DNA of 64,000 nucleotides, from assembly GCF_000744705.1 (NCBI RefSeq), contig NZ_JQML01000001.1, forward strand, positions 4,660,017 through 4,724,016, in the 5' to 3' direction. Source of the DNA: Streptacidiphilus albus JL83. Its GTDB lineage: Bacteria > Actinomycetota > Actinomycetes > Streptomycetales > Streptomycetaceae. Numbering within the stretch: the stretch's first letter is position 1; the number at the start of each line of letters is the position of its first letter. Positions 1-64,000 of the stretch are shown piece after piece. Under the pieces are notes generated by a model. The model saw nothing but the letters and a program-made list of their open reading frames with translations, had not been told where the DNA came from and ran no database searches. Position numbers and translations under genes: made by a program.

Positions 1-405
1 TGAATACCATCAGATACCTACGAAAATACTGAAAGGGATCTTACGGGTGAAGCGGCCCCCTTGCCGGATGAACTGCCGCCCGCCGTGGGAAGGCTGACGA
101 CGAGCCCGGGGAGCGGGACCCCGGGGAGCGGGGCCGCGCGAGCAGGCCCGAGGGAGCAGGGGGTCTCATGGCAGTCAGGGCCGGCACCTCGGACGCCGAA
201 GGCCCGACCGGGCGGACGCCGCGCCTCGGCCGCCGGGCCGCGGCCGTCGCCGCCGGAACCGCGCTGCTGTTCGGCGCCGGAGCCGGCCCGGGCGCGGCCG
301 GAGCCGGCGACGCCGGTCTCGCGGTGCAGAACGCCGGGCGGCCGCTGCGGTCCGAGGACCTGCCCTTAACAGTGCGCGGCCAGCCGGGACCGCTAGTCTG
401 CCCGG
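1..405. other. Upstream region with no supported gene
   Basis: The first 60 bases are relatively AT-rich, and the rest is GC-rich with a near-perfect direct repeat of CCCGGGGAGCGGG around 109-136. A short open frame from 168 would encode a signal-peptide-like Ala/Gly-rich stretch, but it runs straight through the DedA promoter and into another frame of the DedA gene, so it is not accepted as a gene. The end of an upstream gene cannot be recognised. Confidence 0.4.
394..399 (+). promoter_or_regulatory. -10 element of a probable leaderless DedA transcript
   Basis: TAGTCT matches the actinobacterial TANNNT -10 element and ends 6 nt before the GTG start of the DedA gene. There is no Shine-Dalgarno sequence, so transcription probably starts at the GTG itself. 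Confidence 0.5.
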
Positions 406-1137
406 GTGACCACGACCACGACTCTCGCGTTGAACGTCCTCGACGCCAAGGCCCTGATCTCGCAGTTGGGAACGGTCGGTCTGCTCGCGATCATCTTCGC
501 GGAGACCGGGCTGCTCATCGGCTTCTTCCTGCCCGGCGACTCACTGCTGATCCTGGCCGGCGTCGCCGCGTCCAGCGCCGGCCTGAAGGTCGTCGGCTCG
601 CAGATGCCCATCGGCGTGCTGCTGGTCGGCGCGCCGCTCTGCGCCATCGCCGGGGCGCAGCTCGGGCACCTGCTCGGGGCCAAGGGCGGGGCGAAACTGT
701 TCAACCGGCCGAACTCCAGGCTCTTCCGCCGGGAGCACGTGGAGAAGGCCGAGGCGTACTTCGTGAAGTTCGGCCCGGCCAAGGCCGTGCTGATGGCCCG
801 GTTCATCCCGGTCGTCCGGACCTTCCTGAACCCGGTCGCCGGGACGCTGGAGATGCCGGCCCGGACCTTCCTGCTCTGGAACGCCATCGGCGGCGTGGTC
901 TGGACCGAGGGGATGCTGCTGATCGGCTACAACTTCGGCGCGGCACTGGCCCCGGTGATCGACACCTACCTGGTGCCGGCGATGGCGCTGATCGTGCTGG
1001 TGTCGGTCTCGCCGATCCTGGTGGAGGTCCTGCGGGAGCGGAAGAAGCGCAGGCTCGGCCTGGTCGAGGCCCCGGCCGAGCAGCTCGACCCCGCCGGCGC
1101 GGGGGCCGGCAACGGCGGACGGCACCGCAGGGGCTGA
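406..1137 (+). CDS. DedA family membrane protein
   Basis: This 243-residue integral membrane protein belongs to the DedA/VTT (SNARE-associated) family; relatives act in membrane homeostasis and in flipping undecaprenyl phosphate or phospholipids. The family core is visible. A hydrophobic segment is followed by FAETGLLIGFFLPGDSLL (about residues 30-47), and ARFIPVVRTFLNPVAG (about 127-142) carries the conserved Arg-Phe-x-Pro-x-x-Arg pattern. Further membrane segments lie up to about residue 210, and the cytoplasmic tail is basic. The GTG start is chosen because a TAGTCT -10 lies 6 nt upstream and the protein then begins with a short polar N-terminus. It is monocistronic and ends in a strong hairpin shared with the convergent pyrE. 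The exact substrate is unknown. Confidence 0.9.
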   Translation: MTTTTTLALNVLDAKALISQLGTVGLLAIIFAETGLLIGFFLPGDSLLILAGVAASSAGLKVVGSQMPIGVLLVGAPLCAIAGAQLGHLLGAKGGAKLFNRPNSRLFRREHVEKAEAYFVKFGPAKAVLMARFIPVVRTFLNPVAGTLEMPARTFLLWNAIGGVVWTEGMLLIGYNFGAALAPVIDTYLVPAMALIVLVSVSPILVEVLRERKKRRLGLVEAPAEQLDPAGAGAGNGGRHRRG

Positions 1138-1166
1138 CCCGCCGGGCGGGAACCCACGGACGCGTC

Positions 1167-1198
1167 GCGGCCCGGACCGGATCACCGGTCCGGGCCGC
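1167..1198. terminator. Bidirectional terminator between DedA and pyrE
   Basis: A perfect 14-bp inverted repeat (GCGGCCCGGACCGG, loop ATCA) lies between the convergent 3' ends of the DedA gene and pyrE. It has no T-run, as is usual in Streptomyces. Confidence 0.75.
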
Positions 1199-1222
1199 GT
1201 CGCGTTCAGTCCCGGGAGCGGG

Positions 1223-1759
1223 TCACAGCCCCAGGTCGGGCAGCTGGTACGCCGCGAGGTAGGGCAGGCCCTGGGCCTCGATGACGGGGGCCGCGCCGCG
1301 CTCCACGATCACCGCGACCGCGACCACCTCGCCGCCGGCCTCGCGGACCGCCTCGACCGCGGTCATCGGCGAACCACCGGTGGTGGAGGTGTCCTCGACC
1401 ACCAGCACCCGGCGGCCCTTGACGTCCGTGCCCTCGATCCGGCGCTGCATCCCGTGCGCCTTCTGCGCCTTGCGGACCACGAAGGCGTCCAGGCGGCCGC
1501 CCCGCGCCGCGGAGGCGTGGAGCATCGAGGTGGCGACCGGGTCGGCGCCGAGGGTGAGGCCGCCGACCGCGTCGAAGTCCAGCTCCGCGGTGAGGTCCAG
1601 CATGACCTGGCCGACCAGCGGAGCGGCCAGGCCGTCCAGGGTGACCCGGCGGAGGTCGATGTAGTAGTCGGACTCCAGGCCGGAGGACAGGGTCACCTTG
1701 CCGTGGACCACGGCCTTGGACTTGATCTGCTCGAGAAGCGCGTCGCGGTGGTTGCTCAT
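1223..1759 (-). CDS. pyrE: Orotate phosphoribosyltransferase
   Basis: The enzyme joins orotate to PRPP to give orotidine 5'-phosphate in de novo pyrimidine synthesis in the cytoplasm. The 178-residue protein has the usual length for bacterial PyrE. It shows the substrate-loop region SSGLESDYYIDLR near residues 25-37, the lysine/arginine-containing VVRKAQKAHG, and the PRPP-binding motif VLVVEDTSTTGGS (about 115-127). The start is the ATG at 1759: its product begins MSNHRDALLEQI like other actinobacterial PyrE, and TAAGCT lies 8 nt upstream, so the mRNA may be leaderless. Longer readings upstream run through the neighbouring epimerase in another frame and are rejected. It is read in the same direction as the aldose epimerase, 59 bp downstream of it. 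Confidence 0.95.
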   Translation of the reverse strand: MSNHRDALLEQIKSKAVVHGKVTLSSGLESDYYIDLRRVTLDGLAAPLVGQVMLDLTAELDFDAVGGLTLGADPVATSMLHASAARGGRLDAFVVRKAQKAHGMQRRIEGTDVKGRRVLVVEDTSTTGGSPMTAVEAVREAGGEVVAVAVIVERGAAPVIEAQGLPYLAAYQLPDLGL

Positions 1760-1818
1760 GAGGCACCAGCTTAGAGGCTCCGCGGCTCGGAGGCTCCGTG
1801 CCCCGGCGCCCCGGCGGC

Positions 1819-2688
1819 TCAGTGGCGCCGCCAGCGCCAGGTGGTGGTCGCTTCGAGCGGGTCGACCAGGGTGACCAGGCGCGGAGCGGTGTTCAGGCCG
1901 TTCGGCGGACCGGACTGGGGCTCCACGCAGAGCGCGTCCGGGCGTCCGTCGAAGACCACCAGCCACTCGCAGTCGGCGGTCATGCTCAGGCTCAGCTCGC
2001 CCTCCCAGACCAGGGTGGCGGAGACGCCGTCGGGCATGCCGAAGCAGTCGTCGCGCGGGCCGGGCAGCGGCTCGATCCGGCGGCCGGTGGGCAGGTGGTC
2101 CTCGCCGCGCTCCTCCTGCCAGGCGGGCTCGAAGTCGAGCCGGGCGCTCGCGCCGTCCGGGCTCAGCTGCTTGCGGAACCAGGGGTGCCAGCCGACCTGG
2201 GCCGGGAACGAGTCGGCGGCGGTCTCCACCGAGAGCGTCGTCCGCAACTCGTCGGCGGACAGTTCGAACAGCTGGGTGACCCGGCCGGCATAGGGCCAGG
2301 GCTCGGCCAGGTCGTAGTAGAACGCCGCCGAGCCCTCGGTCGCCGGGGACGCCTGCCGCCAGCCGGTGCGGACTCCGGTGCCGTGGATGGCGTGCGGCGG
2401 CATGTCCACCGGGAGCCGGTGGGAGACCTGGCCGTTGTTCCAGCGGCCGCGGTCGACCCGGCCGGCCCAGGGCACCATCGGGAACGAGCCGTGCCCGAAC
2501 ACGCCCGCGTCCCGGGCTTCCACCGAGTCGGCCGAGCGCAGCAGCTCCAGCCCGCCGATGCGGAGGCTGGCCAGCCGGCAGCCGTCGGCTGGGAGCACGG
2601 TCGCCTCGGCCTCCCCGGCGGTGAGCCGGACCGGCGGCAGCGGCGTCGTCGTCGGACGCGGCGGAGTCGTCGAGGTGGGGCTGGGCAC
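1819..2688 (-). CDS. Aldose 1-epimerase family protein
   Basis: This 289-residue cytoplasmic protein has the galactose-mutarotase (aldose 1-epimerase) fold, which interconverts alpha and beta anomers of hexoses or hexose phosphates. Recognisable parts are the N-terminal IGGLELLR segment, GSFPMVPWAGRVDRGRW near residue 70 (the conserved Pro-x-x-x-x-x-Asn/Arg region), the histidine in HAIHGTG, and QVGWHPWFRK carrying the second conserved histidine. A conserved acidic residue is expected in ALCVEPQSGPPNGLN near the C-terminus. The first about 15 residues are Thr/Pro-rich and may not be translated if an internal start is used. The substrate cannot be told from sequence. Its location beside pyrE is common in Streptomyces. 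Confidence 0.88.
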   Translation of the reverse strand: MPSPTSTTPPRPTTTPLPPVRLTAGEAEATVLPADGCRLASLRIGGLELLRSADSVEARDAGVFGHGSFPMVPWAGRVDRGRWNNGQVSHRLPVDMPPHAIHGTGVRTGWRQASPATEGSAAFYYDLAEPWPYAGRVTQLFELSADELRTTLSVETAADSFPAQVGWHPWFRKQLSPDGASARLDFEPAWQEERGEDHLPTGRRIEPLPGPRDDCFGMPDGVSATLVWEGELSLSMTADCEWLVVFDGRPDALCVEPQSGPPNGLNTAPRLVTLVDPLEATTTWRWRRH

Positions 2689-2727
2689 GGGACCTCCAGG
2701 TCGGGCGGTACGGATGGGTCGGGCGGG

Positions 2728-3807
2728 TCAGCGTCGGCGCAGGGCGCGGGCGAGCAGCACCACGCCGCCGACGACCGCGACCCCGCCGCCGACCAGCCAC
2801 GGCACCACGCTGTGCTCGCCGTCGGCGGTCGGCGGCTCGCCCATTCGCCGCTCCGGGTAGCCCCAGCGGGCGGCGGCCCGGGAGCGGGCGCTGCGCGGCG
2901 GCAGCGCGGGGCCGTAGCGGCCGCGCGGCGGGGCGTGGTCGACCTCCTCGGCGGAGCGGCCGACGATGCTGCGCCGGTGCGCGGGCTCGTCCGGCCAGGG
3001 CTGGTCGAGCCCGGGGACGCCGTGGGCGGCGACCGACTCCTCGATCAGGAACAGGTCGGGCGCGTCCAGGTCGGAGATCTCGGAGAGCCCGGCCAGGTCG
3101 CCGATCTCCGAGAGGTCGGTCAGACCCGAGAAGTCACCGAGTTCGGAGAGGTCCGGGAGGTTGTCGAGTTCCTCGAAGAGGTCCTGGTCCGCGGGGCGGT
3201 CGGGGTCCTCCCCGTCGGCGCCCTCGTCGCCGAGCTCGGCGACCAGGGTGGCGCAGAAGCGGTCCAGCAGGCGGCGGGCCGCGAGTGTGACGGTCTCCGG
3301 GTCCAGTTCCGCTATCCGGCCCAGGCCCCGGACGCCGCAGTCGAAGACGATCCGGCAGCTGTCCGGGTCCTCGGCGCCGTCCTCGCCCACGGCGGGCTCC
3401 ACGCCGACCAGGACCGCGCCGGAGAGCTCGCCGCTGCCGACCGACTGCTGGGCGGCCACGTCGACCAGCAGGTCGGTCCCGGGATGGAGCCGGAGCGTGC
3501 CCCGGTAGGTGATGGAGGAGTTGCCGATCCGCAGCTTCATCCGCCCGGCCAGGACCGGACTCCCGGCGTCGGCGCTGTCCTCGCCGTCCTCGCTGTCCTC
3601 GCTGTCCTCGCTGTCGGCGGCTTCCCCGGCGTCCCCGGTGTCGCTCCCGGCCGGGTCGGCCCGGTGCTCGTCCGGCGCGGGCACCGGCTCCGCGGCGCCG
3701 GAATCGTCGGGGGTGAACCCCGGCAGGCAGCGGGACAGCAGTTCGGGACGGCGCAGCGACCGGCGGGCGGTTTGCGGCGACAGCGGTACCAGAACTTCGT
3801 GCTCCAT
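2728..3807 (-). CDS. SRPBCC (CoxG-like) lipid-fold membrane-anchored protein
   Basis: This is a 359-residue protein whose N-terminal half has the SRPBCC/CoxG pattern. MEHEVLVPLSPQTARRSL opens it, LAGRMKLRIGNSSITYRGTL follows near 95-115, and an ARRLLDRFCATLVAEL helix closes the fold. An acidic Ser/Glu/Asp insert (SED repeats, about 63-78) interrupts the fold. After it come a Leu/Asp repeat (DLSELGDFSGL, DLSEIGDLAGL) at about 205-245, a basic linker, and a single C-terminal membrane helix (VVPWLVGGGVAVVGGVVLLA) ending in RALRRR. It therefore appears tail-anchored, with the lipid-fold domain in the cytoplasm. The ligand is unknown. TACGCT lies 8 nt upstream of the ATG, so the message may be leaderless. 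Confidence 0.75.
   Translation of the reverse strand: MEHEVLVPLSPQTARRSLRRPELLSRCLPGFTPDDSGAAEPVPAPDEHRADPAGSDTGDAGEAADSEDSEDSEDGEDSADAGSPVLAGRMKLRIGNSSITYRGTLRLHPGTDLLVDVAAQQSVGSGELSGAVLVGVEPAVGEDGAEDPDSCRIVFDCGVRGLGRIAELDPETVTLAARRLLDRFCATLVAELGDEGADGEDPDRPADQDLFEELDNLPDLSELGDFSGLTDLSEIGDLAGLSEISDLDAPDLFLIEESVAAHGVPGLDQPWPDEPAHRRSIVGRSAEEVDHAPPRGRYGPALPPRSARSRAAARWGYPERRMGEPPTADGEHSVVPWLVGGGVAVVGGVVLLARALRRR
3575..3619. repeat. Five 9-bp tandem repeats (CTGTCCTCG) in the SRPBCC gene
   Basis: Five in-frame copies of a 9-bp unit, with small variations, encode the acidic Ser-Glu-Asp repeat of the SRPBCC-like protein. Unit number could change by slippage without breaking the reading frame. Confidence 0.75.
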
Positions 3808-3945
3808 ACCTGGCGAGCGTACAGACCTGTCGGCGCGGAAGGGACGTATGGAGACAGTGTTTTTGCCCGGTTGCGCCGCCCGCGCCGGCCGCTTTGCCCG
3901 ACCCCGCGCCCGGCCCCGCGCCCGGCCCCGCTCGGGTGGGGCGGG

Positions 3946-5598
3946 TCAGCGCGGGTGGAGCAGGGTCGACGGGAGCGGCGGGCGCAGCGGGCGGCGGGTG
4001 CCGGCCAGGGTCGCGGCGAGGCGCAGCGCGGCCGGATCCAGGCCCAGCGGCTCCGGGGTGTCGGCGGGCAGGCCCAGCTGCGGGGTGCTGCGGGCGGCCA
4101 GGATCAGGCCCCAGTCGGCCGGGCTGCCGCAGTCGTCGGGCCCGCTGGGGATGGAGTACTCGACGGTGCGCAGCCCGACCGCGCGCAGCCCCGCGTCCGC
4201 CTGCCAGTAGTCCGCCTCGGCGACCGACCCGGCGTGGACGACGACCCGTCCGCCGGGGGCGAGCATCCGGGTGACCAGGCCGTAGAACTCCTCGGTGTAG
4301 AGCTTGCGGCTCTGGTCGAGGGCGGGGTCGGGCAGGTCGGCCACGATCACGTCGTAGGGCCGCCGGGTCGCCGGGGCGGTGCGCAGCCACTCGAAGGCGT
4401 CCGCGGTCACGGTCCGCACCCGGGGATCGGCCAGCGAGCCGCCGTTGAGCCGGGACAGGACCGGGTCGGTCCGGGCCAGCCCGAGCACCACCGGGTCGAC
4501 CTCGACCACGGTGACCCGGTGGACGTCGGGGTGGAGCAGCGCCTGGCGGGCGGCGAGGCCGTCGCCGCCGCCGAGGATCAGCACCCGGCTCCGCGGGCCG
4601 GTCATGGCGGGCTGGACCAGGGCCGCCTGCCGCAGGGGCTCGTCGGCGCCGCAGACGGCGAGGCGTCCGCCGAGGTAGAGCCGCAGCTCGGCGGCGGACC
4701 GGGAACGGGCGGGGTCGGGCGCGCCCTGGCCCGCGCCGTCCGCGCCGCGCGGCGGCGGGACCCGGCCGGCGGCGTCGTCCGTCCCGTCGGGGCCGGGCCC
4801 CGGTCCGGGACCGGTGAGGACGACCTCCTGGTAGCGGCTCTGGTGGGTGTAGCGGACCGGTGTCCCGTAGAGGGCCTGCCGGGCCGAGCGCTCGAAGAAG
4901 CCGGTGAGTCCGGCGGCGAGGGCGAGCAGCAGCAGCACGGCCCCGCACAGGCTCCACAGCAGGACCCGGGTCCGGGACGAGGACTCCTCGCGGAACAGCC
5001 AGAGCACGACCACGGCCCCGGCGACGGCGTTGACCGCCCCGGTGACCAGCGCCCCACCGGCCTGGCCGAGCGCGGGCAGCAGCAGGAAGGGGAAGGCGAG
5101 GCCGCCGACGAGCGCGCCGACGTAGTCGGCGGCGAAGAGGTCGGCGACGGCACGGCCCGCGTCCTGCCGACGGATCCGCTGCAGCAGCGTCATCAGCAGC
5201 GGGATCTCCGCGCCGATCAGCACCCCGAGCAGGGTGGCCACCCCCACCAGCACCCACTGGTAGTGCCCCAGCCAGACGAAGCAGCTGTACAGGGCGAGCA
5301 CCGAGAAGCCGCCGACCAGCGCGAGCGCGCTCTCGACCAGCGCGAACGAGGTCGCGGGCCGGGTGGTGAAGCGTTTCGCGAGCAGCGAGCCGATGCCCAT
5401 GGCGAAGACCATGACGGAGAGCACCACGGACGCCTGGGTCACCGAGTCACCGAGCAGATAGCTGCCGAGGGCGACCAGTTCCAACTCGTACACCAGCCCG
5501 CAGGCGGCACAGACAAATGCCGCGAGGAGTACCAGCCATCGGGCAGCCCGGGCACCGACAGCTTGCATCGGCGTCGGCACTGCTGATTGGTCGATCAC
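3946..5598 (-). CDS. Membrane-integrated polyamine aminopropyltransferase (SpeE-like)
   Basis: The 550-residue protein joins an N-terminal bundle of about seven membrane helices (residues 18-240) to a cytoplasmic spermidine-synthase-type domain (about 265-520). The catalytic domain shows [16 protein letters not shown], the decarboxy-SAM binding glycine loop, then VEVDPVVL, and [21 protein letters not shown] with the conserved aspartate-proline pair. Such proteins are annotated as polyamine aminopropyltransferases, but the substrate of the membrane form is not established. The start is a GTG with no ribosome site; TAGCGT lies 6 nt upstream, which fits a leaderless transcript. A GC-rich insert ([11 protein letters not shown] region) sits between the two halves. 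A perfect palindrome overlaps the promoter. Confidence 0.85.
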
Positions 5599-5604
5599 GT
5601 ATAA

Positions 5605-5629
5605 ACGCTAGGCGACGTCAGGTGACGTC
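5605..5629 (-). promoter_or_regulatory. Leaderless promoter and operator-like palindrome of the SpeE-like gene
   Basis: The minus strand reads TAGCGT (5610-5605), a TANNNT -10 element ending 6 nt before the GTG. Just upstream lies GACGTCAGGTGACGTC (5614-5629), a perfect inverted repeat with 7-bp arms and a 2-nt centre. A protein bound there would cover the space between -10 and -35, so it is a good repressor-site candidate. Confidence 0.5.
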
Positions 5630-5700
5630 CTCTTCCCCCGGAGGAAGTCGTGGTATCAGCACCGGGTTGACGCCTCGCTCGAATGAGGCATTTCGTGCCG

Positions 5701-6210
5701 TCATGCCCGCCGGAGCTTGAGCGATGAACGCGTGCAGACAAGTCGGCCTTCCTGCGGATAGGCGTGCCAGGTACGCCAGTAGATCTCGTGTTCGGTGCCC
5801 CCGGCCAGAAGTGCGGTGAAGGCGGTGGGGTCCCCGGGGAAAACTCCGGCGAGACCGTGCGGGTGATTCTCCACCAGGGCCAGCAGTTCCTGGGCGCGCC
5901 TGGCGAAACCCTGCTCGTGGAGGGTTTCCACATGGGCCGCGAATTCGTATTCCCAGCCCTGGACGCATTCGGCCACCCGGGCCGGCAACGGGCTCCGGCG
6001 ACCGGGCAGACAGGCGACGGTCTCCGAACAACGGGCGGCCCCGCCACCCAGGATGACCTGGTGCGATGCCCCGAGCAACCGGAGCTGGAGGTCGGTCGGC
6101 CCGATCGTCAGATCGAGGACGGCCAGGGCCGGCAGCTCCTGGCTGCCCAGGCACCAGGCCAGATCTCCGGCACGGGTGTCGGTGTAGGTGGTCTGCAACG
6201 TGGTGAGCAT
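5701..6210 (-). CDS. DUF2617 family protein
   Basis: The 169-residue protein starts MLTTLQTTYTDTRAGDLAWCLG and matches the actinobacterial DUF2617 family of unknown function, which commonly follows the membrane aminopropyltransferase gene in Streptomyces. Visible features are LDLTIGPTDLQLRLLGASHQVIL near 35-55, a YEFAAHVETL segment near 95, and a C-terminal EIYWRTWHAYPQEGRLVCTRSSL. The start at 6210 is chosen over an upstream in-frame ATG at 6321 because GGAG lies 8 nt before it and the homology-like region begins exactly there. It is soluble, with no signal peptide. Confidence 0.8.
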   Translation of the reverse strand: MLTTLQTTYTDTRAGDLAWCLGSQELPALAVLDLTIGPTDLQLRLLGASHQVILGGGAARCSETVACLPGRRSPLPARVAECVQGWEYEFAAHVETLHEQGFARRAQELLALVENHPHGLAGVFPGDPTAFTALLAGGTEHEIYWRTWHAYPQEGRLVCTRSSLKLRRA

Positions 6211-6716
6211 GGTCTTGGCTCCGCGTACTTGGGTCGCTCGAGGACGCCGGTGCGGGCGCATACCGGAGGACAGGGGGAACCGGAGGGCATGGAGGCCGGC
6301 GGCACGGGTATCAGCGGACATGCCTGTCGGCGGTCATGGGGTCAGCGGGCACGGATGTCGACGGGCACGGTCGCCCTGCGGCGGAGTGACTTTCGGGGAC
6401 TCAGGAAGCAGGGAAGCACGAATGCTCCATGTCTGTTGATGCTTTACCCAACTTCCCCGCCCAGTCATCATTTCCCGGCCGAATCCTTTGCATGCCGGGC
6501 ACACAGTTGATCGAGTCTGCGCGTTGACGTGCGAAAACTATGGCGAAACCGGGAACAGAGCGGACCGCTTCCGGTCCGGAATCCAACCACCGCTTCCGGT
6601 TCGACGGGCCCGGAAACCGGGAATCGGGGGCGACACATGCCAGCGGCAGTACCCGTAGGCACTGCCGTCGGCGAAGTTCACCCCTTCGGGGGTCACTCGT
6701 ACGGACACCCCGGCCG
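6211..6716. other. 506-bp intergenic region, no supported gene
   Basis: This lies between the start of DUF2617 and the 3' end of the zinc permease gene. It is locally AT-richer (6420-6550) and holds several short inverted repeats, for example GGACCG-CTTC-CGGTCC near 6570. Open frames here are short, mutually overlapping and lack codon bias. It probably contains the DUF2617 promoter and the transcription end of the zinc transporter operon. Confidence 0.4.
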
Positions 6717-7559
6717 TCAACCGGCCGCCGGAACCGCACTCTTCCGGGTAAGGCCCCCGAATACCCATGCCGCGCCGTAGACCAGCGTCGCCGCCAGCAT
6801 GATCGAGAAGCTCGGGGGCAGGCTCGTGGCGACCGCGCTCAGCGCCAGCCCGGCCCACATCTCGGCGACCGCGAGCCCGGCCGAGAGCGCCAGCCCCACG
6901 AACGGACGGTTCGTCAACCGCAGCGCCGCACCGGCCGGGGCCGCCAGCAGGCCCAGCAGCAGCAGCGAGCCCACCGCCTGCGTGGCCTCGCCCGCGCAGG
7001 CGCCGACCAGGGCCAGGAAGCCCAGCCCCAGCACCTTCACCGGCACGCCGCGCGCCGCCGCGACCGCCTCGTCCAGCGTCGCGAACAGCAGCGGACGGGC
7101 GATGGCCAGCACCGCGACGCTGATCGCGGCCGCCACCAGCACCGCGACCAGGGTCTGGCTGCCGCTCAGGCCGAAGATCGAGCCGAAGAGCACGCTGGTG
7201 CCGGCGTTGCCCACGTCCGAGCCGCTGCGCGAGGTCGTGTAGAGGGTGAGGAAGAAGGCCCCGAGGCCGAGGATCCAGGCGAAGGCCGCTCCGATCACCA
7301 CATCGTCGGCCCGGCCCCTGCGACCGATCCCGGCCAGCAGCAGCCCGCCGCCGATGCACCCGACGAACAGCCCGAGCCGCAGGTCCCAGCCGGCGGCCAG
7401 GGCCGCCATCGCCCCGGCGAAGGCGACATGGCTGAGCGCGTCCCCGGTGAAGACCTGGGCGCGCAGCACCAGGAAGTAGCCGACCAGACCGGACGCCAGC
7501 GCGATGAACGTCCCGGCGAGCAGGGCGTGGTGGAAGAAGTCCTGACTCCACACGTTCAT
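6717..7559 (-). CDS. Metal (zinc) ABC transporter permease 2
   Basis: This 280-residue ABC-3 (ZnuB/MntB) family permease has about eight membrane helices. Family marks are YFLVLRAQVFTGDALSHVAFAGA near residues 25-47 and the ARGVPVKVLGLGFL coupling region near 180. It is the last gene of the Zur-controlled operon. Its ATG overlaps the stop of the preceding permease by 4 nt (ATGA), which fixes the start. With the first permease it probably forms a heterodimeric channel for Zn2+ import across the cytoplasmic membrane. Confidence 0.88.
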   Translation of the reverse strand: MNVWSQDFFHHALLAGTFIALASGLVGYFLVLRAQVFTGDALSHVAFAGAMAALAAGWDLRLGLFVGCIGGGLLLAGIGRRGRADDVVIGAAFAWILGLGAFFLTLYTTSRSGSDVGNAGTSVLFGSIFGLSGSQTLVAVLVAAAISVAVLAIARPLLFATLDEAVAAARGVPVKVLGLGFLALVGACAGEATQAVGSLLLLGLLAAPAGAALRLTNRPFVGLALSAGLAVAEMWAGLALSAVATSLPPSFSIMLAATLVYGAAWVFGGLTRKSAVPAAG

Positions 7560-8479
7560 ACGGCGACCCTCCTGGCGGCGTCGGTCCTGGGTACGGCGGT
7601 CATGGCGCCGGCACCGGCGCCGGTGCCGCGTCGGCGGGCGACCAGCCGGGCCGCGTGCGCCAGCAGGTAGCCGGCGAAGGCGAAGCTGGTCACGAAGAAG
7701 CCCAGCGGGTACGGCCAGTACCAGGCCGCGATCAGCCCGGCCCAGGTCGCGCCGAAGCCCAGCAGCAGTGTCAGCAGCAGGCTCAGCGCCGGGCGAGCGG
7801 TCAGCACCTGTGCGGTCGCGGCCGGCAGCACCAGCAGCGCGAACACCAGCAGCGAGCCGGTGATCTGCGCGGCCTCCGCCGTCGCCGCGCCCAGCAGCAG
7901 CAGGAACAGCGTCGACAGCAGCCGCACCGGGACCCCGCGCGCCGCCGCCACCTGCGGGTCGACCGAGGCGAACAGCAGCGGCCGACCGATGACCACGAGC
8001 ACCGCCAGCACTGCCAGGCCGACCAGGGCCAGCAGCAGCACCTGGCCGGTGGTGATCCCGAGGAAGCTGCCGAAGAGGATGCTCTCCGGCCCGCTCAACA
8101 GCCCCTTGTAGAGCGCGATGAAGAGGAAACCGCAGGCCAGCAGGAATGCCTGGACGACCCCGGTGGCCGCGGACTCCTCCGCGTCCGCGTCCCGGCCCTC
8201 CCGCCGCAGCAGCGCGATGACCAGCGCCGCCGCCAGGCAGAAGCCGAAGTAGCCGAAGCCGGTGCTGATCCCCGCGAGGGTCGCGAAGGACGCCCCGGGG
8301 AAGGCCACCACGCCCAGGGTGTGCCCGGCGAAGGACTGCCGCCGCAGCACCATGAACCAGCCGATCGCGCCCGCGACCAGCGCGACCACCGCGCCCGCCC
8401 GGAAGGCGTTGACCATGAACGGGTAGGACCACATCTCCTGGAAGTCGGTCAGCAGGTTCCAGCTGAACTGCACGGGCAT
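7556..8479 (-). CDS. Metal (zinc) ABC transporter permease 1
   Basis: This 307-residue ABC-3 family permease opens MPVQFSWNLLTDFQEMWSYPFMVNAFRAG. It carries the family signature GWFMVLRRQSFAGHTLGVVAFPGA (about 40-63), the ARGVPVRLLSTLFLLLLGAATAEA loop (about 180-203) and 8-9 membrane helices. The tail is basic and Gly/Ala-rich. It lies 4 nt after the ATPase gene and overlaps the second permease by 4 nt. Two different permeases in one operon are common for actinobacterial zinc importers. Confidence 0.88.
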   Translation of the reverse strand: MPVQFSWNLLTDFQEMWSYPFMVNAFRAGAVVALVAGAIGWFMVLRRQSFAGHTLGVVAFPGASFATLAGISTGFGYFGFCLAAALVIALLRREGRDADAEESAATGVVQAFLLACGFLFIALYKGLLSGPESILFGSFLGITTGQVLLLALVGLAVLAVLVVIGRPLLFASVDPQVAAARGVPVRLLSTLFLLLLGAATAEAAQITGSLLVFALLVLPAATAQVLTARPALSLLLTLLLGFGATWAGLIAAWYWPYPLGFFVTSFAFAGYLLAHAARLVARRRGTGAGAGAMTAVPRTDAARRVAV

Positions 8480-8483
8480 CGGT

Positions 8484-9503
8484 TCAGGCCTCCGGTTGTC
8501 CGACGACGACCAGTCGTCCGTCGGCGGTCCGCAGCACCTCGACCGGGGTCCCGTACAGCCGGGTCAGGTTCTCGGAGGTGACCACCTCGCCCGGGGCGCC
8601 GGCGACCGCGCCGCCGCCCGCGATGTACACCACCCGGTCCAGGTGGTGCAGGATCGGGTTGACGTCGTGCGCGACCATCACCACGGCCACGCCCTCCTGA
8701 TGGCATATCCGGCCGATCAGAGCCGCGACCGCGCTCTGGTTCGGCAGGTCCAGGCTGTCCAGCGGCTCGTCCAGCAGCAGCACCGCCGGACGCCGGACCA
8801 GCGCCTGGGCGATCAGCAGCCGCTGCTGCTCGCCGCCGGAGCACTCGCCGATCGGACGGTGGGCGTAGGCCGTCGCACCGACCAGCTCGACGACCTCGGC
8901 TATCCGCTCGGCCTGCTCCCGGCGCCGGCGGCCGCCGGGCAGCGGCAGCCCCCAGCGGTCGCCGTCGAGGCCGAGCCGGACCAGGTCCACACCCCGGATC
9001 CGCATCCCGGGCCCGAAGCTGCGGCGCTGCGGCAGGTAGCCGACCCGGTCCCCGCCCTGGCCGGGCCGCAGCCCGAGCACCCGGGCCTCGCCCTCGGCCG
9101 CGGGCAGCACCCCGAGCAGGACCTTGAGCAGCGTGGACTTGCCGACCCCGTTCGGACCGAGGACGGCGACGAACTCGCCCGCCCGCACGTCCAGGTCGAC
9201 GCCGGACCAGAGGGTGCGCCCGCCGACGCGGACGGCGGCGCCGCGCAGTTCGAGCACGGGATCGGCGGCGGCCGCGGTCGTCGCGACGGCGGCCGGGATG
9301 GTCGCGGCGGCGGTTGCCTGAACGGGTACTGCTGCCTGTTCGATCGCCACTGTGTGCACCGTCCCGTCTTGCGTCGTCCGCCGGTCTGCCCTCGGCAGTT
9401 GTGTCCCCGCCCGCTGCGACGTCAGCTGTCGGCGGGCCGCCGTTTGTTCCGGCTCCCCGTCGCGGATCTGCTGCCGCGCCGCCGTCATGTCCCGCACCGT
9501 CAC
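8484..9503 (-). CDS. znuC: Zinc ABC transporter ATP-binding protein
   Basis: This cytoplasmic ATPase powers the zinc importer. The 339-residue protein has Walker A GPNGVGKST, the Q-loop near YLPQRRSFGPG, the signature ECSGGEQQR, Walker B VLLLDEPLDSLD and the switch histidine in VMVAHDVN. The first about 75 residues are a low-complexity extension not found in typical ZnuC. The start is the GTG at 9503: it overlaps the stop of the binding-protein gene as GTGA, and AAGGAGG lies 10 nt upstream. An ATG 15 nt further in is too far from that site. The zinc assignment comes from the Zur box in front of the operon; manganese is the alternative. Confidence 0.88.
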   Translation of the reverse strand: MTVRDMTAARQQIRDGEPEQTAARRQLTSQRAGTQLPRADRRTTQDGTVHTVAIEQAAVPVQATAAATIPAAVATTAAAADPVLELRGAAVRVGGRTLWSGVDLDVRAGEFVAVLGPNGVGKSTLLKVLLGVLPAAEGEARVLGLRPGQGGDRVGYLPQRRSFGPGMRIRGVDLVRLGLDGDRWGLPLPGGRRRREQAERIAEVVELVGATAYAHRPIGECSGGEQQRLLIAQALVRRPAVLLLDEPLDSLDLPNQSAVAALIGRICHQEGVAVVMVAHDVNPILHHLDRVVYIAGGGAVAGAPGEVVTSENLTRLYGTPVEVLRTADGRLVVVGQPEA

Positions 9504-10477
9504 CGTCCGGTCGCCTCCTTGAGGGCCGCCGCGATCCCCTGGAGCTCGCTGACCTGCCACTGCTGGAAGGTGTCCCCGGCCGGGCTGAGCGTCTCGGTGA
9601 CCGGGGCCACCGGGATGCCCTCGGACTTGGCCAGGTTCACCTGGGCGACCACGTCCGGCGTGGAGTTCTGGGTGTTGTAGACGTAGACCTTGATCTTCTT
9701 CGACCTGATCTGCTGGTCGATCGTGGACTTGTCGGCGGCGGTGGGGTCGGTGCCCTCGCTCATCGCGTCCAGGAAGCTCTCGGGGGTGATCAGATCCAGA
9801 CCGAGGCCCTGCGCGAGCGGGGTCACGATCGACTCGGAGGCGCCGATCGGCGTCCCGGCGTAGGTCGCCCTGATGCTCGCGATCAGCTGGTTGTACTGGG
9901 CCAGGGTCTGCGTCTCGAACGCCGTCTTCAGCTGGTCGAAGTAGGCCGCGTCGGCCGGGTCGATCTTCTTGTAGTCGGCGGTGATCGCCTCGATGACCTG
10001 GTGCACGTTGGTCGGCGAGTACCAGCGGTGCGGGTTGCCGCCGGGCTGGATGCCGACCAGGTCGCCGACGTTGAGCTCGGTCCGGCCGCTGCCGGGGTTG
10101 GTCGCCAGCAGTTTGTCCGCCCAGCCGTCGTAACCGACGCCGTTGACGATGGCGAACTGCGCGGTGGTGACCGTGCGGGCGTCGGCGGCGGTCGGCTCGT
10201 AGGAGTGCGGGTCGGTGTTGGGGTTGGTGATGATGCTGGTGACCTGGACGTGGTCGCCGCCGAGCTGGGCGGCGATGCTGCCCCAGAAGTTCTCGGCCGC
10301 CGCGACCTGGATCACCTTTCCGCCGCCGGCCCCCGCGCTCGAACCGCCGGCCGTCGCGGCGCTCGGCGAGGTCGGCGCGGTCGTGGCGCAGGCACTCGTC
10401 AGCGCGAGGGCGGCGACGCCGACCGCACCGAGCGCGAGGCGCGCGGGGTGGGGAAGGCGGGAGGCGGGGGTCTTCAC
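9500..10477 (-). CDS. znuA: Zinc ABC transporter substrate-binding lipoprotein
   Basis: This 325-residue cluster A-I (Zn/Mn) binding protein is the first gene of the operon. It is exported as a lipoprotein: a basic N-terminus and hydrophobic stretch end in the lipobox LTSAC with the lipid-bearing cysteine at residue 30, followed by a Ser/Gly/Ala linker. Metal-site candidates are the histidines in NTDPHSYEP and GGNPHRWYSP and an acidic residue in the C-terminal lobe. The long His-rich loop found in many ZnuA proteins is absent. A Zur-type palindrome lies about 50 bp upstream. Confidence 0.9.
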   Translation of the reverse strand: MKTPASRLPHPARLALGAVGVAALALTSACATTAPTSPSAATAGGSSAGAGGGKVIQVAAAENFWGSIAAQLGGDHVQVTSIITNPNTDPHSYEPTAADARTVTTAQFAIVNGVGYDGWADKLLATNPGSGRTELNVGDLVGIQPGGNPHRWYSPTNVHQVIEAITADYKKIDPADAAYFDQLKTAFETQTLAQYNQLIASIRATYAGTPIGASESIVTPLAQGLGLDLITPESFLDAMSEGTDPTAADKSTIDQQIRSKKIKVYVYNTQNSTPDVVAQVNLAKSEGIPVAPVTETLSPAGDTFQQWQVSELQGIAAALKEATGR

Positions 10478-10524
10478 GTGGTCTCTCCTCGGACAGGCCG
10501 GAGCGGAACACCCACCACGCTAGA

Positions 10525-10539
10525 TGAAAATGATTCTCA
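10525..10539. promoter_or_regulatory. Zur box upstream of the zinc transporter operon
   Basis: TGAAAATGATTCTCA is a near-perfect match to the actinobacterial Zur box (TGAAAATGATTTTCA type), 48-62 bp upstream of znuA. A weaker copy, TGAAAACCATTACCG, follows at 10564-10578. Zur with zinc bound would repress the operon when zinc is plentiful. Confidence 0.85.
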
Positions 10540-10665
10540 CTTCTAGCCCGATCGGTCCAACGATGAAAACCATTACCGTTCCGTGACCCGCTGCACGCCC
10601 CCGGCGCGCGCTCCGGCGCTAGGACGTTTGCGCAGGTCAGGGCCATCGCCTCGGCGCAGACGGCA

Positions 10666-10696
10666 GATCGCCCCGGGCCGGTGGCCCGGGGCGATC
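10666..10696. terminator. Terminator downstream of the secreted beta-propeller gene
   Basis: A perfect 14-bp stem (GATCGCCCCGGGCC) with a 3-nt loop lies about 80 bp after the 3' end of the minus-strand secreted protein gene. It also insulates the zinc operon promoter from read-through. Confidence 0.7.
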
Positions 10697-10774
10697 GACG
10701 TGATCAAGCGTGTTCGGCTTCACATTCCGGCGCCGAGCCCGGCCGCACCGTCCGTGCCAGGCCCGGAGGCCGGG

Positions 10775-11791
10775 TCAGCGCACCGGCGGGAGCCAGAGCA
10801 TGGTGTCCAGCTCACCGTCGACCCGCTGCGCGCCGGCGGGCGTGAAGCGGGTGGGACTCGCCACCGGCGCCGTCTCGACGGTGCTGTAGAAGCCGCCCAT
10901 GGCTCCCCAGGGGAAGAGCGCCGCGACCACCGCGACCTGTCGCCCGTCCGGCGAGAAGGTCGCCGCGTAGAAGGCATGGGTGTTGTGCTGTGCGTCCTGG
11001 TACTCGGCGGCGATCCCGGTCACCTTGCCGGTGGCCAGGTCGGCCAGATAGGCGCTGCCGTCCCCGTAGGCCAGCTCACGGCCGCTCGGCGAGAAGCTCA
11101 CCGCCCCGGTCGGCTCCACCGACAGGTGCAGCTCGTAGGGCTTGGCGTTGCCCGCCTTGAGCCAGAGGTTCCCGCCGACGTCCGCGGCCAGGGTCCGGCC
11201 GTCCGGCGAGTACGCCTCCGGCGCGACCAGGGTCGACTGCGGGAAGCCCGGAGCAACCGGGGTCAGCCCCTTGCCGTCGATGCCGATCCGGTAGAGCTGG
11301 TTGCCGTCGGTGCTCCTGTTCTCCACGTCGAAGAGCAGGTGCCGACCGTCCGGCGTGAAGATCGCCCGGTCGAAGGAGTAGGCGGTGCTCGGCAGCCGGT
11401 AGACGACCCGGCCGTGGGTGCCGTCCCGGTCCATCACGTGCAGCGCCAGCGGGGTGGTGATCGGCCCGCTCCCGGCGTCCGGCACCGCCGGTCCGATGTA
11501 CGAGACCAGCCCGGCGTCGGGCGAGGCCGAGGGCTCGCAGCCGGCGCCGGTCGGGGTGAACTCGGCGACCTTGCCGGTGACCGGGTCGGTCGCCGACAGC
11601 GCGCACACCCCCGGGAACCCGTCGTCGGCCGTCCCGGAGATGATCTGCCCCTCGCTCGGACGCGCGGCGGATGCGGTGGCCGCCGTGGCGCTCGGCCCGG
11701 TGGCCGCCTCCGCGCCGGCGCCGGAGGCTCCCCACATCCCCGCCAGCAGCACCGCCGCCGTCACGAACGCACGCGCGCGCTGATTCCCCAT
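10775..11791 (-). CDS. Secreted TolB/WD40-like beta-propeller protein
   Basis: This 338-residue exported protein has a signal peptide (MGNQRARAFVTAAVLLAGMWGASGAGAEA, cleavage likely near residue 30). Repeated propeller blades follow, marked by the PD40 motif: FTPDGRHLLFDVEN, YSPDGRTLAADVGGNLW, FSPSGRELAYGD and FSPDGRQVAVVA. About six blades are spread over residues 50-335. Cysteines at about 63 and 85 may form a disulfide. No catalytic domain is seen; a binding or scaffold role outside the cell is likely. It is monocistronic and transcribed away from the aminotransferase intergenic region. Confidence 0.75.
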   Translation of the reverse strand: MGNQRARAFVTAAVLLAGMWGASGAGAEAATGPSATAATASAARPSEGQIISGTADDGFPGVCALSATDPVTGKVAEFTPTGAGCEPSASPDAGLVSYIGPAVPDAGSGPITTPLALHVMDRDGTHGRVVYRLPSTAYSFDRAIFTPDGRHLLFDVENRSTDGNQLYRIGIDGKGLTPVAPGFPQSTLVAPEAYSPDGRTLAADVGGNLWLKAGNAKPYELHLSVEPTGAVSFSPSGRELAYGDGSAYLADLATGKVTGIAAEYQDAQHNTHAFYAATFSPDGRQVAVVAALFPWGAMGGFYSTVETAPVASPTRFTPAGAQRVDGELDTMLWLPPVR

Positions 11792-12106
11792 GGCACTCCC
11801 CCCACCTGCGCGAGCACCGCTCTGACGCCCGCCACCGCTCCCGCCCCCTCACGCTTCCTCGACCCCCAGGGAACCGGGCAGCCCCTCGAACATATCCGCC
11901 ACCAAATGCGGTCAGCAATACCGCTGTTGACTGATCCTCAGATCCGTTGGCGCACAGGGGCACGACCGGCGCACCCGCCCCGACGGCGCGCCGCCGCAGC
12001 CCGGGAACCCGCTATCAGGGTCGCGGCACGCCGTGACCGCCCCGGAATCAGTCACTCTGCTGCCGCGGGACAGATCAGCCCGTACAACGGACAGCGGCCG
12101 AGCAGG
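11792..12106. other. Intergenic region with the likely promoter of the secreted propeller gene
   Basis: The 315 bp between the minus-strand aminotransferase 3' end and the secreted-protein start contain an AT-richer stretch at 11885-11950 that is a likely promoter for the secreted gene. No coding frame with proper codon bias is seen. Confidence 0.4.
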
Positions 12107-13273
12107 TCACCCTCCCAGGCGCTGAAGCTGGACTGCCGCATCGGCGAGGACCTGGTCCTGCTTGCAGAAGGTGAAGCGGACCTGGGTGCGGCCGGCTTCG
12201 GGGTCGTCGTAGAAGACGGAGTTGGGGATGGCGACCACGCCGCAGCGTTCGGGCAGCGCGCGGCAGAAGGCGTAGGCGTCCTTCTCGCCGAAGGGGGTGA
12301 TGTCGGTGGTGATGAAGTAGGTGCCCTGGGGCTGGTAGACCTCGAAACCCGCCGCGCGCAGGCCGTCGGCCAGGAGGTCGCGCTTGCGGAGCAGGTCGGT
12401 GCGCAGGGTGGTGAAGTAGCCGTCCGGGAGCCGCAGGGCCTCTGCGACGGCGTACTGGAACGGGCCGGCGCTGACATAGGTCAGGTACTGCTTGGCGGTT
12501 CGGACGGCGGCGACCAACTCCCGCGAAGCCGTCACCCAGCCGACCTTCCAGCCGGTGAAGGAGAAGGTCTTGCCGGCGGAGGAGATGGAGACGGTGCGCT
12601 CGCGCATCCCGGGGAGGGCGGCGATGGGGTGGTGCGCGCCGCTGAAGACCAGGTGCTCGTAGACCTCGTCGGTGACCACCAGGAGGTCGTGCTCCACGGC
12701 CAGTTCGGCGATGGCGCTGAGCTCGTCCGGGGAGAGCACCATGCCGGTCGGGTTGTGCGGGGAGTTGAGCAGGAGCAGCCGGGTGCGCGGGGTGACCAGC
12801 GAGCGCAGCAGGTCGAGGTCGGGGCGGAAGTCCGGGGCGCGCAGGGTGAGCGGGACGCGGGTGGCGCCGGCCATGGCGATGCAGGCCGCGTAGGAGTCGT
12901 AGAACGGCTCGAAGGCGATCACCTCGTCACCGGGCTCCAGCAGCGCCAGCATCGCGGCGGCGATGGCCTCGGTCGCTCCGGCGGTGACCAGCACCTCGCC
13001 GTCGGGGTCGTAGGCGAGGCCGTAGAACCGCTGCTGGTGCTCGGCGATCGCCGCGCGCAGCTCGGGGATGCCGGGGCCGGGCGGGTACTGGTTGCCCCTG
13101 CCCTCGCGGATCGCGCGGACCGCCGCCTCGGCGATCTCGGCCGGGCCGTCGGTGTCCGGGAAGCCCTGGCCCAGGTTGATCGCGCCGGTCGCGGTGGCCA
13201 GCGCCGACATCTCCGCGAAGATCGTCGTCCCCAGCCCGTCGAGGCGTCGGTTCAGCAGCGGCCTTGCAGTCAT
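12107..13273 (-). CDS. PLP-dependent class I/II aminotransferase (DapC/YbdL-like)
   Basis: This 388-residue fold type I aminotransferase has INLGQGFPDTDGP near the N-terminus, the PLP-ring contact in AFEPFYDSYA, NSPHNPTGMVL with the conserved asparagine, VVTDEVYEHL, the Schiff-base lysine in SISSAGKTFSFTGWKVGW, and the substrate carboxylate arginine in TQVRFTFCK. Relatives include kynurenine/methionine aminotransferases and N-succinyl-DAP aminotransferase; the actinobacterial members are usually named DapC-like, but the substrate is not proven. The start at 13273 is chosen because GAGGAG lies 6-7 nt upstream; an ATG 33 bp earlier has no such site. It is divergent from the GT-C gene. Confidence 0.88.
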   Translation of the reverse strand: MTARPLLNRRLDGLGTTIFAEMSALATATGAINLGQGFPDTDGPAEIAEAAVRAIREGRGNQYPPGPGIPELRAAIAEHQQRFYGLAYDPDGEVLVTAGATEAIAAAMLALLEPGDEVIAFEPFYDSYAACIAMAGATRVPLTLRAPDFRPDLDLLRSLVTPRTRLLLLNSPHNPTGMVLSPDELSAIAELAVEHDLLVVTDEVYEHLVFSGAHHPIAALPGMRERTVSISSAGKTFSFTGWKVGWVTASRELVAAVRTAKQYLTYVSAGPFQYAVAEALRLPDGYFTTLRTDLLRKRDLLADGLRAAGFEVYQPQGTYFITTDITPFGEKDAYAFCRALPERCGVVAIPNSVFYDDPEAGRTQVRFTFCKQDQVLADAAVQLQRLGG

Positions 13274-13438
13274 CTTCGGCTCCTCGTGTGTGCGACTGCT
13301 GGCCATCCTCGGGCCGGGCCCGCGACCGCGACAAGCCCGGTCGGGTCACTGCGGCCGATCGGACGCCCGGGACGTGCGAGGAACCGTGGTCGGCCGAAGC
13401 CGGATCCCGGGCCGGTGGACGTACGGGAGAATGCCCGG

Positions 13439-14674
13439 GTGGACGAAGACCTTCTCGACAGCGCTCAGCAGCAGGCCGGGCGACGAACCAGGGGCGCTGC
13501 GAGGGCCGGCGCGGACCCGGCGGACGCATCGGCGCCGTCACGGCCGTCCGCCGGGCGCAGCGTGCTGCGCGCGCTGCGGGGTGCGGCGCTGCCACTCGCG
13601 GTGGCGGTCGCGTCCGCGCTGCTGAGCTGCCTGCTGATGAACTGGATGAAGACCCCGGGCGAGACCCTGGCCGGGCGGTTCCACGTCTGGGACGCGAGCT
13701 TCTACGTGCAGATCGCCGAGTCCGGCTATCCGCACGGCTACACCTACGGAGCCAACGGCCAGCTGTCCGGCAACAGCCTGGCGTTCTTCCCGCTCTACCC
13801 GCTGCTGATCCGGATCGTCCACCTGCTCACCGGGTTGGCCTTCGGCACCTCCGCCGTCGTCGTCGCCTGGCTCTGCGCGGCGGGTGCGGCCGTCGCCGTC
13901 CACCACCTGGTCGCCCGGCTGCACTCGGCCCGGGTGGCCGGCTTCGCGGTGGCGCTGGTGTTCTGCCAGCCGATGGCCGTGTCGCTGTGGATCGGCTACA
14001 CCGAGAGCCTGTTCCTGCTGCTCGCGGCGGCGGCGCTGCTGGCGGTGCGGAAGGAGGCGTGGGTCTGGGCCGGTGTGCTCACCTGCCTGGCCGGGCTGAC
14101 CCGGTCGACCGGGGTCGCCGTCGCGGCGGCACTGGTCGTCGGCGTGCTGCTGGCCGCGCGCCGGGAGCGGTCGCTGCGCCCGCGGATGCTGGTGGGCTGC
14201 CTGCTCGGCTGCGTCGGGATGCCCGTCTACCTGCTGTGGGTCGGTCTGCGGGTGGGCCAGCTGGACGGCTGGGCGCGGATCCAGAGCGCCGGCTGGAGCA
14301 CGGCCTGGGACTGGGGCAGCAGCACGTTCGACTTCCTCAGCAGCACCCTGCACGGCGCGGACGGCTGGGTGCAGGTGAGCGTGGCCTTCGTCCTGCTCGG
14401 CTACGTGGTGGCGTGCGCGGCGGCCCTGCTGAGCCGCCCGTGGCCGCCGCTGGCCGTGTACGGGGCGCTGATCCTGGTGATGTCGCTGGGGCAGAGCAAC
14501 TACTACCACTCCAAGCCGCGGCTGCTGGTCCCGGTGCTGCTGGCGGTGCTCCCGCTCGCGGAGGCGCTGGCCCGCGGGCGCCGGCCCGGGGCGTACCTGG
14601 CGCTGGCCTGGATCGCCTTCCTCGGCAGCTGGTTCGGCGCCTACATGCTCACGGTCTGGCCCTACGCGATCTGA
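13439..14674 (+). CDS. GT-C type polyprenol-linked mannosyltransferase-like membrane protein
   Basis: This 411-residue multispanning protein with about ten helices resembles the PIG-V/GPI mannosyltransferase group of GT-C enzymes, which use polyprenyl-phosphate sugars on the outer face of the membrane. The first extracellular loop FHVWDASFYVQIAESGYPHGY carries the acidic GT-C motif (Asp after Trp), and FFPLYPLLIRIVHLLTG and YTESLFLLLAAAAL are typical of the family. The start is the GTG at 13439: GAGAAT 6 nt upstream would serve a leaderless mRNA, and GGGAGA could act as a ribosome site. An in-frame GTG at 13415 is the alternative. A 16-bp hairpin follows the stop. Confidence 0.75.
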   Translation: MDEDLLDSAQQQAGRRTRGAARAGADPADASAPSRPSAGRSVLRALRGAALPLAVAVASALLSCLLMNWMKTPGETLAGRFHVWDASFYVQIAESGYPHGYTYGANGQLSGNSLAFFPLYPLLIRIVHLLTGLAFGTSAVVVAWLCAAGAAVAVHHLVARLHSARVAGFAVALVFCQPMAVSLWIGYTESLFLLLAAAALLAVRKEAWVWAGVLTCLAGLTRSTGVAVAAALVVGVLLAARRERSLRPRMLVGCLLGCVGMPVYLLWVGLRVGQLDGWARIQSAGWSTAWDWGSSTFDFLSSTLHGADGWVQVSVAFVLLGYVVACAAALLSRPWPPLAVYGALILVMSLGQSNYYHSKPRLLVPVLLAVLPLAEALARGRRPGAYLALAWIAFLGSWFGAYMLTVWPYAI

Positions 14675-14701
14675 TCCGCAGCAGGACGGGGCCGCAGCAG
14701 G

Positions 14702-14736
14702 ACGGGGCCGGTACGCATGCTGCGTACCGGCCCCGT
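14702..14736. terminator. Bidirectional terminator between the GT-C and YbjN genes
   Basis: A perfect 16-bp inverted repeat (ACGGGGCCGGTACGCA, loop TGC) lies between two convergent genes. Confidence 0.8.
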
Positions 14737-14753
14737 TCAGCTGTGCTGACAGA

Positions 14754-15308
14754 TCAGTCCTCGGCGGGACCGTCGGAGTCCTCGTCGCCCTCGGCGGAGC
14801 CGTCGACGTCCTTGACCAGGCCGAGGCGGTTCGCCAGCCACTGGTCGAAGGCGACCGAGGCCTGGGTCCAGTTGGCGGTCATGGCGACGAAGTAGTTGAT
14901 GTTGACGCCCATGCCGACGATCATCTGCGACTCACCGATGACCCGGATCACGCCGTCGTCGTGGGTGTGGGTGTAGACCTTCGGCCAGAGCGACTCGCGG
15001 TTCCACTCGTCCAGCGCCTCCAGCAGCTCGGTCTTGGAGTCGATCGAGTGCGGGCGGTCGTAGAAGGTGCGGACCGCGAAGAGCTCCTTCTGGTCGCCGC
15101 GGAACATGTAGTAGACGCGGAAGCCCTCCCAGGGGGCGAGGAGGTCGCCCTCCTCGTCCATGGCGTGCTTCAGCTCCATCTGGTCCAGCAGCTGGCGCAC
15201 CAGGTCCTGGTTCGGAACGACCACGGGCGGCGGCCCGGCCTCGCCCGACGGCTGCTGCGGCGGCTGCGGCACCCCGAAGGACGGGATGGACGACGGGTCG
15301 ATGCTCAT
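14754..15308 (-). CDS. YbjN domain protein (type III secretion chaperone-like fold)
   Basis: This 184-residue soluble protein has a Pro-rich N-terminal 35 residues, then a YbjN-type domain: LVRQLLDQMELKHAMDEEGDL, WEGFRVYYMFRGDQKELFAVRTFYDR, and IGESQMIVGMGVNINYFVAMTANWTQAS. The C-terminal tail is acidic. YbjN proteins share the fold of secretion chaperones, but in actinobacteria their role is unknown. The gene sits directly downstream of clpB (69 bp) in the same direction, so it may be co-transcribed with clpB and share its heat control. This linkage is conserved in Streptomyces. GAAGGGAA precedes the ATG. Confidence 0.8.
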   Translation of the reverse strand: MSIDPSSIPSFGVPQPPQQPSGEAGPPPVVVPNQDLVRQLLDQMELKHAMDEEGDLLAPWEGFRVYYMFRGDQKELFAVRTFYDRPHSIDSKTELLEALDEWNRESLWPKVYTHTHDDGVIRVIGESQMIVGMGVNINYFVAMTANWTQASVAFDQWLANRLGLVKDVDGSAEGDEDSDGPAED

Positions 15309-15376
15309 CGAGACGAGTTCCCTTCAAGAAGACTTTGCATGTCCATCCTGCCTCATGGGTGCCGGGCCGCGAAGCT

Positions 15377-18001
<2,625 letters not shown>

Positions 18002-18098
18002 GCTGGGGTGTCCTCCTGAGCTCGGCGTGACTGTGGACCGGAGTGAACCACTGGGCGTGCCTCACCCAGCGAATCCTGCCATGGTGAACATGACGTAA

Positions 18099-18119
18099 GT
18101 TGAGTCTATTCCACTCAAG
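18099..18119. promoter_or_regulatory. HAIR operator (HspR-binding site) of clpB
   Basis: GTTGAGT-N7-ACTCAAG matches the HspR-associated inverted repeat CTTGAGT-N7-ACTCAAG at 13 of 14 arm positions. It lies 98-118 bp upstream of the clpB start, in the intergenic space after the LURP-one-like gene. HspR with DnaK would hold clpB off until heat shock. Confidence 0.88.
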
Positions 18120-18177
18120 GCAGGATCTGGGACGTCTCCGGCCGACGCCGGACCGCAGTCGGCGCCGAGCGCCTGCG

Positions 18178-18672
18178 CTACAGCCGGTCCTGGTGCTCCG
18201 CCGCCTGCATGTGGTCCACGCAGACCGCGACGCTGAGCAGCAGCGGCACGTCCTGGTCGTCCTGGATGTCGATGCCGTAGGTGTCGCGGAAGCTGAACCA
18301 CTTCCGGCTGATGTGGGCGATCCGGTGGCCGTGCTCCTCGACCGCGAACTCGTGGTCGCTGAAGTTGCCGTGCACCTCCAGCTCCCGCCCGTCGTGGAGG
18401 TGCACCTCGTACTTGTCCCGGAACGGGGTGAACAGCTTCTTCTTCACCGTGGCGACGACCTCGCCGTCCCGTTCGATCTTCATCGCGTCGCGGATGCTCA
18501 CCAGCTTCTTCTTGACCACGGCCACCTTGTGGCCGTGCATGTCCTTGAGCTCGAAGGTGTCCGAGATCCGGAGGATCTTCGCGTCCACCAGGAACGCCTT
18601 CTCGCCGTGCTCGGTGGTGATCCAGAAGTCGTCGCCGATCGAGAACAACCGGTCGCGCAACAGGTACTTCAT
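18178..18672 (-). CDS. LURP-one-related (tubby-like fold) protein
   Basis: This 164-residue protein is almost entirely a LURP-one-related beta-barrel domain: MKYLLRDRLFSIGDDFWITTEHGEKAFLVDAKILRISDTFEL, then MHGHKVAVVKKKL, FTPFRDKYEVHL and the C-terminal amphipathic helix. The fold is related to Tubby and scramblases and may bind lipids or nucleotides; the bacterial role is unknown. The start at 18672 is chosen for AAGGAGG about 9 nt upstream and for agreement with the domain start; a longer reading to 18813 is a basic, low-quality extension. Confidence 0.8.
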   Translation of the reverse strand: MKYLLRDRLFSIGDDFWITTEHGEKAFLVDAKILRISDTFELKDMHGHKVAVVKKKLVSIRDAMKIERDGEVVATVKKKLFTPFRDKYEVHLHDGRELEVHGNFSDHEFAVEEHGHRIAHISRKWFSFRDTYGIDIQDDQDVPLLLSVAVCVDHMQAAEHQDRL

Positions 18673-19017
18673 GCCGCCCCGCCTCCTTGAGTGATCCTGC
18701 GTCGGCGTACCGGCCCGCCTCGGCGCGCGCTTGCGCGCGTCCGCGCGGGGCCGTGCATCCGCTGTCCGTGGAGACGCCTTCCCCCGGCCCGCCGGTTCGA
18801 CCCTTCCATGCACCCGTACGTGGCGGAAGACCGAACGGAGAAACGGTCAGCTGACGGTGGGTGAGCTGACGGGGTGGCATTCCGTTCATGCGGTTATCGG
18901 ATCTCTGCTCAGGGGGACGTTCGCGACGGCCGAGGCGCGCGAAGGTCATGCACCGGGGGCGTCCGCTGCGAAGCACGCCCCCGCGCCACACCCGAGAGAA
19001 AGCGACAGTGACGGGCC
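18673..19017. other. Divergent promoter region of the LURP-one and collagen-like genes
   Basis: These 345 bp between divergent genes hold no convincing coding frame. A stem-like GGCGCGCGCTTGCGCGCGTC sits near 18720-18742. A GAGAGAAAG about 17 nt before the collagen-like ATG is a weak ribosome-site candidate. Confidence 0.4.
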
Positions 19018-20379
19018 ATGACGCAGAGAAGGATCCCCCGCCGTTCCGGCACGACGTTCGGCAGCTACTCCCGACCGGTCCAGCGCGTCGCGGCCCTGAC
19101 CGGCGCGCTGGCGACCGTCTGCCTGCTGTGCGCCACCCCGGCCGGGGCCAGCGCGAGCGCGAACGAGACCGCCCATACCCGGCAGCAGGCCGCGCGCCTC
19201 GGCGGCGCGGTGCAGGGAGGCGCGAGGCAGACGGGCTCGGGGTACGCGGGTTCGGGGTACGCGGTCTCGGAGCACGGGCAGCCGAAGTCGACCTGCCCGC
19301 CGAAGAAGTCCCATGAGCACGAACACGCGGCCATGTGCGAGGAGCAGGGCCGGACCGGACCGGCCGGTCCTGCGGGAGCGCCGGGCCAGACCGGCCCCGC
19401 AGGGGCGACGGGCGCCACGGGAGAGGCCGGGGCGATGGGCCCCGCCGGACCCATGGGGGCGACCGGAGCGACCGGGGCTATGGGAAGTCCGGGTGCGACC
19501 GGCGCCAGGGGGCCGGTGGGAGAGGTCGGCGCCACGGGAGCCACCGGTCCGGCCGGGCCGAAGGGCGACCGTGGGCCGTCCGGACTGACCGGACCGACCG
19601 GAACTGCGGGGACGCCGGGGGCAACCGGGCAGCCGGGGGCAGTCGGGGCAAAGGGCGATACGGGGGCGGCAGGGGCGACCGGGGCGAAGGGCGATGCCGG
19701 CCCGATGGGGCCGATCGGGGCGAAGGGCGACACCGGCCCCGCAGGGCCGGCCGGAGCGAAGGGCTCGAAGGGCGCGACCGGCGCGACCGGGGCAGCGGGT
19801 GCTACTGGCATGCCGGGTGCCACTGGGGCTGCAGGGTTGCCAGGGGTACCTGGCTTGATCGGAGCTACCGGAGCTACCGGAGCAACTGGAGCTACCGGTG
19901 CCACCGGACCCTCCGGGGCAACGGGTGCAACCGGTGCGAAGGGTGCAACGGGTCCTGCAGGTCCCAATGGGGCTACGGGTCTCACCGGTGCGGACGGGGC
20001 CACCGGCGCCACGGGGCCAACCGGCGCAACCGGGGCCCCGGGGGCGGTCGGGGCGACCGGGCCCGACGTCGGCATCGCTGCGATCTTCGACGGGAGCACC
20101 GAGCTGCGGACCGCCGTGAACGCGAGTGGCGCCGCCTACCTCCAGGACAGCCGCACTGCGGGAACGCCCTGGATGCCGCTCTCCCTCGTCGCCGACTACC
20201 CCTCCGGCAGGATCGCCGCCGGCTCCGTCGCCCTCCAGGGTCACAACCTCTTCATCACCCTGCTGACCAGCAGCGGCTCTGCCTACGAGACCGTCTGCAT
20301 GGACGACCCGACGTCGCTGACGGCGGAGAACCTCAACTCCCGGTGCAGCGCCTTCACCGCCGTGACACCCATTCCCTGA
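19018..20379 (+). CDS. Secreted collagen-like (Gly-X-Y repeat) protein
   Basis: This 453-residue protein has a long basic signal peptide with hydrophobic core [20 protein letters not shown] (cleavage near 45). A linker with two cysteines (SKSTCPPKK type and AAMCEEQ) follows, then an uninterrupted collagen-like tract of 80 Gly-X-Y triplets (residues 111-350) and a globular C-terminal domain of about 100 residues with a possible disulfide pair (VCMDD and NSRCSA). Thr and Ala dominate the X/Y positions (GAT in many triplets), as in other bacterial collagens that lack hydroxyproline. Charged triplets GPK-GDR, GAK-GDT and GAK-GDA could stabilise trimers. It is probably a trimeric stalk released from, or held at, the cell surface. 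The codon use of residues about 265-320 is less GC-rich at the third position than that of its neighbours. Confidence 0.88.
19348..20067 (+). repeat. 80 consecutive Gly-X-Y codon triplets
   Basis: The coding repeat has 9-bp periodicity. Nearly identical units such as GGAGCTACC recur in tandem around 19860-19905, which suggests expansion by slippage. There is no interruption of the Gly register across 240 residues. Confidence 0.92.
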
Positions 20380-20397
20380 CGAGCCGCCCTGGCCGAG

Positions 20398-20437
20398 GAG
20401 TCGGCGGCGGATCCGCTCAGCGGACCGCCGCCGACTC
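20398..20437. terminator. Bidirectional terminator between collagen-like and GT2 genes
   Basis: A long GC-rich inverted repeat (GAGTCGGCGGCGG arm, one bulged base) spans the last codons of the minus-strand glycosyltransferase gene and lies 18 bp after the collagen-like stop. Confidence 0.65.
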
Positions 20438-21508
20438 GGCCAGGAGCTGGACCGCGAACTCCCGGTTGGCCCGGGTCTGCTCGCGGTACGGGGCGGGCAG
20501 GTCGGCCAGGGCCAGCAGCCGGTCGCAGGCCGCGAGCGAGCCCTGCGGGTCGCCGCTCCAGTAGGCGGCGATGGAGTGCTCGAACAGCAGGCCCCAGCGG
20601 TAGATCCACGGCTGGACGAAGAGCCAGTCGTCGGGCTGGGGACGGTCGAGGCCGGCCCGGGTGAAGGCGTGCGCCGCCTGGTAACGGCCCAGCAGTCGCA
20701 GCCGCGAGGCGAGCTCGTAGCTGGCCTCCAGCCGCTGCGGCCGTACCTCCCCCGCCCGCACCAATGCGTCCATCGCGCCCGGCCAGTCGTCGTTCCCGGC
20801 CCTCAGGACGCCTGCCTGGAGCAGCGCGTAGTACACCTCCTCCTCCCAACCGCCCATCTCGGCGCGGCGTTCGTAGAGGTCGACCGCCGCCGTGGTCTCA
20901 CCGAGGTCCCGAAGGGTCTGGGCCAGGTAGAAGACGGCACGGGAGTTGCCGGGATCGCGGTCGAGCTCCGCGCGCAGCAGTCGGGCGTCGCGGGTGAACT
21001 TGTCCGACCTCGACCCGCCGTCGGCGAAGTGCTCGACGGAGATGGCGTCGATGGTGGCCGGAACGTCCCGCTCATCGGTCGTCAGGTACTCGTGGGTCGA
21101 GCCGACGTAGCGCCAGTCGGTACTGCTCCGCACCAGCCGCTTCACCCGGTACTCGGTGTCGCTGACATGCCGCACCAGGTACGAGTCGGCGGTCAGCTCG
21201 GGGATTTCCCCCGCCTGCCGGACGACCATGTCGGCGTCGATCAGCAGCAGGTAGTCGGACCGGCCCCGGGCGTGCCGGATGTTGAGCGTGCGGTTGTGCC
21301 CGAAGTCGACCCAGGGCTCCTGGTGCAGTTCGCCGGGGATCCCGGCCAGGGCCGACCGGATCAGCTCCTGGGTTCCGTCGGTCGAGCCGGTGTCGGAGAT
21401 CACCCAGTAGTCGATCAGCCCTCGTACCGAGGCCAGGCAGCGCTCGATGACCTGTACCTCGTTCTTGACGATCATGCACAGGCAGATGGAAATCCGCTGT
21501 TCCACCAT
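20417..21508 (-). CDS. GT2 family glycosyltransferase with TPR-like C-terminus
   Basis: This is a 363-residue cytoplasmic protein. The N-terminal GT-A domain shows ISICLCMIVKNEVQVIERCL, WVISDTGSTDGTQELI, FGHNRTLNIRHARG and LLIDADMVV with the metal-binding Asp-x-Asp. After about residue 190, helical repeats (FYLAQTLRDLGETTAAVDLYERRAE and YELASRLRLLGRYQAAHAFTRAG) look like TPR units. This architecture is shared by bacterial GT2 enzymes that modify proteins or cell-surface glycans. The start is ATG 21508 or the adjoining GTG 21505, both served by GGGAGG. It lies between two secreted-protein genes; glycosylation of one of them is possible but is only an inference from proximity. Confidence 0.82.
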   Translation of the reverse strand: MVEQRISICLCMIVKNEVQVIERCLASVRGLIDYWVISDTGSTDGTQELIRSALAGIPGELHQEPWVDFGHNRTLNIRHARGRSDYLLLIDADMVVRQAGEIPELTADSYLVRHVSDTEYRVKRLVRSSTDWRYVGSTHEYLTTDERDVPATIDAISVEHFADGGSRSDKFTRDARLLRAELDRDPGNSRAVFYLAQTLRDLGETTAAVDLYERRAEMGGWEEEVYYALLQAGVLRAGNDDWPGAMDALVRAGEVRPQRLEASYELASRLRLLGRYQAAHAFTRAGLDRPQPDDWLFVQPWIYRWGLLFEHSIAAYWSGDPQGSLAACDRLLALADLPAPYREQTRANREFAVQLLAESAAVR

Positions 21509-21616
21509 GACCTCCCAGGCTGCGCCGTCGCCGCACGCCGCCCGGGCGTCCGCACCGTTCGGATCGTATCCGGCCGACCCCGGCCCAGCCGGAAGCAACA
21601 CCTCCGGATATGGGAA

Positions 21617-21648
21617 CGCGGCCCCGCCGGTGTTCCGGCGGGGCCGCG
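21617..21648. terminator. Terminator downstream of the VCBS/FG-GAP gene
   Basis: A perfect 14-bp stem (CGCGGCCCCGCCGG, loop TGTT) begins 18 bp after the 3' end of the minus-strand VCBS protein gene and isolates it from the GT2 gene. Confidence 0.75.
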
Positions 21649-21665
21649 CGTCCTCGGTCGGTCGG

Positions 21666-24600
21666 TCAGTACAGGCCGGCGAAGACGTTCCAGCCGCCGC
21701 CGAGACGGACCCGGGTCGGGAAGGTCCCGTTCGCGCTGCTCTCGTAGCGCCAGAGCGTCCCCGAGGAGTCGCGGGCCACGATGTCGCTGCGGCCGTCGCC
21801 GCCCAGGTCGCCGACGCCGACGACGGCGGTGTAGCCGCCGAAGCCGCTGCCCACCTCGGTCCGCGCGCCGAACCCCCCGTGGCCGTTGCCGAGGTAGCGC
21901 CACAGGATGCCACGGGAGTCCATGGCGACGATGTCGCCCGCGCCGTCGCCGTTGACGTCGCCCACGGAGACGATCCAGTCGTAGGCGTTCCACCCTGCGC
22001 TGATCCGGACCGGCGCCGAGAAGCCCCGGCTGTTGCCGGCGAAGAACCACAGCACACCGGAGCGGTCACGGGCGATCAGGTCGTCGTGGCCGTCACCGTT
22101 CAGGTCCCCGACACCGACCAACTGGTCGAAGGCGTTCCAGCCGGCGCCGATGGTCATCGGCTTGGAGCTGTTGAAGCTGGGCCAGTTGGCGATTCCGGGG
22201 TAGTACTTGAGCACGCCGTTGCCGGTGCGCGCCAGGACGCCGTTCACCCCGCTGCTGTCCAGGTCCCCGAACAGGACCACGTCGTTGACCTGGTTGGCGC
22301 CGTTGCCGAGCGACCAGGACGAGTAGAGCCCCTCGTCGACCAGACCGCCCTGGCCATTGCCCTGGTAGATGAAGCCGGAACCGGCCGGGTACTGCGGGAT
22401 GGCACGGCCGGTGATCCCGAACAGCGTCGGCGTGCCGTTCTCGTCGTAGGAGTGGAAGGGCTCGACGCCGCCCTGGAGCAGAACCGTTCCGGACGCCACC
22501 TGATCCGCAGGACCGGTCGGATCATCGGCCGGAGTCGCCCATACCGTCCAGGTGTAGGGGCCGTCGTAGACGCGCTTGCCCGCGTCCGTCAGCCCGTTCC
22601 AGTTCGCCGTCAGCTCGGCCGGGGTCGGTCCGCCGGTCTCCACGTGCACCTGCTGGCCGGTGGAGGCGCGGCTGACCACCAGGCGCCAACTGCTCACCGG
22701 GCGACTGACCGTCGCCCCGACGTACCAGGGAACCCCGCTGGTGTTGGGCGGCGTGATCACATCGATCGACTGTGCGGCGATCCCCGACACCGCCGAGGCG
22801 GGTACCCCGGTGGTGAGCACGTGGACCGTGTTCGACGCGTCGGCGTAGGCGACGTCGCCGCTGGTCCGGTCGACCGTCCAGTCGATGTCCCGGTCGTCAC
22901 CGGTGAAACCGGCAGCGAAGGTGGCGAGTGTCGTGGTCGCCCCCACGCTGTCCGCGTGAACGTCCGTCAGCTGCAGCTCACCCGAGGCCGAGTCGTGTCG
23001 GACCACGTATCCGTCGCCGAGCAGTAGCGGTCCGGCCGGGACCGGGATCTCCTGGTCGGTGGCCAGGTCGTAGACGCCCGCCGGGCCGGCCGCCCCACAG
23101 CTCCAGTAGAGCCAGTGCTGCGCCACCTGGATCTCGCTGGCCGCGCAGTCGGCGCCGGTGGAGATCGTCCGGACGACCGGCGCGGAGCGGAGGCCGTCCT
23201 GCTCGGCAAACGCCTGGATCCGGCCGGGGCCGGAGGTCCGCCAGAGCGTGCCCTGCCACAGCGCGGCACCGGTGACCGGGACGGGGGCGGTCGCCACGTC
23301 CTGGCCGGGCTCCCAGACATACTGCTGGCTGCCGGAGTCGACGACCTCGAACTCGGAGTCCGCGTCGACGATCCGGGTGTCCGGCGAGGGGAAGCCGTAC
23401 TGGATGCCCTCGACATAGGCCGTGGCCCCGCTCGCCGAGGGCACCACCTCGGTGTCGCCGTACCAGCTGCCGTCGACCATTCGGACGCACTCGGCGTCCA
23501 CGGCGCAGGGGCCCGGGGTCCTGCTCAGGTAGCCCCAGCTGACCGGACCGGTGCCGAGGGTGTTGCTGGTGGCCGAGGCCGCCGCCAGCGGGGTGGTGGA
23601 GAGCGCGAAACGGTCGGGCGCGTTCAGTTGCGGGACCTGCAGCAGCTGCCGGACCTGGCCGTAGTCCATGGTCAGCGTGGCGGTGGTGGCGGCCGGCGGC
23701 GGAAGTTGACGCACCACGGTCGTGCTCAGGCTGCCGTCGGACGCGGCGGTGAACCGCTGCACCGACTGCACCGTGCTCGTCCCACCGGCGACCAGGACTC
23801 CACCGACGCCCTCGAACAGCGGGGACAGGCTGGTCACGGCGGCCAACTGAGTGTCGATCAGAGTGGGCGTGCCACCGGTCGCGAGTGGCACCGCGTACAG
23901 GCTTTTGGGACCGCTGCCCACATTCGGCGCCGCTGCCGCCACCATCAGCAACTGGCCGCCGACCACCGCGAATCTGCCGGGCTGGGTCGGCATCGCGACG
24001 GACACCTGCTGCACCGTCGCCGCACCGGCGACCACATCGGCCACCGCGACCGACGACACCGTCAGGGTCCCGCTGGAATAGGAGGAGGTGTAGAGGTAGC
24101 CGCCCGAGAGTGTCGGGACGGTGGGGCCGAACCCGACCGGTACCGGCACCGCCACCCCGCTGGAGAGGTCCAGCAGGAACTCCTGCTGGCCGGTCTCGCC
24201 CGGCTGCGGCGCCGTGGTCACCAGCGCGTAGTCGTCGGTGCCCTGGTCGAAGGAGACCGCGAGCACGGCCGCGGACGGCAGGCCCGAGACCGGCAGGTCG
24301 GACGTGGTTCCGTCCGGGTTGAGCTGGAGCAGGTTCAGAGCGCTGCCCTGCGTGGTGACTGCACGAGTGCCGTCCAGCCCGAAGCCCCGCAGCCGGACGC
24401 CGGGGAACTGGTAGACCGCCCAGACACCGGTGGCCGGGTCCCCTACGGTGATCGCGCCCGAGGTGCTCCTGTAGACCAGGTGGTCACCGCCGGCCGACAG
24501 GAAATCAGTGGTCGCCACACCCGCCATCTCCGGCTGCGGGGTGTCCGTGCCGGTCGCGTAGTCCGTCCAGACGTAGCCCTGCAGGCCCTGCTCAAGGTGC

Positions 24601-24815
24601 AGGAACCCGGTGGCGCCGGCCGCCACGATCTGCTCGGCGCGAGAGGGCGCGAGCTGCGGCGCGGGCAGCGTCGCCACCTCCGTCGGCGTTCCCGCCGGAA
24701 CCGGCTGGGCCGCGGACGCCCCGGGCACGCCTCCGGCCAGTGCCGCCACGACCACCAATGACGCCAGGCCGATTCTCAACCGCTGCTGTACCGCCACGCC
24801 CCACCCCAACCGCAC
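21666..24815 (-). CDS. Large secreted VCBS/FG-GAP repeat protein
   Basis: This is a 1049-residue exported protein. After a signal peptide (hydrophobic core GLASLVVVAALAGGVPGASA) come about 650 residues of beta-propeller-like sequence with few recognisable motifs. A FlgD-type Ig-like segment follows (WNGLTDAGKRVYDGPYTWTVW, about residue 740). At the C-terminus are repeated FG-GAP/VCBS units with calcium-binding loops: GDLNGDGHDDLIARDRSGVLWFF, GDVNGDGAGDIVAMDSRGILWRY and GDLGGDGRSDIVARDSSGTLWRY. Such proteins bind carbohydrate or protein at the surface. The start could be the GTG at 24815, with GACAAT 5 nt upstream, or the GTG at 24797, which has a G-rich site. Confidence 0.85.
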   Translation of the reverse strand: MRLGWGVAVQQRLRIGLASLVVVAALAGGVPGASAAQPVPAGTPTEVATLPAPQLAPSRAEQIVAAGATGFLHLEQGLQGYVWTDYATGTDTPQPEMAGVATTDFLSAGGDHLVYRSTSGAITVGDPATGVWAVYQFPGVRLRGFGLDGTRAVTTQGSALNLLQLNPDGTTSDLPVSGLPSAAVLAVSFDQGTDDYALVTTAPQPGETGQQEFLLDLSSGVAVPVPVGFGPTVPTLSGGYLYTSSYSSGTLTVSSVAVADVVAGAATVQQVSVAMPTQPGRFAVVGGQLLMVAAAAPNVGSGPKSLYAVPLATGGTPTLIDTQLAAVTSLSPLFEGVGGVLVAGGTSTVQSVQRFTAASDGSLSTTVVRQLPPPAATTATLTMDYGQVRQLLQVPQLNAPDRFALSTTPLAAASATSNTLGTGPVSWGYLSRTPGPCAVDAECVRMVDGSWYGDTEVVPSASGATAYVEGIQYGFPSPDTRIVDADSEFEVVDSGSQQYVWEPGQDVATAPVPVTGAALWQGTLWRTSGPGRIQAFAEQDGLRSAPVVRTISTGADCAASEIQVAQHWLYWSCGAAGPAGVYDLATDQEIPVPAGPLLLGDGYVVRHDSASGELQLTDVHADSVGATTTLATFAAGFTGDDRDIDWTVDRTSGDVAYADASNTVHVLTTGVPASAVSGIAAQSIDVITPPNTSGVPWYVGATVSRPVSSWRLVVSRASTGQQVHVETGGPTPAELTANWNGLTDAGKRVYDGPYTWTVWATPADDPTGPADQVASGTVLLQGGVEPFHSYDENGTPTLFGITGRAIPQYPAGSGFIYQGNGQGGLVDEGLYSSWSLGNGANQVNDVVLFGDLDSSGVNGVLARTGNGVLKYYPGIANWPSFNSSKPMTIGAGWNAFDQLVGVGDLNGDGHDDLIARDRSGVLWFFAGNSRGFSAPVRISAGWNAYDWIVSVGDVNGDGAGDIVAMDSRGILWRYLGNGHGGFGARTEVGSGFGGYTAVVGVGDLGGDGRSDIVARDSSGTLWRYESSANGTFPTRVRLGGGWNVFAGLY

Positions 24816-25111
24816 GAAGAATTGTCGGCTCAGGCCGCAGTCCGCACCGGGCAGCTCATCGTCGGCTGTTCCACCCCGTCGGCACCGCGTCGTCCACTGA
24901 GCAGGCGGAGCCTAGCAACGGCCACAGACCGGCCACCGCCGCGTTTTCGACCGCTGGGGACGAGCCGGACGGATGTGTCAGGTATGTCCCCGCGCCACTT
25001 ACCGATTTCACACCCGACGAGAACCGACGGCACCGTGATCACCGCGCTGTCGGGCACAGGTCCGACCCGGTCGAGGAATGCGCCCGCATCCCGATGGGGT
25101 TGGATACGGAC

Positions 25112-26929
25112 ATGGCTTCACGTGCACGGGTACGCGCCCCCGAACTTGTCGGCGCAGGCGGATGGCTCAACACCGGCGGCAGCGAGCTGACCCTCGCCGA
25201 GCTGCGGGGCAAGATCGTCCTGTTGGACTTCTGGACCTTCTGCTGCATCAACTGTCTCCACGTCCTGGACGAGCTGCGCGAGTTGGAGGAGAAGCACCGC
25301 GACACCCTGGTGATCGTCGGGGTGCACTCGCCCAAGTTCGTGCACGAGGCCGAGCACCGGGCCGTGGTGGACGCCGTGGCCCGCTACGACGTCCGGCACC
25401 CGGTGCTGGACGACCCGGAGCTGGCGACCTGGAAGCAGTACGCCGTCCGGGCCTGGCCGACGCTGGTGGTGGTCGACCCCGAGGGCTACGTCGTCGCCCA
25501 GCACGCCGGCGAGGGCCACGCCCACGCCATCGCCGCCCTGGTCGCCGAGCTGGAGGCCGAGCACGCCGCCAAGGGCACCCTCCGGCGCGGGGACGGCCCC
25601 TATGTCGCGCCGGTCGCCGAGCCCGGCACGCTGCGCTTCCCCGGCAAGGCGGTCCGGCTGCCCGGCGGCGGCTACCTGGTCGCCGACTCCGGCCACCACT
25701 CGCTGGTGGAACTGGCCGAGGACGGCGAGACACCGGTGCGCCGGATCGGCAGCGGTGAGCGCGGCTTCGCCGACGGCCCGGCCGCGCAGGCGAGCTTCAG
25801 CGAACCGCAGGGGCTGGCGCTGCTGCCGGACGGCAGCGTGGTCGTCGCCGACACCGTCAACCACGCCCTGCGCCGGGTGGATCCGGCCGACGGCAGCGTG
25901 GTGACCGTCGCCGGGACCGGCCGCCAGTGGTGGCAGTCCTCGCCCACCAGCGGGCCCGCCCGCGAGGTCGACCTGTCCTCGCCCTGGGACGTGGCCTGGT
26001 TCGAGGACCGGGTCTGGATCGCCATGGCCGGCACCCACCAGCTCTGGAGCTACGACCCGGCCCAGGACACGGTCGCGGTCGCGGCCGGGACCACCAACGA
26101 GGGCCTGGTCGACGGCCCGGCCGCCGAGGCCTGGTTCGCCCAGCCCTCCGGGCTCGCCGTCGGCGCGGACCGGCTCTGGGTCGCCGACGCGGAGACCTCG
26201 GCACTGCGCCATGTTTCACGTGAATCGGACGGCTCGTACACGGTCGGCACCGCGGTCGGCACCGGTCTGTTCGACTTCGGCCACCGCGACGGCGAGGCCG
26301 GCCAGGCGCTGCTCCAGCACCCGCTCGGGGTGACCGTGCTCCCCGACGGATCAGTCGCCGTCGCCGACACCTACAACCACGCCCTGCGTCGCTACGATCC
26401 GGCGTCCGGCCAGGTCAGCACCCTCGCGACCGATCTGCGGGAGCCCAGCGGCGCGGTCGTCGCCGACGGCGACATCGTGGTCGTGGAGTCCGCCCGGCAC
26501 CGGCTCACCCGGCTCCGGCTGCCCGAGGAGGCCGTTCGGGTCGAGGCCACCGCGCACCGGACCCGGCGTCCGGCCACCGAGGTCGCCCCCGGCGAGCTCC
26601 GACTGGACGTGATCTTCACCCCGCCGGCCGGGCAGAAGCTGGACGAGTCCTACGGGCCGGCCACCCGGCTGCTGGTCAGCTCCACCCCGCCCGAGCTGCT
26701 GCTGGGCGGCGACGGCGCGGACACCGCACTGCACCGGACGCTGCGGTTGAACGAGGCGGTCGCCGAAGGGGTGCTGCACATCAGCGCGATGGCGGCGTCC
26801 TGCGACGACGATCCGGCGATCGAGTACCCGACCTGCCATGTTCACCAGCAGGACTGGGGGGTGCCGGTCCGGCTGGTACCGGGCGCGGCCGACCGCCTGC
26901 CGCTGGTGCTGGCCGGGATGGACGAGTAG
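25112..26929 (+). CDS. NHL repeat-containing thioredoxin-like protein
   Basis: This 605-residue protein resembles human NHLRC2. It has an N-terminal thioredoxin/TlpA-like domain with WTFCCINCLHVLDELREL (CxxC at residues 45-48). From about residue 175 NHL beta-propeller repeats follow: FPGKAVRLPGGGYLVADSGHHSLVEL, EPQGLALLPDGSVVVADTVNHALRRVDP and HPLGVTVLPDGSVAVADTYNHALRRYDP. A C-terminal beta domain closes the protein. It is cytoplasmic, with no signal peptide, and its actinobacterial role is unproven but probably involves redox or protein interaction. The start MASRARVRAPEL is chosen by family agreement; an in-frame ATG lies 18 bp upstream. The coding sequence contains a parS-like site at codons 367-372. 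Confidence 0.88.
   Translation: MASRARVRAPELVGAGGWLNTGGSELTLAELRGKIVLLDFWTFCCINCLHVLDELRELEEKHRDTLVIVGVHSPKFVHEAEHRAVVDAVARYDVRHPVLDDPELATWKQYAVRAWPTLVVVDPEGYVVAQHAGEGHAHAIAALVAELEAEHAAKGTLRRGDGPYVAPVAEPGTLRFPGKAVRLPGGGYLVADSGHHSLVELAEDGETPVRRIGSGERGFADGPAAQASFSEPQGLALLPDGSVVVADTVNHALRRVDPADGSVVTVAGTGRQWWQSSPTSGPAREVDLSSPWDVAWFEDRVWIAMAGTHQLWSYDPAQDTVAVAAGTTNEGLVDGPAAEAWFAQPSGLAVGADRLWVADAETSALRHVSRESDGSYTVGTAVGTGLFDFGHRDGEAGQALLQHPLGVTVLPDGSVAVADTYNHALRRYDPASGQVSTLATDLREPSGAVVADGDIVVVESARHRLTRLRLPEEAVRVEATAHRTRRPATEVAPGELRLDVIFTPPAGQKLDESYGPATRLLVSSTPPELLLGGDGADTALHRTLRLNEAVAEGVLHISAMAASCDDDPAIEYPTCHVHQQDWGVPVRLVPGAADRLPLVLAGMDE
26212..26227. other. parS-like ParB binding site within the NHL gene
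   Basis: TGTTTCACGTGAATCG differs from the Streptomyces parS 14-mer GTTTCACGTGAAAC at one position. The site forces five consecutive A/T-ending codons (CAT GTT TCA CGT GAA) in a gene that otherwise almost always ends codons in G or C, so it appears to be kept by selection. Confidence 0.85.
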
Positions 26930-26938
26930 GAAGCGGGT

Positions 26939-26982
26939 TTCTCGGGCGGCCGGGCACAGATTTGCCCGGCGGCCCCGAGAAG
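26939..26982. terminator. Terminator between NHL-thioredoxin and M18 aminopeptidase genes
   Basis: An imperfect long inverted repeat (TTCTCGG...GGGCA, loop CAGATT, TGCCC...CCGAGAA) lies between the two convergent genes. Confidence 0.65.
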
Positions 26983-26990
26983 CGCGTCGG

Positions 26991-28295
26991 TCAGCCCTCC
27001 AGGAACGCCTTCAGCGCCGCGGCCAGCAGGAACGGGTCGTCCGCACCGCACAGCTCGCGTGCGGAGTGCATCGACAGGGCCGCGATGCCGCAGTCGACGG
27101 TGGCGATGCCCAGCCGTGCCGCGGTGATCGGGCCGATGGTGGTGCCGCAGGCGATGGCGTTGTTGGAGACGAAGGTCTGCCACGGCACCCCGGCCCGCTC
27201 ACAGGCGGCCGCGAAGACCGCGCGACCGACGCCGTTGGTGGCGTAGCGGTTGTTGACGTTGACCTTGAGCACCGGTCCGCCGTTGGGCACCGGGTGGTGG
27301 CCCGGCTCGTGCCGCTCGCTGTAGTTGGGGTGCACCGCGTGGCTCATGTCCGAGGACAGGCAGATGGTCCCGGCCAGGGCCCGGGCCCTGGCCTCCAGGT
27401 CACCGCCACGGGCGAACACCGAGCGCTCCAGCACCGTGCCCAGCAGCGGACCCTGGGCGCCGGTGTCGGACTCGCTGCCGGTCTCCTCGTGGTCGAAGGC
27501 GGCGAGGACCGGGATGACCTCAAGCCCGGGCTCGCCGGCCACGGCGGCCAGGGCCGCGGTGCCGGCGTGGACGGAGAGCAGGTTGTCGAGCCGGGGCGCG
27601 GCCAGCAGTTCGCGGTCGCGGCCGAGGTAGGCGGGCCGCTGGACGTCGTGGACCATGAGGTCCCAGCCGGACACCTCCTCCGGCTCCAGACCCGCCGAGC
27701 CGGCGACATAAGCGATCAGCGCGCCCTCGGTGACCGGGCCGAGCCCCCAGATCGGGGTCAGGTGCCGCTGCTTGTCGAGGGTCATCCCGTCGTTGACGCT
27801 GCGGTCCAGGTGGATGGCCAGCTGCGGGACCCGGAGCAGCGGCTCGTCCAGGTGGACCAGCCGGGTGCTGCCGTCGCGGAGCACCAGCCGGCCGGAGAGG
27901 CCGAGGTCGCGGTCGAGCCAGGTGTTGAGCGGCACGCCGCCGTAGATCTCCACCGCGACCTGGCGCCAGCCGGCCGCGCCGGTGTCGGGGACCGGCTTGA
28001 CCCGCAGGTTGGGTGAGTCGGTGTGGGCGCCGACGATCCGGAAGGGGGTGGTCGCGGTGGCGCCCTCGGGGACGTACCAGGCGATCAGCGCACCACCGCG
28101 GATGAGGTAGCGCCCGCCGGGGGTGCCCTCCCAGGCAGCGGTCTCCTCGACCTGCCGGAAGCCTGCCTTCTCAAGCCGCTCGGCCGCGCCGACCACCGCG
28201 TGGTACGGCGAAGGGCTGGCCTGGAGGTAGGCGATGAGGTCGTCAGTGTGGCTGCGGTCGAAGGCGAGGGAGCCTACGCCGGCTGCGCTGGTCAA
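26991..28295 (-). CDS. M18 family aminopeptidase
   Basis: This is a 434-residue zinc-dependent aminopeptidase of the aspartyl aminopeptidase (ApeB/DNPEP) family that releases N-terminal, often acidic, residues. Metal and catalytic motifs are in place: VGAHTDSPNLRVKP (His, Asp), APRLDNLLS, AAFDHEETGSES (catalytic Glu pair), SSDMSHAVHPNY (Asp, His), and SMHSARELCG (His) near the C-terminus. The length is normal. Regulation is not apparent. It is convergent with the NHL gene. Confidence 0.93.
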   Translation of the reverse strand: MTSAAGVGSLAFDRSHTDDLIAYLQASPSPYHAVVGAAERLEKAGFRQVEETAAWEGTPGGRYLIRGGALIAWYVPEGATATTPFRIVGAHTDSPNLRVKPVPDTGAAGWRQVAVEIYGGVPLNTWLDRDLGLSGRLVLRDGSTRLVHLDEPLLRVPQLAIHLDRSVNDGMTLDKQRHLTPIWGLGPVTEGALIAYVAGSAGLEPEEVSGWDLMVHDVQRPAYLGRDRELLAAPRLDNLLSVHAGTAALAAVAGEPGLEVIPVLAAFDHEETGSESDTGAQGPLLGTVLERSVFARGGDLEARARALAGTICLSSDMSHAVHPNYSERHEPGHHPVPNGGPVLKVNVNNRYATNGVGRAVFAAACERAGVPWQTFVSNNAIACGTTIGPITAARLGIATVDCGIAALSMHSARELCGADDPFLLAAALKAFLEG

Positions 28296-28490
28296 TGCTG
28301 CTCCTGAAGTGAGGGTCCTGAGGTGAAGCCGGGCAGGGGGGCGTGGGGCCGGTGGGGCCGGGGCCTCCCCCGGTCGAGCCTACGCCCGGGAGGAGACGGG
28401 TTAGCCGCGCTCGGACAGAGGCATGGTGCCGGAGAAGTACTCCATGGCGGACGGTTGTCCGACATATTCACGTCAGGACCTGGGTATGAG

Positions 28491-28523
28491 GCAGGGCCCC
28501 GAGGCGGTGCCTCGGGGCCCTGC
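28491..28523. terminator. Terminator of the acyl-CoA dehydrogenase gene
   Basis: A perfect 15-bp stem (GCAGGGCCCCGAGGC, loop GGT) begins 40 bp after the 3' end of the minus-strand dehydrogenase gene. Confidence 0.78.
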
Positions 28524-28562
28524 GGGAGTTGCCGTGCGAACGCTGTGCCGGGAAAGCGGTGC

Positions 28563-30392
28563 TCAGAAAGCGGCTTCGGGCAGGTCCATGATCGCGTTGT
28601 CGACGCCCTCGACCAGCAGGCGCTGGGCGTGGACCGGGGGCAGCACGGTGCGGGTGAAGAGACGGGCCGCGGCGATCTTGCCCTGGTAGAAGGCCACGTC
28701 GCGGTCGGAGGCGCCGGCCGCCAGCTTGGCCTGGGCCACGGCGGCCTGGCGCAGCAGCAGCCAGCCGAGCACGACGTCGCCGGAGGCCAGCAGCAGCCGG
28801 GTGGTGTTCTGGCCGACCAGGTACATGTTGCGGACGTCCTGCTCGACCGAGCCGAGCTGGGCCAGCATCGCGCCGACGATGGCCTCCAGGTCGCCGGCCG
28901 CGGCGGCGAGGAACTCGCGCTCGGCGGCCAGGTCGTCGCCGCCGAGGCCGGAGGCGATGGACTTCTGGATCTGCTCGGAGAGCGCGGTCAGCGCCTGCCC
29001 CTGGTCCTTGACGATCTTCCGGAAGAAGAAGTCCTGGCCCTGGATGGCCGTGGTGCCCTCGTAGAGGGTGTCGATCTTGGCGTCCCGGATGTACTGCTCG
29101 ATCGGGTACTCCTGCAGGTAGCCGGAGCCGCCGAAGATCTGCAGCGACTGGGCCAGCTGCTCGTAGGACTTCTCCGAGCCGTAGCCCTTGACGATCGGCA
29201 GCAGCAGGTCGTTCAGCCGCTCGGCCGCGTCGGCGGACTCGCCGCGCGCCTTGAGCAGCTGGATCTCGTCCTGGACCGAGGCGGTGTAGAGCACCAGCGC
29301 GCGCATGCCCTCGGCGTACGCCTTCTGGGTGAGCAGCGAGCGGCGGACGTCCGGGTGGTGGGTGATGGTGACCCGGGGCGCGGCCTTGTCCAGGAACTCG
29401 GCGAGGTCGGGACCCTGCACCCGCTCCTTGGCGTACTCCAGGGCGTTCAGGTAGCCGGTGGAGAGGGTGGCGATGGCCTTGGTGCCGACCATCATCCGGG
29501 CGAACTCGATGATGCGGAACATCTGCCGGATGCCGTCGTGCTTCTCGCCGAGCAGCCAGCCGCGGGCGGGGTGCTTGGCGCCGAAGGTGAGCTCGCAGGT
29601 GTTGGACGCCTTGAGGCCCATCTTGTGCTCGACGTTGGTCGCGTAGACGCCGTTGCGCTCGCCCAGCTCGCCGGTCTCCCAGTCGAAGTCGTACTTGGGC
29701 ACCAGGAAGAGCGAGAGGCCCTTGGTGCCGGGGCCGTGGCCCTCGGGGCGGGCCAGCACCATGTGCATGATGTTCTCGGACATGTCGTGCTCGCCCGAGG
29801 TGATGAAGCGCTTGACGCCCTCGATGTGCCAGCTGCCGTCGTCCTGGCGGACCGCCTTGGAGCGGCCGGCGCCGACGTCGGAGCCGGCGTCGGGCTCGGT
29901 GAGCACCATGGTGGCGCCCCAGCCCTTGTCGGCCATCAGCTTGGCGACCTTCAGCTGCTCCTCGGTGCCCTCCTCGGCGATGACGCCGGCGAAGGCCGGG
30001 CCGGAGGAGTACATCCAGATGGCCGGGTTGGCGCCGAGCACCATTTCGGCGTAGGACCAGATCAGGCTGGAGGGGGCGACGCTGCCGCCGATCGCCTCCG
30101 GGATGCCGAGCCGCCACCACTCGGCGTCCATGTACGCCTGGTAGCTCTTCTTGAAGGTGTCCGGCACGGGCGCGGTGCCGGTCTCGGGGTCGAAGACCGG
30201 GGGGTTGCGGTCGGCGTCGGCAAAGGAATCGGCCAGCTCGTTCTCGGCGAGGCGGGCTATCTCGCCGAGAATGGTCTTCGCGGTCTCGACGTCCATCTCG
30301 GCGAACGGTCCGCTGCCGTAGACCTCGTCGCGTCCGAGGACCTCGAAGAGGTTGAACTCCAGGTCGCGGAGGTTCGACTTGTAGTGACCCAT
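28563..30392 (-). CDS. Long-chain acyl-CoA dehydrogenase (FadE5-like)
   Basis: This 609-residue FAD enzyme of the long, C-terminally extended acyl-CoA dehydrogenase group catalyses the first oxidation of beta-oxidation, passing electrons to ETF. Seen are [17 protein letters not shown] (FAD/substrate contact), [50 protein letters not shown] and [17 protein letters not shown]. The last of these is the region that carries the catalytic glutamate in FadE5-type enzymes. CGGAG lies 7-11 nt before the ATG. Two tandem TACC-N4-GGTA palindromes sit 72-112 bp upstream, suggesting fatty-acid-responsive repression. Confidence 0.9.
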
Positions 30393-30463
30393 TACCTGCT
30401 CCGGTGTTTGCGACGGTGTTAGCGACGGCTGAGGTGCCGGGCTCCGGCGGCGGCCCCGACGCC

Positions 30464-30504
30464 ACTACCCAGCGGTAGTTCCCATGATGCTACCCGAGGG
30501 TAAC
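30464..30504. promoter_or_regulatory. Tandem TACC-N4-GGTA operators between acyl-CoA dehydrogenase and SseB-like genes
   Basis: ACTACC-CAGC-GGTAGT (30464-30479) and GCTACC-CGAG-GGTAAC (30489-30504) share one architecture and are centred 25 bp apart, in the divergent promoter region. Spacing by about 2.5 helical turns and short GC-rich half-sites are typical of TetR-family dimers. The regulator is not in the window. Confidence 0.65.
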
Positions 30505-30560
30505 TTATTTCAACCCCGCCTGCCGGTCCATCGGGCACCGGAGTCGCTAGCCTTGGCGAC

Positions 30561-31079
30561 GTGTACGGCTACGAGCAGACGACGAGCGGCACCGGTCCCG
30601 GCTACCAGGGCGGCCCCTACCAGCAGCAACAGCAGCAGATGGGCCAGCCCGGCATGGGCGGGCCCGCCGACGGCATGTACGGGCAGCAGCAGCCGCAGCA
30701 GCCGCTCTACCCGGAGCCCTCGCCCCCCTCCCTGGCCGACGCCGTCCGGGCGTTCACCACCGGCGCGCTGCCGGTCGAGGACTTCCAGGCGATCTTCATC
30801 ACCTCCAAGGTCTACTGCCCGCGCGGCGAGCGCCCCGGCTTCCTGGCGCTGCACAACACCCCGCAGCCGGTGATCCCGATGTTCAGCTCGCTCAAGGAGC
30901 TGCGCCGCTACGCCGGCAAGGAGTCCAAGTACTTCACCGTCACCGGGGCCGAGGTGCTGGATCTGCTGCCCACCGGCTACGGGTTCGCCATAGACATGGA
31001 GGGCGAGCACCGGATGGTCTTCGACGCCAAGGCCGTGGAGCAGATGGTCGACTTCACCATGCGGCGGATGTACGGCTGA
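30561..31079 (+). CDS. SseB family protein with Gln-rich N-terminus
   Basis: This is a 172-residue soluble protein. The first 55 residues are low-complexity Gln/Gly/Pro/Tyr (a QQQQQQ run). The SseB N-terminal domain follows: LADAVRAFTTGALPVEDFQAIFITSKVYCPRG, VIPMFSSLKELRRYAG, and LDLLPTGYGFAIDMEGEHRMVFDA. SseB domains in actinobacteria have no assigned biochemical function. The GTG start follows TAGCCT by 7 nt with no ribosome site, consistent with a leaderless message. It is divergent from the acyl-CoA dehydrogenase gene. Confidence 0.8.
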   Translation: MYGYEQTTSGTGPGYQGGPYQQQQQQMGQPGMGGPADGMYGQQQPQQPLYPEPSPPSLADAVRAFTTGALPVEDFQAIFITSKVYCPRGERPGFLALHNTPQPVIPMFSSLKELRRYAGKESKYFTVTGAEVLDLLPTGYGFAIDMEGEHRMVFDAKAVEQMVDFTMRRMYG

Positions 31080-31155
31080 CCGCCGCCCACCCCCGCCCCG
31101 CCCCCTCCAGCACGAAACGCCTGCCCGGCGGAGCCATGGCCCAGTTGTTTAACTT

Positions 31156-31183
31156 TCAACTTGCTTTATGTTGATGCTTCAAC
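31156..31183. promoter_or_regulatory. Operator-like TCAAC/GTTGA repeats upstream of pirin
   Basis: In an AT-rich stretch, TCAAC-N9-GTTGA-N4-TCAAC gives two overlapping inverted repeats about 55-85 bp before the pirin start. Such symmetry suits a MarR- or TetR-type regulator of a stress-inducible pirin promoter. No regulator gene is adjacent. Confidence 0.4.
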
Positions 31184-31239
31184 TACCTTGGTGGATGTCG
31201 GCGCATCCCCGTACCGACCGCAAGACCCAGGAGGTTGGC

Positions 31240-32199
31240 ATGCCCGCCGTGACTGTCGAGAACCCGCTCGTCCTGCCGCGGGTCGAGACCCCGGATCCGA
31301 TCACCAGCGTCCCCCGTCCGGTCCACCAGGTCGCCACCGCGCCCGAGGGCTTCGAGGGCGAGGGCTTCCCCGTGCGACGCGCCTTCGCGCGGATCAACAC
31401 CAAGTACCTGGACCCGTTCATCATGATGGACCAGATGGGCGAGGTGGAGTACGCCGCCGGAGAGCCCAAGGGCACTCCCTGGCACCCGCACCGCGGCTTC
31501 GAGACGGTGACCTACCTGATCGACGGCAAGTTCATCCACAGGGACTCCACCGGCGGCGGCGGCTCGCTCGGCGACGGCGACACCCAGTGGATGACGGCCG
31601 GCTCGGGCATCCTCCACATCGAGACCCCGCCCGAGGACCTGGTGATCTCCGGCGGCCTGTTCCACGGGCTGCAGCTGTGGGTCAACCTGCCCGCCTCCGA
31701 CAAGATGATCCAGCCCAAGTACCAGGACATCTCCGGTCAGAACGTCAAGCTGCTGACCACCCCCGACGGCGGCGCGATCCTGCGCCTGATCGCCGGCGAG
31801 ATCGGCGGCGTCGAGGGGCCGGGCGCCACCCACACCCCGATCACGATGATCCACGCGACGGTCAGCCCCGGGGCGAGCATCACCCTGCCCTGGCGCAGCG
31901 ACTTCAACGCGCTGGTGTACGCCCTCAACGGGCGCGGCACCGTCGGCGCCGAGAAGCGGCCGTTCGGCATGGGCCAGGCGGTGCTGTTCGGCGACGGCGA
32001 CAGCATCACCGTGACCGCCGACGCCACCCAGGAGTCCCGGTCGCCCAACCTGGACGTGGTGATCCTCGGCGGCGAGCCGATCCGCGAGCCGGTCGCGCAC
32101 TACGGGCCGTTCGTGATGAACAGCCACCGGGAGCTGCAGCAGGCCGTGGAGGACTTCCAGGCCGGCCGCTTCGGGCAGATCCCGGCCGAGCACAACTGA
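31240..32199 (+). CDS. Pirin family protein
   Basis: This 319-residue double-cupin protein has the complete metal site of the N-terminal cupin: H82 and H84 in WHPHRGFETVTY, and H126 and E128 in GSGILHIETP. Bacterial pirins are iron-binding proteins linked to redox sensing, quercetinase-like activity or control of central metabolism. The C-terminal cupin (about 185-300) is the usual degenerate one. The start is ATG 31240 with AGGAGG about 6 nt upstream; a longer reading from 31168 has no ribosome site and begins inside the operator-like region. Confidence 0.92.
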   Translation: MPAVTVENPLVLPRVETPDPITSVPRPVHQVATAPEGFEGEGFPVRRAFARINTKYLDPFIMMDQMGEVEYAAGEPKGTPWHPHRGFETVTYLIDGKFIHRDSTGGGGSLGDGDTQWMTAGSGILHIETPPEDLVISGGLFHGLQLWVNLPASDKMIQPKYQDISGQNVKLLTTPDGGAILRLIAGEIGGVEGPGATHTPITMIHATVSPGASITLPWRSDFNALVYALNGRGTVGAEKRPFGMGQAVLFGDGDSITVTADATQESRSPNLDVVILGGEPIREPVAHYGPFVMNSHRELQQAVEDFQAGRFGQIPAEHN

Positions 32200-32210
32200 G
32201 GCAGGGCAAC

Positions 32211-32249
32211 GGCAGGGGCCGACCGGTGGTTCACCGGTCGGCCCCTGCC
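32211..32249. terminator. Bidirectional terminator between pirin and PP2C-like genes
   Basis: A perfect 18-bp inverted repeat (GGCAGGGGCCGACCGGTG, loop GTT) lies exactly between two convergent genes. Confidence 0.88.
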
Positions 32250-32257
32250 GCGTGCGT

Positions 32258-33076
32258 TCAGAACCGGGCGTAGACCACCGTGGCGTCGTCCCTGGCCTTG
32301 CCGCGCGGCCAGCGGGCACAGGCCGGGTCGGTGCTCTCGACCTCACGGACCCGGCGCAGCAGCTCGGCCGGGCCCCGGTCGTCCAGCAGCTTCATCGCGT
32401 CCGGCCAGCCGCCCAGGTCGAAGCGCTCCACATAGCGCGAGGCGCCGTCGCTCAGCGCCGCGAAGGCGCGCAGCTCGGACAGCGGGACGCTGCCGGTCTC
32501 GGCGTGCTCGGCCGCCCGGGGCAGGGCCGCCGCGATCCACGGGCCGTGCTCGGTGTTCCGGGCGGCCCGCACCGCCAGGGCGTAGCGCATGTGCAGGGTC
32601 AACCGCTCGGGACTGCCCGGCACGGTCGCCTGGACCTCGCGGCGCAGCCGCTCGCCGGCCGGGAAGGGCTGGTTGTCGCCGATCACGGCGATGCTGCCGA
32701 AGCGGTCGAGGACCAGCAGCGAATCGCCGAGCACCAGGTACTGGAGCGCCGCCCCGTGCCGGCGCACCGCCACCACCATCGCGGCCGGGGTGTTGGGATG
32801 GGACAGGTCGCAGCGGGCCCCGTGCAGCGACGCCGTCTCGGCGATGGCGTCGCTGAGGCACTGGGCCATCGTCCGGTCGGCACGGTCGACCAGGCGTGCC
32901 AGCAGGTGCACCCCCAGCCTCCGCGCGTACCAGGCCGTGCCGTGCTCGCAGCCCGACTCCATCGCCGCCGGCGAACTCGACCCGTCCAGCAGCACCAGGG
33001 CCTCCGGCGTGGCCACCGCGAAGTCCTCGCTGACCCGCTCCGGGCGCTGCGCCTCCCCCGCCATCTCTATGCGCAT
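32258..33076 (-). CDS. Protein phosphatase 2C-like protein
   Basis: This 272-residue cytoplasmic protein has a PP2C-type alpha-beta sandwich pattern. SEDFAVATPEALVLLDGSSSP is in the place of the first metal motif, although the canonical DGxG aspartate-glycine pair is changed to DGSSS. A later LQYLVLGDSLLVLDRF corresponds to the GDS motif, FAALSDGASRYV to the third aspartate, and ARDDATVVYARF to the last Asp. The altered first site suggests reduced or different metal use. The ATG at 33076 follows CACACT by 7 nt and may be leaderless; a longer reading upstream overlaps the next gene in a wrong frame. Confidence 0.68.
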   Translation of the reverse strand: MRIEMAGEAQRPERVSEDFAVATPEALVLLDGSSSPAAMESGCEHGTAWYARRLGVHLLARLVDRADRTMAQCLSDAIAETASLHGARCDLSHPNTPAAMVVAVRRHGAALQYLVLGDSLLVLDRFGSIAVIGDNQPFPAGERLRREVQATVPGSPERLTLHMRYALAVRAARNTEHGPWIAAALPRAAEHAETGSVPLSELRAFAALSDGASRYVERFDLGGWPDAMKLLDDRGPAELLRRVREVESTDPACARWPRGKARDDATVVYARF

Positions 33077-33213
33077 GGGAGCCAGTGTGGGGCCGCCGGT
33101 TCGCGGTTGACAGGCCTTTGCGCGGGCTGTCGCCCGAAAGGGGAAGGACGGCGGAAAGCGGACGCCCGGACATCCGGGATGTGGTGGGGCGGCGGCCCTC
33201 GGCGACCCGTCCG

Positions 33214-33867
33214 TCAGCTGGCCACGCCGACGGTCTGCTTCAGCGACGCCGGGTCGTCGAGCAGGGACAGCATGGCGTGGGCGAGGTCGGCGCGCGGGAT
33301 CGACCGGCCCGCCAGCGGCGCCCCGATCGAGATCCGGTAGTGGCCGGTCAGCGGCTTGTCGGTGAGCTGCGGCGGGCGCACCGAGGTCCAGTCCAGGCCA
33401 CTGCTCCGCAGTTCCTGCTCCATGGCGGCGAGGTCCGCATAGACGTTGCGCAGCACCCGGCGGATGCCGGGCACGGCGACGGTGCGCATCAGCAGCGAGT
33501 CGTCCGGAGCGGTCGGGCCCACCGGGGCGGCGCTGATCACGACGATCCGGCGGACCTGCTCGGCCTCCATCGCGCGCACGATCGACCGGGTAGCGGCGGT
33601 GGCGATGCCGGCCGCCTTGCGGTTGCCGGGTCCGATTCCGGAGAGCACGGCGTCGCGTCCGGCGACCGCGCCGCGCAGTGCCTCGGCGTCGGTGACGTCC
33701 GGGACGGCCACCACCCGCAGGGCGCTCCGGGCGGAGTGGCCGGTGATGCCGGCGTCCAGCCGGGCCGGGTCGCGGACCACGGCGGTGACCGTGTGGCCCC
33801 GGTCGAGCGCCTGTCGGACGAGCTGGCCGCCGGTTCCGCCGGTGGCTCCGAACACGGTGAGATCCAT
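33214..33867 (-). CDS. NAD(P)H-binding atypical SDR family oxidoreductase
   Basis: This 217-residue Rossmann protein of the NAD(P)-binding (NmrA/SDR_a5-like) group shows MDLTVFGATGGTGGQLVRQAL, the dinucleotide loop, then VTAVVRDPARL giving NADP preference through the arginine. DAVLSGIGPGN, VVISAAPVGP and WTSVRPPQLTDKPLTG follow. These proteins act as quinone or flavin reductases or redox sensors. GGGAGGGG lies about 5 nt before ATG 33867, so the in-frame ATG 27 bp upstream is rejected. It is divergent from a TetR gene with two operator copies between them, so it is the probable target of that repressor. Confidence 0.85.
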   Translation of the reverse strand: MDLTVFGATGGTGGQLVRQALDRGHTVTAVVRDPARLDAGITGHSARSALRVVAVPDVTDAEALRGAVAGRDAVLSGIGPGNRKAAGIATAATRSIVRAMEAEQVRRIVVISAAPVGPTAPDDSLLMRTVAVPGIRRVLRNVYADLAAMEQELRSSGLDWTSVRPPQLTDKPLTGHYRISIGAPLAGRSIPRADLAHAMLSLLDDPASLKQTVGVAS

Positions 33868-33881
33868 GTCCCCTCCCAGGG

Positions 33882-33923
33882 GGTGAGTATTCACTCACCA
33901 TCTATAGTGAGCATTCACTCACC
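33882..33923. promoter_or_regulatory. Two TetR operator copies between the divergent oxidoreductase and TetR genes
   Basis: GGTGAGT-ATTC-ACTCACC (33882-33899, perfect 7-bp arms) and AGTGAGC-ATTC-ACTCACC (33906-33923) are centred 24 bp apart. They lie 15-57 bp upstream of the oxidoreductase start and 41-82 bp upstream of the TetR start, so one repressor could control both. Confidence 0.78.
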
Positions 33924-33963
33924 CCCTCGTCAAGCCGCTCCCCTTCTCAGCGACAGGCCCGCC

Positions 33964-34569
33964 ATGACTCAGACGCCCACCCGCGAACGGCTCCTCGACT
34001 CGGCCGAGCGCCTGCTGCGCACCATCGGCCTCGCGCGGACCACCACCAAGGAGATCGCCCGCGCCGCACAGTGTTCCGAGGCCGCCCTCTACAAGTACTT
34101 CAGCAGCAAGGAGGACCTGTTCGTCGCCGTGCTGCACGAGCGGCTGCCCTCGCTGATGCCGTTGCTGGCGGAGCTCACCGCCCGGCCCGGGTCCCGCACC
34201 CCGGAGCAGGCACTGACCGAGATCGCCCGGACGGCCACGCTGTTCTACGAGGCGAACATGCCGATCGCCGCCTCCCTCTTCGCCGAGCCGGGCCTGCTGC
34301 AGCGGCACCGCGAGGGCCTGCGCCCGCTCGGCGCCGGACCGCAGCAGCCGCTGCTGGCGCTGGCCCGCTACCTGGAGTCGGAGCGGGAGCACGGACGGCT
34401 GCGGGCCGACGCCGACCCCGAGGCGGCGGCGGCACTGCTGCTCGGGGCCTGCTTCCAGCGGGCCTTCCTGCGCCACTTCCTCGGCGAGAGCGGGACGGCC
34501 GAGCCCGAGGGCGCGGTCGACGGCTTCGCCGCCGGCCTCACCCGCACCCTGCTGGGCGGGCTGACCTGA
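33964..34569 (+). CDS. TetR family transcriptional regulator
   Basis: This 201-residue repressor has an N-terminal helix-turn-helix (RERLLDSAERLLRTIGLARTTTKEIARAAQCSEAALYKYFSSKEDLFVAVL, about 7-57) and a variable ligand-binding C-terminal domain. It probably represses itself and the divergent NAD(P)H-binding oxidoreductase through the paired GTGAG/CTCAC palindromes between them. The inducer is unknown. Its ribosome site is weak. Confidence 0.92.
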   Translation: MTQTPTRERLLDSAERLLRTIGLARTTTKEIARAAQCSEAALYKYFSSKEDLFVAVLHERLPSLMPLLAELTARPGSRTPEQALTEIARTATLFYEANMPIAASLFAEPGLLQRHREGLRPLGAGPQQPLLALARYLESEREHGRLRADADPEAAAALLLGACFQRAFLRHFLGESGTAEPEGAVDGFAAGLTRTLLGGLT

Positions 34570-34785
34570 GGACTCCGGGGCCGAGAGTCAGGACGGCGTC
34601 AACGAAACGGCTGGCGGCGTATGCGGCGCGCTAAGGGACTAGCGGTCGAAGTTCAGCGGATGTCCACTTAAGTGAAGGGTGTTTCGCAGTGGCGCCATGT
34701 GAATCATGGCTGCTAGGCTGAAATCACCAACGAAACGAAGGTTCGATCACTGTAAGGGTCGGACCCGTAGAAGGAAGCGATACCC

Positions 34786-35313
34786 ATGGCCGAGCGCACG
34801 CGAGTCATCGTCGGCGTCAGCGGATCCCTGAGCAGCCTGGCCGCCCTCCACCAGGCGGCCGAGGAGGCCCGGCTCCGCGACGCCGTGCTGGTGCCCGTGC
34901 TTGCCTGGACCCCGGCCGGCGGCGAGCTCGAATACCGTCGCCGGCCCTGCCCCCGGCTGCTGGCAGCCTGCGAGCAGGCCGCGCGCGAGCGCCTGGACAC
35001 CGCCTTCGAGCAGGCCTTCGGCGGCTACCCGGAAGGGCTGGCCGTCCAGCCGATGGTGGTCCGCTGCCGCAACGCCGGCCAGGCCCTGGTCGAGATCGCC
35101 GACCGCCCGGACGACCTGCTCGTGGTGAGCACCGGCCGACTGGGCCGGCTCGGCCGGATGTTCCACAGCCCCGTCAGCCGCCACGTCCGGGCCCACGCGG
35201 TCTGCGGCGTCGTCCCGGTGCCGCCCTCCGAGCTGCTGGAGACGCTGGAGCGGACCACCCGCGACGGCCGGCGGAACCCGGCGCCGCGGCTGCGGGTCCA
35301 CGCCGGCCACTGA
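34786..35313 (+). CDS. Universal stress protein (UspA) domain protein
   Basis: This 175-residue single-domain USP starts RVIVGVSGSLSSLAALHQAAEEARLRDAVLVPVLAW. The C-terminal half has DDLLVVSTGRLGRLGRMFHSPVSRHVRAHAVCGVVPVP, in which the usual ATP-binding motif G-x2-G-x9-G-(S/T) is only partly kept. The basic tail (RDGRRNPAPRLRVHAGH) is an extension. The region upstream is AT-richer, with GGGTC-G-GACCC about 20 bp before the start codon. AAGGAAG serves as a ribosome site. It ends in a strong bidirectional hairpin. Confidence 0.85.
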   Translation: MAERTRVIVGVSGSLSSLAALHQAAEEARLRDAVLVPVLAWTPAGGELEYRRRPCPRLLAACEQAARERLDTAFEQAFGGYPEGLAVQPMVVRCRNAGQALVEIADRPDDLLVVSTGRLGRLGRMFHSPVSRHVRAHAVCGVVPVPPSELLETLERTTRDGRRNPAPRLRVHAGH

Positions 35314-35327
35314 CCGCCGCTGCTCCC

Positions 35328-35364
35328 CGCGAGCGCCGACGCCCCTGCGGCGTCGGCGCTCGCG
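35328..35364. terminator. Bidirectional terminator between USP and LysA-like genes
   Basis: A perfect 16-bp inverted repeat (CGCGAGCGCCGACGCC, loop CCTGC) lies between convergent genes. Confidence 0.85.
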
Positions 35365-35386
35365 GCGTATCCGCGGCGGGTCCGCC

Positions 35387-36787
35387 TCAGCGGCCGATGT
35401 CCCGGCGGCGGAAGTCGTCCAGCGTCTCCCGGCGCAGCAGCATCCGGGAGGCGCCGTCCCGCACCGCGACCAGGGGCGGGCGCCCGACCAGGTTGTAGCC
35501 GGAGGCCATCGACAGGTGGTACGCCCCGGCGACCGGCACCGCGACCAGGTCGCCGGCCCGGATGTCGGCCGGCAGCCGGACCTCCGGCACCAGCACGTCC
35601 CCGGCCTCGCAGTGCCGCCCCACCACACAGGCGTCGGTCAGCGGCGCGTCCGCGGCGACGGCCCTGCCCACCAGGGTGGCCGTGTAGCGGGCGTCGTAGA
35701 GGGCGGGGCGCGGGTTGTCGCTCATCCCGCCGTCCACGGCGACGAAGGTCCGGCCGCCCATGGTGTGCTTGACGGCCAGGACCCGGTAGACGGCGACCCC
35801 GGCCGGGCCGACCACCGCGCGTCCCGGCTCGACCGCCAGCCGGGGCACGGCGAGGCGGTGGCGCGCGCACAATTCGGCCAGCCTGGCGTTCACCCGCTCC
35901 GCGAACTCCGCCAGGTCCAGCGCCGACTCGCCCGCACGGTAGGGGACGGCGTGCCCGCCGCCGAGGTCCAGTTCGGGCAGCGCGATCCCGTGCCGGTCCC
36001 GGATCGCGGCCAGCAGCGGGACGACCCGGTCGAGGGTGTCGAGATAGGGCCCGACCTCGGCGATCTGCGAGCCGAGGTGGCAGTGCAGCCCGGCCAGTCG
36101 CAGCCGGGGCTGGTTCAGCACCCGCTCGACCGCGTCGGCGGCGTCCCCGGCGGCGATGGAGAAGCCGAACTTCTGCTCCTCCACACCGGTCCGCACGGCC
36201 GCGTGGTGGCCGGCCGACACACCGGGGACGACCCGGACGAGCACGTCCTGCGGACGCTCGGGCGAGGCGAGCACCGCCAGCCGGGCGATCTCCGAGAAGG
36301 AGTCCACGACGATCCGGCCGACGCCCAGCCGGACGGCGGCGGCCAGTTCCTCCGGGCTCTTGGCGTTGCCGTGCATGACGATCCGCCCCGCCGGGAACCC
36401 GCAGGTCACGGCATGCTCCAGCTCGCCGCCCGAGCAGACATCCAGGCCCAGGCCCTCCTGTTCGACCCACTCCGCCATCGCGCCGCAGAGGAACGCCTTC
36501 GCCGCGTAGACCACGTCGGCGCCGGGCAGCGCCCGGCGGTAGGCGCGGCAGCGGGAGCGGACCTCGGCCTCGTCCAGGACGTAGAGCGGGGTCGCGTAGC
36601 GGGCGGCGAGCCGGCTCAGGCCGACGCCGCCGACCAGGACGTCCTGGTCGGTGCGCAGCGCGCCGGCGGGCCAGGGGCTGCCGGCCGGGACCGCGTCCGG
36701 CGGGACGACGGCAGCGGCAACGGCGGAGGCGACGCTCGCGGCGGCGGCGTGGCCGGCCGCGTCGGAGGCGGGGCGGGTGACGAGCAC
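35387..36787 (-). CDS. lysA: Diaminopimelate decarboxylase-like PLP enzyme
   Basis: This 466-residue fold type III (alanine-racemase-like) decarboxylase matches LysA, which converts meso-diaminopimelate to lysine. The PLP lysine is K97 in VVYAAKAFLCG. Other marks are LDVCSGGELEHA, RIVMHGNAKSPEEL, KFGFSI, LHCHLGSQIAE, LDLGGGHAVPY, VEPGRAVV and VVGRHCEAGDVLVPE, where the cysteine-glutamate pair of the second subunit's active site is present. The first 45 residues are an Ala-rich extension. It is not beside thr or hom genes, where the housekeeping lysA of Streptomyces usually lies, so it may be a paralogue acting on DAP or on a related amino acid. It may be translated after the SAV_915-like gene, 85 bp upstream. 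Confidence 0.82.
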   Translation of the reverse strand: MLVTRPASDAAGHAAAASVASAVAAAVVPPDAVPAGSPWPAGALRTDQDVLVGGVGLSRLAARYATPLYVLDEAEVRSRCRAYRRALPGADVVYAAKAFLCGAMAEWVEQEGLGLDVCSGGELEHAVTCGFPAGRIVMHGNAKSPEELAAAVRLGVGRIVVDSFSEIARLAVLASPERPQDVLVRVVPGVSAGHHAAVRTGVEEQKFGFSIAAGDAADAVERVLNQPRLRLAGLHCHLGSQIAEVGPYLDTLDRVVPLLAAIRDRHGIALPELDLGGGHAVPYRAGESALDLAEFAERVNARLAELCARHRLAVPRLAVEPGRAVVGPAGVAVYRVLAVKHTMGGRTFVAVDGGMSDNPRPALYDARYTATLVGRAVAADAPLTDACVVGRHCEAGDVLVPEVRLPADIRAGDLVAVPVAGAYHLSMASGYNLVGRPPLVAVRDGASRMLLRRETLDDFRRRDIGR

Positions 36788-36872
36788 GGAGGTCTCCCTC
36801 TCTTACGGGGTGGTGCGGTGACGGGACGGCGGACGGGGCGCGGGCCCCGTCCGGCCGTTCACCGGACGGAGG

Positions 36873-37297
36873 TCACGAGAGCAGTTGCAGCAACAGGTCG
36901 GCGGCTCCGACCGCGACCGTGGCGCGGAAGACGCCGTTGAGGCCGGAGTCCCAGGAGCGTCCGCGCGTCCTGACCGGGGCGCCCGCCATGGCGGGCGCCG
37001 TGGCGGCCACTGGTGCGGCGGGGGCGCGGTCGGCGGGGCGACCGGCGGCGCGACCAGGTTGGGGTCGACCACCAGGGCATCGACGCCGAGCGGCCGGGCG
37101 AGGTCGCGCAGCGCGGGCTCGGCCAGCGGGACCCAGTCCTGCCGCTCGCCGAGCACCTCCCGGAGCCGGTCCTCGGAGGTGAAGGCGACGGCGCAGCGCG
37201 AGCCGTCGCGCTCGCGGAACAGCCGGAGGGCTGAGCCGTAGCCGGCGTTGCGCACCGGCACACAGAGCAGGGGGTGGTGGATATGGTCCTCGGACAC
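36873..37297 (-). pseudogene. SAV_915-like protein gene with a frame break
   Basis: The N-terminal 75 codons from GTG 37297 (GGAAAGGA upstream) encode an SseB-like SAV_915 domain: LLCVPVRNAGYGSALRLFRERDGSRCAVAF, SEDRLREVLG and LAEPALRDLARPLGVDALVVDP. After a Pro-rich linker the frame is lost. In the next frame the sequence continues naturally as APVRTRGRSWDSGLNGVF and a hydrophobic C-terminal helix ending at 36873. Adding one base to the G5/C5 run at 37020-37024 joins both halves (about 141 residues). It is most likely intact in the organism, with an undercalled homopolymer here. The function is unknown. Confidence 0.7.
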
Positions 37298-37605
37298 GTC
37301 CGATCGGTCCTTTCCTACGGGCCCGGAGCCAGTCCTGAGGCCGGGCCACACCTCGAAGCTAAGCCCGTCGCCCGGGTCGCGGAGTCCGCCCTGACGTCAC
37401 GTTGATCGCCTCCGGGCCGACGCTGACGATGCCTTGACGAGACCGGGGGCGAGACCGGGGGCGCCGAGTGGAATTGGTTGCTAATGACACATCAAGAATG
37501 GTGATGTGTTGATCCGTTGGTATTGAAACCGATTTCATCGGAGTCATACGCTCGATGAGCCGGGTCGTCCACCGTGGTACGGCCCCGGTTTCCAGGGAGT
37601 CCGCC
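37298..37605. promoter_or_regulatory. Divergent promoter region with a perfect palindrome
   Basis: In this 308-bp gap, ACACATCA-N7-TGATGTGT (37487-37509) is a perfect 8-bp inverted repeat in AT-rich DNA. It is followed by GAAA-CCGA-TTTC near 37527, about 70-120 bp before the downstream plus-strand gene. A tandem duplicate of CGAGACCGGGGG lies at about 37437-37462. Confidence 0.45.
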
Positions 37606-38304
37606 ATGAGCGATGTCATTCCCGTCCTGCTATTCCTCTGCCTGGCCGGGACATTCACCCTGGTCCCGCTGCTCGGCCCGCGCCGGGCGCAGCGGCACTG
37701 CCGGGAGGCCCTCCGCGCACTGCAGGCCCGGTACGGGTTCACCCCCGAGCCGGACGGGCACCAACTGTCCGAACTCTCCTCACTGCCGCCGTTCCACTAC
37801 GGGCGGCGCCGGCGCGTGGTCGACCCGGTGCGGGGCGCCTTCGCCGGACTGCCGGCCGAGGTCTTCGGCTATACCTGCGAGGAGAACGGAACCGCGCACT
37901 GGTACCTGGTCGCGATGGTCCGACTGGGTCGGACCCTTCCGCCGTTCGAGGTCCAGCACGAGCCGGTGTTCACCTCCAGCAAGGTCCACTACACCTGGAC
38001 CGACGACCGGCAGGAGACCGGCGTGGCGGAGTTCGACGCGACCCACCGGGCCGCCTCCCCGGACGAGCGGCTGTCCCGGACGCTGATCACGCCCGGCCTG
38101 GCCCGGACGCTGATGGCGGCACCGGAGACCTTCGACCTGCGGATCGAGGGCGGGCTGCTGGTGCTCTGGCGGCGGGACGGCTGGAGCGACAGCGGGGCCC
38201 TGGTCGACTGCTGCCTGACGGCGGTGCACGCCCTCGCCCAGGTGCTCGACCTGGACCCGGACCAGTTCGACGCCCCGAGGTCGATCCCGGGGCAGGGCGG
38301 CTGA
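37606..38304 (+). CDS. Membrane-anchored conserved hypothetical protein
   Basis: This 232-residue protein has one N-terminal membrane helix (SDVIPVLLFLCLAGTFTLVPLL) and a cytoplasmic domain of mixed alpha/beta character. Features include AQRHCREALRALQARYGF, a HYTWTDDRQETGVAEFDATH strand region and VLWRRDGWSDSGALVDCCLTAVHALAQVLDLD near the end. I do not recognise a named family. The start ATG 37606 follows AGGGAG. The promoter region carries a perfect palindrome, so it may be regulated. A 13-bp hairpin follows the stop by 26 bp. Confidence 0.7.
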   Translation: MSDVIPVLLFLCLAGTFTLVPLLGPRRAQRHCREALRALQARYGFTPEPDGHQLSELSSLPPFHYGRRRRVVDPVRGAFAGLPAEVFGYTCEENGTAHWYLVAMVRLGRTLPPFEVQHEPVFTSSKVHYTWTDDRQETGVAEFDATHRAASPDERLSRTLITPGLARTLMAAPETFDLRIEGGLLVLWRRDGWSDSGALVDCCLTAVHALAQVLDLDPDQFDAPRSIPGQGG

Positions 38305-38330
38305 GGGTGACCGCCCCGAGCCCGGCGGAC

Positions 38331-38363
38331 GTGGGCCGACTCCCCCTGTTGGAGTCGGCCCAC
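38331..38363. terminator. Terminator after the membrane-anchored hypothetical gene
   Basis: A perfect 13-bp stem (GTGGGCCGACTCC) with a 7-nt loop. The following 240 bp to the HTTM gene end hold nothing recognisable. Confidence 0.75.
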
Positions 38364-38603
38364 AGCCCTGACCGGTTCACGGTGGACCAGGCGCCCACCG
38401 GCCGGACCGCACCGGCGGTCCGCCGTCGCTCCTCCCCCGGTCCCGTTCACCCGTCCGGGGAGGGACGGGCGCGACGCCAGGTTCCCCACGAACCGGGCGT
38501 CGATGCGGGAGCGGGCTCTCGGCGACGGCGGAACCGGCATGACGTCCCTGCCTGACCGGACGACCGCCGTGCGTTCCCGGTGGTGCCGCAGGACCACCGG
38601 GAT

Positions 38604-39872
38604 TCACTCTCCGGCCCGGCCGGGCCCCCCGTCAGCTGCGCTGACGTGGTCCTGATGGCCCCGTCCCGGTTCTTGACGCGGCATTGGCACCACCGCCGGG
38701 AGCGCCGCGGAGGGCCTCCGCCGGAGCCCTCCGGCCCGTCGCGCCAGCCCGTCGCCGACCCGGATCAGGAACGGGGTCGGCAGGAAGACCGCGTCGGCGG
38801 AGACCATGGCGAGCGAGAAGAACGGCAGCCCCAGGGTCACCGCGATGGCGAGGTGCTCGGCCATCATCAGCACCAGCAGCACGTTCTTGACCCGCCGGTG
38901 GAAGACCAGGAACGGGAAGGACACCTGCACCGCCACGGTGCCGTAGGTGATCAGGAACACCGGCACCGGCTGCGCCGCCAGCGCATGGGCCAGCCCCGGC
39001 CAGGGGTCGAAGTAGGCCAGGTGGAGCGGGTAGTAGAGGGCGCTGCCGCCCTGCCAGAGCGAGCCCTGGACCTTGTACCAGCCGGCTGTCGCGTAGATCA
39101 GGCAGACCTCCACCGCGATCACCAGCATCGCGCAGTTGTGCAGCATGGTGGCGAGGGTGTCCAGCACCGCGCGCGGCTCGCCCTCCGGGTCGCGCCGGCC
39201 CAGCCACCACCAGGCGCCGCCCAGCAGCCAGAAGCCCCAGAAGACCGTGCTCCAGGAGTACAGCCCCGGGCTGAGCATGCCCGACTCGGCGATGCCGCTG
39301 AACTGCGCCCAGGCCAGCAGCAGGCCCGTCGCCGTCCACAGCAGGACGCCGGTCCGGCCGCCGTCGGCACGCTCGGGGTGCAGTCGGCGGCGACGGGCGT
39401 CCAGCGACCAGACCGTGCCGCAGCGGGTGAAGGCCAGGTAGGTCGCCATCAGGTGGACCACGTTGTCACCGCCGTCGCCGACCAGCACGCTGCGGTTCTC
39501 GATCGACAGCACCAGCACCAGGAACAGCACCGACATGGTGCGGGTCCGCCAGCCGAGCAGCAGCAGGACGCTGACCACGATGGCGAGCGTGTACACGCCC
39601 TCGAACCACCAGCGGTTCCCCGACCAGGCCAGCACCGTGAAGGCGTGGTTGGCCGCCAGCATCTGCCGGGCCAGGTCCAGGCTCCAGGCGGTCCGGTCGC
39701 CGTAGAGCTCGCGCCGGTTCGGCCACTCGCGGAGCAGGAAGCCGCCGAAGCAGAGCGCGAAGCCGATCCGGACCATGGCGGCCTGGTAGGGCGCCTGCGG
39801 CCGACCGGTGAACCGGTCCCGGAGGAGCAGGGTCTGCTGCCACAGCCCGACCGGCGGGGCGGCGGCGCTCAC
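38604..39872 (-). CDS. HTTM domain (vitamin K-dependent carboxylase-like) membrane protein
   Basis: This 422-residue multispanning protein has the HTTM fold shared with vitamin K-dependent gamma-carboxylase. Marks are RIGFALCFGGFLLREWPNRRELYGDRTAWSL near the N-terminus, FTVLAWSGNRWWFEGVYTLAIVVSVLLLLGWRTRTMSVLFL, RCGTVWSLDARRRR, and CLIYATAGWYKVQGSLWQGGSALYYPLHLAYF, the most conserved family stretch. Bacterial HTTM proteins have no proven substrate. The GTG start overlaps the stop of the upstream DUF5819 gene (GTGA), so the two proteins are translationally coupled and probably work together. Confidence 0.85.
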   Translation of the reverse strand: MSAAAPPVGLWQQTLLLRDRFTGRPQAPYQAAMVRIGFALCFGGFLLREWPNRRELYGDRTAWSLDLARQMLAANHAFTVLAWSGNRWWFEGVYTLAIVVSVLLLLGWRTRTMSVLFLVLVLSIENRSVLVGDGGDNVVHLMATYLAFTRCGTVWSLDARRRRLHPERADGGRTGVLLWTATGLLLAWAQFSGIAESGMLSPGLYSWSTVFWGFWLLGGAWWWLGRRDPEGEPRAVLDTLATMLHNCAMLVIAVEVCLIYATAGWYKVQGSLWQGGSALYYPLHLAYFDPWPGLAHALAAQPVPVFLITYGTVAVQVSFPFLVFHRRVKNVLLVLMMAEHLAIAVTLGLPFFSLAMVSADAVFLPTPFLIRVGDGLARRAGGLRRRPSAALPAVVPMPRQEPGRGHQDHVSAADGGPGRAGE

Positions 39873-40639
39873 CGGTCGGCTCCCGACGGGCCGAGCCCCT
39901 GGACGTCGGCGGCGGAGACCGTCCACCAGCCGAGGGTGCTGACCGTCGCGGTCGCCGTCGCCGGGGCGCCGGTCCACGCCGGTCCGGTGATCGGGGTGGA
40001 CACCGAGCGGAACTCGATCCGGTCGATCGGGAGACCGTGCCAGTCCCGGCCCAGCCGCTGCACGGCGATCCGCAGCAGGTACTGCTGCGACAGCGGGCCG
40101 CCGTAGCCCAGCGAGGAGCCGCCGGTGGAGCTGTGCCAGACGGTGTAGTAGTCCCAGGCGCGGCGCAACAGGTTCTGGTCCAGGTGGCTGGGGAAGGGGT
40201 TGCCCCGGATCCGGGCGAGGTCCTGGGCGGTGAGGTCGGTCCAGCCGGAGGCGCTCTGCCCGCCGCTGCGGTCCGGAACGGCCACCCTGACCTCGACCGC
40301 GAGGTTGTCCTGGAGCGGGTTGGGGGCGAACAGCTGCCAGTTCTGCTCGAACTCGGGGTAGACGTAGCCGTTGATCTGGGTCTGGTACTGCTGCGAGAGG
40401 GTGTTCGAGGGCGCGACCGCCAGGAAGACCGCGACCAGGTGCCAGGCGGTGGCCAGCAGCAGCACCGTCGCGCCGCCGGCCAGCACGGTCAGCGCGGGCC
40501 GCGACCAGCGCCGGTCGGCGGGATCGGGGTCCGGGACGGCGGGATCGGGAGCTGCGGCGGGATCGGGGTCCGGCACGGCGGGGTCCGGGACGGCGGGGTC
40601 GCCGCCGGGCTGCTCTGCCACGCACACCTGCTTCACCAC
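39869..40639 (-). CDS. DUF5819 family membrane-anchored protein
   Basis: This 256-residue protein has an N-terminal tandem Pro/Asp repeat (units of DPAVPDP, residues 13-40) followed by a single membrane helix (ALTVLAGGATVLLLATAWHLVAVFL, about 49-73). The extracellular domain has the DUF5819 pattern YVYPEFEQNWQLFAPNPLQDNLAVEVRV and IDRIEFRSVSTPITGP. It precedes and overlaps the HTTM gene, a linkage often seen in actinomycetes. The two probably form a membrane complex; the function is unknown. The start lies among several clustered GTG codons, so the exact one is uncertain. Confidence 0.78.
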   Translation of the reverse strand: MVKQVCVAEQPGGDPAVPDPAVPDPDPAAAPDPAVPDPDPADRRWSRPALTVLAGGATVLLLATAWHLVAVFLAVAPSNTLSQQYQTQINGYVYPEFEQNWQLFAPNPLQDNLAVEVRVAVPDRSGGQSASGWTDLTAQDLARIRGNPFPSHLDQNLLRRAWDYYTVWHSSTGGSSLGYGGPLSQQYLLRIAVQRLGRDWHGLPIDRIEFRSVSTPITGPAWTGAPATATATVSTLGWWTVSAADVQGLGPSGADR

Positions 40640-40748
40640 GTCCGCTGGGTCGACCCGAACGCTACTGACCCGGTCCGGCCGCCGTCAGCCGGAGTCGGAG
40701 ATCCACCGCCCCGCCTGCCCCGGTCCTGGTCCTGGACTTCCCATCTCC

Positions 40749-40762
40749 TAGAACCTGTTCTA
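40749..40762. promoter_or_regulatory. KstR-type operator before acyl-CoA dehydrogenase
   Basis: TAGAACCTGTTCTA fits the KstR consensus TNNAACNNGTTNNA exactly and is a perfect palindrome, 41 bp upstream of the GTG start. KstR represses sterol/lipid catabolic genes in actinobacteria. Confidence 0.72.
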
Positions 40763-40802
40763 ATCTGACGAGTCGTCACATCCGGTCGTGGAAGGGGCAG
40801 CC

Positions 40803-41954
40803 GTGGACTTCACCCTCAGCGAGGAGCAGCAGGCCGCAGCCGAGGCGGCACGCGCGGTCTTCGCCGACGTGCCTCCGGACGGAGGCGTCCCCAGTCCCGC
40901 CGTCGGCATCGAACCGATCGCCGCCGACTTCGACCGGGAGCTCTGGCAGCGCCTCGCCAAGTCGGACCTGCCCGGCATCGCACTGGACGAGCAGTACGGC
41001 GGATCGGGTCTCGACCCGGTCGCCTGGTGCCTGGTGCTGCGCGAGTCCGCCCGCGTACTCGCCCGCGTCCCGCTGCTGGAGACCGGCGCGGCCGCGCTGG
41101 CGGTGCAGCGCTACGGCAGTGAGGAGCAGCGCCGTCGGCTGCTGCCGGAGGTGGTCGGCGGACGGCTGCTGCTCGGCGTCGCACCCCATGGCCGCAGCGG
41201 GCACGAGGCCGCCGACCTCGCCGTGCGGGCCGAGCCCGACGGGGCCGGCTGGACCCTGCACGGCGTGCAGACCGCCGTCCCCTACGCCCAGCTCATGGAC
41301 AGGGTGCTGGTGCCGGCCCGGGCGGCGGCCGGGACGCTGCTGCTGCTGGTGGACCCGCACGCGCCCGGCGTGGAGCTGCGCCGCCAGGTGTCCGCCCGGG
41401 GTGAGCTGATGGCCGAGATGGTGCTGGACGGGGTCCGGGTCGACCCCGCCGGACAGCTGGGGGACCCGGTTCCGACCGGCGCCAACTGGCAGTACGTGCG
41501 CGGCCTGCTGATCGTCGGCACCGCCGCGCTCTGCCTCGGGCTGGGTGAGCAGATCCTGCGGATCACCTCCGACTACACCAGCAAGCGCGAACAGTTCGGC
41601 CATGTCGTGGCCACTTTCCAGGCCGTCGCCATGCAGGCCGCCGACCGCTACATCGACCTCCGGGCGATGGAGGTCACCCTGTGGCAGGCCGCCTGGCGGA
41701 TCGGCCTGGACCAGCCGGAGCTGTCCGGACGGCTGCCGCTGGCGGCCGACCTGGCCACCGCCAAGGTCTGGTCCGCCGAGGGCGTGCGGACCATCGCCTC
41801 CACCGCGCAGCACCTGCACGGCGGCATCGGCGCGGACCTGGACTACCCGCTGCACCGCTACCACGCCTGGGCCAAGTACCTGGAGCTCTTCCTCGGCCCG
41901 GCCCCGGCGTTCGAGCAGGAGGTCGGCGACATCCTCGCCGAGCACGCGCCCTGA
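40803..41954 (+). CDS. Acyl-CoA dehydrogenase family protein
   Basis: This 383-residue protein of the acyl-CoA dehydrogenase fold resembles steroid/lipid-type subunits: VDFTLSEEQQAAAEAARAVF, IALDEQYGGSGLDPVAWCLVLRESARVLA, and YTSKREQFGHVVATFQAVAMQAADRYIDL, with QHLHGGIGADLDYPLHRYHAWAKYLELFLG at the C-terminal FAD site. No obvious catalytic glutamate is seen in the usual places. It could be the non-catalytic partner of a heteromeric enzyme, as in mycobacterial ChsE pairs, but a partner gene is not next to it. The GTG 40803 has GGAAGGGG 8-9 nt upstream. A KstR-type operator lies in the promoter. Confidence 0.82.
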   Translation: MDFTLSEEQQAAAEAARAVFADVPPDGGVPSPAVGIEPIAADFDRELWQRLAKSDLPGIALDEQYGGSGLDPVAWCLVLRESARVLARVPLLETGAAALAVQRYGSEEQRRRLLPEVVGGRLLLGVAPHGRSGHEAADLAVRAEPDGAGWTLHGVQTAVPYAQLMDRVLVPARAAAGTLLLLVDPHAPGVELRRQVSARGELMAEMVLDGVRVDPAGQLGDPVPTGANWQYVRGLLIVGTAALCLGLGEQILRITSDYTSKREQFGHVVATFQAVAMQAADRYIDLRAMEVTLWQAAWRIGLDQPELSGRLPLAADLATAKVWSAEGVRTIASTAQHLHGGIGADLDYPLHRYHAWAKYLELFLGPAPAFEQEVGDILAEHAP

Positions 41955-41983
41955 GCGGGCCGCCGGTGGCCGATACTGGCCGG

Positions 41984-42628
41984 ATGACGACGGCTTCCGG
42001 CTCGGCTCCCGACGCTCTCGACTCTCCCGGCGCTTTCGACGCCGTGGTACTGGCCGGCGGCGCGGCCCGGCGGCTCGGCGGCGCGGACAAGCCCGCGCTG
42101 CGGATCGGCGGCAGCACCCTGCTCGACCGGGTGCTGGCCGGCTGTGCGGGGGCGCGGACGACGATCGTCGTCGGCCCGGAGCGGAGGACCGTGCGACCGG
42201 TCCGCTGGGTGCGCGAACAGCCGCCCGGCGGCGGCCCGGTGGCGGCGATCGCGGCGGCGCTGCCGCTGGTGACGGCCGACACCGTGCTGCTGCTCGCGGC
42301 CGACCTGCCGTTCTTCGCCGCCGCCACGGCGGCCCGGCTGCTCGCGGCGCTCGACGACGGTGCTGCGGGCCCGGCCGGTGCCGCGGGTCCGGCCGCCGCC
42401 GTGCTCACCGACGCCGACGGCCGCGCCCAGCCGCTCGCCGCCGCCTACCGGACCGCGCCGCTGCGCGCGGCGCTCGCCCGGCTGCCCGAACCCGCCGGAC
42501 TCGCCCTCCGCCGCCTGGTCGGCGAGCTGCCGACCCGTCAGCTGGCGGACGTGGACCGCGCGGCCGAGGACTGTGACACCTGGGAGCAGGTGGAACTCGC
42601 GGAGGAGCGCGCACGCGGCACCGGCTGA
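41984..42628 (+). CDS. MobA-like molybdenum cofactor guanylyltransferase (NTP transferase)
   Basis: This 214-residue nucleotidyltransferase of the MobA family attaches GMP to molybdopterin to give MGD. It shows AVVLAGGAARRLGGADKPALRIGGSTLLDRVL (GTP-binding LAGGxxRRxGxxK), REQPPGGGPVAAIAAALPL, and LLLAADLPFFAAATAARLL with the metal-binding Asp. Two Ala/Gly-rich insertions are low complexity. It heads a row MobA-like / DUF6457 / MoeA / K+ channel. GATACT lies 6 nt before the ATG and no ribosome site is seen, so the mRNA is probably leaderless. Confidence 0.85.
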   Translation: MTTASGSAPDALDSPGAFDAVVLAGGAARRLGGADKPALRIGGSTLLDRVLAGCAGARTTIVVGPERRTVRPVRWVREQPPGGGPVAAIAAALPLVTADTVLLLAADLPFFAAATAARLLAALDDGAAGPAGAAGPAAAVLTDADGRAQPLAAAYRTAPLRAALARLPEPAGLALRRLVGELPTRQLADVDRAAEDCDTWEQVELAEERARGTG

Positions 42629-42703
42629 GCGGTGGGCGGAGGGAAACGAAGTCGACACCACCCCTTGCACGCTCCCGGGCCGTCCATCGGCGACGATGGG
42701 TGG

Positions 42704-43050
42704 GTGCTGGATGACTGGATCACCGCTGTGAAGTCCGAACTGGGCATCGACCTGGACGTCGATGTGACCGGTCTGCTCGACATGACCCGGGACGTGGCCC
42801 ACGGTGTGGCCCGGCCGGCCGCGCCGCTGACCGCCTTCCTGGTCGGCTACGCCGCCGCGCGGGCGGGCGGGGCGCCGAGGCCGTCGCCGAGGCGAACCGG
42901 GCGGCGTCCGCCCTGGCCGTCGCCTGGTCCGCGAACGCCGACAGGGCCGCCAAGGCCGACGCCGGGGCTGCCGGCAAGCCGGAGAGCCCGAAGCCGGAGG
43001 CCCCGAGCAAGCCGGAGACCCCGGGCACGCCGGAGACCCCGGGCCGATGA
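42704..43050 (+). pseudogene. DUF6457 protein gene with a frame break
   Basis: From GTG 42704 the sequence reads VLDDWITAVKSELGIDLDVDVTGLLDMTRDVAHGVARPAAPLTAFLVGYAAARAGG, a DUF6457 domain typical of proteins beside MobA and MoeA in actinobacteria. The frame is then lost at the G4 run 42869-42872. One added G restores EAVAEANRAASALAVAW and a Lys/Pro/Glu tail of PKPEAPSKPETPG type, ending at a TGA that overlaps the moeA ATG (ATGA). The restored protein has about 115 residues. The coupling argues that the gene is functional and the break is a base-calling artefact. Confidence 0.75.
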
Positions 43051-44437
43051 CCGTCGACTCCGAGGCCGACAGCGATCTGCTCAGCCCCTACCCCTACCTC
43101 GTCCGGGAGCGTCCCGTGCCGCCGCCCGCCCCGCGAGCCCGGCCCCCGGCGCCGACCAGCCGCGCGGGTCGGCGCCGCTGTCCTGGGCGCAGGCCCGCCG
43201 CCGCGCCGAACGCGCGGGCGGGGCACCGCTGCCCGCCGTCCGGCTGGCGCTCGCGGACGCGCTCGGCGGGGTGCTCGCGGTCCCGCTCGAAGCGCTCACC
43301 GACCTGCCGGCCTTCGACACCTCCGCGATGGACGGATGGGCCGTGGCCGGCCCCGGCCCCTGGCTGCTCGGCACCCGGCGCACCAACGCCACCACCGCCG
43401 CCACCGCCGCCACCGAGCAGACCGGCCCAGCCCTCGCCGGGCAGGTCCTCGCCGGGCAGTGCGCGCCGGAGCGGCTCGCCGACGGCACCGCCGTCCGGAT
43501 CGCCACCGGCGCCCAACTGCCTCCCGGCGCCACCGCCGTGCTCCGCCGCGAGGACGGCCGGGTGGACCGCGACCGCAACGGCGGCGAACTGCTGCACGAC
43601 GACGGGACCAGCCCGCTGGACCTCGGCCGGGACATCCGCCCGCGCGGGCAGGAGTGCCACAGCGGCGAGCCGCTGCTCCCGCCCGGCACCCTGGTCACCC
43701 CGGCCGTGCTCGGGCTGGCCGCCGCCGCCGGCTGCGACCAGCTGTCCGTCCACCGCCGGCCCAGCGTCGAACTGCTGGTCCTCGGCGACGAACTGCTCGA
43801 CTCGGGGCTGCCGCGCGACGGCCGGATCCGGGACGCCCTCGGTCCGCTGCTGCCGTCCTGGCTGCGCAGCTACGGCGCCCGGGTCACCGCCGTCCGGCGG
43901 ATCGGCGACGACCTCGGCCTGCTCCGGGACGCGCTGCTGCGCAGCCCCGCCGACGTCGTGGTCACCACCGGCGGCACGGCGGCCGGGCCGGTCGACTTCC
44001 TGCACACGGCGCTCACCGAAATCGGCGCCAAGCTGCTGGTCGACGGGGTGAACGTGCGCCCCGGGCATCCGATGGTGCTGGCCGTGCTGCCCAGCGCGGC
44101 GGGCCAGCTGACCCGGCGTCATCTGATCGGACTGCCCGGCAACCCGCTGGCCGCCGTCGCCGGGGCGGTCACCCTGGCCGAGCCGCTGCTGCGGGCCCTC
44201 TCCGGCTGCGCACCCGGCGAGCCCTACCTGGTCGAGGCGGCGGTGCCGCTGCCCGGGCACCACGAGGACACCCGGCTGCTCCCGGTCGCCCTGCCCGCGC
44301 GCGGCGTGCTGCCGCTGGCCTTCGACGGCCCGGCGATGCTGCGCGGCCTGGCCCTGGCCGAGGGCCTGGCCGTGGTGCCGCCCGGCGGGCTGCCGGCCGG
44401 GGCGCGGGTCGAGGTACTGGAGGTCCCCGAGGCATGA
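43047..44437 (+). CDS. moeA: Molybdopterin molybdotransferase MoeA (one frame break near the 5' end)
   Basis: MoeA inserts molybdate into adenylated molybdopterin. The ATG 43047 overlaps the preceding stop and gives MTVDSEADSDLLSPYPYLVRERPVPPP. Adding one C to the C5 run at 43143-43147 joins this to the MoeA core (SAPLSWAQARRRAERAGG onward), giving about 463 residues. The core has DLPAFDTSAMDGWAV, VRIATGAQLPPGATAV, GRDIRPRGQEC, SVELLVLGDEL, VVTTGGTAAGPVDFLHTAL, GVNVRPGHPMVLAVL and LIGLPGNPLAAV: all MoeA signatures in order. It is translationally coupled to both neighbours by ATGA overlaps. The break is probably a homopolymer undercall. Confidence 0.9.
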
Positions 44438-45525
44438 CCCGAGGCAGCAGGAAGCCCCCGCCGCCGGGCAGTTCCGAGGAGCAGAACACCGAGCTCCGGC
44501 AGATCCTGCTGCCGACGGCCTCCTCCGGCCCGCAGCGGCAGGTCAGCCGCCGGGTGCTGCTGGCCACGGCGGTGCTCGCGGTGACCGTGGTCCTGGTCTA
44601 CCTGGGCCGGGACGGCTACCACGACAACGCCTATCCGCACCTGAACTTCCTCGGTGCGCTCTACTACGCCACGGTCTCCCTCTCGACCACCGGCTACGGC
44701 GACATCACCCCGGTCAGCACCGCCGCCCGGCTGACAAACGTCTTCCTGATCACGCCGCTCCGGGTGGTCTTCCTGATCGTCCTGATCGGCACCACCCTGG
44801 AGGTGCTGACCGACCGCGGGCGCAAGCTGCTGCGGATCAAGCACTGGAGGTCCGCGTTGAAGCGACAGACGGCCGACACCGGCCACACGGTCGTCATCGG
44901 CTACGGCACCAAGGGCCGCAACGCCGTGGAGACCCTGCTGGTCAAGGGCGTCCCGAAGAACCGGATCGTGGTGATCGACCCGCAGCACCGGTCGATCCAG
45001 TCGGCCAACGAGAACGGGCTGGTCGGCATCCTCGGCGACGCCACCCGCACCGAGGTGCTGCGCCGGGCCGAGGTCGAGCACGCCGCCCACGTCATCATCG
45101 GCGCCCAGCGGGACGACACCGCCGTCCTGGTCACCCTGACCGTCCGGCAGCTGAACACCAGGGCCACCGTCGTGGTCGCCGCCCGCGAGGACGAGAACGT
45201 CCCGCTGCTGCGACAGAGCGGCGCCAGCGTCGTGGTCACCAGCTCCAGCTCGGCCGGGCGGCTGCTCGGCATGTCCACCCTCAGCCCCAATGCCGGCGCC
45301 GTCCTGGACGACCTGCTGACGGTGGGCAGCGGGCTGGACGTGATCGACCGACCGGTCACCGCGCCCGAGGTCGGCGGCTCCCCGCACGACTGCGGCGACC
45401 TGGTCATCGCCGTGGTCCGGGAGGGACAGCGGCTCGCCTACACCGACCCGGCGGCGAGCCCGCTGCTGGCCGACGACCGGCTGATCGCCATCCGCCGCGC
45501 CCGGCCGGCGGCAGCGCCGCGCTGA
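44434..45525 (+). CDS. Two-TM potassium channel with RCK/TrkA-N domain
   Basis: This 363-residue channel protein has two membrane helices (residues 40-57 and about 100-123) flanking a pore loop. The K+ selectivity filter is TTGYGD (85-90). A cytoplasmic RCK domain begins HTVVIGYGTKGRNAVE (151-166; Rossmann GxGxxG-like), with the acidic residue in VVIDPQ and the GDATRTEVL motif. A TrkA-C-like end follows (about 290-360). The architecture is that of MthK-type channels gated by a nucleotide or ion. It overlaps moeA by 4 nt, although no functional link to molybdenum cofactor is evident. Confidence 0.92.
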   Translation: MTRGSRKPPPPGSSEEQNTELRQILLPTASSGPQRQVSRRVLLATAVLAVTVVLVYLGRDGYHDNAYPHLNFLGALYYATVSLSTTGYGDITPVSTAARLTNVFLITPLRVVFLIVLIGTTLEVLTDRGRKLLRIKHWRSALKRQTADTGHTVVIGYGTKGRNAVETLLVKGVPKNRIVVIDPQHRSIQSANENGLVGILGDATRTEVLRRAEVEHAAHVIIGAQRDDTAVLVTLTVRQLNTRATVVVAAREDENVPLLRQSGASVVVTSSSSAGRLLGMSTLSPNAGAVLDDLLTVGSGLDVIDRPVTAPEVGGSPHDCGDLVIAVVREGQRLAYTDPAASPLLADDRLIAIRRARPAAAPR

Positions 45526-45532
45526 CGGCCCG

Positions 45533-45916
45533 CTACCCCTGCGCCGAGCCCCGGTCCGGGTCGATCAGCGTGGGGGCGAAGACGATGCCCAGCGGCTCGG
45601 GCCCGATGTACTGCTGGCAGTTGCACGGCCGCGCCTCGTAGCGGAGCGGCTTCCGGTCGGCGTCCCAGGCGGTCGCGGTCTCGACCTCCTCGTGGCACTT
45701 GCCCGAGCGGTCGTGCTTGGCGAGGTGGTGGGTGCAGCCGCAGACGGGCTCCGGCGGCCGCTTCGCTGCCTCCACCGCGAGTCGCTTCTGCTCCTTGGCC
45801 TTGAAGACGTCCATCCGTCGCTCATGACGGGTCATCAGTCCGCGCCGGGCCGTGTCGGCCACCTTCCCGCCCGCCACGACGACGACCGGGATCAGCCACC
45901 ACAGTGATCCGTCCAT
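45533..45916 (-). CDS. Small membrane protein with Cys/His-rich domain
   Basis: This 127-residue protein has a short N-terminal membrane helix (LWWLIPVVVVAGGKVAD), a basic coiled stretch (RHERRMDVFKAKEQKRLAVEAAKR), and a Cys/His cluster, CGCTHHLAKHDRSGKCHEE, then PCNCQQYIGP. Spacing C-x-C-x2-HH...C...C-x-C suggests a zinc-binding ribbon. Similar proteins occur in many Streptomyces near the quinone oxidoreductase gene, but no function is known. It is convergent with the K+ channel gene and divergent from the oxidoreductase. Confidence 0.75.
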   Translation of the reverse strand: MDGSLWWLIPVVVVAGGKVADTARRGLMTRHERRMDVFKAKEQKRLAVEAAKRPPEPVCGCTHHLAKHDRSGKCHEEVETATAWDADRKPLRYEARPCNCQQYIGPEPLGIVFAPTLIDPDRGSAQG

Positions 45917-46047
45917 GCCGGCCCCTCCTCCCCGGTCGACCGCCGAGGACCAGTCTAGGCTGCGGCCCCGCCGCCGTCAGGTGGCCGGACGGCGGGGGAC
46001 GGCGCAGTTCACGGCGGGACGCCCGCGAGGACGGTAGCGTCGGGACC

Positions 46048-47025
46048 ATGCGTGCAATCACGGTTGTTCAGCCCGGCGGCCCCGAGTCCCTGGTTCTGGC
46101 AGATGTCCCCGACCCGGTGCCCGGACCCGGCGAGGTGCTGGTCGACGTGGCCGCCTCCGCGGTCAACCGGGCCGACGTCCTGCAGCGGCAGGGGTTCTAC
46201 GACCCGCCGCCCGGGGCCTCGCCCCACCCGGGCCTGGAGTGCTCCGGCCGGATCGCCGCGATCGGCACCGGGGTCTCCGGCTGGGCCGTCGGCGACGAGG
46301 TCTGCGCACTGCTCTCCGGCGGCGGCTACGCCGAGCAGGTGGTCGTCCCGGCCGGGCAGCTGCTGCCGGTTCCCCAGGGGATGGACCTGGTGACGGCGGC
46401 CGCCCTGCCCGAGGTCGTCTCAACGGTATGGTCCAACGTCTTCCAGGTCGCGCACCTGCGCCCGGCGGAGATCCTGCTGGTCCACGGCGGCTCCAGCGGC
46501 ATCGGGACGATGGCGATCCAGCTCGGCAAGGCCATCGGCGCCAAGGTCGCCGTCACCGCCGGCAGCCCGGAGAAGCTCGAAGCCTGCCGCGCCCTGGGCG
46601 CCGACATCCTGATCAACTACCGCGAGCAGGACTTCGTCGAGGAACTGCGCGAGACCACCGCCGGACACGGCGCCGACGTCATCCTGGACGTCATGGGCGC
46701 CAAGTACCTCGACCGCAACCTCGACGCCCTCGCCCTCAACGGCCGCCTGGTCATCATCGGCATGCAGGGCGGCGTCCAGGCCGAACTCAACCTCGGCAAG
46801 CTCATGGCCAAGCGCGCCGCCATCGCCGCCACCGGCCTCCGCGCCCGCCCGCTGGACGAGAAGGCCGCCATCATCGCCTCCGTCCGCGAGCACGTCTGGC
46901 CACTCATCGAATCCGGCACCGTCAAGCCCGTCGTCGACCGCGTCCTCCCGCTCGCCGACGCCGCCGAGGCCCACCGGCTGATGGAGAGCAGCACCCACAT
47001 CGGCAAGATCCTGCTCCGGGTCTGA
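46048..47025 (+). CDS. NAD(P)H-quinone oxidoreductase (zinc-independent MDR family)
   Basis: This 325-residue medium-chain reductase of the quinone oxidoreductase/PIG3 group has GGPESLVLADVPDPVPGPGEVLVDVAASAVNRADVLQRQGFYDPPPG, GLECSGRIAAIG, VHGGSSGIGTMAIQLGKAIGAKVAVTAGSPEKLEAC (NADPH loop SxxGxG), and LNGRLVIIGMQGG. The catalytic-zinc cysteines of alcohol dehydrogenases are missing, as expected. TAGCGT lies 7 nt before the ATG with no ribosome site, so the mRNA is probably leaderless. It marks the last recognisable core gene before the biosynthetic locus. Confidence 0.93.
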   Translation: MRAITVVQPGGPESLVLADVPDPVPGPGEVLVDVAASAVNRADVLQRQGFYDPPPGASPHPGLECSGRIAAIGTGVSGWAVGDEVCALLSGGGYAEQVVVPAGQLLPVPQGMDLVTAAALPEVVSTVWSNVFQVAHLRPAEILLVHGGSSGIGTMAIQLGKAIGAKVAVTAGSPEKLEACRALGADILINYREQDFVEELRETTAGHGADVILDVMGAKYLDRNLDALALNGRLVIIGMQGGVQAELNLGKLMAKRAAIAATGLRARPLDEKAAIIASVREHVWPLIESGTVKPVVDRVLPLADAAEAHRLMESSTHIGKILLRV

Positions 47026-47061
47026 GCGCGGTCGTGGCCCCTGCCCCGCCCCGGCCCCGGG

Positions 47062-47514
47062 TCAGGGGCGGGCCTGCGGCTCGAAGGCGACCCGGGTCTC
47101 CGGGGCCAGGGCGAGGTCGGAGCCGGTCAGCGTGGTCGGCGTCGCGATCAGGATGTTGTAGTGGTTGGGGAAGTGGCAGGCGTCGAAGCCGAGCACGGTG
47201 CCGACGGCGTGGTCGCCGATCCGGACGGTGTCGCCGCGGTCGATCACACCGGCCCGCTCCAGCTCCACGAAGCCGAGGAAGCCGACGCGGTCGATCCGGG
47301 CGCCGGGCGAGGAGTCGGCGTGGTCGGTGGTCACCAGCTCGTGCACCTCGCCCACCCGGACGCAGCGGCTGGCGTACGGCTCCAGCGACATGCCCCGGTC
47401 CTCGCGCCGGTGCAGCAGCACCTTGACGAGCGAGCCGTGGACGGTGCGCTTGGGCCCGTTCTCGCGGATGGCGGCGATGGCGGCGGCGATGGCGGAGGTG
47501 CGGGTCGTGGTCAT
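47062..47514 (-). CDS. Small conserved protein of the biosynthetic operon
   Basis: This 150-residue soluble protein begins with a short helix (SAIAAAIAAIREN). A beta-rich domain follows: RTVHGSLVKVLLHRRED, RCVRVGEVHELVTTDH, GFVELERAGVIDRGDTVRIGDHAVGTVLGFDACHFPNHYNILI. It could be a DUF6917-type domain, but I am not certain of the family. The ATG overlaps the stop of the upstream Gfo/Idh gene (ATGA), which places it as the last gene of the six-gene minus-strand operon. The beta-rich, short design fits a small-molecule-binding or accessory role. Confidence 0.7.
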   Translation of the reverse strand: MTTTRTSAIAAAIAAIRENGPKRTVHGSLVKVLLHRREDRGMSLEPYASRCVRVGEVHELVTTDHADSSPGARIDRVGFLGFVELERAGVIDRGDTVRIGDHAVGTVLGFDACHFPNHYNILIATPTTLTGSDLALAPETRVAFEPQARP

Positions 47515-48434
47515 CGGGCGACCGCCAGTTCGGCGCGGTAGGCGGCCTCGACCAGCTCCAGGGCGGGCAGGCCGCCGTCGGCCGCCCGGGTGGCGGCCGG
47601 CTCGGCCAGGAGCCTGGTGAAGTCGTCGAGGATGCCCGCGTACTCGTGCCGCAGCGACTCCTTGAAGCCCTGGTAGCCGGCCAGCAGGTCGGCCCTGAGC
47701 ACCGTTCCGTCAGTCAGCGTCGCTTCCACGTCCTTGAGTTCGCCGTCGTACGACCAGTCCAGCTCCACCTGCGCCGGCACTCCGGCGGCGGAGGACAGGG
47801 CCACGGAGGCGCGGCGGTCGGTGCCGGTCGCGTCCCGCTCGATCCGGGCGCCGGTGACCGCGGCCTCGCCGAGCAGCAGCCGGACCAGGTCGAAGGCGTT
47901 CGGACCGTTGTCGGCCACGCAGCCGCCGCCGCATCGTGCCGGGTCCAGGTACCAGCGGTCGCGGCCGACGTGCTCCTCGATCCGCTCGAAGTAGCGGACC
48001 GTCAGCGACGCCACCGGGGCCCGGTCGGGCAGGAGTTCGGCGAGCGCCCGGACATGGGAGTTGTACCGCCGGTGGAAGGCGGTGAGCAGCAGCGCTCCCG
48101 AGGTGTCGGCGAGCCGGGTGAGCCGGCGCGCGTCGGCGGTGGTGATGGCCAGCGGCTTCTCCACGCACAGCGCCCGGCCTGCGGCGAGGACGTCGTGGCC
48201 GATGCCCGCGTGGGCGTCGTTGGGCACGGTCACGATGACGCCGTCCGGGAGCTCCCGGGCCAGCAGCTCGCGGTGGTCCCGGTAGCAGGGCACCCGGCCC
48301 CGCCAGGGTGCCAGGTTGGCCTCGTCCAGGTCGCAGACGGCGGCCAGCCTGGCGTTCGGCGCGGCCTCGATCGCCGCGAGGTAGAACCGGGAGATCACGC
48401 CGAGCCCGACGACGGCGAAGGAACAGGGGCTCAT
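47511..48434 (-). CDS. Gfo/Idh/MocA family oxidoreductase A
   Basis: This 307-residue NAD(P)-dependent dehydrogenase of the glucose-fructose oxidoreductase/inositol dehydrogenase family typically oxidises a sugar or cyclitol hydroxyl to a ketone. It has FAVVGLGVISRFYLAAIEAAPNARLAAVCDLDEAN (Rossmann), VTVPNDAHAGIGHDVLAAG, and LCVEKPLAIT with the EKP lysine. NGPNAFDLVRLLLG corresponds to the catalytic Asp/His region, although a histidine is not evident there. It is about 30 residues shorter than typical members. ATGA overlaps link it to genes on both sides. Confidence 0.88.
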   Translation of the reverse strand: MSPCSFAVVGLGVISRFYLAAIEAAPNARLAAVCDLDEANLAPWRGRVPCYRDHRELLARELPDGVIVTVPNDAHAGIGHDVLAAGRALCVEKPLAITTADARRLTRLADTSGALLLTAFHRRYNSHVRALAELLPDRAPVASLTVRYFERIEEHVGRDRWYLDPARCGGGCVADNGPNAFDLVRLLLGEAAVTGARIERDATGTDRRASVALSSAAGVPAQVELDWSYDGELKDVEATLTDGTVLRADLLAGYQGFKESLRHEYAGILDDFTRLLAEPAATRAADGGLPALELVEAAYRAELAVAR

Positions 48435-49627
48435 CGGCCCACCTCGGCTTCGGCGGCGGTGGCGGCGGCGGTGGCGGCGGTGGGCGGCAGGCGGAGGCCG
48501 TGCGCCTGTGCCAGCTCGGCCAGTTCCCGGTAGCGGGCCGGGTCCAGCAGTACCCCGTCCCGCAGTTGGGCCTGGCTGCGCTCGCCCTCCGCCCAGCCGG
48601 GGTAGCCGACGGGGCGGGCCGGGTCGACCGGCGGGCAGGCCAGCAGGCTGCCGAAGAGGCCGCCGCTGTCGTCGGTGAAGCCCGGCGCGGGGCGCAACAG
48701 GTCCGGGGCGATCGCGGCCACCAGGTAGCCGATGTCGTCGTCCCGGCCGGAGGGTCCGCCGTCCCCGTCCAGTGCCTCCGGGGCGGGTCCCAGCCCGGCG
48801 CCGCCGACCAGCGCGCTCAGCACCTCGACCACCAGGCCCAGGCCGTAGCCCTTGTAGCCGCCGGTGGCCGGGTCCCCGCCGAGCCAGCGCAGGTGCGACT
48901 CGCCCCGGTCGAAGGAGGCCGGGTCGGTGACCGGGCGGCCCGCGTCGTCGGCCAGCCAGCCGGTCGGGACCGCCTCCCCGGCGCGGGCGGCCGCGCGGAT
49001 CCGGCCGGTGGGCACCACCGTGGTGCTCATGTCCAGCACGAAGGGGTGGTGCCGCCCGGCCGGGGCCGCCACGCTGAGCGGGTTGGTGCCGAGCATCGCG
49101 ACCCGGCCACCCGGGGGGCGGGCGATCCGCTGCCGACCGCAGTTGGACGCGACGAGGCCGACCATGCCGCTGCCCACCGCCCGCAGCGCGTGGTGTCCGG
49201 CACAGCCCAGGTGGGTGGCGCCGCGCACCGAGACCAGGCCGATCCCGTACTGTCCGGCCCGCTCGACGGCCAGGTCCATGGCCGCCCCGGCGGCCCACAG
49301 CCCCAGCGCCCGGTGGGCGTCCAGCAGGACGGCCGCGCCGCGGTCGGCGAGCACCTCGGGCTCGGCGGCCGGGTCGACCCGGCCCTCCTCGAACAGCGGC
49401 AGGTAGAGCCGGGTGAGGTTGGCCAGGCCGTGCGAGCTCATCCCGGTGAGGTCGCCGTAGCACAGGGCCTCGGCGGCGGCCAGGGCCCGCTCGGGCCGCA
49501 GACCATGCAGCGCCAGCAGGTCGCCGACGAAACCGACGAGGTCCTGGTGGCGGACCCGGAGGTCGACGGACGGCCCTGCCTGGGGCGGCAGGGACTGCTG
49601 GCTCAGTTGCGGACTGGTGGGCGGCAC
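48431..49627 (-). CDS. Ldh2/malate-L-lactate dehydrogenase family oxidoreductase
   Basis: This 398-residue protein of the YlbC/Ldh2 family has members that reduce or oxidise 2-hydroxy acids, ureidoglycolate, diketo-gulonate or cyclic imino acids with NAD(P)H. The catalytic motif GDLTGMSSHGLANL with its histidine is at about 58-71. RGATHLGCAGHHALRAVGSG and GTNPLSVAAPAGRHHPFVLDMSTTVVPTGRIRAAARAG give the nucleotide region, and GGYKGYGLGLVVEVLSALVGGAG is strongly conserved. The tail is Ala/Thr-rich. Its start overlaps the M20 gene by 25 bp. It is in the same operon as two sugar-type dehydrogenases, so a hydroxy-acid, keto-sugar-acid or imine substrate is likely. Confidence 0.85.
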   Translation of the reverse strand: MPPTSPQLSQQSLPPQAGPSVDLRVRHQDLVGFVGDLLALHGLRPERALAAAEALCYGDLTGMSSHGLANLTRLYLPLFEEGRVDPAAEPEVLADRGAAVLLDAHRALGLWAAGAAMDLAVERAGQYGIGLVSVRGATHLGCAGHHALRAVGSGMVGLVASNCGRQRIARPPGGRVAMLGTNPLSVAAPAGRHHPFVLDMSTTVVPTGRIRAAARAGEAVPTGWLADDAGRPVTDPASFDRGESHLRWLGGDPATGGYKGYGLGLVVEVLSALVGGAGLGPAPEALDGDGGPSGRDDDIGYLVAAIAPDLLRPAPGFTDDSGGLFGSLLACPPVDPARPVGYPGWAEGERSQAQLRDGVLLDPARYRELAELAQAHGLRLPPTAATAAATAAEAEVGR

Positions 49628-50955
49628 GGGGTGCTCCCCTCCTCCTGGATCGGCGCGGACGGACTGGGCAGGTGGGCGTATCGGTCACGGAAGGCGGCGA
49701 GGAGGCGCGGCACGGCTGCCGCGAACGCCTCCAGGTCGTCGAGGTCGGCGAACTCGCCCCGGGCGTGGGCGTGGTTGGCGTCCAGGCTGCCGGGGCCGAG
49801 GACCACGGTGTGGGTGTCGGGGACCCCGGCGAGCCAGATGGCGTCGCAGGTGAAGGCCGGCTCGGCGGCCGGCCAGGACGGGACGCCGGCCGCCGCGAGC
49901 AGCGAACTACCCCAGTCCGAGCGGGAGTCGAGGGCCGGCAGGCCCCGCTTGAGCCAGTCGAGCCGGGTCACCCGGGCGGCGTCGGCGGCGGTCCGGGCGA
50001 ACCGGCGGCTGTCCGCGAAGCGTTGGGAGAAGGCACGCAGCCCGCCGTCGAGCGACTCGGCCAGGCGGCGTTCCAGCCGGTCCGCGGTGGCCCGCGAGTC
50101 GTAGGAGAGGTTGATCAGCAGCTCGCCGGTGCCGTAGACGCGGTTGTGCAGTCGGCCGGTGTGCAGGCCCGCCAGGCAGAGCTGGCCCGCGGCCGGGTCC
50201 AGCTCCGGGTCCAGCTCGGCGGCCAGGTGCTGGGCGAGGAAGCCGAGCAGCACCCCGGCGTTGTGGCCGGCCTCGGGGCGGTCGTCGACGGCGTCCTCGC
50301 CGACGACCCGCAGCCGCGCGGTCATCGACGCCGTGCTGCGGGCCAGGGCGCGACCGCCGGTCGGTTCGCAGAAGACATTGAGGCGGCCGTAGTACCCGGC
50401 CTCGACCAGCGGCCGGGTGCCGATGGTGCCGAGCGCGCCGCCCTCCTCGCCGGACACCGCCTGGATCAGGATCCGGGTGTCGTCCGGAAGGTTCGGCTGT
50501 CCGGCGAGGGCGGAACGCAGTCCGGCGAGCAGGGCCACGGCCGGCCCCTTGGCGTCGACCGCCCCGCGACCATGGAAGCGGCTGCCGTCGAAGGAGACCG
50601 GCTCGGCCCCGGCCACGGTGTCCAGGTGGACGTTGAACATCACCGTGCGGGACCGGAGTTCGCTGTCAGGACCGAGGCTCAGCACCAGGCTGGGCTGACA
50701 GGCCAGGAACTCGGGCTGCTCGACCACCGCCCGACGCACCGACAGTGGGACGTCGGCGCGGTCGGCGCACTCGGGCGGCGCCGGGGCGTGGTGCGCGACG
50801 CGGAAGCCGAGCCCGGCCGCCGCCGCCGCGTAGCTGCGCTGGGCCTGCCAGAGGGCGGGGGGCGGAGCGCCGGCCCCGGTCTCCAGCGGCCCGGCCGTGG
50901 GCAGCCGCAGCAGTTCCAGCAGCAGCGCCCGGTCGGCGGGGGTGAGCAGGCTCAC
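49603..50955 (-). CDS. M20 family metallohydrolase (ArgE/DapE-like deacylase)
   Basis: This 450-residue di-zinc hydrolase has VMFNVHLDTVAGAEP (His-x-Asp), GRGAVDAKGPAVALLAG (bridging Asp), VSGEEGGALGT (catalytic Glu and metal Glu), VFCEPTGG, and a final H-containing NHAHARGEFADLDDLEAFA. A dimerisation lid domain lies about 210-330. Family members remove N-acyl groups from amino acids. In this operon it may deprotect an acylated amino intermediate. The GTG start overlaps the stop of the isomerase gene (GTGA). Confidence 0.88.
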   Translation of the reverse strand: MSLLTPADRALLLELLRLPTAGPLETGAGAPPPALWQAQRSYAAAAAGLGFRVAHHAPAPPECADRADVPLSVRRAVVEQPEFLACQPSLVLSLGPDSELRSRTVMFNVHLDTVAGAEPVSFDGSRFHGRGAVDAKGPAVALLAGLRSALAGQPNLPDDTRILIQAVSGEEGGALGTIGTRPLVEAGYYGRLNVFCEPTGGRALARSTASMTARLRVVGEDAVDDRPEAGHNAGVLLGFLAQHLAAELDPELDPAAGQLCLAGLHTGRLHNRVYGTGELLINLSYDSRATADRLERRLAESLDGGLRAFSQRFADSRRFARTAADAARVTRLDWLKRGLPALDSRSDWGSSLLAAAGVPSWPAAEPAFTCDAIWLAGVPDTHTVVLGPGSLDANHAHARGEFADLDDLEAFAAAVPRLLAAFRDRYAHLPSPSAPIQEEGSTPCRPPVRN

Positions 50956-51905
50956 CGCGCACCCTCCGGTCCGGCGGGCGTGGAGTACCGGACCGCCGGG
51001 TCGGGCAGGACCTCGCGGTCCAGCAGCCGCCGCAGTGACCGGCCGCACTCGTCGAAGGCGGCACGGCAGACCTCGGGCTCGGCCCGGTAGTCCTCGTGCG
51101 GGCGCACCGCGACATGCGGCTCGATGGACAGCGCGCCCCGGTAGCCGTGCGCGAGCAGCAGCCGCACCGCCTCCGCCACCCGCAGTTCGCCGGTGCCGGG
51201 CGGCCGGTAGACCGGAGCGGGGCCGAGCACCGCGTCCTTGATGTGGACGTGGTGGACGTGCCGCGTGTACGGCAGCAGTTGCCGCAGCAGCTGATGCCCG
51301 TCGTAGCCGTGGGCGGGCCCGTTGCCGGTGTCGAAGAGCAGGCCGAAGGCGGTGTCGCCGGCGGCCTCCAGCAGCCGCAGGGCCCGGGAGGCGTCGGCTC
51401 CGGCCCAGCCCGAGCAGTTCTCGTGCAGCAGCATCAGCCCGGCGTCGGCGGCGCGTTCGGCCAGGGCGGTGATCCGGCGGGTCGCCTCCCGTTCCCAGGC
51501 CGCCTCGTCCAGGCCGCCGTCGGGGTAGGACATCACCCGTACCAGCCGGGTGCCGAGAGCCGCGCAGCGGCGGGCCAGCACCTCCAACTCGCGCAGGTCC
51601 TCGGCGAAGTCGCCGGTGGCCGGCCGGGACCAGCCGCCGATCCGGGCGTCCACGGCGACCACGCCGACACCGGCGTCGGCCAGTCGGCCGGCCGTCCGCT
51701 CGAAGGCGGGTTCGGACAGTTCGGCGAGCGCGACGCCGTCCACCGACCGCAGTTCCAGGCTGTGCCAGCCCAGCGTGGTGACGGCCTCGATCTGCCCGTC
51801 GATGCCGAGCGCGGCCTCGTCGCCGATGCCGGTGCAGGTCACACCGGGACCGACGAGACCGGCCCGGCCCCGGAGCGGGGTGGGTTCGAGCAGTTCAGGG
51901 GACAT
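50952..51905 (-). CDS. Sugar phosphate isomerase/epimerase (xylose isomerase-like TIM barrel)
   Basis: This 317-residue AP endonuclease-2/IolE-IolI type TIM barrel has metal ligands at the usual strand ends: the Glu in LMLLHENCSGW, the Asp in GLLFDTGNGPAHG, the His in HHVHIKDAVLG, and the Glu in ALSIEPHVAV. Relatives epimerise keto-sugars or act on inosose. Combined with Gfo/Idh enzymes in one operon it suggests processing of a keto-sugar or keto-cyclitol. It overlaps the second Gfo/Idh gene by 11 bp. Confidence 0.88.
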   Translation of the reverse strand: MSPELLEPTPLRGRAGLVGPGVTCTGIGDEAALGIDGQIEAVTTLGWHSLELRSVDGVALAELSEPAFERTAGRLADAGVGVVAVDARIGGWSRPATGDFAEDLRELEVLARRCAALGTRLVRVMSYPDGGLDEAAWEREATRRITALAERAADAGLMLLHENCSGWAGADASRALRLLEAAGDTAFGLLFDTGNGPAHGYDGHQLLRQLLPYTRHVHHVHIKDAVLGPAPVYRPPGTGELRVAEAVRLLLAHGYRGALSIEPHVAVRPHEDYRAEPEVCRAAFDECGRSLRRLLDREVLPDPAVRYSTPAGPEGAR

Positions 51906-52980
51906 GCGAGAGCTCCCGTTCGGGGTGGTCCTCGATCACCGGCGGACCGCCGTCGGCGGCGCCGAACTGCTTCGCCCGGCTCAGCAGTTCCACGACCCTG
52001 AACTGCCGTTCAAGGTCGGCCCGGAAACCGGGTCCACCGGCGAACCCGGCGGCGAACCCGGCGTAGCTGCGCAGCACGAAGGCGGTGAGCGCGTCGTCGG
52101 CGAAGACCTCCGGGGCCGCGGGCGGCCCGGACTCCCCGGTCGTGAACCTCAGTTGGGCGTACTCGTCGTCGGCGCTGCCGGGGTAGTGGCCGACGGCGGT
52201 CCCCCGGTCGAAGTGCAGGGTGATCCGTCGCTCCCGCACCGGCGAGGTGAGGTCGGAGTGGATCTCACTGCGCACGCCGCTGTGGTGGCGCAGTCCCAGC
52301 CTGGCGCTGCCGAGCCGGGGCAGCAGTGCGGACCCGAGCGCCAGGTCGGTGGTACCGGCGGCGGTGACCTCGGCGTCCCCGGCGAGCTGGAGCAACACGC
52401 CGAGCGCGTGCGGCACCTCGATGTCGAAGGCGGTGGGATGCCCGCAGGTGGCCAGCGAGCGCTGGAAGCGCGGCTTGTACTGGATCACGTCGATGCCGCG
52501 CAGCCGCCCCGGCCCGGTCGGCGACGCGTCGGCGACCAGCCGGACCAGCCGGTCGGTGAGTACGCTCGCCGACCACGGCGCCACCACCGCGACCTCGGCC
52601 TTCGACGCCTCGAAGAGACCGGCCAGGGAGCGGAGTTGCGTGGGCTCGACCGCCAGCGGCTTCTCCAGCACCAGTCGGCGGTAGCCGAGGTCGAGCAGCC
52701 GGCCGACGATGTCGACCCGGGCGACGGGCGGGGTGCAGACATGCACCACGGTCCGGTCGGGCGGCGGCAACTGGGCGACATGCCGCAGTGAGGCGGCCAA
52801 CCGCAGCTCCGGGCCCGCACCGGAACCGCCCGAACGCCCGGCTCCGGCGGGGTGGGGGTCGACGCCGACCAGCGGTCCGGGCGCGAACAACTGCGGCTGC
52901 GCCCGCCGGGCACGCAGCAGCACCGGAATGTGCAACCCGGCTCCCGCACGGCCGAGACCGACCACGAGCGTGTGGAACAT
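51895..52980 (-). CDS. Gfo/Idh/MocA family oxidoreductase B
   Basis: This 361-residue NAD(P)-dependent oxidoreductase is the first gene of the minus-strand operon. It has TLVVGLGRAGAGLHIPVLL with the dinucleotide loop, TVVHVCTPPVARVDIVGRLLDLGYRRLVLEKPLAVEP carrying EKP, and a C-terminal beta-sheet domain (about 150-340) with HPTAFDIEVPHALGVLLQLAG, holding Asp and His in the catalytic position. It differs clearly from oxidoreductase A, so two different oxidations are expected. It is divergently transcribed from the DegT genes across 166 bp. Confidence 0.86.
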   Translation of the reverse strand: MFHTLVVGLGRAGAGLHIPVLLRARRAQPQLFAPGPLVGVDPHPAGAGRSGGSGAGPELRLAASLRHVAQLPPPDRTVVHVCTPPVARVDIVGRLLDLGYRRLVLEKPLAVEPTQLRSLAGLFEASKAEVAVVAPWSASVLTDRLVRLVADASPTGPGRLRGIDVIQYKPRFQRSLATCGHPTAFDIEVPHALGVLLQLAGDAEVTAAGTTDLALGSALLPRLGSARLGLRHHSGVRSEIHSDLTSPVRERRITLHFDRGTAVGHYPGSADDEYAQLRFTTGESGPPAAPEVFADDALTAFVLRSYAGFAAGFAGGPGFRADLERQFRVVELLSRAKQFGAADGGPPVIEDHPERELSHVP

Positions 52981-53146
52981 CGCCTGGAGCAGCCTTCCTT
53001 GGGAGTGTTGCGGCGCTGGTCAGCCTGTGGGCAGCGGTGGGCACAAGTCAAAGTTTGTCCACGTATACCTCTCCAAAAGGGTGAATCAGCAATGAATTCC
53101 CCCTCTCCGGACATTCTGGCTGACGGTGGCTGGGTAGCCTCGGGGC
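52981..53146. promoter_or_regulatory. Divergent promoter of the biosynthetic locus
   Basis: This short AT-rich gap (53041-53110) separates the two arms. On the plus strand TAGCCT (53135-53140) ends 6 nt before the GTG of the first DegT gene, with no ribosome site, which suggests leaderless transcription. On the minus strand CCAAGGAAGG lies about 8 nt before the oxidoreductase B ATG. No clear operator palindrome is seen. Confidence 0.5.
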
Positions 53147-54412
53147 GTGCGTCGACGGACTGCCGCGAGTCAGCCGCGGGCAGCCGCGCGTCTCCGGGAG
53201 GCAGCCATCACCACCGTGACGTCACCGGCCGCGGCGGACCACCCGCCCGGGCCGCTGGTGCCGTTCTTCTCGCAGGCCGCGACCTTCGCGGCGCTGCGGC
53301 CGAGGATCGACCGGGAGCTCAACGAGGTACTCGACGACGGCAAGTTCTCCCACGGCGCCAAGGTCGCCCAACTGGAGCGGGCGCTGGCCGACTACACCGG
53401 CGCCCGGCACGTGATCGGCGTCAACAGCGGCACGGACGCGCTGGTCCTGCTGCTGCGGGCGGCCGGGCTGCAGCCGGGTGACGAGGTCGTCGTCCCCGCG
53501 TTCAGCTTCGTCGCCTCGGCCTCGGCCGTGGTGCTGGCCGGCGGGCGGCCGGTCTTCGCGGACATCGAGCCGGTCGGCTACGGCCTGGACCCGGCCTCGG
53601 CCGAGCGGGTGCTCACCCCGCACTGCCGCTTCCTGATGCCCGTCCACCTGTTCTGCCAACTCGCCGACATGCCGCGCCTCTCGGCCCTGGCCGAGCGGCG
53701 CGGACTGCGGTTGGTCGAAGACAGCGCCGAGGCCATCGGCATGCGCCAGGACGGCGTGCACGCCGGGCTGCTCGGGGCCGGCGGGGTGCTCTCCTTCTTC
53801 CCCACCAAGACCCTCGGCGCGATCGGCGACGCCGGCGCGATCCTCACCGACGACGACGCCATCGCCGCCACCGCCGACGCACTGCGCCACCACGGCCGCC
53901 CCGGTCGGACCATCGGCGACTTCCGCACCATCAACACCAGCAGCGAACTGTCCGGCTGCAACAGCAAGATGGACGACATCCAGGCAGCCGTGCTGCTGGC
54001 CAAGCTGGACCGGCTGGACGCGGACATCGCCCGGCGGGCCGCACTGGCGGCCGCCTACGACGAGCGACTGGCCGGCCTCCCCGGGGTGCTCCGGCTGCCG
54101 ACCGTGGTCGACCGGGGGACCGCGGCCGCCCCGGTCCACTACGTCTACCTGATCGAGGTCGAACGGCGGGACGAACTGGTCGCCCACCTGACCCGGCACG
54201 GCGTGGAGAGCGAGACCTACTACCCGCTGCCGCTGCACCTCCAGCCCTGCTTCGCCGAACTGGGGCACCGGCCGGGGGACTTCCCGCGGGCCGAGGCCGC
54301 CTGCGCGCGCACGGTCGCGCTGCCGCTCTACCCGGACCTGCCGCTCGACGCCGTCGACGCGGTCTGCGACCGCATCCGCAGCTTCTTCACCGGAACCGGA
54401 GCCCGCCCGTGA
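53147..54412 (+). CDS. DegT/DnrJ/EryC1 aminotransferase 1 (sugar type)
   Basis: This 421-residue PLP enzyme transfers an amino group to a keto-sugar or keto-cyclitol. It shows GVNSGTDALVLLLRAAGLQPGDEVVVPAFSFVASASAV, LVEDSAEAIGMRQDG, the Schiff-base lysine in SFFPTKTLGAIGDAGAI, and CNSKMDDIQAAVLLAKLDRLDADI. The Gly-Asp-Ala-Gly after the lysine is typical of the nucleotide-sugar aminotransferase subgroup. The GTG 53147 is preferred because a -10 TAGCCT lies 6 nt upstream; GTG 53216, closer to the conserved start, is the alternative. It overlaps aminotransferase 2 by 4 nt. Confidence 0.9.
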   Translation: MRRRTAASQPRAAARLREAAITTVTSPAAADHPPGPLVPFFSQAATFAALRPRIDRELNEVLDDGKFSHGAKVAQLERALADYTGARHVIGVNSGTDALVLLLRAAGLQPGDEVVVPAFSFVASASAVVLAGGRPVFADIEPVGYGLDPASAERVLTPHCRFLMPVHLFCQLADMPRLSALAERRGLRLVEDSAEAIGMRQDGVHAGLLGAGGVLSFFPTKTLGAIGDAGAILTDDDAIAATADALRHHGRPGRTIGDFRTINTSSELSGCNSKMDDIQAAVLLAKLDRLDADIARRAALAAAYDERLAGLPGVLRLPTVVDRGTAAAPVHYVYLIEVERRDELVAHLTRHGVESETYYPLPLHLQPCFAELGHRPGDFPRAEAACARTVALPLYPDLPLDAVDAVCDRIRSFFTGTGARP

Positions 54413-55548
54413 CCGCACCCGTAGCCACCGCGGAACTGCCTTTCTTCCCGGCCGACCTGTTCGAGGACGACCGGGAGCACCTGCTGCGCATCGTCCACGA
54501 GGTCGCCGCCGACCCCGCCCAGAAGTTCATCCTCGGCCCGCACACCGCCCGGCTCGAAGCCGCCCTGCGCGAGCAGTTGGGCGCGGCCGACGTGGTGGCC
54601 TGCGGCAGCGGGACCTCCGGACTGACCCTGGTGCTGGCCGCGCTGGGCATCGGACCCGGCGACGAGGTGGTGGTGCCCGCGTTCGGCTGCGCACCGCTGG
54701 CGAGCACCGTCGTCGCGCTGGGCGCGGTACCGGTCTTCGCGGACGTGGACCCGTTGACGATGGTGGTGGACCCGGACGCCATGGAGCGCCGGATCACCTC
54801 CCGCACCCGGGCGTTGATGCCCGCCCACATCTTCTCGGTGATGGCGGACCTGCCGCGGATCAGACCACTGGCCGAGCAGTACCGGCTGCGGCTGGTCGAG
54901 GACTCGGCGGTGGCGCAGGGCGGCGTGCTGGACGGGGTGCCGGCCGGTCTCGCGGGCGAGGCCGGGGTGTACTCGTTCGTGCAGGTCAAGACCTTCGGCA
55001 TGGCCGGCGAGGGCGGAGTGGTGGTCACCCGTGACGCCGAGGTCGGACGGACGGTGCGGATGCTGCGCAACCACGGCCAGGACGGACGCACCCGCTTCCT
55101 GCACCACCGGATCGGCTGGAACAGCCGCTTCGACGAGGTGCTGGCCGCCTTCCAACTGCACCGGCTGCCGGGCCTGGCGGCCCGGCTGGAGCGCCGCGCC
55201 CGGATCGCCGAGCGCTACGCCGAGGCGTTCGCGGACCTGGCCGGGCACGGGGTGCTGGCCCCGCCGCCGGGGCGGGAGGGCCGCTGCTACTACGTCTACA
55301 CGCTGCTGGCCGAGCGCCGCGACGCGCTCCAGGCGCACCTGGCCGAGCACGGCATCGGGTCGCACGCCTACTACCCGCTGCCGCTGCCCCGGCAGGCGGC
55401 CTTCGCCCGGTACACGACGGCGGGCGACGACTGGCCGGCCGCGCAGCGCGCGGCCGAGCGGGCGCTGTCCATCCCGATCTACCCGCACCTGACCGACCCG
55501 GACGTGGAGCGCATCGTCGACGCGGTACGGAGGTTCGCGAGCGCCTGA
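54409..55548 (+). CDS. DegT/DnrJ/EryC1 aminotransferase 2 (GEGG type)
   Basis: This 379-residue PLP aminotransferase has VACGSGTSGLTLVLAALGIGPGDEVVVPAFGCAPLASTV, RLVEDSAVAQGG, and the lysine in YSFVQVKTFGMAGEGGVVVT. The Gly-Glu-Gly-Gly after the lysine matches the subgroup that includes scyllo-inosamine aminotransferase (StsC) and AHBA synthase. That subgroup points to a cyclitol-like or ring ketone substrate, but family assignment from one motif is an inference. It is coupled to aminotransferase 1 by a GTGA overlap. A 360-bp gap follows. Confidence 0.9.
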   Translation: MTAPVATAELPFFPADLFEDDREHLLRIVHEVAADPAQKFILGPHTARLEAALREQLGAADVVACGSGTSGLTLVLAALGIGPGDEVVVPAFGCAPLASTVVALGAVPVFADVDPLTMVVDPDAMERRITSRTRALMPAHIFSVMADLPRIRPLAEQYRLRLVEDSAVAQGGVLDGVPAGLAGEAGVYSFVQVKTFGMAGEGGVVVTRDAEVGRTVRMLRNHGQDGRTRFLHHRIGWNSRFDEVLAAFQLHRLPGLAARLERRARIAERYAEAFADLAGHGVLAPPPGREGRCYYVYTLLAERRDALQAHLAEHGIGSHAYYPLPLPRQAAFARYTTAGDDWPAAQRAAERALSIPIYPHLTDPDVERIVDAVRRFASA

Positions 55549-55908
55549 GCCCCCGGCCACCCCGACCGCCGTGCCCGACCGGACGACGCCCGCACCGCGC
55601 GCCCGGCCCCCGGTGTCGGCGGCGCCGACCCGCAACCGCACTGCGGTCCGCCGGAATCCATTTCCGCGGCATGGGTGCAATCAGGTGAAATCGCCACCGC
55701 CGCAGGCCCGGCCCGTAACTTCCACCGTCTCGGCACATGCCTCTGGCAATGCCCGTCAGCACTGGGATTCACCAGCACTTCGCCAACGGTCGGAGATCAG
55801 CGGGCAGCCGACCCGCCCGCTCACTCGAAGTGACACTACCGACACGAACTGTGATCAACTGGCTCCGAATTCGGGCACCAGGCCCGAAAAGTCCAAGGAG
55901 GAACCTTC
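55549..55908. other. 360-bp promoter region upstream of the secreted barrel protein
   Basis: The region is notably less GC-rich than the operons. It has no coding frame with bias and ends with AAGGAGG 7 nt before the ATG of the secreted barrel protein. It probably carries that gene's own promoter in 55820-55890. Confidence 0.45.
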
Positions 55909-56409
55909 ATGCGACGCACCATCACCGTCAAGCGCTCTGTCGGCTTCGCTGCCGCTGCTCTGGTGGTCGGTACCGTCGGCGCGCTCAGCATGCCGGCGCT
56001 GGCGAGCACCACGGACAGTTACCGTACGGCGGGCGTGCCGTCGATCACCCTTGACTTCACCGGCACCAACGACGAGGGCGCGGTCGCCAACGCCGTCGGC
56101 GCCAACTTCGGCGGCACCGGGCGCGTCAAGGACACCCACGGCGCGGTCATCGGCACCGCGTACGACCAGTGCGACAAGGACAGCGTCAAGCCCACCTCCA
56201 CCGAGGCCTTCTGCACCGGCATGGTCAAGCTGGACGACGGTGACCAGCTCGCGTTCACCACGACCTTCCCGATCCCGAACACGGCGTCCTCCTACCCGCA
56301 GTCGTTCGAGGGCGTCATCACCGGCGGAACCCGCCGCTACGAGGGCACCAGCGGCGAGGCACACTTCGTCGCGCGCTCCGCGGGCATCTACGACCTCAAC
56401 TTCAGCTGA
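55909..56409 (+). CDS. Secreted allene oxide cyclase barrel-like protein
   Basis: This is a 166-residue exported protein. The signal peptide RRTITVKRSVGFAAAALVVGTVGALSMPALAS (cleavage after about residue 33) is followed by a small beta-barrel resembling the allene-oxide-cyclase/dirigent fold: PSITLDFTGTNDEGAVANAVGANFGGTGRVKD, FCTGMVKLDDGDQLAFTTTFPI, FEGVITGGTRRYEGTSGEAHFVARSAGIYDLNFS. Two cysteines (CDKD and FCTG) could pair. Barrel proteins of this type bind or cyclise small hydrophobic molecules in some pathways. Here an export or final-cyclisation role in the locus is possible, but the gene has its own promoter and terminator and may be unrelated. Confidence 0.72.
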   Translation: MRRTITVKRSVGFAAAALVVGTVGALSMPALASTTDSYRTAGVPSITLDFTGTNDEGAVANAVGANFGGTGRVKDTHGAVIGTAYDQCDKDSVKPTSTEAFCTGMVKLDDGDQLAFTTTFPIPNTASSYPQSFEGVITGGTRRYEGTSGEAHFVARSAGIYDLNFS

Positions 56410-56508
56410 CCTCCCGCATCCTGCACATCGTTGGCGCCGATGTCGTCACGGCCGACCATCCGCTCCCGACGATTCACGGCCGCAGGTTTCAGTAACAGGC
56501 GCTGAACA

Positions 56509-56537
56509 GGGAGCCGCCGGATCCTCCGGTGGCTCCC
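56509..56537. terminator. Terminator after the secreted barrel gene
   Basis: A 13-bp stem with one G-T pair (GGGAGCCGCCGGA, loop TCC) lies about 100 bp after the stop and 32 bp before the next start. Confidence 0.6.
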
Positions 56538-56569
56538 ACCCGTTGACCGACCACCACGTGGAGCCGATC

Positions 56570-57424
56570 GTGAACCTCGCAACCGGCGGAGCGGCCCTCA
56601 CCGCCCCGGCCCTCCCGGACCGCTCCGAAGTCCCGGACCCCGGCGCCGGCTATGCCTTCGACAACCACGGCCCGCACGCCCAGGAGCAGCACCGCTGCCT
56701 GGCCTCGGCCTACGACCCGGTCACCACCGCCCGGCTGGCCGGCACCGGGGTCACGGCCGGCTGGCACTGCCTGGAGATCGGCGCGGGCGGCGGCAGCATC
56801 GCGAGCTGGCTGGCCGAACGGACCGCCCCGGGCGGACGGGTGCTGGCGACCGACCTCAAACCCGAGCTGATCCCGTCCCGGCCGGGGCTGGAGGTGCTGC
56901 GGCACGACATCGTCCACGACCCGCTGCCGGAGGCCGGGTTCGACCTGGTCCACGCGCGGCTGGTGCTGACCCACATCCCGGAGCGCGAGGCCGTGCTGCG
57001 ACGGCTGTGGTCGGCGCTCCGCCCCGGGGGCTGGCTGCAGTTGGAGGAGTTCGACGTCGAGTACGCCCCGGTGCTGCTCGCGCCCGACCGGCGGGCCCGC
57101 GAGGCGTACCAGCTGTTCCAGACGGCCAAGGCGCGTGCTCTGCGCGCGGCCGGTGCGGAGCCGGCCTGGGGCCGGTCCTGCGCCGAGGCGATGCGGGCAG
57201 CCGGCTTCGTCGAGGTCGACCCGGTGCCGCAGCTGGTGCCCTGGGACGCCGGCTCCCCCGGCCTGCAGCTCCAACTGCACCACACCGACCACCTGCGGGA
57301 GGCCCTGTTCGCGCAGGGCATGACTGCCGACCAGCTGGACGAGGCGCGTGCGGTGATGCGCCACCCCGGCTTCCGCGCGGCGTCCTGCGTCCTCTACTCC
57401 GTGCAGGGGCGGAAACCCGAGTGA
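56570..57424 (+). CDS. Class I SAM-dependent methyltransferase
   Basis: This 284-residue UbiE-like methyltransferase has an N-terminal stretch YAFDNHGPHAQEQHRCLASAYDPVTTARL, motif I HCLEIGAGGGSIASWLAE, the acidic residue in VLATDLKPE, DIVHDPLPEAGFDLVHARLVLTHIPER (motifs II/III), and LRPGGWLQLEEFDVEYAPV. The substrate is not predictable; UbiE-like enzymes methylate quinones, polyketides and sugars. The GTG 56570 is preferred, with GTGGAG upstream; GTG 56558 is possible. It opens a block of genes coupled by 4-nt overlaps, and its TGA overlaps the next GTG. Confidence 0.88.
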   Translation: MNLATGGAALTAPALPDRSEVPDPGAGYAFDNHGPHAQEQHRCLASAYDPVTTARLAGTGVTAGWHCLEIGAGGGSIASWLAERTAPGGRVLATDLKPELIPSRPGLEVLRHDIVHDPLPEAGFDLVHARLVLTHIPEREAVLRRLWSALRPGGWLQLEEFDVEYAPVLLAPDRRAREAYQLFQTAKARALRAAGAEPAWGRSCAEAMRAAGFVEVDPVPQLVPWDAGSPGLQLQLHHTDHLREALFAQGMTADQLDEARAVMRHPGFRAASCVLYSVQGRKPE

Positions 57425-59064
57425 GGCAGGGCACCTACGCAGAACCCGGGTCGGTGCTCCGGCCGACGGCGGGCCCCGAGCGGGCAGTGGACCTCGCGGC
57501 CCGGCACCTCACCGCGCTGGGGTGCCGCGCCACCGGGCGGCCCGACGGGGGCCTGGCGCTGCGGGCCGGGCGGCACCTCGCCGAGTGCGCCGTTGACTGG
57601 GCCGGCCCGGTGGAACTGCCGCTGGCCGACGAGTACGACGTCCAGGCCGCCTGCGGCCTGATGGAGGTGCACGGCCGCCGCTTCGGCGGGCCCATCCCGC
57701 TCGGCGTCGACTTCGCGGCCGCGACCGCCGGCGTCCTGGCGGCGCTGGGCGCCTCGGCCGCGCTGTGGGCCTGCGCCCGGGACGGCCGGCCGCGCCGGGT
57801 CCGCACCTCGGTGGCGGCGGCGGCACTGCTCGCCGTCGGCCAGTACCTGGCGGCGGCGACCGCCGACGAGGCCGGGCCGGAGGAGCCCCGGCTGCCCGGC
57901 GGCCCTCCGTTCACCTCGGCCGACGGCGTCCGCTTCGAGCTGGAGTCGCTGGCGGCGGAGGGCTGGCTGGCCTTCTGGACCGGTCTCGGCGTCGGGCGGA
58001 CCGAGGCCGGCCGGGGCTGGGGCGCCTTCCAGCAGCGCTACGCCACGGCGACCTGTGCGCTCCCGGCCGTCCTGTACCGCGCGGCCGGTTGCCGCAGCCT
58101 CGGCGAGCTGACCGGGCTGGCGGAGCAGGCCGGGGTGGACCTGACGCCGGTCCTGGCGCAGCCGCCGGACGGCGCACCCGAGTTGCCCTGGCGGATCACG
58201 CCGACCGGCTCCGCCGCCGACCGGAGCGGCGCCGACCGGAGCAGCGCCGACCGGCCCGCCCCTGCGCGAACCGCCGCCGGTCCGCTGGCCGGACTGGTCG
58301 TGGTGGAGGTGGCCCGGCGGGTCCAGGGGCCGCTGGCGGCGCACCTGCTGGGCCTGCTCGGCGCGCGGGTGGTCCGGATCGAACCGCCGGGCGGCGACCC
58401 GCTGCGCGGCGTGCCGCCGATGGCGGGCGACTGCTCGGCGCGCTTCCACGCGCTCAACCACGGCAAGGAGCGGGTCGAGGCGGACCTCGGCACCGCGGCC
58501 GGCCGTTCCGTGGTGCGGGAGTTGGCGTCCGGCGCGGACGTCTTCCTGCACAGTCTGGCGCCCGGCAGCGACGAGCGGTTCGGCCTGGACGCCGCCCGGC
58601 TGACCGCCGCCCGGCCCGGCCTGGTCTACGCCCGGGCCTCGGGCTGGGGCGCGGAGCGCGGCGAACGCCCGCCGGTGGGCACCGACTACCCGGTCCAGGC
58701 CTACTCCGGCCTCGCCGCCCTGGTCACTCCGCCCGGCCGACCGCCCACGCCCTCGCTGCTGACGCTGACCGACGTGCTGGGCGGGGCGGTCTGCGCCGAG
58801 GGGGTGCTCGGCGGACTGCTGGGCGTGCTGCGCACCGGTCACGGCCGACGGGTGGACAGCTCGCTGCTCTCGGCCGCCCGGCTGCTGTGCAGCCCGGAAC
58901 TCCGCTCCCGGCCACGGCGGCAGGGACCGGAGGCGGCCGGTCCCGAGCCGGCGGAGGCGACGGTCTGCACCGACCTGGCCCGGCTGGCCGACGACCCCCG
59001 CTTCGCCGGCGCGCTGCGGCGCGACCGGTGCGTACTGGTGCGCAGCCCCTGGGACTTCGGATGA
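57421..59064 (+). CDS. Family III CoA-transferase (CaiB/BaiF) with divergent N-terminal half
   Basis: This is a 547-residue protein. The C-terminal half (about 275-490) is a recognisable CaiB/BaiF domain: GPLAGLVVVEVARRVQGPLAAHLLGLLGARVVRIEPPGGDPLRG, HGKERVEADL, RPGLVYARASGWG, and GTDYPVQAYSGLAAL with the likely catalytic aspartate. The N-terminal 270 residues look like a degenerate, permuted CoA-transferase part (LPLADEYDVQAACGLMEVHGRR; GVDFAAATAGVLAALGASAAL) lacking that aspartate. The usual C-terminal CaiB segment is short. It would move CoA from an acyl-CoA to another acid. It is followed with a 4-nt overlap by an acyl-CoA/AMP ligase. Confidence 0.78.
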   Translation: MRQGTYAEPGSVLRPTAGPERAVDLAARHLTALGCRATGRPDGGLALRAGRHLAECAVDWAGPVELPLADEYDVQAACGLMEVHGRRFGGPIPLGVDFAAATAGVLAALGASAALWACARDGRPRRVRTSVAAAALLAVGQYLAAATADEAGPEEPRLPGGPPFTSADGVRFELESLAAEGWLAFWTGLGVGRTEAGRGWGAFQQRYATATCALPAVLYRAAGCRSLGELTGLAEQAGVDLTPVLAQPPDGAPELPWRITPTGSAADRSGADRSSADRPAPARTAAGPLAGLVVVEVARRVQGPLAAHLLGLLGARVVRIEPPGGDPLRGVPPMAGDCSARFHALNHGKERVEADLGTAAGRSVVRELASGADVFLHSLAPGSDERFGLDAARLTAARPGLVYARASGWGAERGERPPVGTDYPVQAYSGLAALVTPPGRPPTPSLLTLTDVLGGAVCAEGVLGGLLGVLRTGHGRRVDSSLLSAARLLCSPELRSRPRRQGPEAAGPEPAEATVCTDLARLADDPRFAGALRRDRCVLVRSPWDFG

Positions 59065-60692
59065 GCAACGGCAGCTGGGAGTCGGGGAACGGGCTGGTGC
59101 TGCGCGACCTGGTACCGGGGCGGCTGCGGCGCCAGTGGGCCGACCGGGGGGACTGCCCCGGTCTCGGCCTCTACCAGTCCTTCCACGCGCAGGTGCGGAG
59201 GCGACCCGGGCGGATCGCCGTCCAGGACCCCGAGGCCGACCTGAGCTTCCGGGAACTGGACGACCGGGTGCGGGAGATGGCCGGGGCACTGCGTGCTCGC
59301 GGCATCGGGCCCGGGGACGTGGTGGGGATCCGGGTGCCCGACAGCCGGCATGCGCCGACCGCGGACCTGGCCGTCGCCGCAGTGGGGGCGGTGGCGCTGC
59401 CCTGGCCCACCGGCCACGGCCGACGGGAGGGCCGGGCGCTGCTGGCCGGCTCCCGCGCGGTCGCGCTGATCACCGACCGGGTGGTCGACGGGGCCGACGA
59501 CTCCCCCTATCTGCGGCACCGGCTGACGCTGGATCAGCTCCGGGCGGCCGGAGCCGGGCGGCTCCCGTCCGATTTCCGGCCGGCCGTGGTCGACCCCGAG
59601 TCACCGGCCCGGATCCTGGTCTCCTCAGGGTCGGAGGCGGCGCCGACGATGGTCGCCTACTCCCACAACGCCGTGGTCGGCGGCCGGGGCGCCTATGTGG
59701 AGGCCGTGCTGCGGGTGGGGACCGACCCGGAGGCGGGGACCGCGGGCCCCGCACGGGTGCTGGTCATGGTGCCGCTGGCCTCGTCCTTCGGCTCGCTGGG
59801 CGTGGTGGCGCTGGCCCGCTGCGGCGCGACGCTGCAGTTGCCCGGCCGCTTCGGGGCCGCGACGGCGCTGCGGGCCGTCACCGGCCTGCGGCCGACCCAC
59901 CTGGTCGGGGTGCCGACCATGCTGCGGCGGATGGCCGACCACCCGCCGGTCCCGGGCGAGGACCTCTCCTCGCTGCGGGCCGTGGTCTCCAGCGGCGCGC
60001 TGCTCGACCCGGCCGTGCTGTCCGCCGCGCTGGCCAGGTTCCGGCGTCCGCTGGTCAACGTCTACGGGTCGAGCGACGGCGTCAACTGCCGCACCGTCTG
60101 GACCGCGCCCGGCGGCGACGTGCGCCGGGTCGGGCGGCCCGACCCCCGGGTCACCGACATCCGGATCTGCGGGGCGGACGACGAGCCGCTGCCCCCGGGG
60201 GAGAGCGGTGAGATCCAGGCGCTCGGGCCGATGAGCCCGCTCTGCCACGTCGGCGCGCCCGCAGCCGACCGGCGCCACCGGACCCCCGACGGCTGGGTGC
60301 GCACCGGCGACCGGGGCGTGCTCGGTCCCGACGGCGAGCTGCTGGTTCTGGACCGGATCAAGCACGTGGTCATCAGGGGCGGTTGGACCATCAGCCCGGC
60401 CGAGGTCGAGGCGCTGCTGCACGCCCACCCGGCCGTCGCGGAGGCGGCCTGCGTCGCCGTGCCCGACCCCGACCTGGGCGAACGGCTGTGCGCCTGCCTG
60501 GTCCAGCGTCCGCGAACCGCAGCGCTCGGCGTCGACCTGCTCGGCGCGTACCTGGCCGGGGAGCACGGGCTGGAGCGGCGCAAGCTGCCCGAGTTCGTGC
60601 TCCAGCTGGACTCCTTCCCGCTCGGTCCCACCGGGAAGGTCTGCCGGAAGTCGCTGACCGCGACCGCGCAGGCCCGGTTCGGGCCGCCCTGA
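59061..60692 (+). CDS. Class I adenylate-forming enzyme 1 (acyl-CoA/AMP ligase) with altered P-loop
   Basis: This 543-residue ANL-superfamily protein activates a carboxylic acid as AMP ester and possibly CoA thioester. The A3 loop reads LVSSGSEAAPTMVAYSHNA, where the usual lysine after proline is threonine and the Thr-Gly pair is Glu-Ala. The Glu-Ala form resembles cyclohexane/cyclohexene-carboxylate and related CoA ligases, but the missing lysine is odd. VYGSSDGVN, GWVRTGDRGVL, LDRIKHVVIRGGWTISPAEVE and the A10 lysine in PLGPTGKVCRKSL are present. It is coupled to the CoA-transferase by ATGA. Confidence 0.85.
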   Translation: MSNGSWESGNGLVLRDLVPGRLRRQWADRGDCPGLGLYQSFHAQVRRRPGRIAVQDPEADLSFRELDDRVREMAGALRARGIGPGDVVGIRVPDSRHAPTADLAVAAVGAVALPWPTGHGRREGRALLAGSRAVALITDRVVDGADDSPYLRHRLTLDQLRAAGAGRLPSDFRPAVVDPESPARILVSSGSEAAPTMVAYSHNAVVGGRGAYVEAVLRVGTDPEAGTAGPARVLVMVPLASSFGSLGVVALARCGATLQLPGRFGAATALRAVTGLRPTHLVGVPTMLRRMADHPPVPGEDLSSLRAVVSSGALLDPAVLSAALARFRRPLVNVYGSSDGVNCRTVWTAPGGDVRRVGRPDPRVTDIRICGADDEPLPPGESGEIQALGPMSPLCHVGAPAADRRHRTPDGWVRTGDRGVLGPDGELLVLDRIKHVVIRGGWTISPAEVEALLHAHPAVAEAACVAVPDPDLGERLCACLVQRPRTAALGVDLLGAYLAGEHGLERRKLPEFVLQLDSFPLGPTGKVCRKSLTATAQARFGPP

Positions 60693-60749
60693 CGCCGATC
60701 CCCGCCCCCGGCTCCCCCGCACGAGCCTGTTCACCAATCAAGAGGACCC

Positions 60750-61769
60750 ATGCCTTCCCTCGATCCCGTACCGGCGTTGGAACTGTCCCAGCCGGCGGCG
60801 CCCGCCCAGCCGGCGGCCGCCGCCACCGACGCGGCGCCGCCGATCGCCGCCGGCAGCTGGCGTGCCTACGCCAAGCTCGCGAAGCTCGACATCCTCGACT
60901 ACTACCTGAGCATCCCGCTGGTCGCCGCGATGCTGCTGCCGCTGGGCCGGACCTCGCCCTGGCGGGCCGCCGCCGTCCTCGCCCTCTACCTGCTGGGCGA
61001 GTTGACGATGGTGGCCGGCATGGTCGCCTTCGACGACGTGACCGGCTACCGCGACGGCAGCGACAAGGCCAACTACGGCCCGGACGCCGCCGCCCGGCGG
61101 CTGGCCCGCAAGCCGCTGGTGGCCGGCACCCTCACCGAGCGGCAGGCGATCCGCTTCGGCTGGCTCGCGGTCGCGGCCTGCGCGCTCCTCTGGTCGGCCG
61201 CCGTCGCCGTCGCCCCGCTCCGGCCCTGGTGGGCGCTGCTCGGCATCGCCGCCTGCGTGGGGCTGGGCTTCCAGTACACCTGGTGGCTCAAGCTCAGCTA
61301 CCACGGCCTGCAGGAACTCTTCATGGCCGCGCTGGGCTGGGCGTTCGTGCTGCCGGCCTACGGCCTGCTGGCCGGTCGCCCCACCGGCTTCGTGCTGGTG
61401 CAGACCCTGCTCTTCGGCCTCGGCCCGCTGCTGTTCGGGGTGTACTCCAACATGAACGACGCGGACGGGGACCGGGCCGTCGGCCGGCTCACCGTCGCCG
61501 CCGTCGCCGGTCCGCGCGGCAACGCCTGCTTCATCGCGGCGGTCTCCAGCCTGGAAGCGGTGCTGGTGGTCGGTTCGGCGGTGGTCGGCCTGGCGCCCTG
61601 GTGGTTCCCGCTGCTGATGTCACCGGCGCTCGCGCTGCGCGGGGCCCAGTTCCTCCAGGGGATCAAGGACGGCGACGTGCTCGGCGCACGCAGGCGCGGC
61701 ATCACCGTCCACCGGCTCTCGGTGCTGCTGATGATCTCCGCCGACCTGCTGGCGGCGGTGCAGTCGTGA
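60750..61769 (+). CDS. UbiA family prenyltransferase
   Basis: This 339-residue membrane enzyme with about nine helices transfers a prenyl chain to an aromatic or other acceptor using Mg2+-bound diphosphate. The first Asp-rich motif is at D95-D105 (AFDDVTGYRDGSD) and the second at N236-D241 (NMNDADGD). These are variants of NDxxDxxxD and DxxxD, so it is a divergent member. An Ala/Pro-rich N-terminal extension of 35 residues precedes helix 1. It begins 57 bp after the ligase gene, with AAGAGGA before the ATG. The acceptor is unknown: an aromatic acid, quinone or amino-cyclitol are possibilities. Confidence 0.88.
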   Translation: MPSLDPVPALELSQPAAPAQPAAAATDAAPPIAAGSWRAYAKLAKLDILDYYLSIPLVAAMLLPLGRTSPWRAAAVLALYLLGELTMVAGMVAFDDVTGYRDGSDKANYGPDAAARRLARKPLVAGTLTERQAIRFGWLAVAACALLWSAAVAVAPLRPWWALLGIAACVGLGFQYTWWLKLSYHGLQELFMAALGWAFVLPAYGLLAGRPTGFVLVQTLLFGLGPLLFGVYSNMNDADGDRAVGRLTVAAVAGPRGNACFIAAVSSLEAVLVVGSAVVGLAPWWFPLLMSPALALRGAQFLQGIKDGDVLGARRRGITVHRLSVLLMISADLLAAVQS

Positions 61770-63352
61770 AGCCGCTCGACCCCGGGACGCTGTTCGACAC
61801 CCTCGCCGCGCGAGGCTCGCGCACCCTGGTGCGGTTGAGCCGGCCGCTGGACCTCGCGCCCGACGCCGGCACCTGCTGGGACGTGCGTGCCCTGGCCCGG
61901 CTGGTCCGGTCCACCGCCGCCCGGCTGGCGGCGGCCGGGGTCCGGCCCGGCGACCACGTCGCCGTCGTCAAGCGCAACCACTGGGACTACGTGCTGCTGG
62001 CCTGCGCCGCGGCCCGGATCGGCGCGGTGCCCGCGCTGCTCTCGGACCGCGTGCCGACCGCCGCACTGGACGTGCTGCTGGCCCGGCTGCAGCCCGCCGT
62101 CCTGCTGACGGAGGGTCCGCTGCTGCGCGCGGCGGCGGAGCAGGGCACCGACCTCACCCGCCATGCCGCCCGCACCCTCACCCTGGACCCGGGCCCCGGC
62201 GCCCTCGCCGCGCTGCCGGACGACGGCCCGTGCCCGGTGCCGCGCCGCCACGACGACGATCCGCTGGTGGTGATCCACACCTCCGGGACCACCGGCGTCC
62301 CCAAGCTGGTGGTGCACTCCACCACCACCCTGATCCGGCGGCTGGCCGGGTTCGAGGCGCGCCGCTGGCCGGTGCTGACCGCGCGCGGCGACGACACCGT
62401 CGCCAGCGCCATCTCCTTCGCCCACGGCCGCGCGCTGGCCTGGACCGTCAGCGCGCTCTGGCACCGCCCGCGGCAGCTGGTGATCATCGACGACTGCGAC
62501 CCGGCCGCCGCCCTGCCGGTGCTGCGCGCGCACCCGCCCACGGTGCTGGAGGCACTGCCGTCCGGCTACGTCCGCTGGCAGTCCTCGGCCGCGGAGCCGG
62601 ACCATCCCTTCCGCGACGTGCGGCTGTTCATCAGCACCTTCGACGCCGTCCACCCGCCCACCGTGCGGACCCTGCTGGCCGCGACCCGCCACCGCCGTCC
62701 GGTCTGGATGCAGGGCTGGGGACAGAGCGAGACCGGTCCGCTGTCCTTCCGCTTCTTCACCCGCCGGTCCCTGGCCGTCCGCGAGGGCCGGCACCCGACC
62801 ACCCGCAACCTCGGCCGTCCGGTGCCGGGCCGGGTCGCGCTGCGGGTGGTCGACCCGCAGACCTTCGCGCCGCTCCCGCGCGGCCGCACCGGACTGGTGC
62901 TCGCCCGGACCCGGGCGCGCTGCGTGGCCTACCTCGGCGAGGAGGAGCGGCTGCGGGAGAAGGTGCACGGCGCCTGGTTCAACACCGGGGACCTCGGCTC
63001 GCTCACCCCGAGCGGGGCACTGCTGCTGTTCGACCGCGAGGTCGACATGATCCCGGGCACCAGCTGCGTGGAGCTGGAGGACGTGCTGCACGACCGGCTC
63101 GCCGAGGTCGAGGAGGCCGTGCTGCTCGGAGCGCCCGGCCGGGACCCGCTGCCGCTGCTGGTCACCACCGGCGGCACGCTGGACCGCCACCGCTGGGCGC
63201 ACGCCGTGCACGACCTCCCGCCGCTGGACCAGCCGGTGCTGGTCGACCGCGACGCCGTGCCGCGCACGGCCACCGGCAAGGTGCGCCGGCACGAGCTGCG
63301 CCACCGCTACCTCCAGGGCGCGGCCGGCTTCGGCACCGGGCGGTGGACATGA
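61766..63352 (+). CDS. Class I adenylate-forming enzyme 2 (acyl-CoA/AMP ligase)
   Basis: This 528-residue ANL-superfamily protein has intact motifs: VIHTSGTTGVPKLVVHSTTTL (A3, with lysine), GWGQSETGPLSF (A5), WFNTGDLGSLTPSG (A7), FDREVDMIPG (A8) and PRTATGKVRRHELR (A10 lysine). It is distinct from ligase 1, so two acids or two steps are activated in this locus. No carrier-protein domain is fused. The GTG start overlaps the UbiA stop (GTGA) and the TGA overlaps the next ATG. Confidence 0.88.
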   Translation: MKPLDPGTLFDTLAARGSRTLVRLSRPLDLAPDAGTCWDVRALARLVRSTAARLAAAGVRPGDHVAVVKRNHWDYVLLACAAARIGAVPALLSDRVPTAALDVLLARLQPAVLLTEGPLLRAAAEQGTDLTRHAARTLTLDPGPGALAALPDDGPCPVPRRHDDDPLVVIHTSGTTGVPKLVVHSTTTLIRRLAGFEARRWPVLTARGDDTVASAISFAHGRALAWTVSALWHRPRQLVIIDDCDPAAALPVLRAHPPTVLEALPSGYVRWQSSAAEPDHPFRDVRLFISTFDAVHPPTVRTLLAATRHRRPVWMQGWGQSETGPLSFRFFTRRSLAVREGRHPTTRNLGRPVPGRVALRVVDPQTFAPLPRGRTGLVLARTRARCVAYLGEEERLREKVHGAWFNTGDLGSLTPSGALLLFDREVDMIPGTSCVELEDVLHDRLAEVEEAVLLGAPGRDPLPLLVTTGGTLDRHRWAHAVHDLPPLDQPVLVDRDAVPRTATGKVRRHELRHRYLQGAAGFGTGRWT

Positions 63353-64000
63353 CCGACCTCGACGTGGCCGTGGTCGGCGCCGGGATCTCCGGCCTGGCCG
63401 CCGCCCACCTGCTGCAGCGCGCGGGCCGCTCGGTGCAGGTCTTCGAGTCGGCGGAGCGGGTCGGCGGACGGATGGCCTGCACCCGCCTCGACGGCTACCT
63501 GATCGACGAGGGGGCGGAGACCATCGCCGCCCGCGGCTACCAGGCCACCTGGCGGCTGATCCGCGAGGTCGGCATCCCGACCTCCGGCATCCTGCCCATC
63601 GGCGGCGCGATCGCGGTCTGGCGGGGCGGCCGGGCGCACGCCCACCTGGGCCACCCCCGCGGACTGCTGACCGGGGCCGGGATGTCCTGGCGCGGACGCC
63701 TCGGCTGGCTCCGATTCACCGCCGAACTGATGGCCCGGCGGCGGGAGTTCGACCCCGACCGGCCGGAGTCCACGCCGCTGGGCGCGCGCACCGTCGCCGA
63801 GCACGGCCGGCGCTACCACCCGGACCTGCACGACTACCTGCTGCAGCCGCTGGCGAGCCACGGCTTCGGCTACCGTCCCGAACGCTCGACGCTGGCGCCG
63901 ATCGTGGCCTCCATGCTCGCGGTCGGCGGGGTGGGCGCGCAGTGGCTGACCTACGACACCGGGATGGACACCCTCGCCCGCGCGCTGGCGCGGCGCGTCC
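63349..64000 (+). CDS. FAD-dependent oxidoreductase (protoporphyrinogen oxidase/amine oxidase-like), cut by window end
   Basis: The first 217 residues are visible. They show LDVAVVGAGISGLAAAHLLQRAGRSVQVFESAERVGGRMACTRLDGYLIDEGAETIAARG, the two N-terminal FAD motifs of the HemG/HemY-flavin amine oxidase/carotene desaturase family. Next comes a region with WRLIREVGIPTSGILP, as in coproporphyrinogen oxidase relatives. No signal peptide is seen. In this operon an oxidation, desaturation or aromatisation of the prenylated or aminated product is likely, rather than heme synthesis. The ATG overlaps the ligase stop (ATGA). Confidence 0.85.
   Translation, partial: MTDLDVAVVGAGISGLAAAHLLQRAGRSVQVFESAERVGGRMACTRLDGYLIDEGAETIAARGYQATWRLIREVGIPTSGILPIGGAIAVWRGGRAHAHLGHPRGLLTGAGMSWRGRLGWLRFTAELMARRREFDPDRPESTPLGARTVAEHGRRYHPDLHDYLLQPLASHGFGYRPERSTLAPIVASMLAVGGVGAQWLTYDTGMDTLARALARRV

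Follow-up and report, generated by a model that had tools for sequence, protein, structure and literature searches.

The last part of the window (the whole 64,000-nucleotide stretch analysed, from the 9.9-Mb genome of Streptacidiphilus albus JL83) holds a gene cluster that is a real and widely shared gene set in soil actinobacteria, and its distribution supports the conclusion that its two arms belong together. We propose with moderate confidence that the arms encode one pathway of two modules, in which a unit derived from a diamino sugar acid would be prenylated and acylated to a lipophilic meroterpenoid; we infer its substrates, order of steps and product.

Gene content and order of the locus

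Gene calls and Pfam matches placed six genes on a minus arm (GfoB, TIM barrel, M20, Ldh2, GfoA and DUF6917) that diverges from a plus arm of two DegT aminotransferases, a methyltransferase, a CaiB-type CoA-transferase, two ANL ligases, UbiA, a flavin oxidase and an AOC/dirigent-type barrel gene.

47062-47514, minus: DUF6917 (PF21891), 150 aa; Pfam 191 bits
47511-48434, minus: GfoA, Gfo/Idh/MocA dehydrogenase, aldose-1-dehydrogenase style; Pfam, alignment
48431-49627, minus: Ldh2-type 2-hydroxyacid dehydrogenase; PF02615, 313 bits
49603-50955, minus: M20 deacylase/amidohydrolase (ArgE/DapE-like); PF01546, 54 bits, and conservation
50952-51905, minus: xylose-isomerase-like TIM barrel; PF01261
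51895-52980, minus: GfoB, divergent Gfo/Idh dehydrogenase; PF01408, 24.8 bits (cut-off 24)
52981-53257, no strand: divergent intergenic region between the GfoB and DegT1 starts
53258-54412, plus: DegT1 sugar aminotransferase; PF01041, 351 bits
54409-55548, plus: DegT2 sugar aminotransferase; PF01041, 300 bits; 4-nt overlap with DegT1
55909-56409, plus: AOC/dirigent/Diels-Alderase-type beta-barrel gene, predicted secreted
56558-57424, plus: MT1, SAM methyltransferase; Pfam
57487-59064, plus: CaiB/BaiF family III CoA-transferase; PF02515, 223 bits, two stretches
59061-60692, plus: ANL1 acyl-activating enzyme; PF00501/PF13193
60750-61769, plus: UbiA intramembrane prenyltransferase; PF01040, 63.3 bits (cut-off 34.2)
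61766-63352, plus: ANL2 acyl-activating enzyme; PF00501
63343-64749, plus: AmOx, flavin amine-oxidase/PPOX-like oxidase, passing the window end at 64000; PF01593, 158 bits for the full gene
64828-65169 (window-equivalent), plus: small secreted protein, outside the window
65247-66128 (window-equivalent), plus: GPP-methyltransferase-like gene, outside the window

These calls agree with the families, order and strands given in an earlier note on this DNA. Its description of thirteen genes with frequent 4-nt overlaps held for the overlaps (six junctions are exact 4-nt overlaps and three more overlap by 25, 11 and 10 nt) and not for the count, the families it listed numbering 14; its plus-arm inventory named the right families and overlooked the gene at 55909-56409, whose product has a predicted allene-oxide-cyclase/dirigent/Diels-Alderase barrel fold. 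Because other loci begin with a conserved MPFF (e.g. L151, L127), the DegT1 start is most likely 53258, and the divergent gap is therefore taken as 52981-53257; no sigma-70-like promoter was found in it, so the shared promoter from which the earlier note joined the two arms is putative. PKS, NRPS and terpene cyclase genes were not recognised in the cluster, and neither a prenyl-diphosphate synthase nor a UDP-releasing glycosidase was identified there. When the locus was extended past 64 kb, the plus strand went on with the small secreted protein and then the GPP-methyltransferase-like gene.

The order of the minus arm was constant wherever both neighbours were visible (GfoB-TIM 54/54, TIM-M20 53/53, M20-Ldh2 52/52, Ldh2-GfoA 52/52, GfoA-DUF6917 47/47), and this arrangement exceeds chance because it recurred in every such relative locus. 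DUF6917, a predicted small beta-barrel (AF2 pLDDT 89.6) whose fold may or may not match that of the DgpB-like subunit of C-glycoside cleavage, is coupled to GfoA both by this adjacency and by a GfoA::DUF6917 fusion in one genome (G220, locus L144); further fusions are M20::Ldh2 in L066, CaiB::ANL1 in L087 and ANL1::MT1 in 6 loci. At GfoA position 179, which is His in many family members, 49 of 50 aligned rows have Asn and one has His, and residues 4-244 align with L-arabinose 1-dehydrogenase, its DPGIN included. Since Asn takes the place of this His and the alignment with L-arabinose 1-dehydrogenase extends there, GfoA more likely forms a lactone at C1 than a ketone. The earlier pairing of two ketone-forming dehydrogenases with two aminotransferases is thus weakened; Ldh2, whose PDB matches are malate and L-sulfolactate dehydrogenases, may be the source of the second ketone. 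GfoB is distant from characterised dehydrogenases (best NCBIfam match E 6.7e-5 over 21 members; weak PDB profile matches) and has K107 and H191 in 54/54 aligned rows. The TIM barrel has invariant E162, D192, H219 and E262 in an alignment of 17 sequences.

On the plus arm, the PLP lysine of DegT1 (K184) is present in 59/59 aligned rows and K194 of DegT2 in 69/69. The closest PDB structure to DegT1 is 2oga, followed by 7b0d and WbpE, and that to DegT2 is 4qgr, followed by 2oga and 7b0d; these four and QdtB are among the ten best solved structures for the pair, and several of the structures matched act on 3-keto sugars. CaiB has an extra N-terminal region and D400 in 38/38 aligned rows, and the Asp-rich motifs of UbiA align as FDDVTGYRDGSD and NDxxGDRAVGR. 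ANL2 was found in 77 and AmOx in 76 of the 80 relative loci.

Distribution and linkage of the two arms

Among 391 genomes of the window's order, DUF6917 was found in 42 and this UbiA in 43; 39 had both, 3 had DUF6917 only and 4 UbiA only, which bears out the assignment of both arms to one pathway in the earlier note. The two markers lay at most 30 kb apart in 35 of the 39. UbiA, DUF6917 and DegT1 were all present in 22/22 further genomes tested, with the cluster markers on one contig within 31 kb in 16 of them, and the 80 relatives cover at least ten actinobacterial genera. The arms were well separated and both retained in S. fuscans (G003/G785), G353 and G370; they also lay apart in G240 and G310, but these are draft assemblies in which a contig break may account for the separation. 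Thus the separate occurrence that the earlier note thought would refute a single pathway was seen for position, in a few genomes, and not for presence. True exceptions are scarce: G220 has the minus arm without UbiA and G169 has UbiA-ANL2 without DUF6917. CaiB and ANL1 occur in 0/10 Actinokineospora loci. In S. griseofuscus, G798 and G799, UbiA-ANL2-AmOx was also found as an additional copy remote from the arm, so this part of the cluster may have other partners.

Separate sites in a few genomes would also be expected of two unrelated operons that are mere neighbours spreading together, and the co-occurrence is mostly one of linked genes (the 35 of 39 and 16 of 22 above), which could arise from joint transfer alone. 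We consider this very improbable: both markers occur in 39 genomes as against one in 7, GfoB and DegT1 share a strand in 28 loci, the arrangement of the Nocardiopsis type, and oppose each other in 27, and both arms are kept where they are clearly apart.

Proposed pathway and its alternatives

Module A would comprise GfoB, the TIM barrel, M20, Ldh2, GfoA, DUF6917 and the DegT pair, with a 6-dehydrogenase beside some loci. Its starting material would most likely be a UDP-hexosamine, oxidised at C6 by a nucleotide-sugar 6-dehydrogenase where present, then at C3 by GfoB, after which DegT1 would transaminate it in the manner of the WbpA-WbpB-WbpE route. M20 would take off the N-acyl group, GfoA would oxidise C1 to a lactone, and DUF6917 would act on the GfoA product; the TIM barrel may isomerise or dehydrate, and Ldh2 could produce an alpha-keto acid to be aminated by DegT2. 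Module B (UbiA, AmOx and ANL2, to which CaiB-ANL1-MT1 would be an optional addition for acyl activation and methylation) would bring about acid activation, prenyl transfer, acylation and oxidation, leading to the lipophilic meroterpenoid. The prenyl chain is perhaps methyl-geranyl in some strains, and the secreted dirigent-type barrel may direct a final cyclisation. The observed side of this model consists of gene families, conserved clustering, co-occurrence and fusions, along with the predicted barrel fold at 55909-56409.

A nucleotide-sugar dehydrogenase lies at most two genes from a cluster gene in 12 of the 80 loci, adjoins DegT1-DegT2 in L151 and L153, and is also found inside the G220 cluster; none was seen in the other 68 locus windows (at most ~21 kb) or in the 64-kb window. 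The source genome has five homologues elsewhere, and under a WbpA-type route the window cluster would need such a copy. Against the GPP 2-C-methyltransferase family NF041943, the gene beside the window cluster scored 379.8 bits and that of L142 338.3 bits, both below the curated cut-off of 400 bits; the source genome's two other copies scored 504.4 and 529.6 bits. The genes of this kind beside five clusters form a clade of their own (support 1.000). Pfam matches across the cluster and the next two genes, as far as 67926, included no terpene cyclase. Such a cyclase adjoins the GPP-methyltransferase at L167 and L169, but it is not a sharp discriminator, because the single neighbour checked at L168 had no match and that at L170 is an aminotransferase.

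Some relatives of UbiA are terpene synthases and some act on other lipids. The cluster's UbiA could act as an intramembrane terpene synthase or else as a lipid-sugar transferase, with a glycolipid or an envelope amino-sugar lipid as product; UbiA-type terpene synthases exist, according to the part of PMC9835599 available, and an MMPL-family gene stands in the UbiA-ANL2 row of L152. The GPP-methyltransferase-like partners in five clusters suggest instead a short prenyl diphosphate, and the scanned cluster proteins included no recognisable glycosyltransferase, so that we find this reading quite unlikely. We judge equally improbable a diamino-cyclitol pathway of the streptidine or spectinomycin kind, followed by a prenylation like that of BE-40644 or the ebo operon. 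The pairs of Gfo/Idh and DegT genes would suit it, the TIM barrel is weakly IolE-like (31.9 bits), the DegT1 match 7b0d is titled glutamine--scyllo-inositol transaminase, and the available part of the ebo paper (PMC5133447) argues for hybrids of UbiA and cyclitol chemistry. However, GfoA looks like a C1-aldose dehydrogenase, this reading does not explain M20 and Ldh2, and none of 17 scanned cluster proteins had a Pfam match to a sugar-phosphate cyclase (DHQ-synthase family), although inositol itself would need none; the amino-cyclitol option of the earlier note has become less likely.

Module A might also make a (hetero)aromatic, anthranilate-like amino acid from an amino sugar, to be prenylated by UbiA and, in G220, turned by Trp enzymes into a tryptophan analogue, a possibility that we rate as real, if on the unlikely side. 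The building block may be aromatic because the G220 arm comes with trpF, D, C, B and A, without UbiA and with no trpE or trpG recognised in gene starts and in HMM scans that covered 10 chosen proteins. G220 has the complete module A (GfoB profile E 7.9e-75), with an unbroken plus-strand run of nucleotide-sugar dehydrogenase, TrpD, TrpC, TrpB, TrpA, DegT1, DegT2, TIM, M20, Ldh2 and the fused GfoA::DUF6917; GfoB, two ATP-grasp ligases and TrpF lie upstream. Two further TrpD genes elsewhere in that genome have the motif KHGNR where the cluster TrpD has KAGNR. UbiA enzymes usually require an electron-rich acceptor, and no other window-cluster gene obviously makes one; the congocidine pyrrole acid, of amino-sugar origin, is a precedent. 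Yet the case comes from a single genome with identities of 42-51%, TrpF (163.7 vs 215) and TrpC (244.2 vs 260) are under their curated cut-offs, no aromatising enzyme is evident, and the trp genes may simply supply tryptophan, anthranilate coming from elsewhere. A further reading, which we find doubtful, makes module A a portable route that converts a hexosamine into an electron-rich amino (hetero)aromatic acid. This acid would serve as prenyl acceptor in a widespread meroterpenoid family; in G220 it would stand in for anthranilate and be turned into a natural tryptophan isostere by Trp enzymes of its own (TrpD, F, C, B and A).

Comparison with known systems

For our preferred reading, the two-module meroterpenoid pathway, no described counterpart of the gene set was found in the open-access literature, as the earlier note had thought. 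Both markers of the cluster are present in roughly a tenth of the species sampled from the order (39/391), and the cluster also occurs in many other filamentous actinobacteria; no assigned product was found for it, and we expect cluster finders keyed to core synthases to tend to miss it. It gives DUF6917 a firm genomic context and shows a reusable building-block module.

WbpA-WbpB-WbpE is a route to UDP-2,3-diamino-uronic acids. The cluster shares with it a 6-dehydrogenase (in some loci), a Gfo/Idh dehydrogenase and a DegT aminotransferase that has the PLP lysine and is close to C3 enzymes, WbpE being among the best PDB matches, but adds a second aminotransferase, Ldh2, M20, the TIM barrel, DUF6917, UbiA and ligases, and its 6-dehydrogenase is often not seen. 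In xiamenmycin biosynthesis, a UbiA-type prenyltransferase is found with an ANL ligase and a flavin enzyme, as here, and in that of benzastatin with a GPP methyltransferase, which the present gene resembles; the acceptor there is a hydroxy- or aminobenzoate, whereas here there is an eight-gene sugar module. The 2-methylisoborneol pathway has a similar GPP-methyltransferase gene, but the cluster gene falls in a separate clade under the family cut-off, with no terpene cyclase among the scanned neighbours. BE-40644 and the ebo operon, isoprenoid-cyclitol pathways in the available part of PMC5133447, likewise combine a UbiA-superfamily member with genes for sugar processing (in ebo, a TIM barrel); compared with what that part presents, our cluster shows no sugar-phosphate cyclase among its 17 scanned proteins and has the DegT pair and ANL ligases. 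The congocidine pathway to 4-acetamidopyrrole-2-carboxylate, cited in the part of PMC4047045 available, also leads from sugar-processing genes to an amino-acid building block and includes an amidohydrolase, an apparent likeness; congocidine is assembled by an NRPS. If the aromatic reading were true, the cluster would offer a second sugar-to-aromatic route beside that of congocidine, and a natural tryptophan analogue.

Boundary and flanking genes of the cluster

The window lies at C1:4660017-4724016 (C1 being the contig) in a 9.9-Mb genome on one contig, and we examined the locus out to window-equivalent position 80000. Gene calling that used a region-trained codon model, together with Pfam and NCBIfam scans, upheld the gene families listed in the earlier note, some details of which needed correction. 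The first gene after the flavin oxidase (AmOx) encodes a small secreted protein of 113 aa, to which a Pfam scan assigned no family; it is followed by a protein resembling geranyl-diphosphate methyltransferase (GPPMT), with a score of 379.8 bits that falls below the cut-off of 400. A Pfam scan identified the next two genes as a family-less protein and a proteasome activator of bacterial type, which puts the probable end of the cluster near 66.1 kb. Of the 17 cluster proteins scanned, none was recognised as a regulator or transporter. The divergent gap (window 52981-53257) of three Streptacidiphilus genomes has the short blocks GTCAA and GGGTGAA in common.

In a FastTree tree of 13 sequences, the GPPMT-like proteins from the window side, from genome G011 and from loci L079, L080 and L142 formed one clade (support 1.000). 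The copies in loci L167 and L169 adjoin encapsulin-cargo terpene cyclases. At L168 the sole neighbour tested gave no match and at L170 it was a branched-chain aminotransferase, so a missing terpene cyclase is on its own weak evidence.

Co-occurrence and layout of the two arms

The minus arm comprises GfoB, a TIM barrel, M20, Ldh2, GfoA and DUF6917; the plus arm starts with DegT1-DegT2 and includes UbiA. Among 14 genomes of the same genus (UbiA at E up to 1e-20), UbiA and DUF6917 were found in an identical set of four. Across 391 genomes of the order (UbiA at E up to 1e-40), DUF6917 occurred in 42 and UbiA in 43, with both in 39 and neither in 345 (Fisher 1.6e-45, kinship ignored). The two genes lay less than 30 kb apart in 35 of these 39; in G353 and G370, which have similar layouts, they were 199 and 185 kb apart on the same contig, and the remaining two genomes (G240 and G310) are drafts. 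UbiA without DUF6917 was seen in four genomes. In three (G209, G292 and G386) the match has 39-41% identity and different neighbours, and is therefore probably another type of UbiA. G169, with 52% identity and an accompanying ANL2, is a true exception. DUF6917 without UbiA was seen in G220, G254 and G390; in the latter two it is divergent in sequence and set in different gene contexts. Divergent DUF6917 domains at L145:8558-10159 (the C-terminal portion of a 533-aa protein) and L146:9716-10006 adjoin carbamoyltransferase, PALP and ThDP enzymes.

Searching one genome per species (84,980 species) confirmed 91 UbiA relatives, of which 80 were kept, from Streptacidiphilus, Kitasatospora, Streptomyces, Nocardiopsis, Streptomonospora, Actinokineospora, Actinomadura, Nonomuraea, Streptosporangium, Glycomyces and others.

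Loci containing each gene among the 80 UbiA loci. With at most 10 kb viewed on each side, counts are minimum values.
ANL2: 77
AmOx: 76
DegT1: 70
DegT2: 70
MT1: 58
GfoB: 55
TIM barrel: 55
M20: 55
Ldh2: 55
GfoA: 54
CaiB: 48
DUF6917: 47
ANL1: 47
Small secreted protein: 40
Barrel (predicted secreted AOC/dirigent/Diels-Alderase-type protein): 9
GPPMT-like protein: 3

GfoB, TIM barrel, M20, Ldh2, GfoA, DegT1, DegT2, UbiA and ANL2 were present together in 48 loci. A family of ~175 aa, assigned as EF-hand by a Pfam check of one member, occurs in 47/80 loci, commonly between DUF6917 and DegT1 (e.g. L127:5705-6244). By BLAST clustering, a polyprenyl synthase family is present in 7 Actinokineospora loci and an encapsulin family in 9 loci. 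In L130, the one locus checked in detail, the genes near the cluster (L130:15913-20019) are a family 2B encapsulin shell gene and an encapsulin-cargo polyprenyl transferase.

DUF6917 was not in view in 33 loci. The genomes of 22 of these were searched; each carried a single DUF6917 as well as a DegT1 (E up to 1e-110). In 16, UbiA and DUF6917 share a contig within 31 kb, so the minus arm had been hidden by the 10-kb flank. In the other six they are on different contigs; the UbiA contig is short (13-41 kb) in five, leaving S. fuscans (G785) as the only one with both on long contigs and clearly apart. A second UbiA-AmOx pair (56% and 61%) lies in S. fuscans G003 at L018:9206-11525, ~15 kb from the first, amid other genes.

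GfoB and DegT1 share a strand in 28 loci and occupy opposite strands in 27; hence the divergent layout is not required. The earlier note had joined both arms in one pathway and had asked whether they occur separately elsewhere. They do lie apart in S. fuscans (G785), G353 and G370, but both are still retained there. Because clustering is conserved despite changed layouts, and both arms are kept where apart, a single pathway is the best reading, with the caveat that the co-occurrence is mostly between linked genes. Against the proposed model, module B (UbiA, AmOx and ANL2, with or without CaiB-ANL1-MT1) is also present in additional copies apart from the arm: in S. griseofuscus, G798 and G799, three of the 16 genomes, the locus in the set of 80 was a further UbiA-AmOx copy, accompanied by ANL2 in two of these genomes, and another UbiA lies ~9 kb from DUF6917. 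Also against the model, neither CaiB nor ANL1 was found in any of the 10 Actinokineospora loci.

A cluster without UbiA, and gene fusions

In G220, which has no UbiA match at E 1e-40, a cluster of ~20 kb contains an unbroken run of genes for a nucleotide-sugar dehydrogenase, TrpD, TrpC, TrpB, TrpA, DegT1 (51%), DegT2 (46%), TIM barrel, M20, Ldh2 and a GfoA::DUF6917 fusion. Upstream of this run come a GfoB orthologue (E 7.9e-75 by profile), a pair of ATP-grasp ligase-like genes, an MFS gene and TrpF, followed by two opposite-strand genes that separate them from the run. TrpD, TrpB and TrpA score above curated cut-offs, TrpF and TrpC below, and neither TrpE nor TrpG was recognised among the cluster genes read. 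The cluster TrpD reads KAGNR, the motif His being replaced, versus KHGNR in the two additional TrpD genes elsewhere in the genome. Module A (the minus arm plus the DegT pair) is thus portable, and the make-up of this cluster suggests that the product of module A may replace anthranilate in a tryptophan-like route.

Automatic gene calls gave ANL1::MT1 fusions in L084, L092, L098, L107, L112 and L116, CaiB::ANL1 in L087, M20::Ldh2 in L066 and GfoA::DUF6917 in L144. As called, these fusions suggest three putative functional units: GfoA with DUF6917, M20 with Ldh2, and CaiB-ANL1-MT1.

Comparison with characterised enzymes

The PLP lysine is retained in DegT1 (59/59 rows) and DegT2 (69/69), whose best solved structures include 2oga, 7b0d, 4qgr, WbpE and QdtB. 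TIM-barrel residues E162, D192, H219 and E262, the metal-site pattern of xylose-isomerase-like enzymes, are unchanged across 17 aligned sequences. GfoA residues 4-244 align to L-arabinose 1-dehydrogenase (phmmer) with DNGPN over DPGIN. Asp175 is present in 50/50 rows and Asn179 in 49/50, the remaining row having His; the aligned Asp and Asn are catalytic in L-arabinose 1-dehydrogenase. Higher-scoring matches, 3kux and 6nor, both carry His at the place of Asn179. A nucleotide-sugar dehydrogenase flanks 12/80 loci (three of them only partly in view); one also adjoins DegT1-DegT2 in L151 and L153 and UbiA-ANL2 in L152 and L154. At L152:17184-19409 an MMPL-family transporter gene stands in a row with UbiA, ANL2, the nucleotide-sugar dehydrogenase and a flavin enzyme.

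Two further points count against the model: a 6-dehydrogenase was not seen in most loci within at most 10 kb each side, and GfoB lacks a close characterised relative. The step order of the proposed pathway is one that we infer, and the substrate identities are the weakest claims. The firmest claims are that the two arms make up one pathway and that the cluster represents a conserved family, for which no described counterpart turned up in the literature that could be searched.
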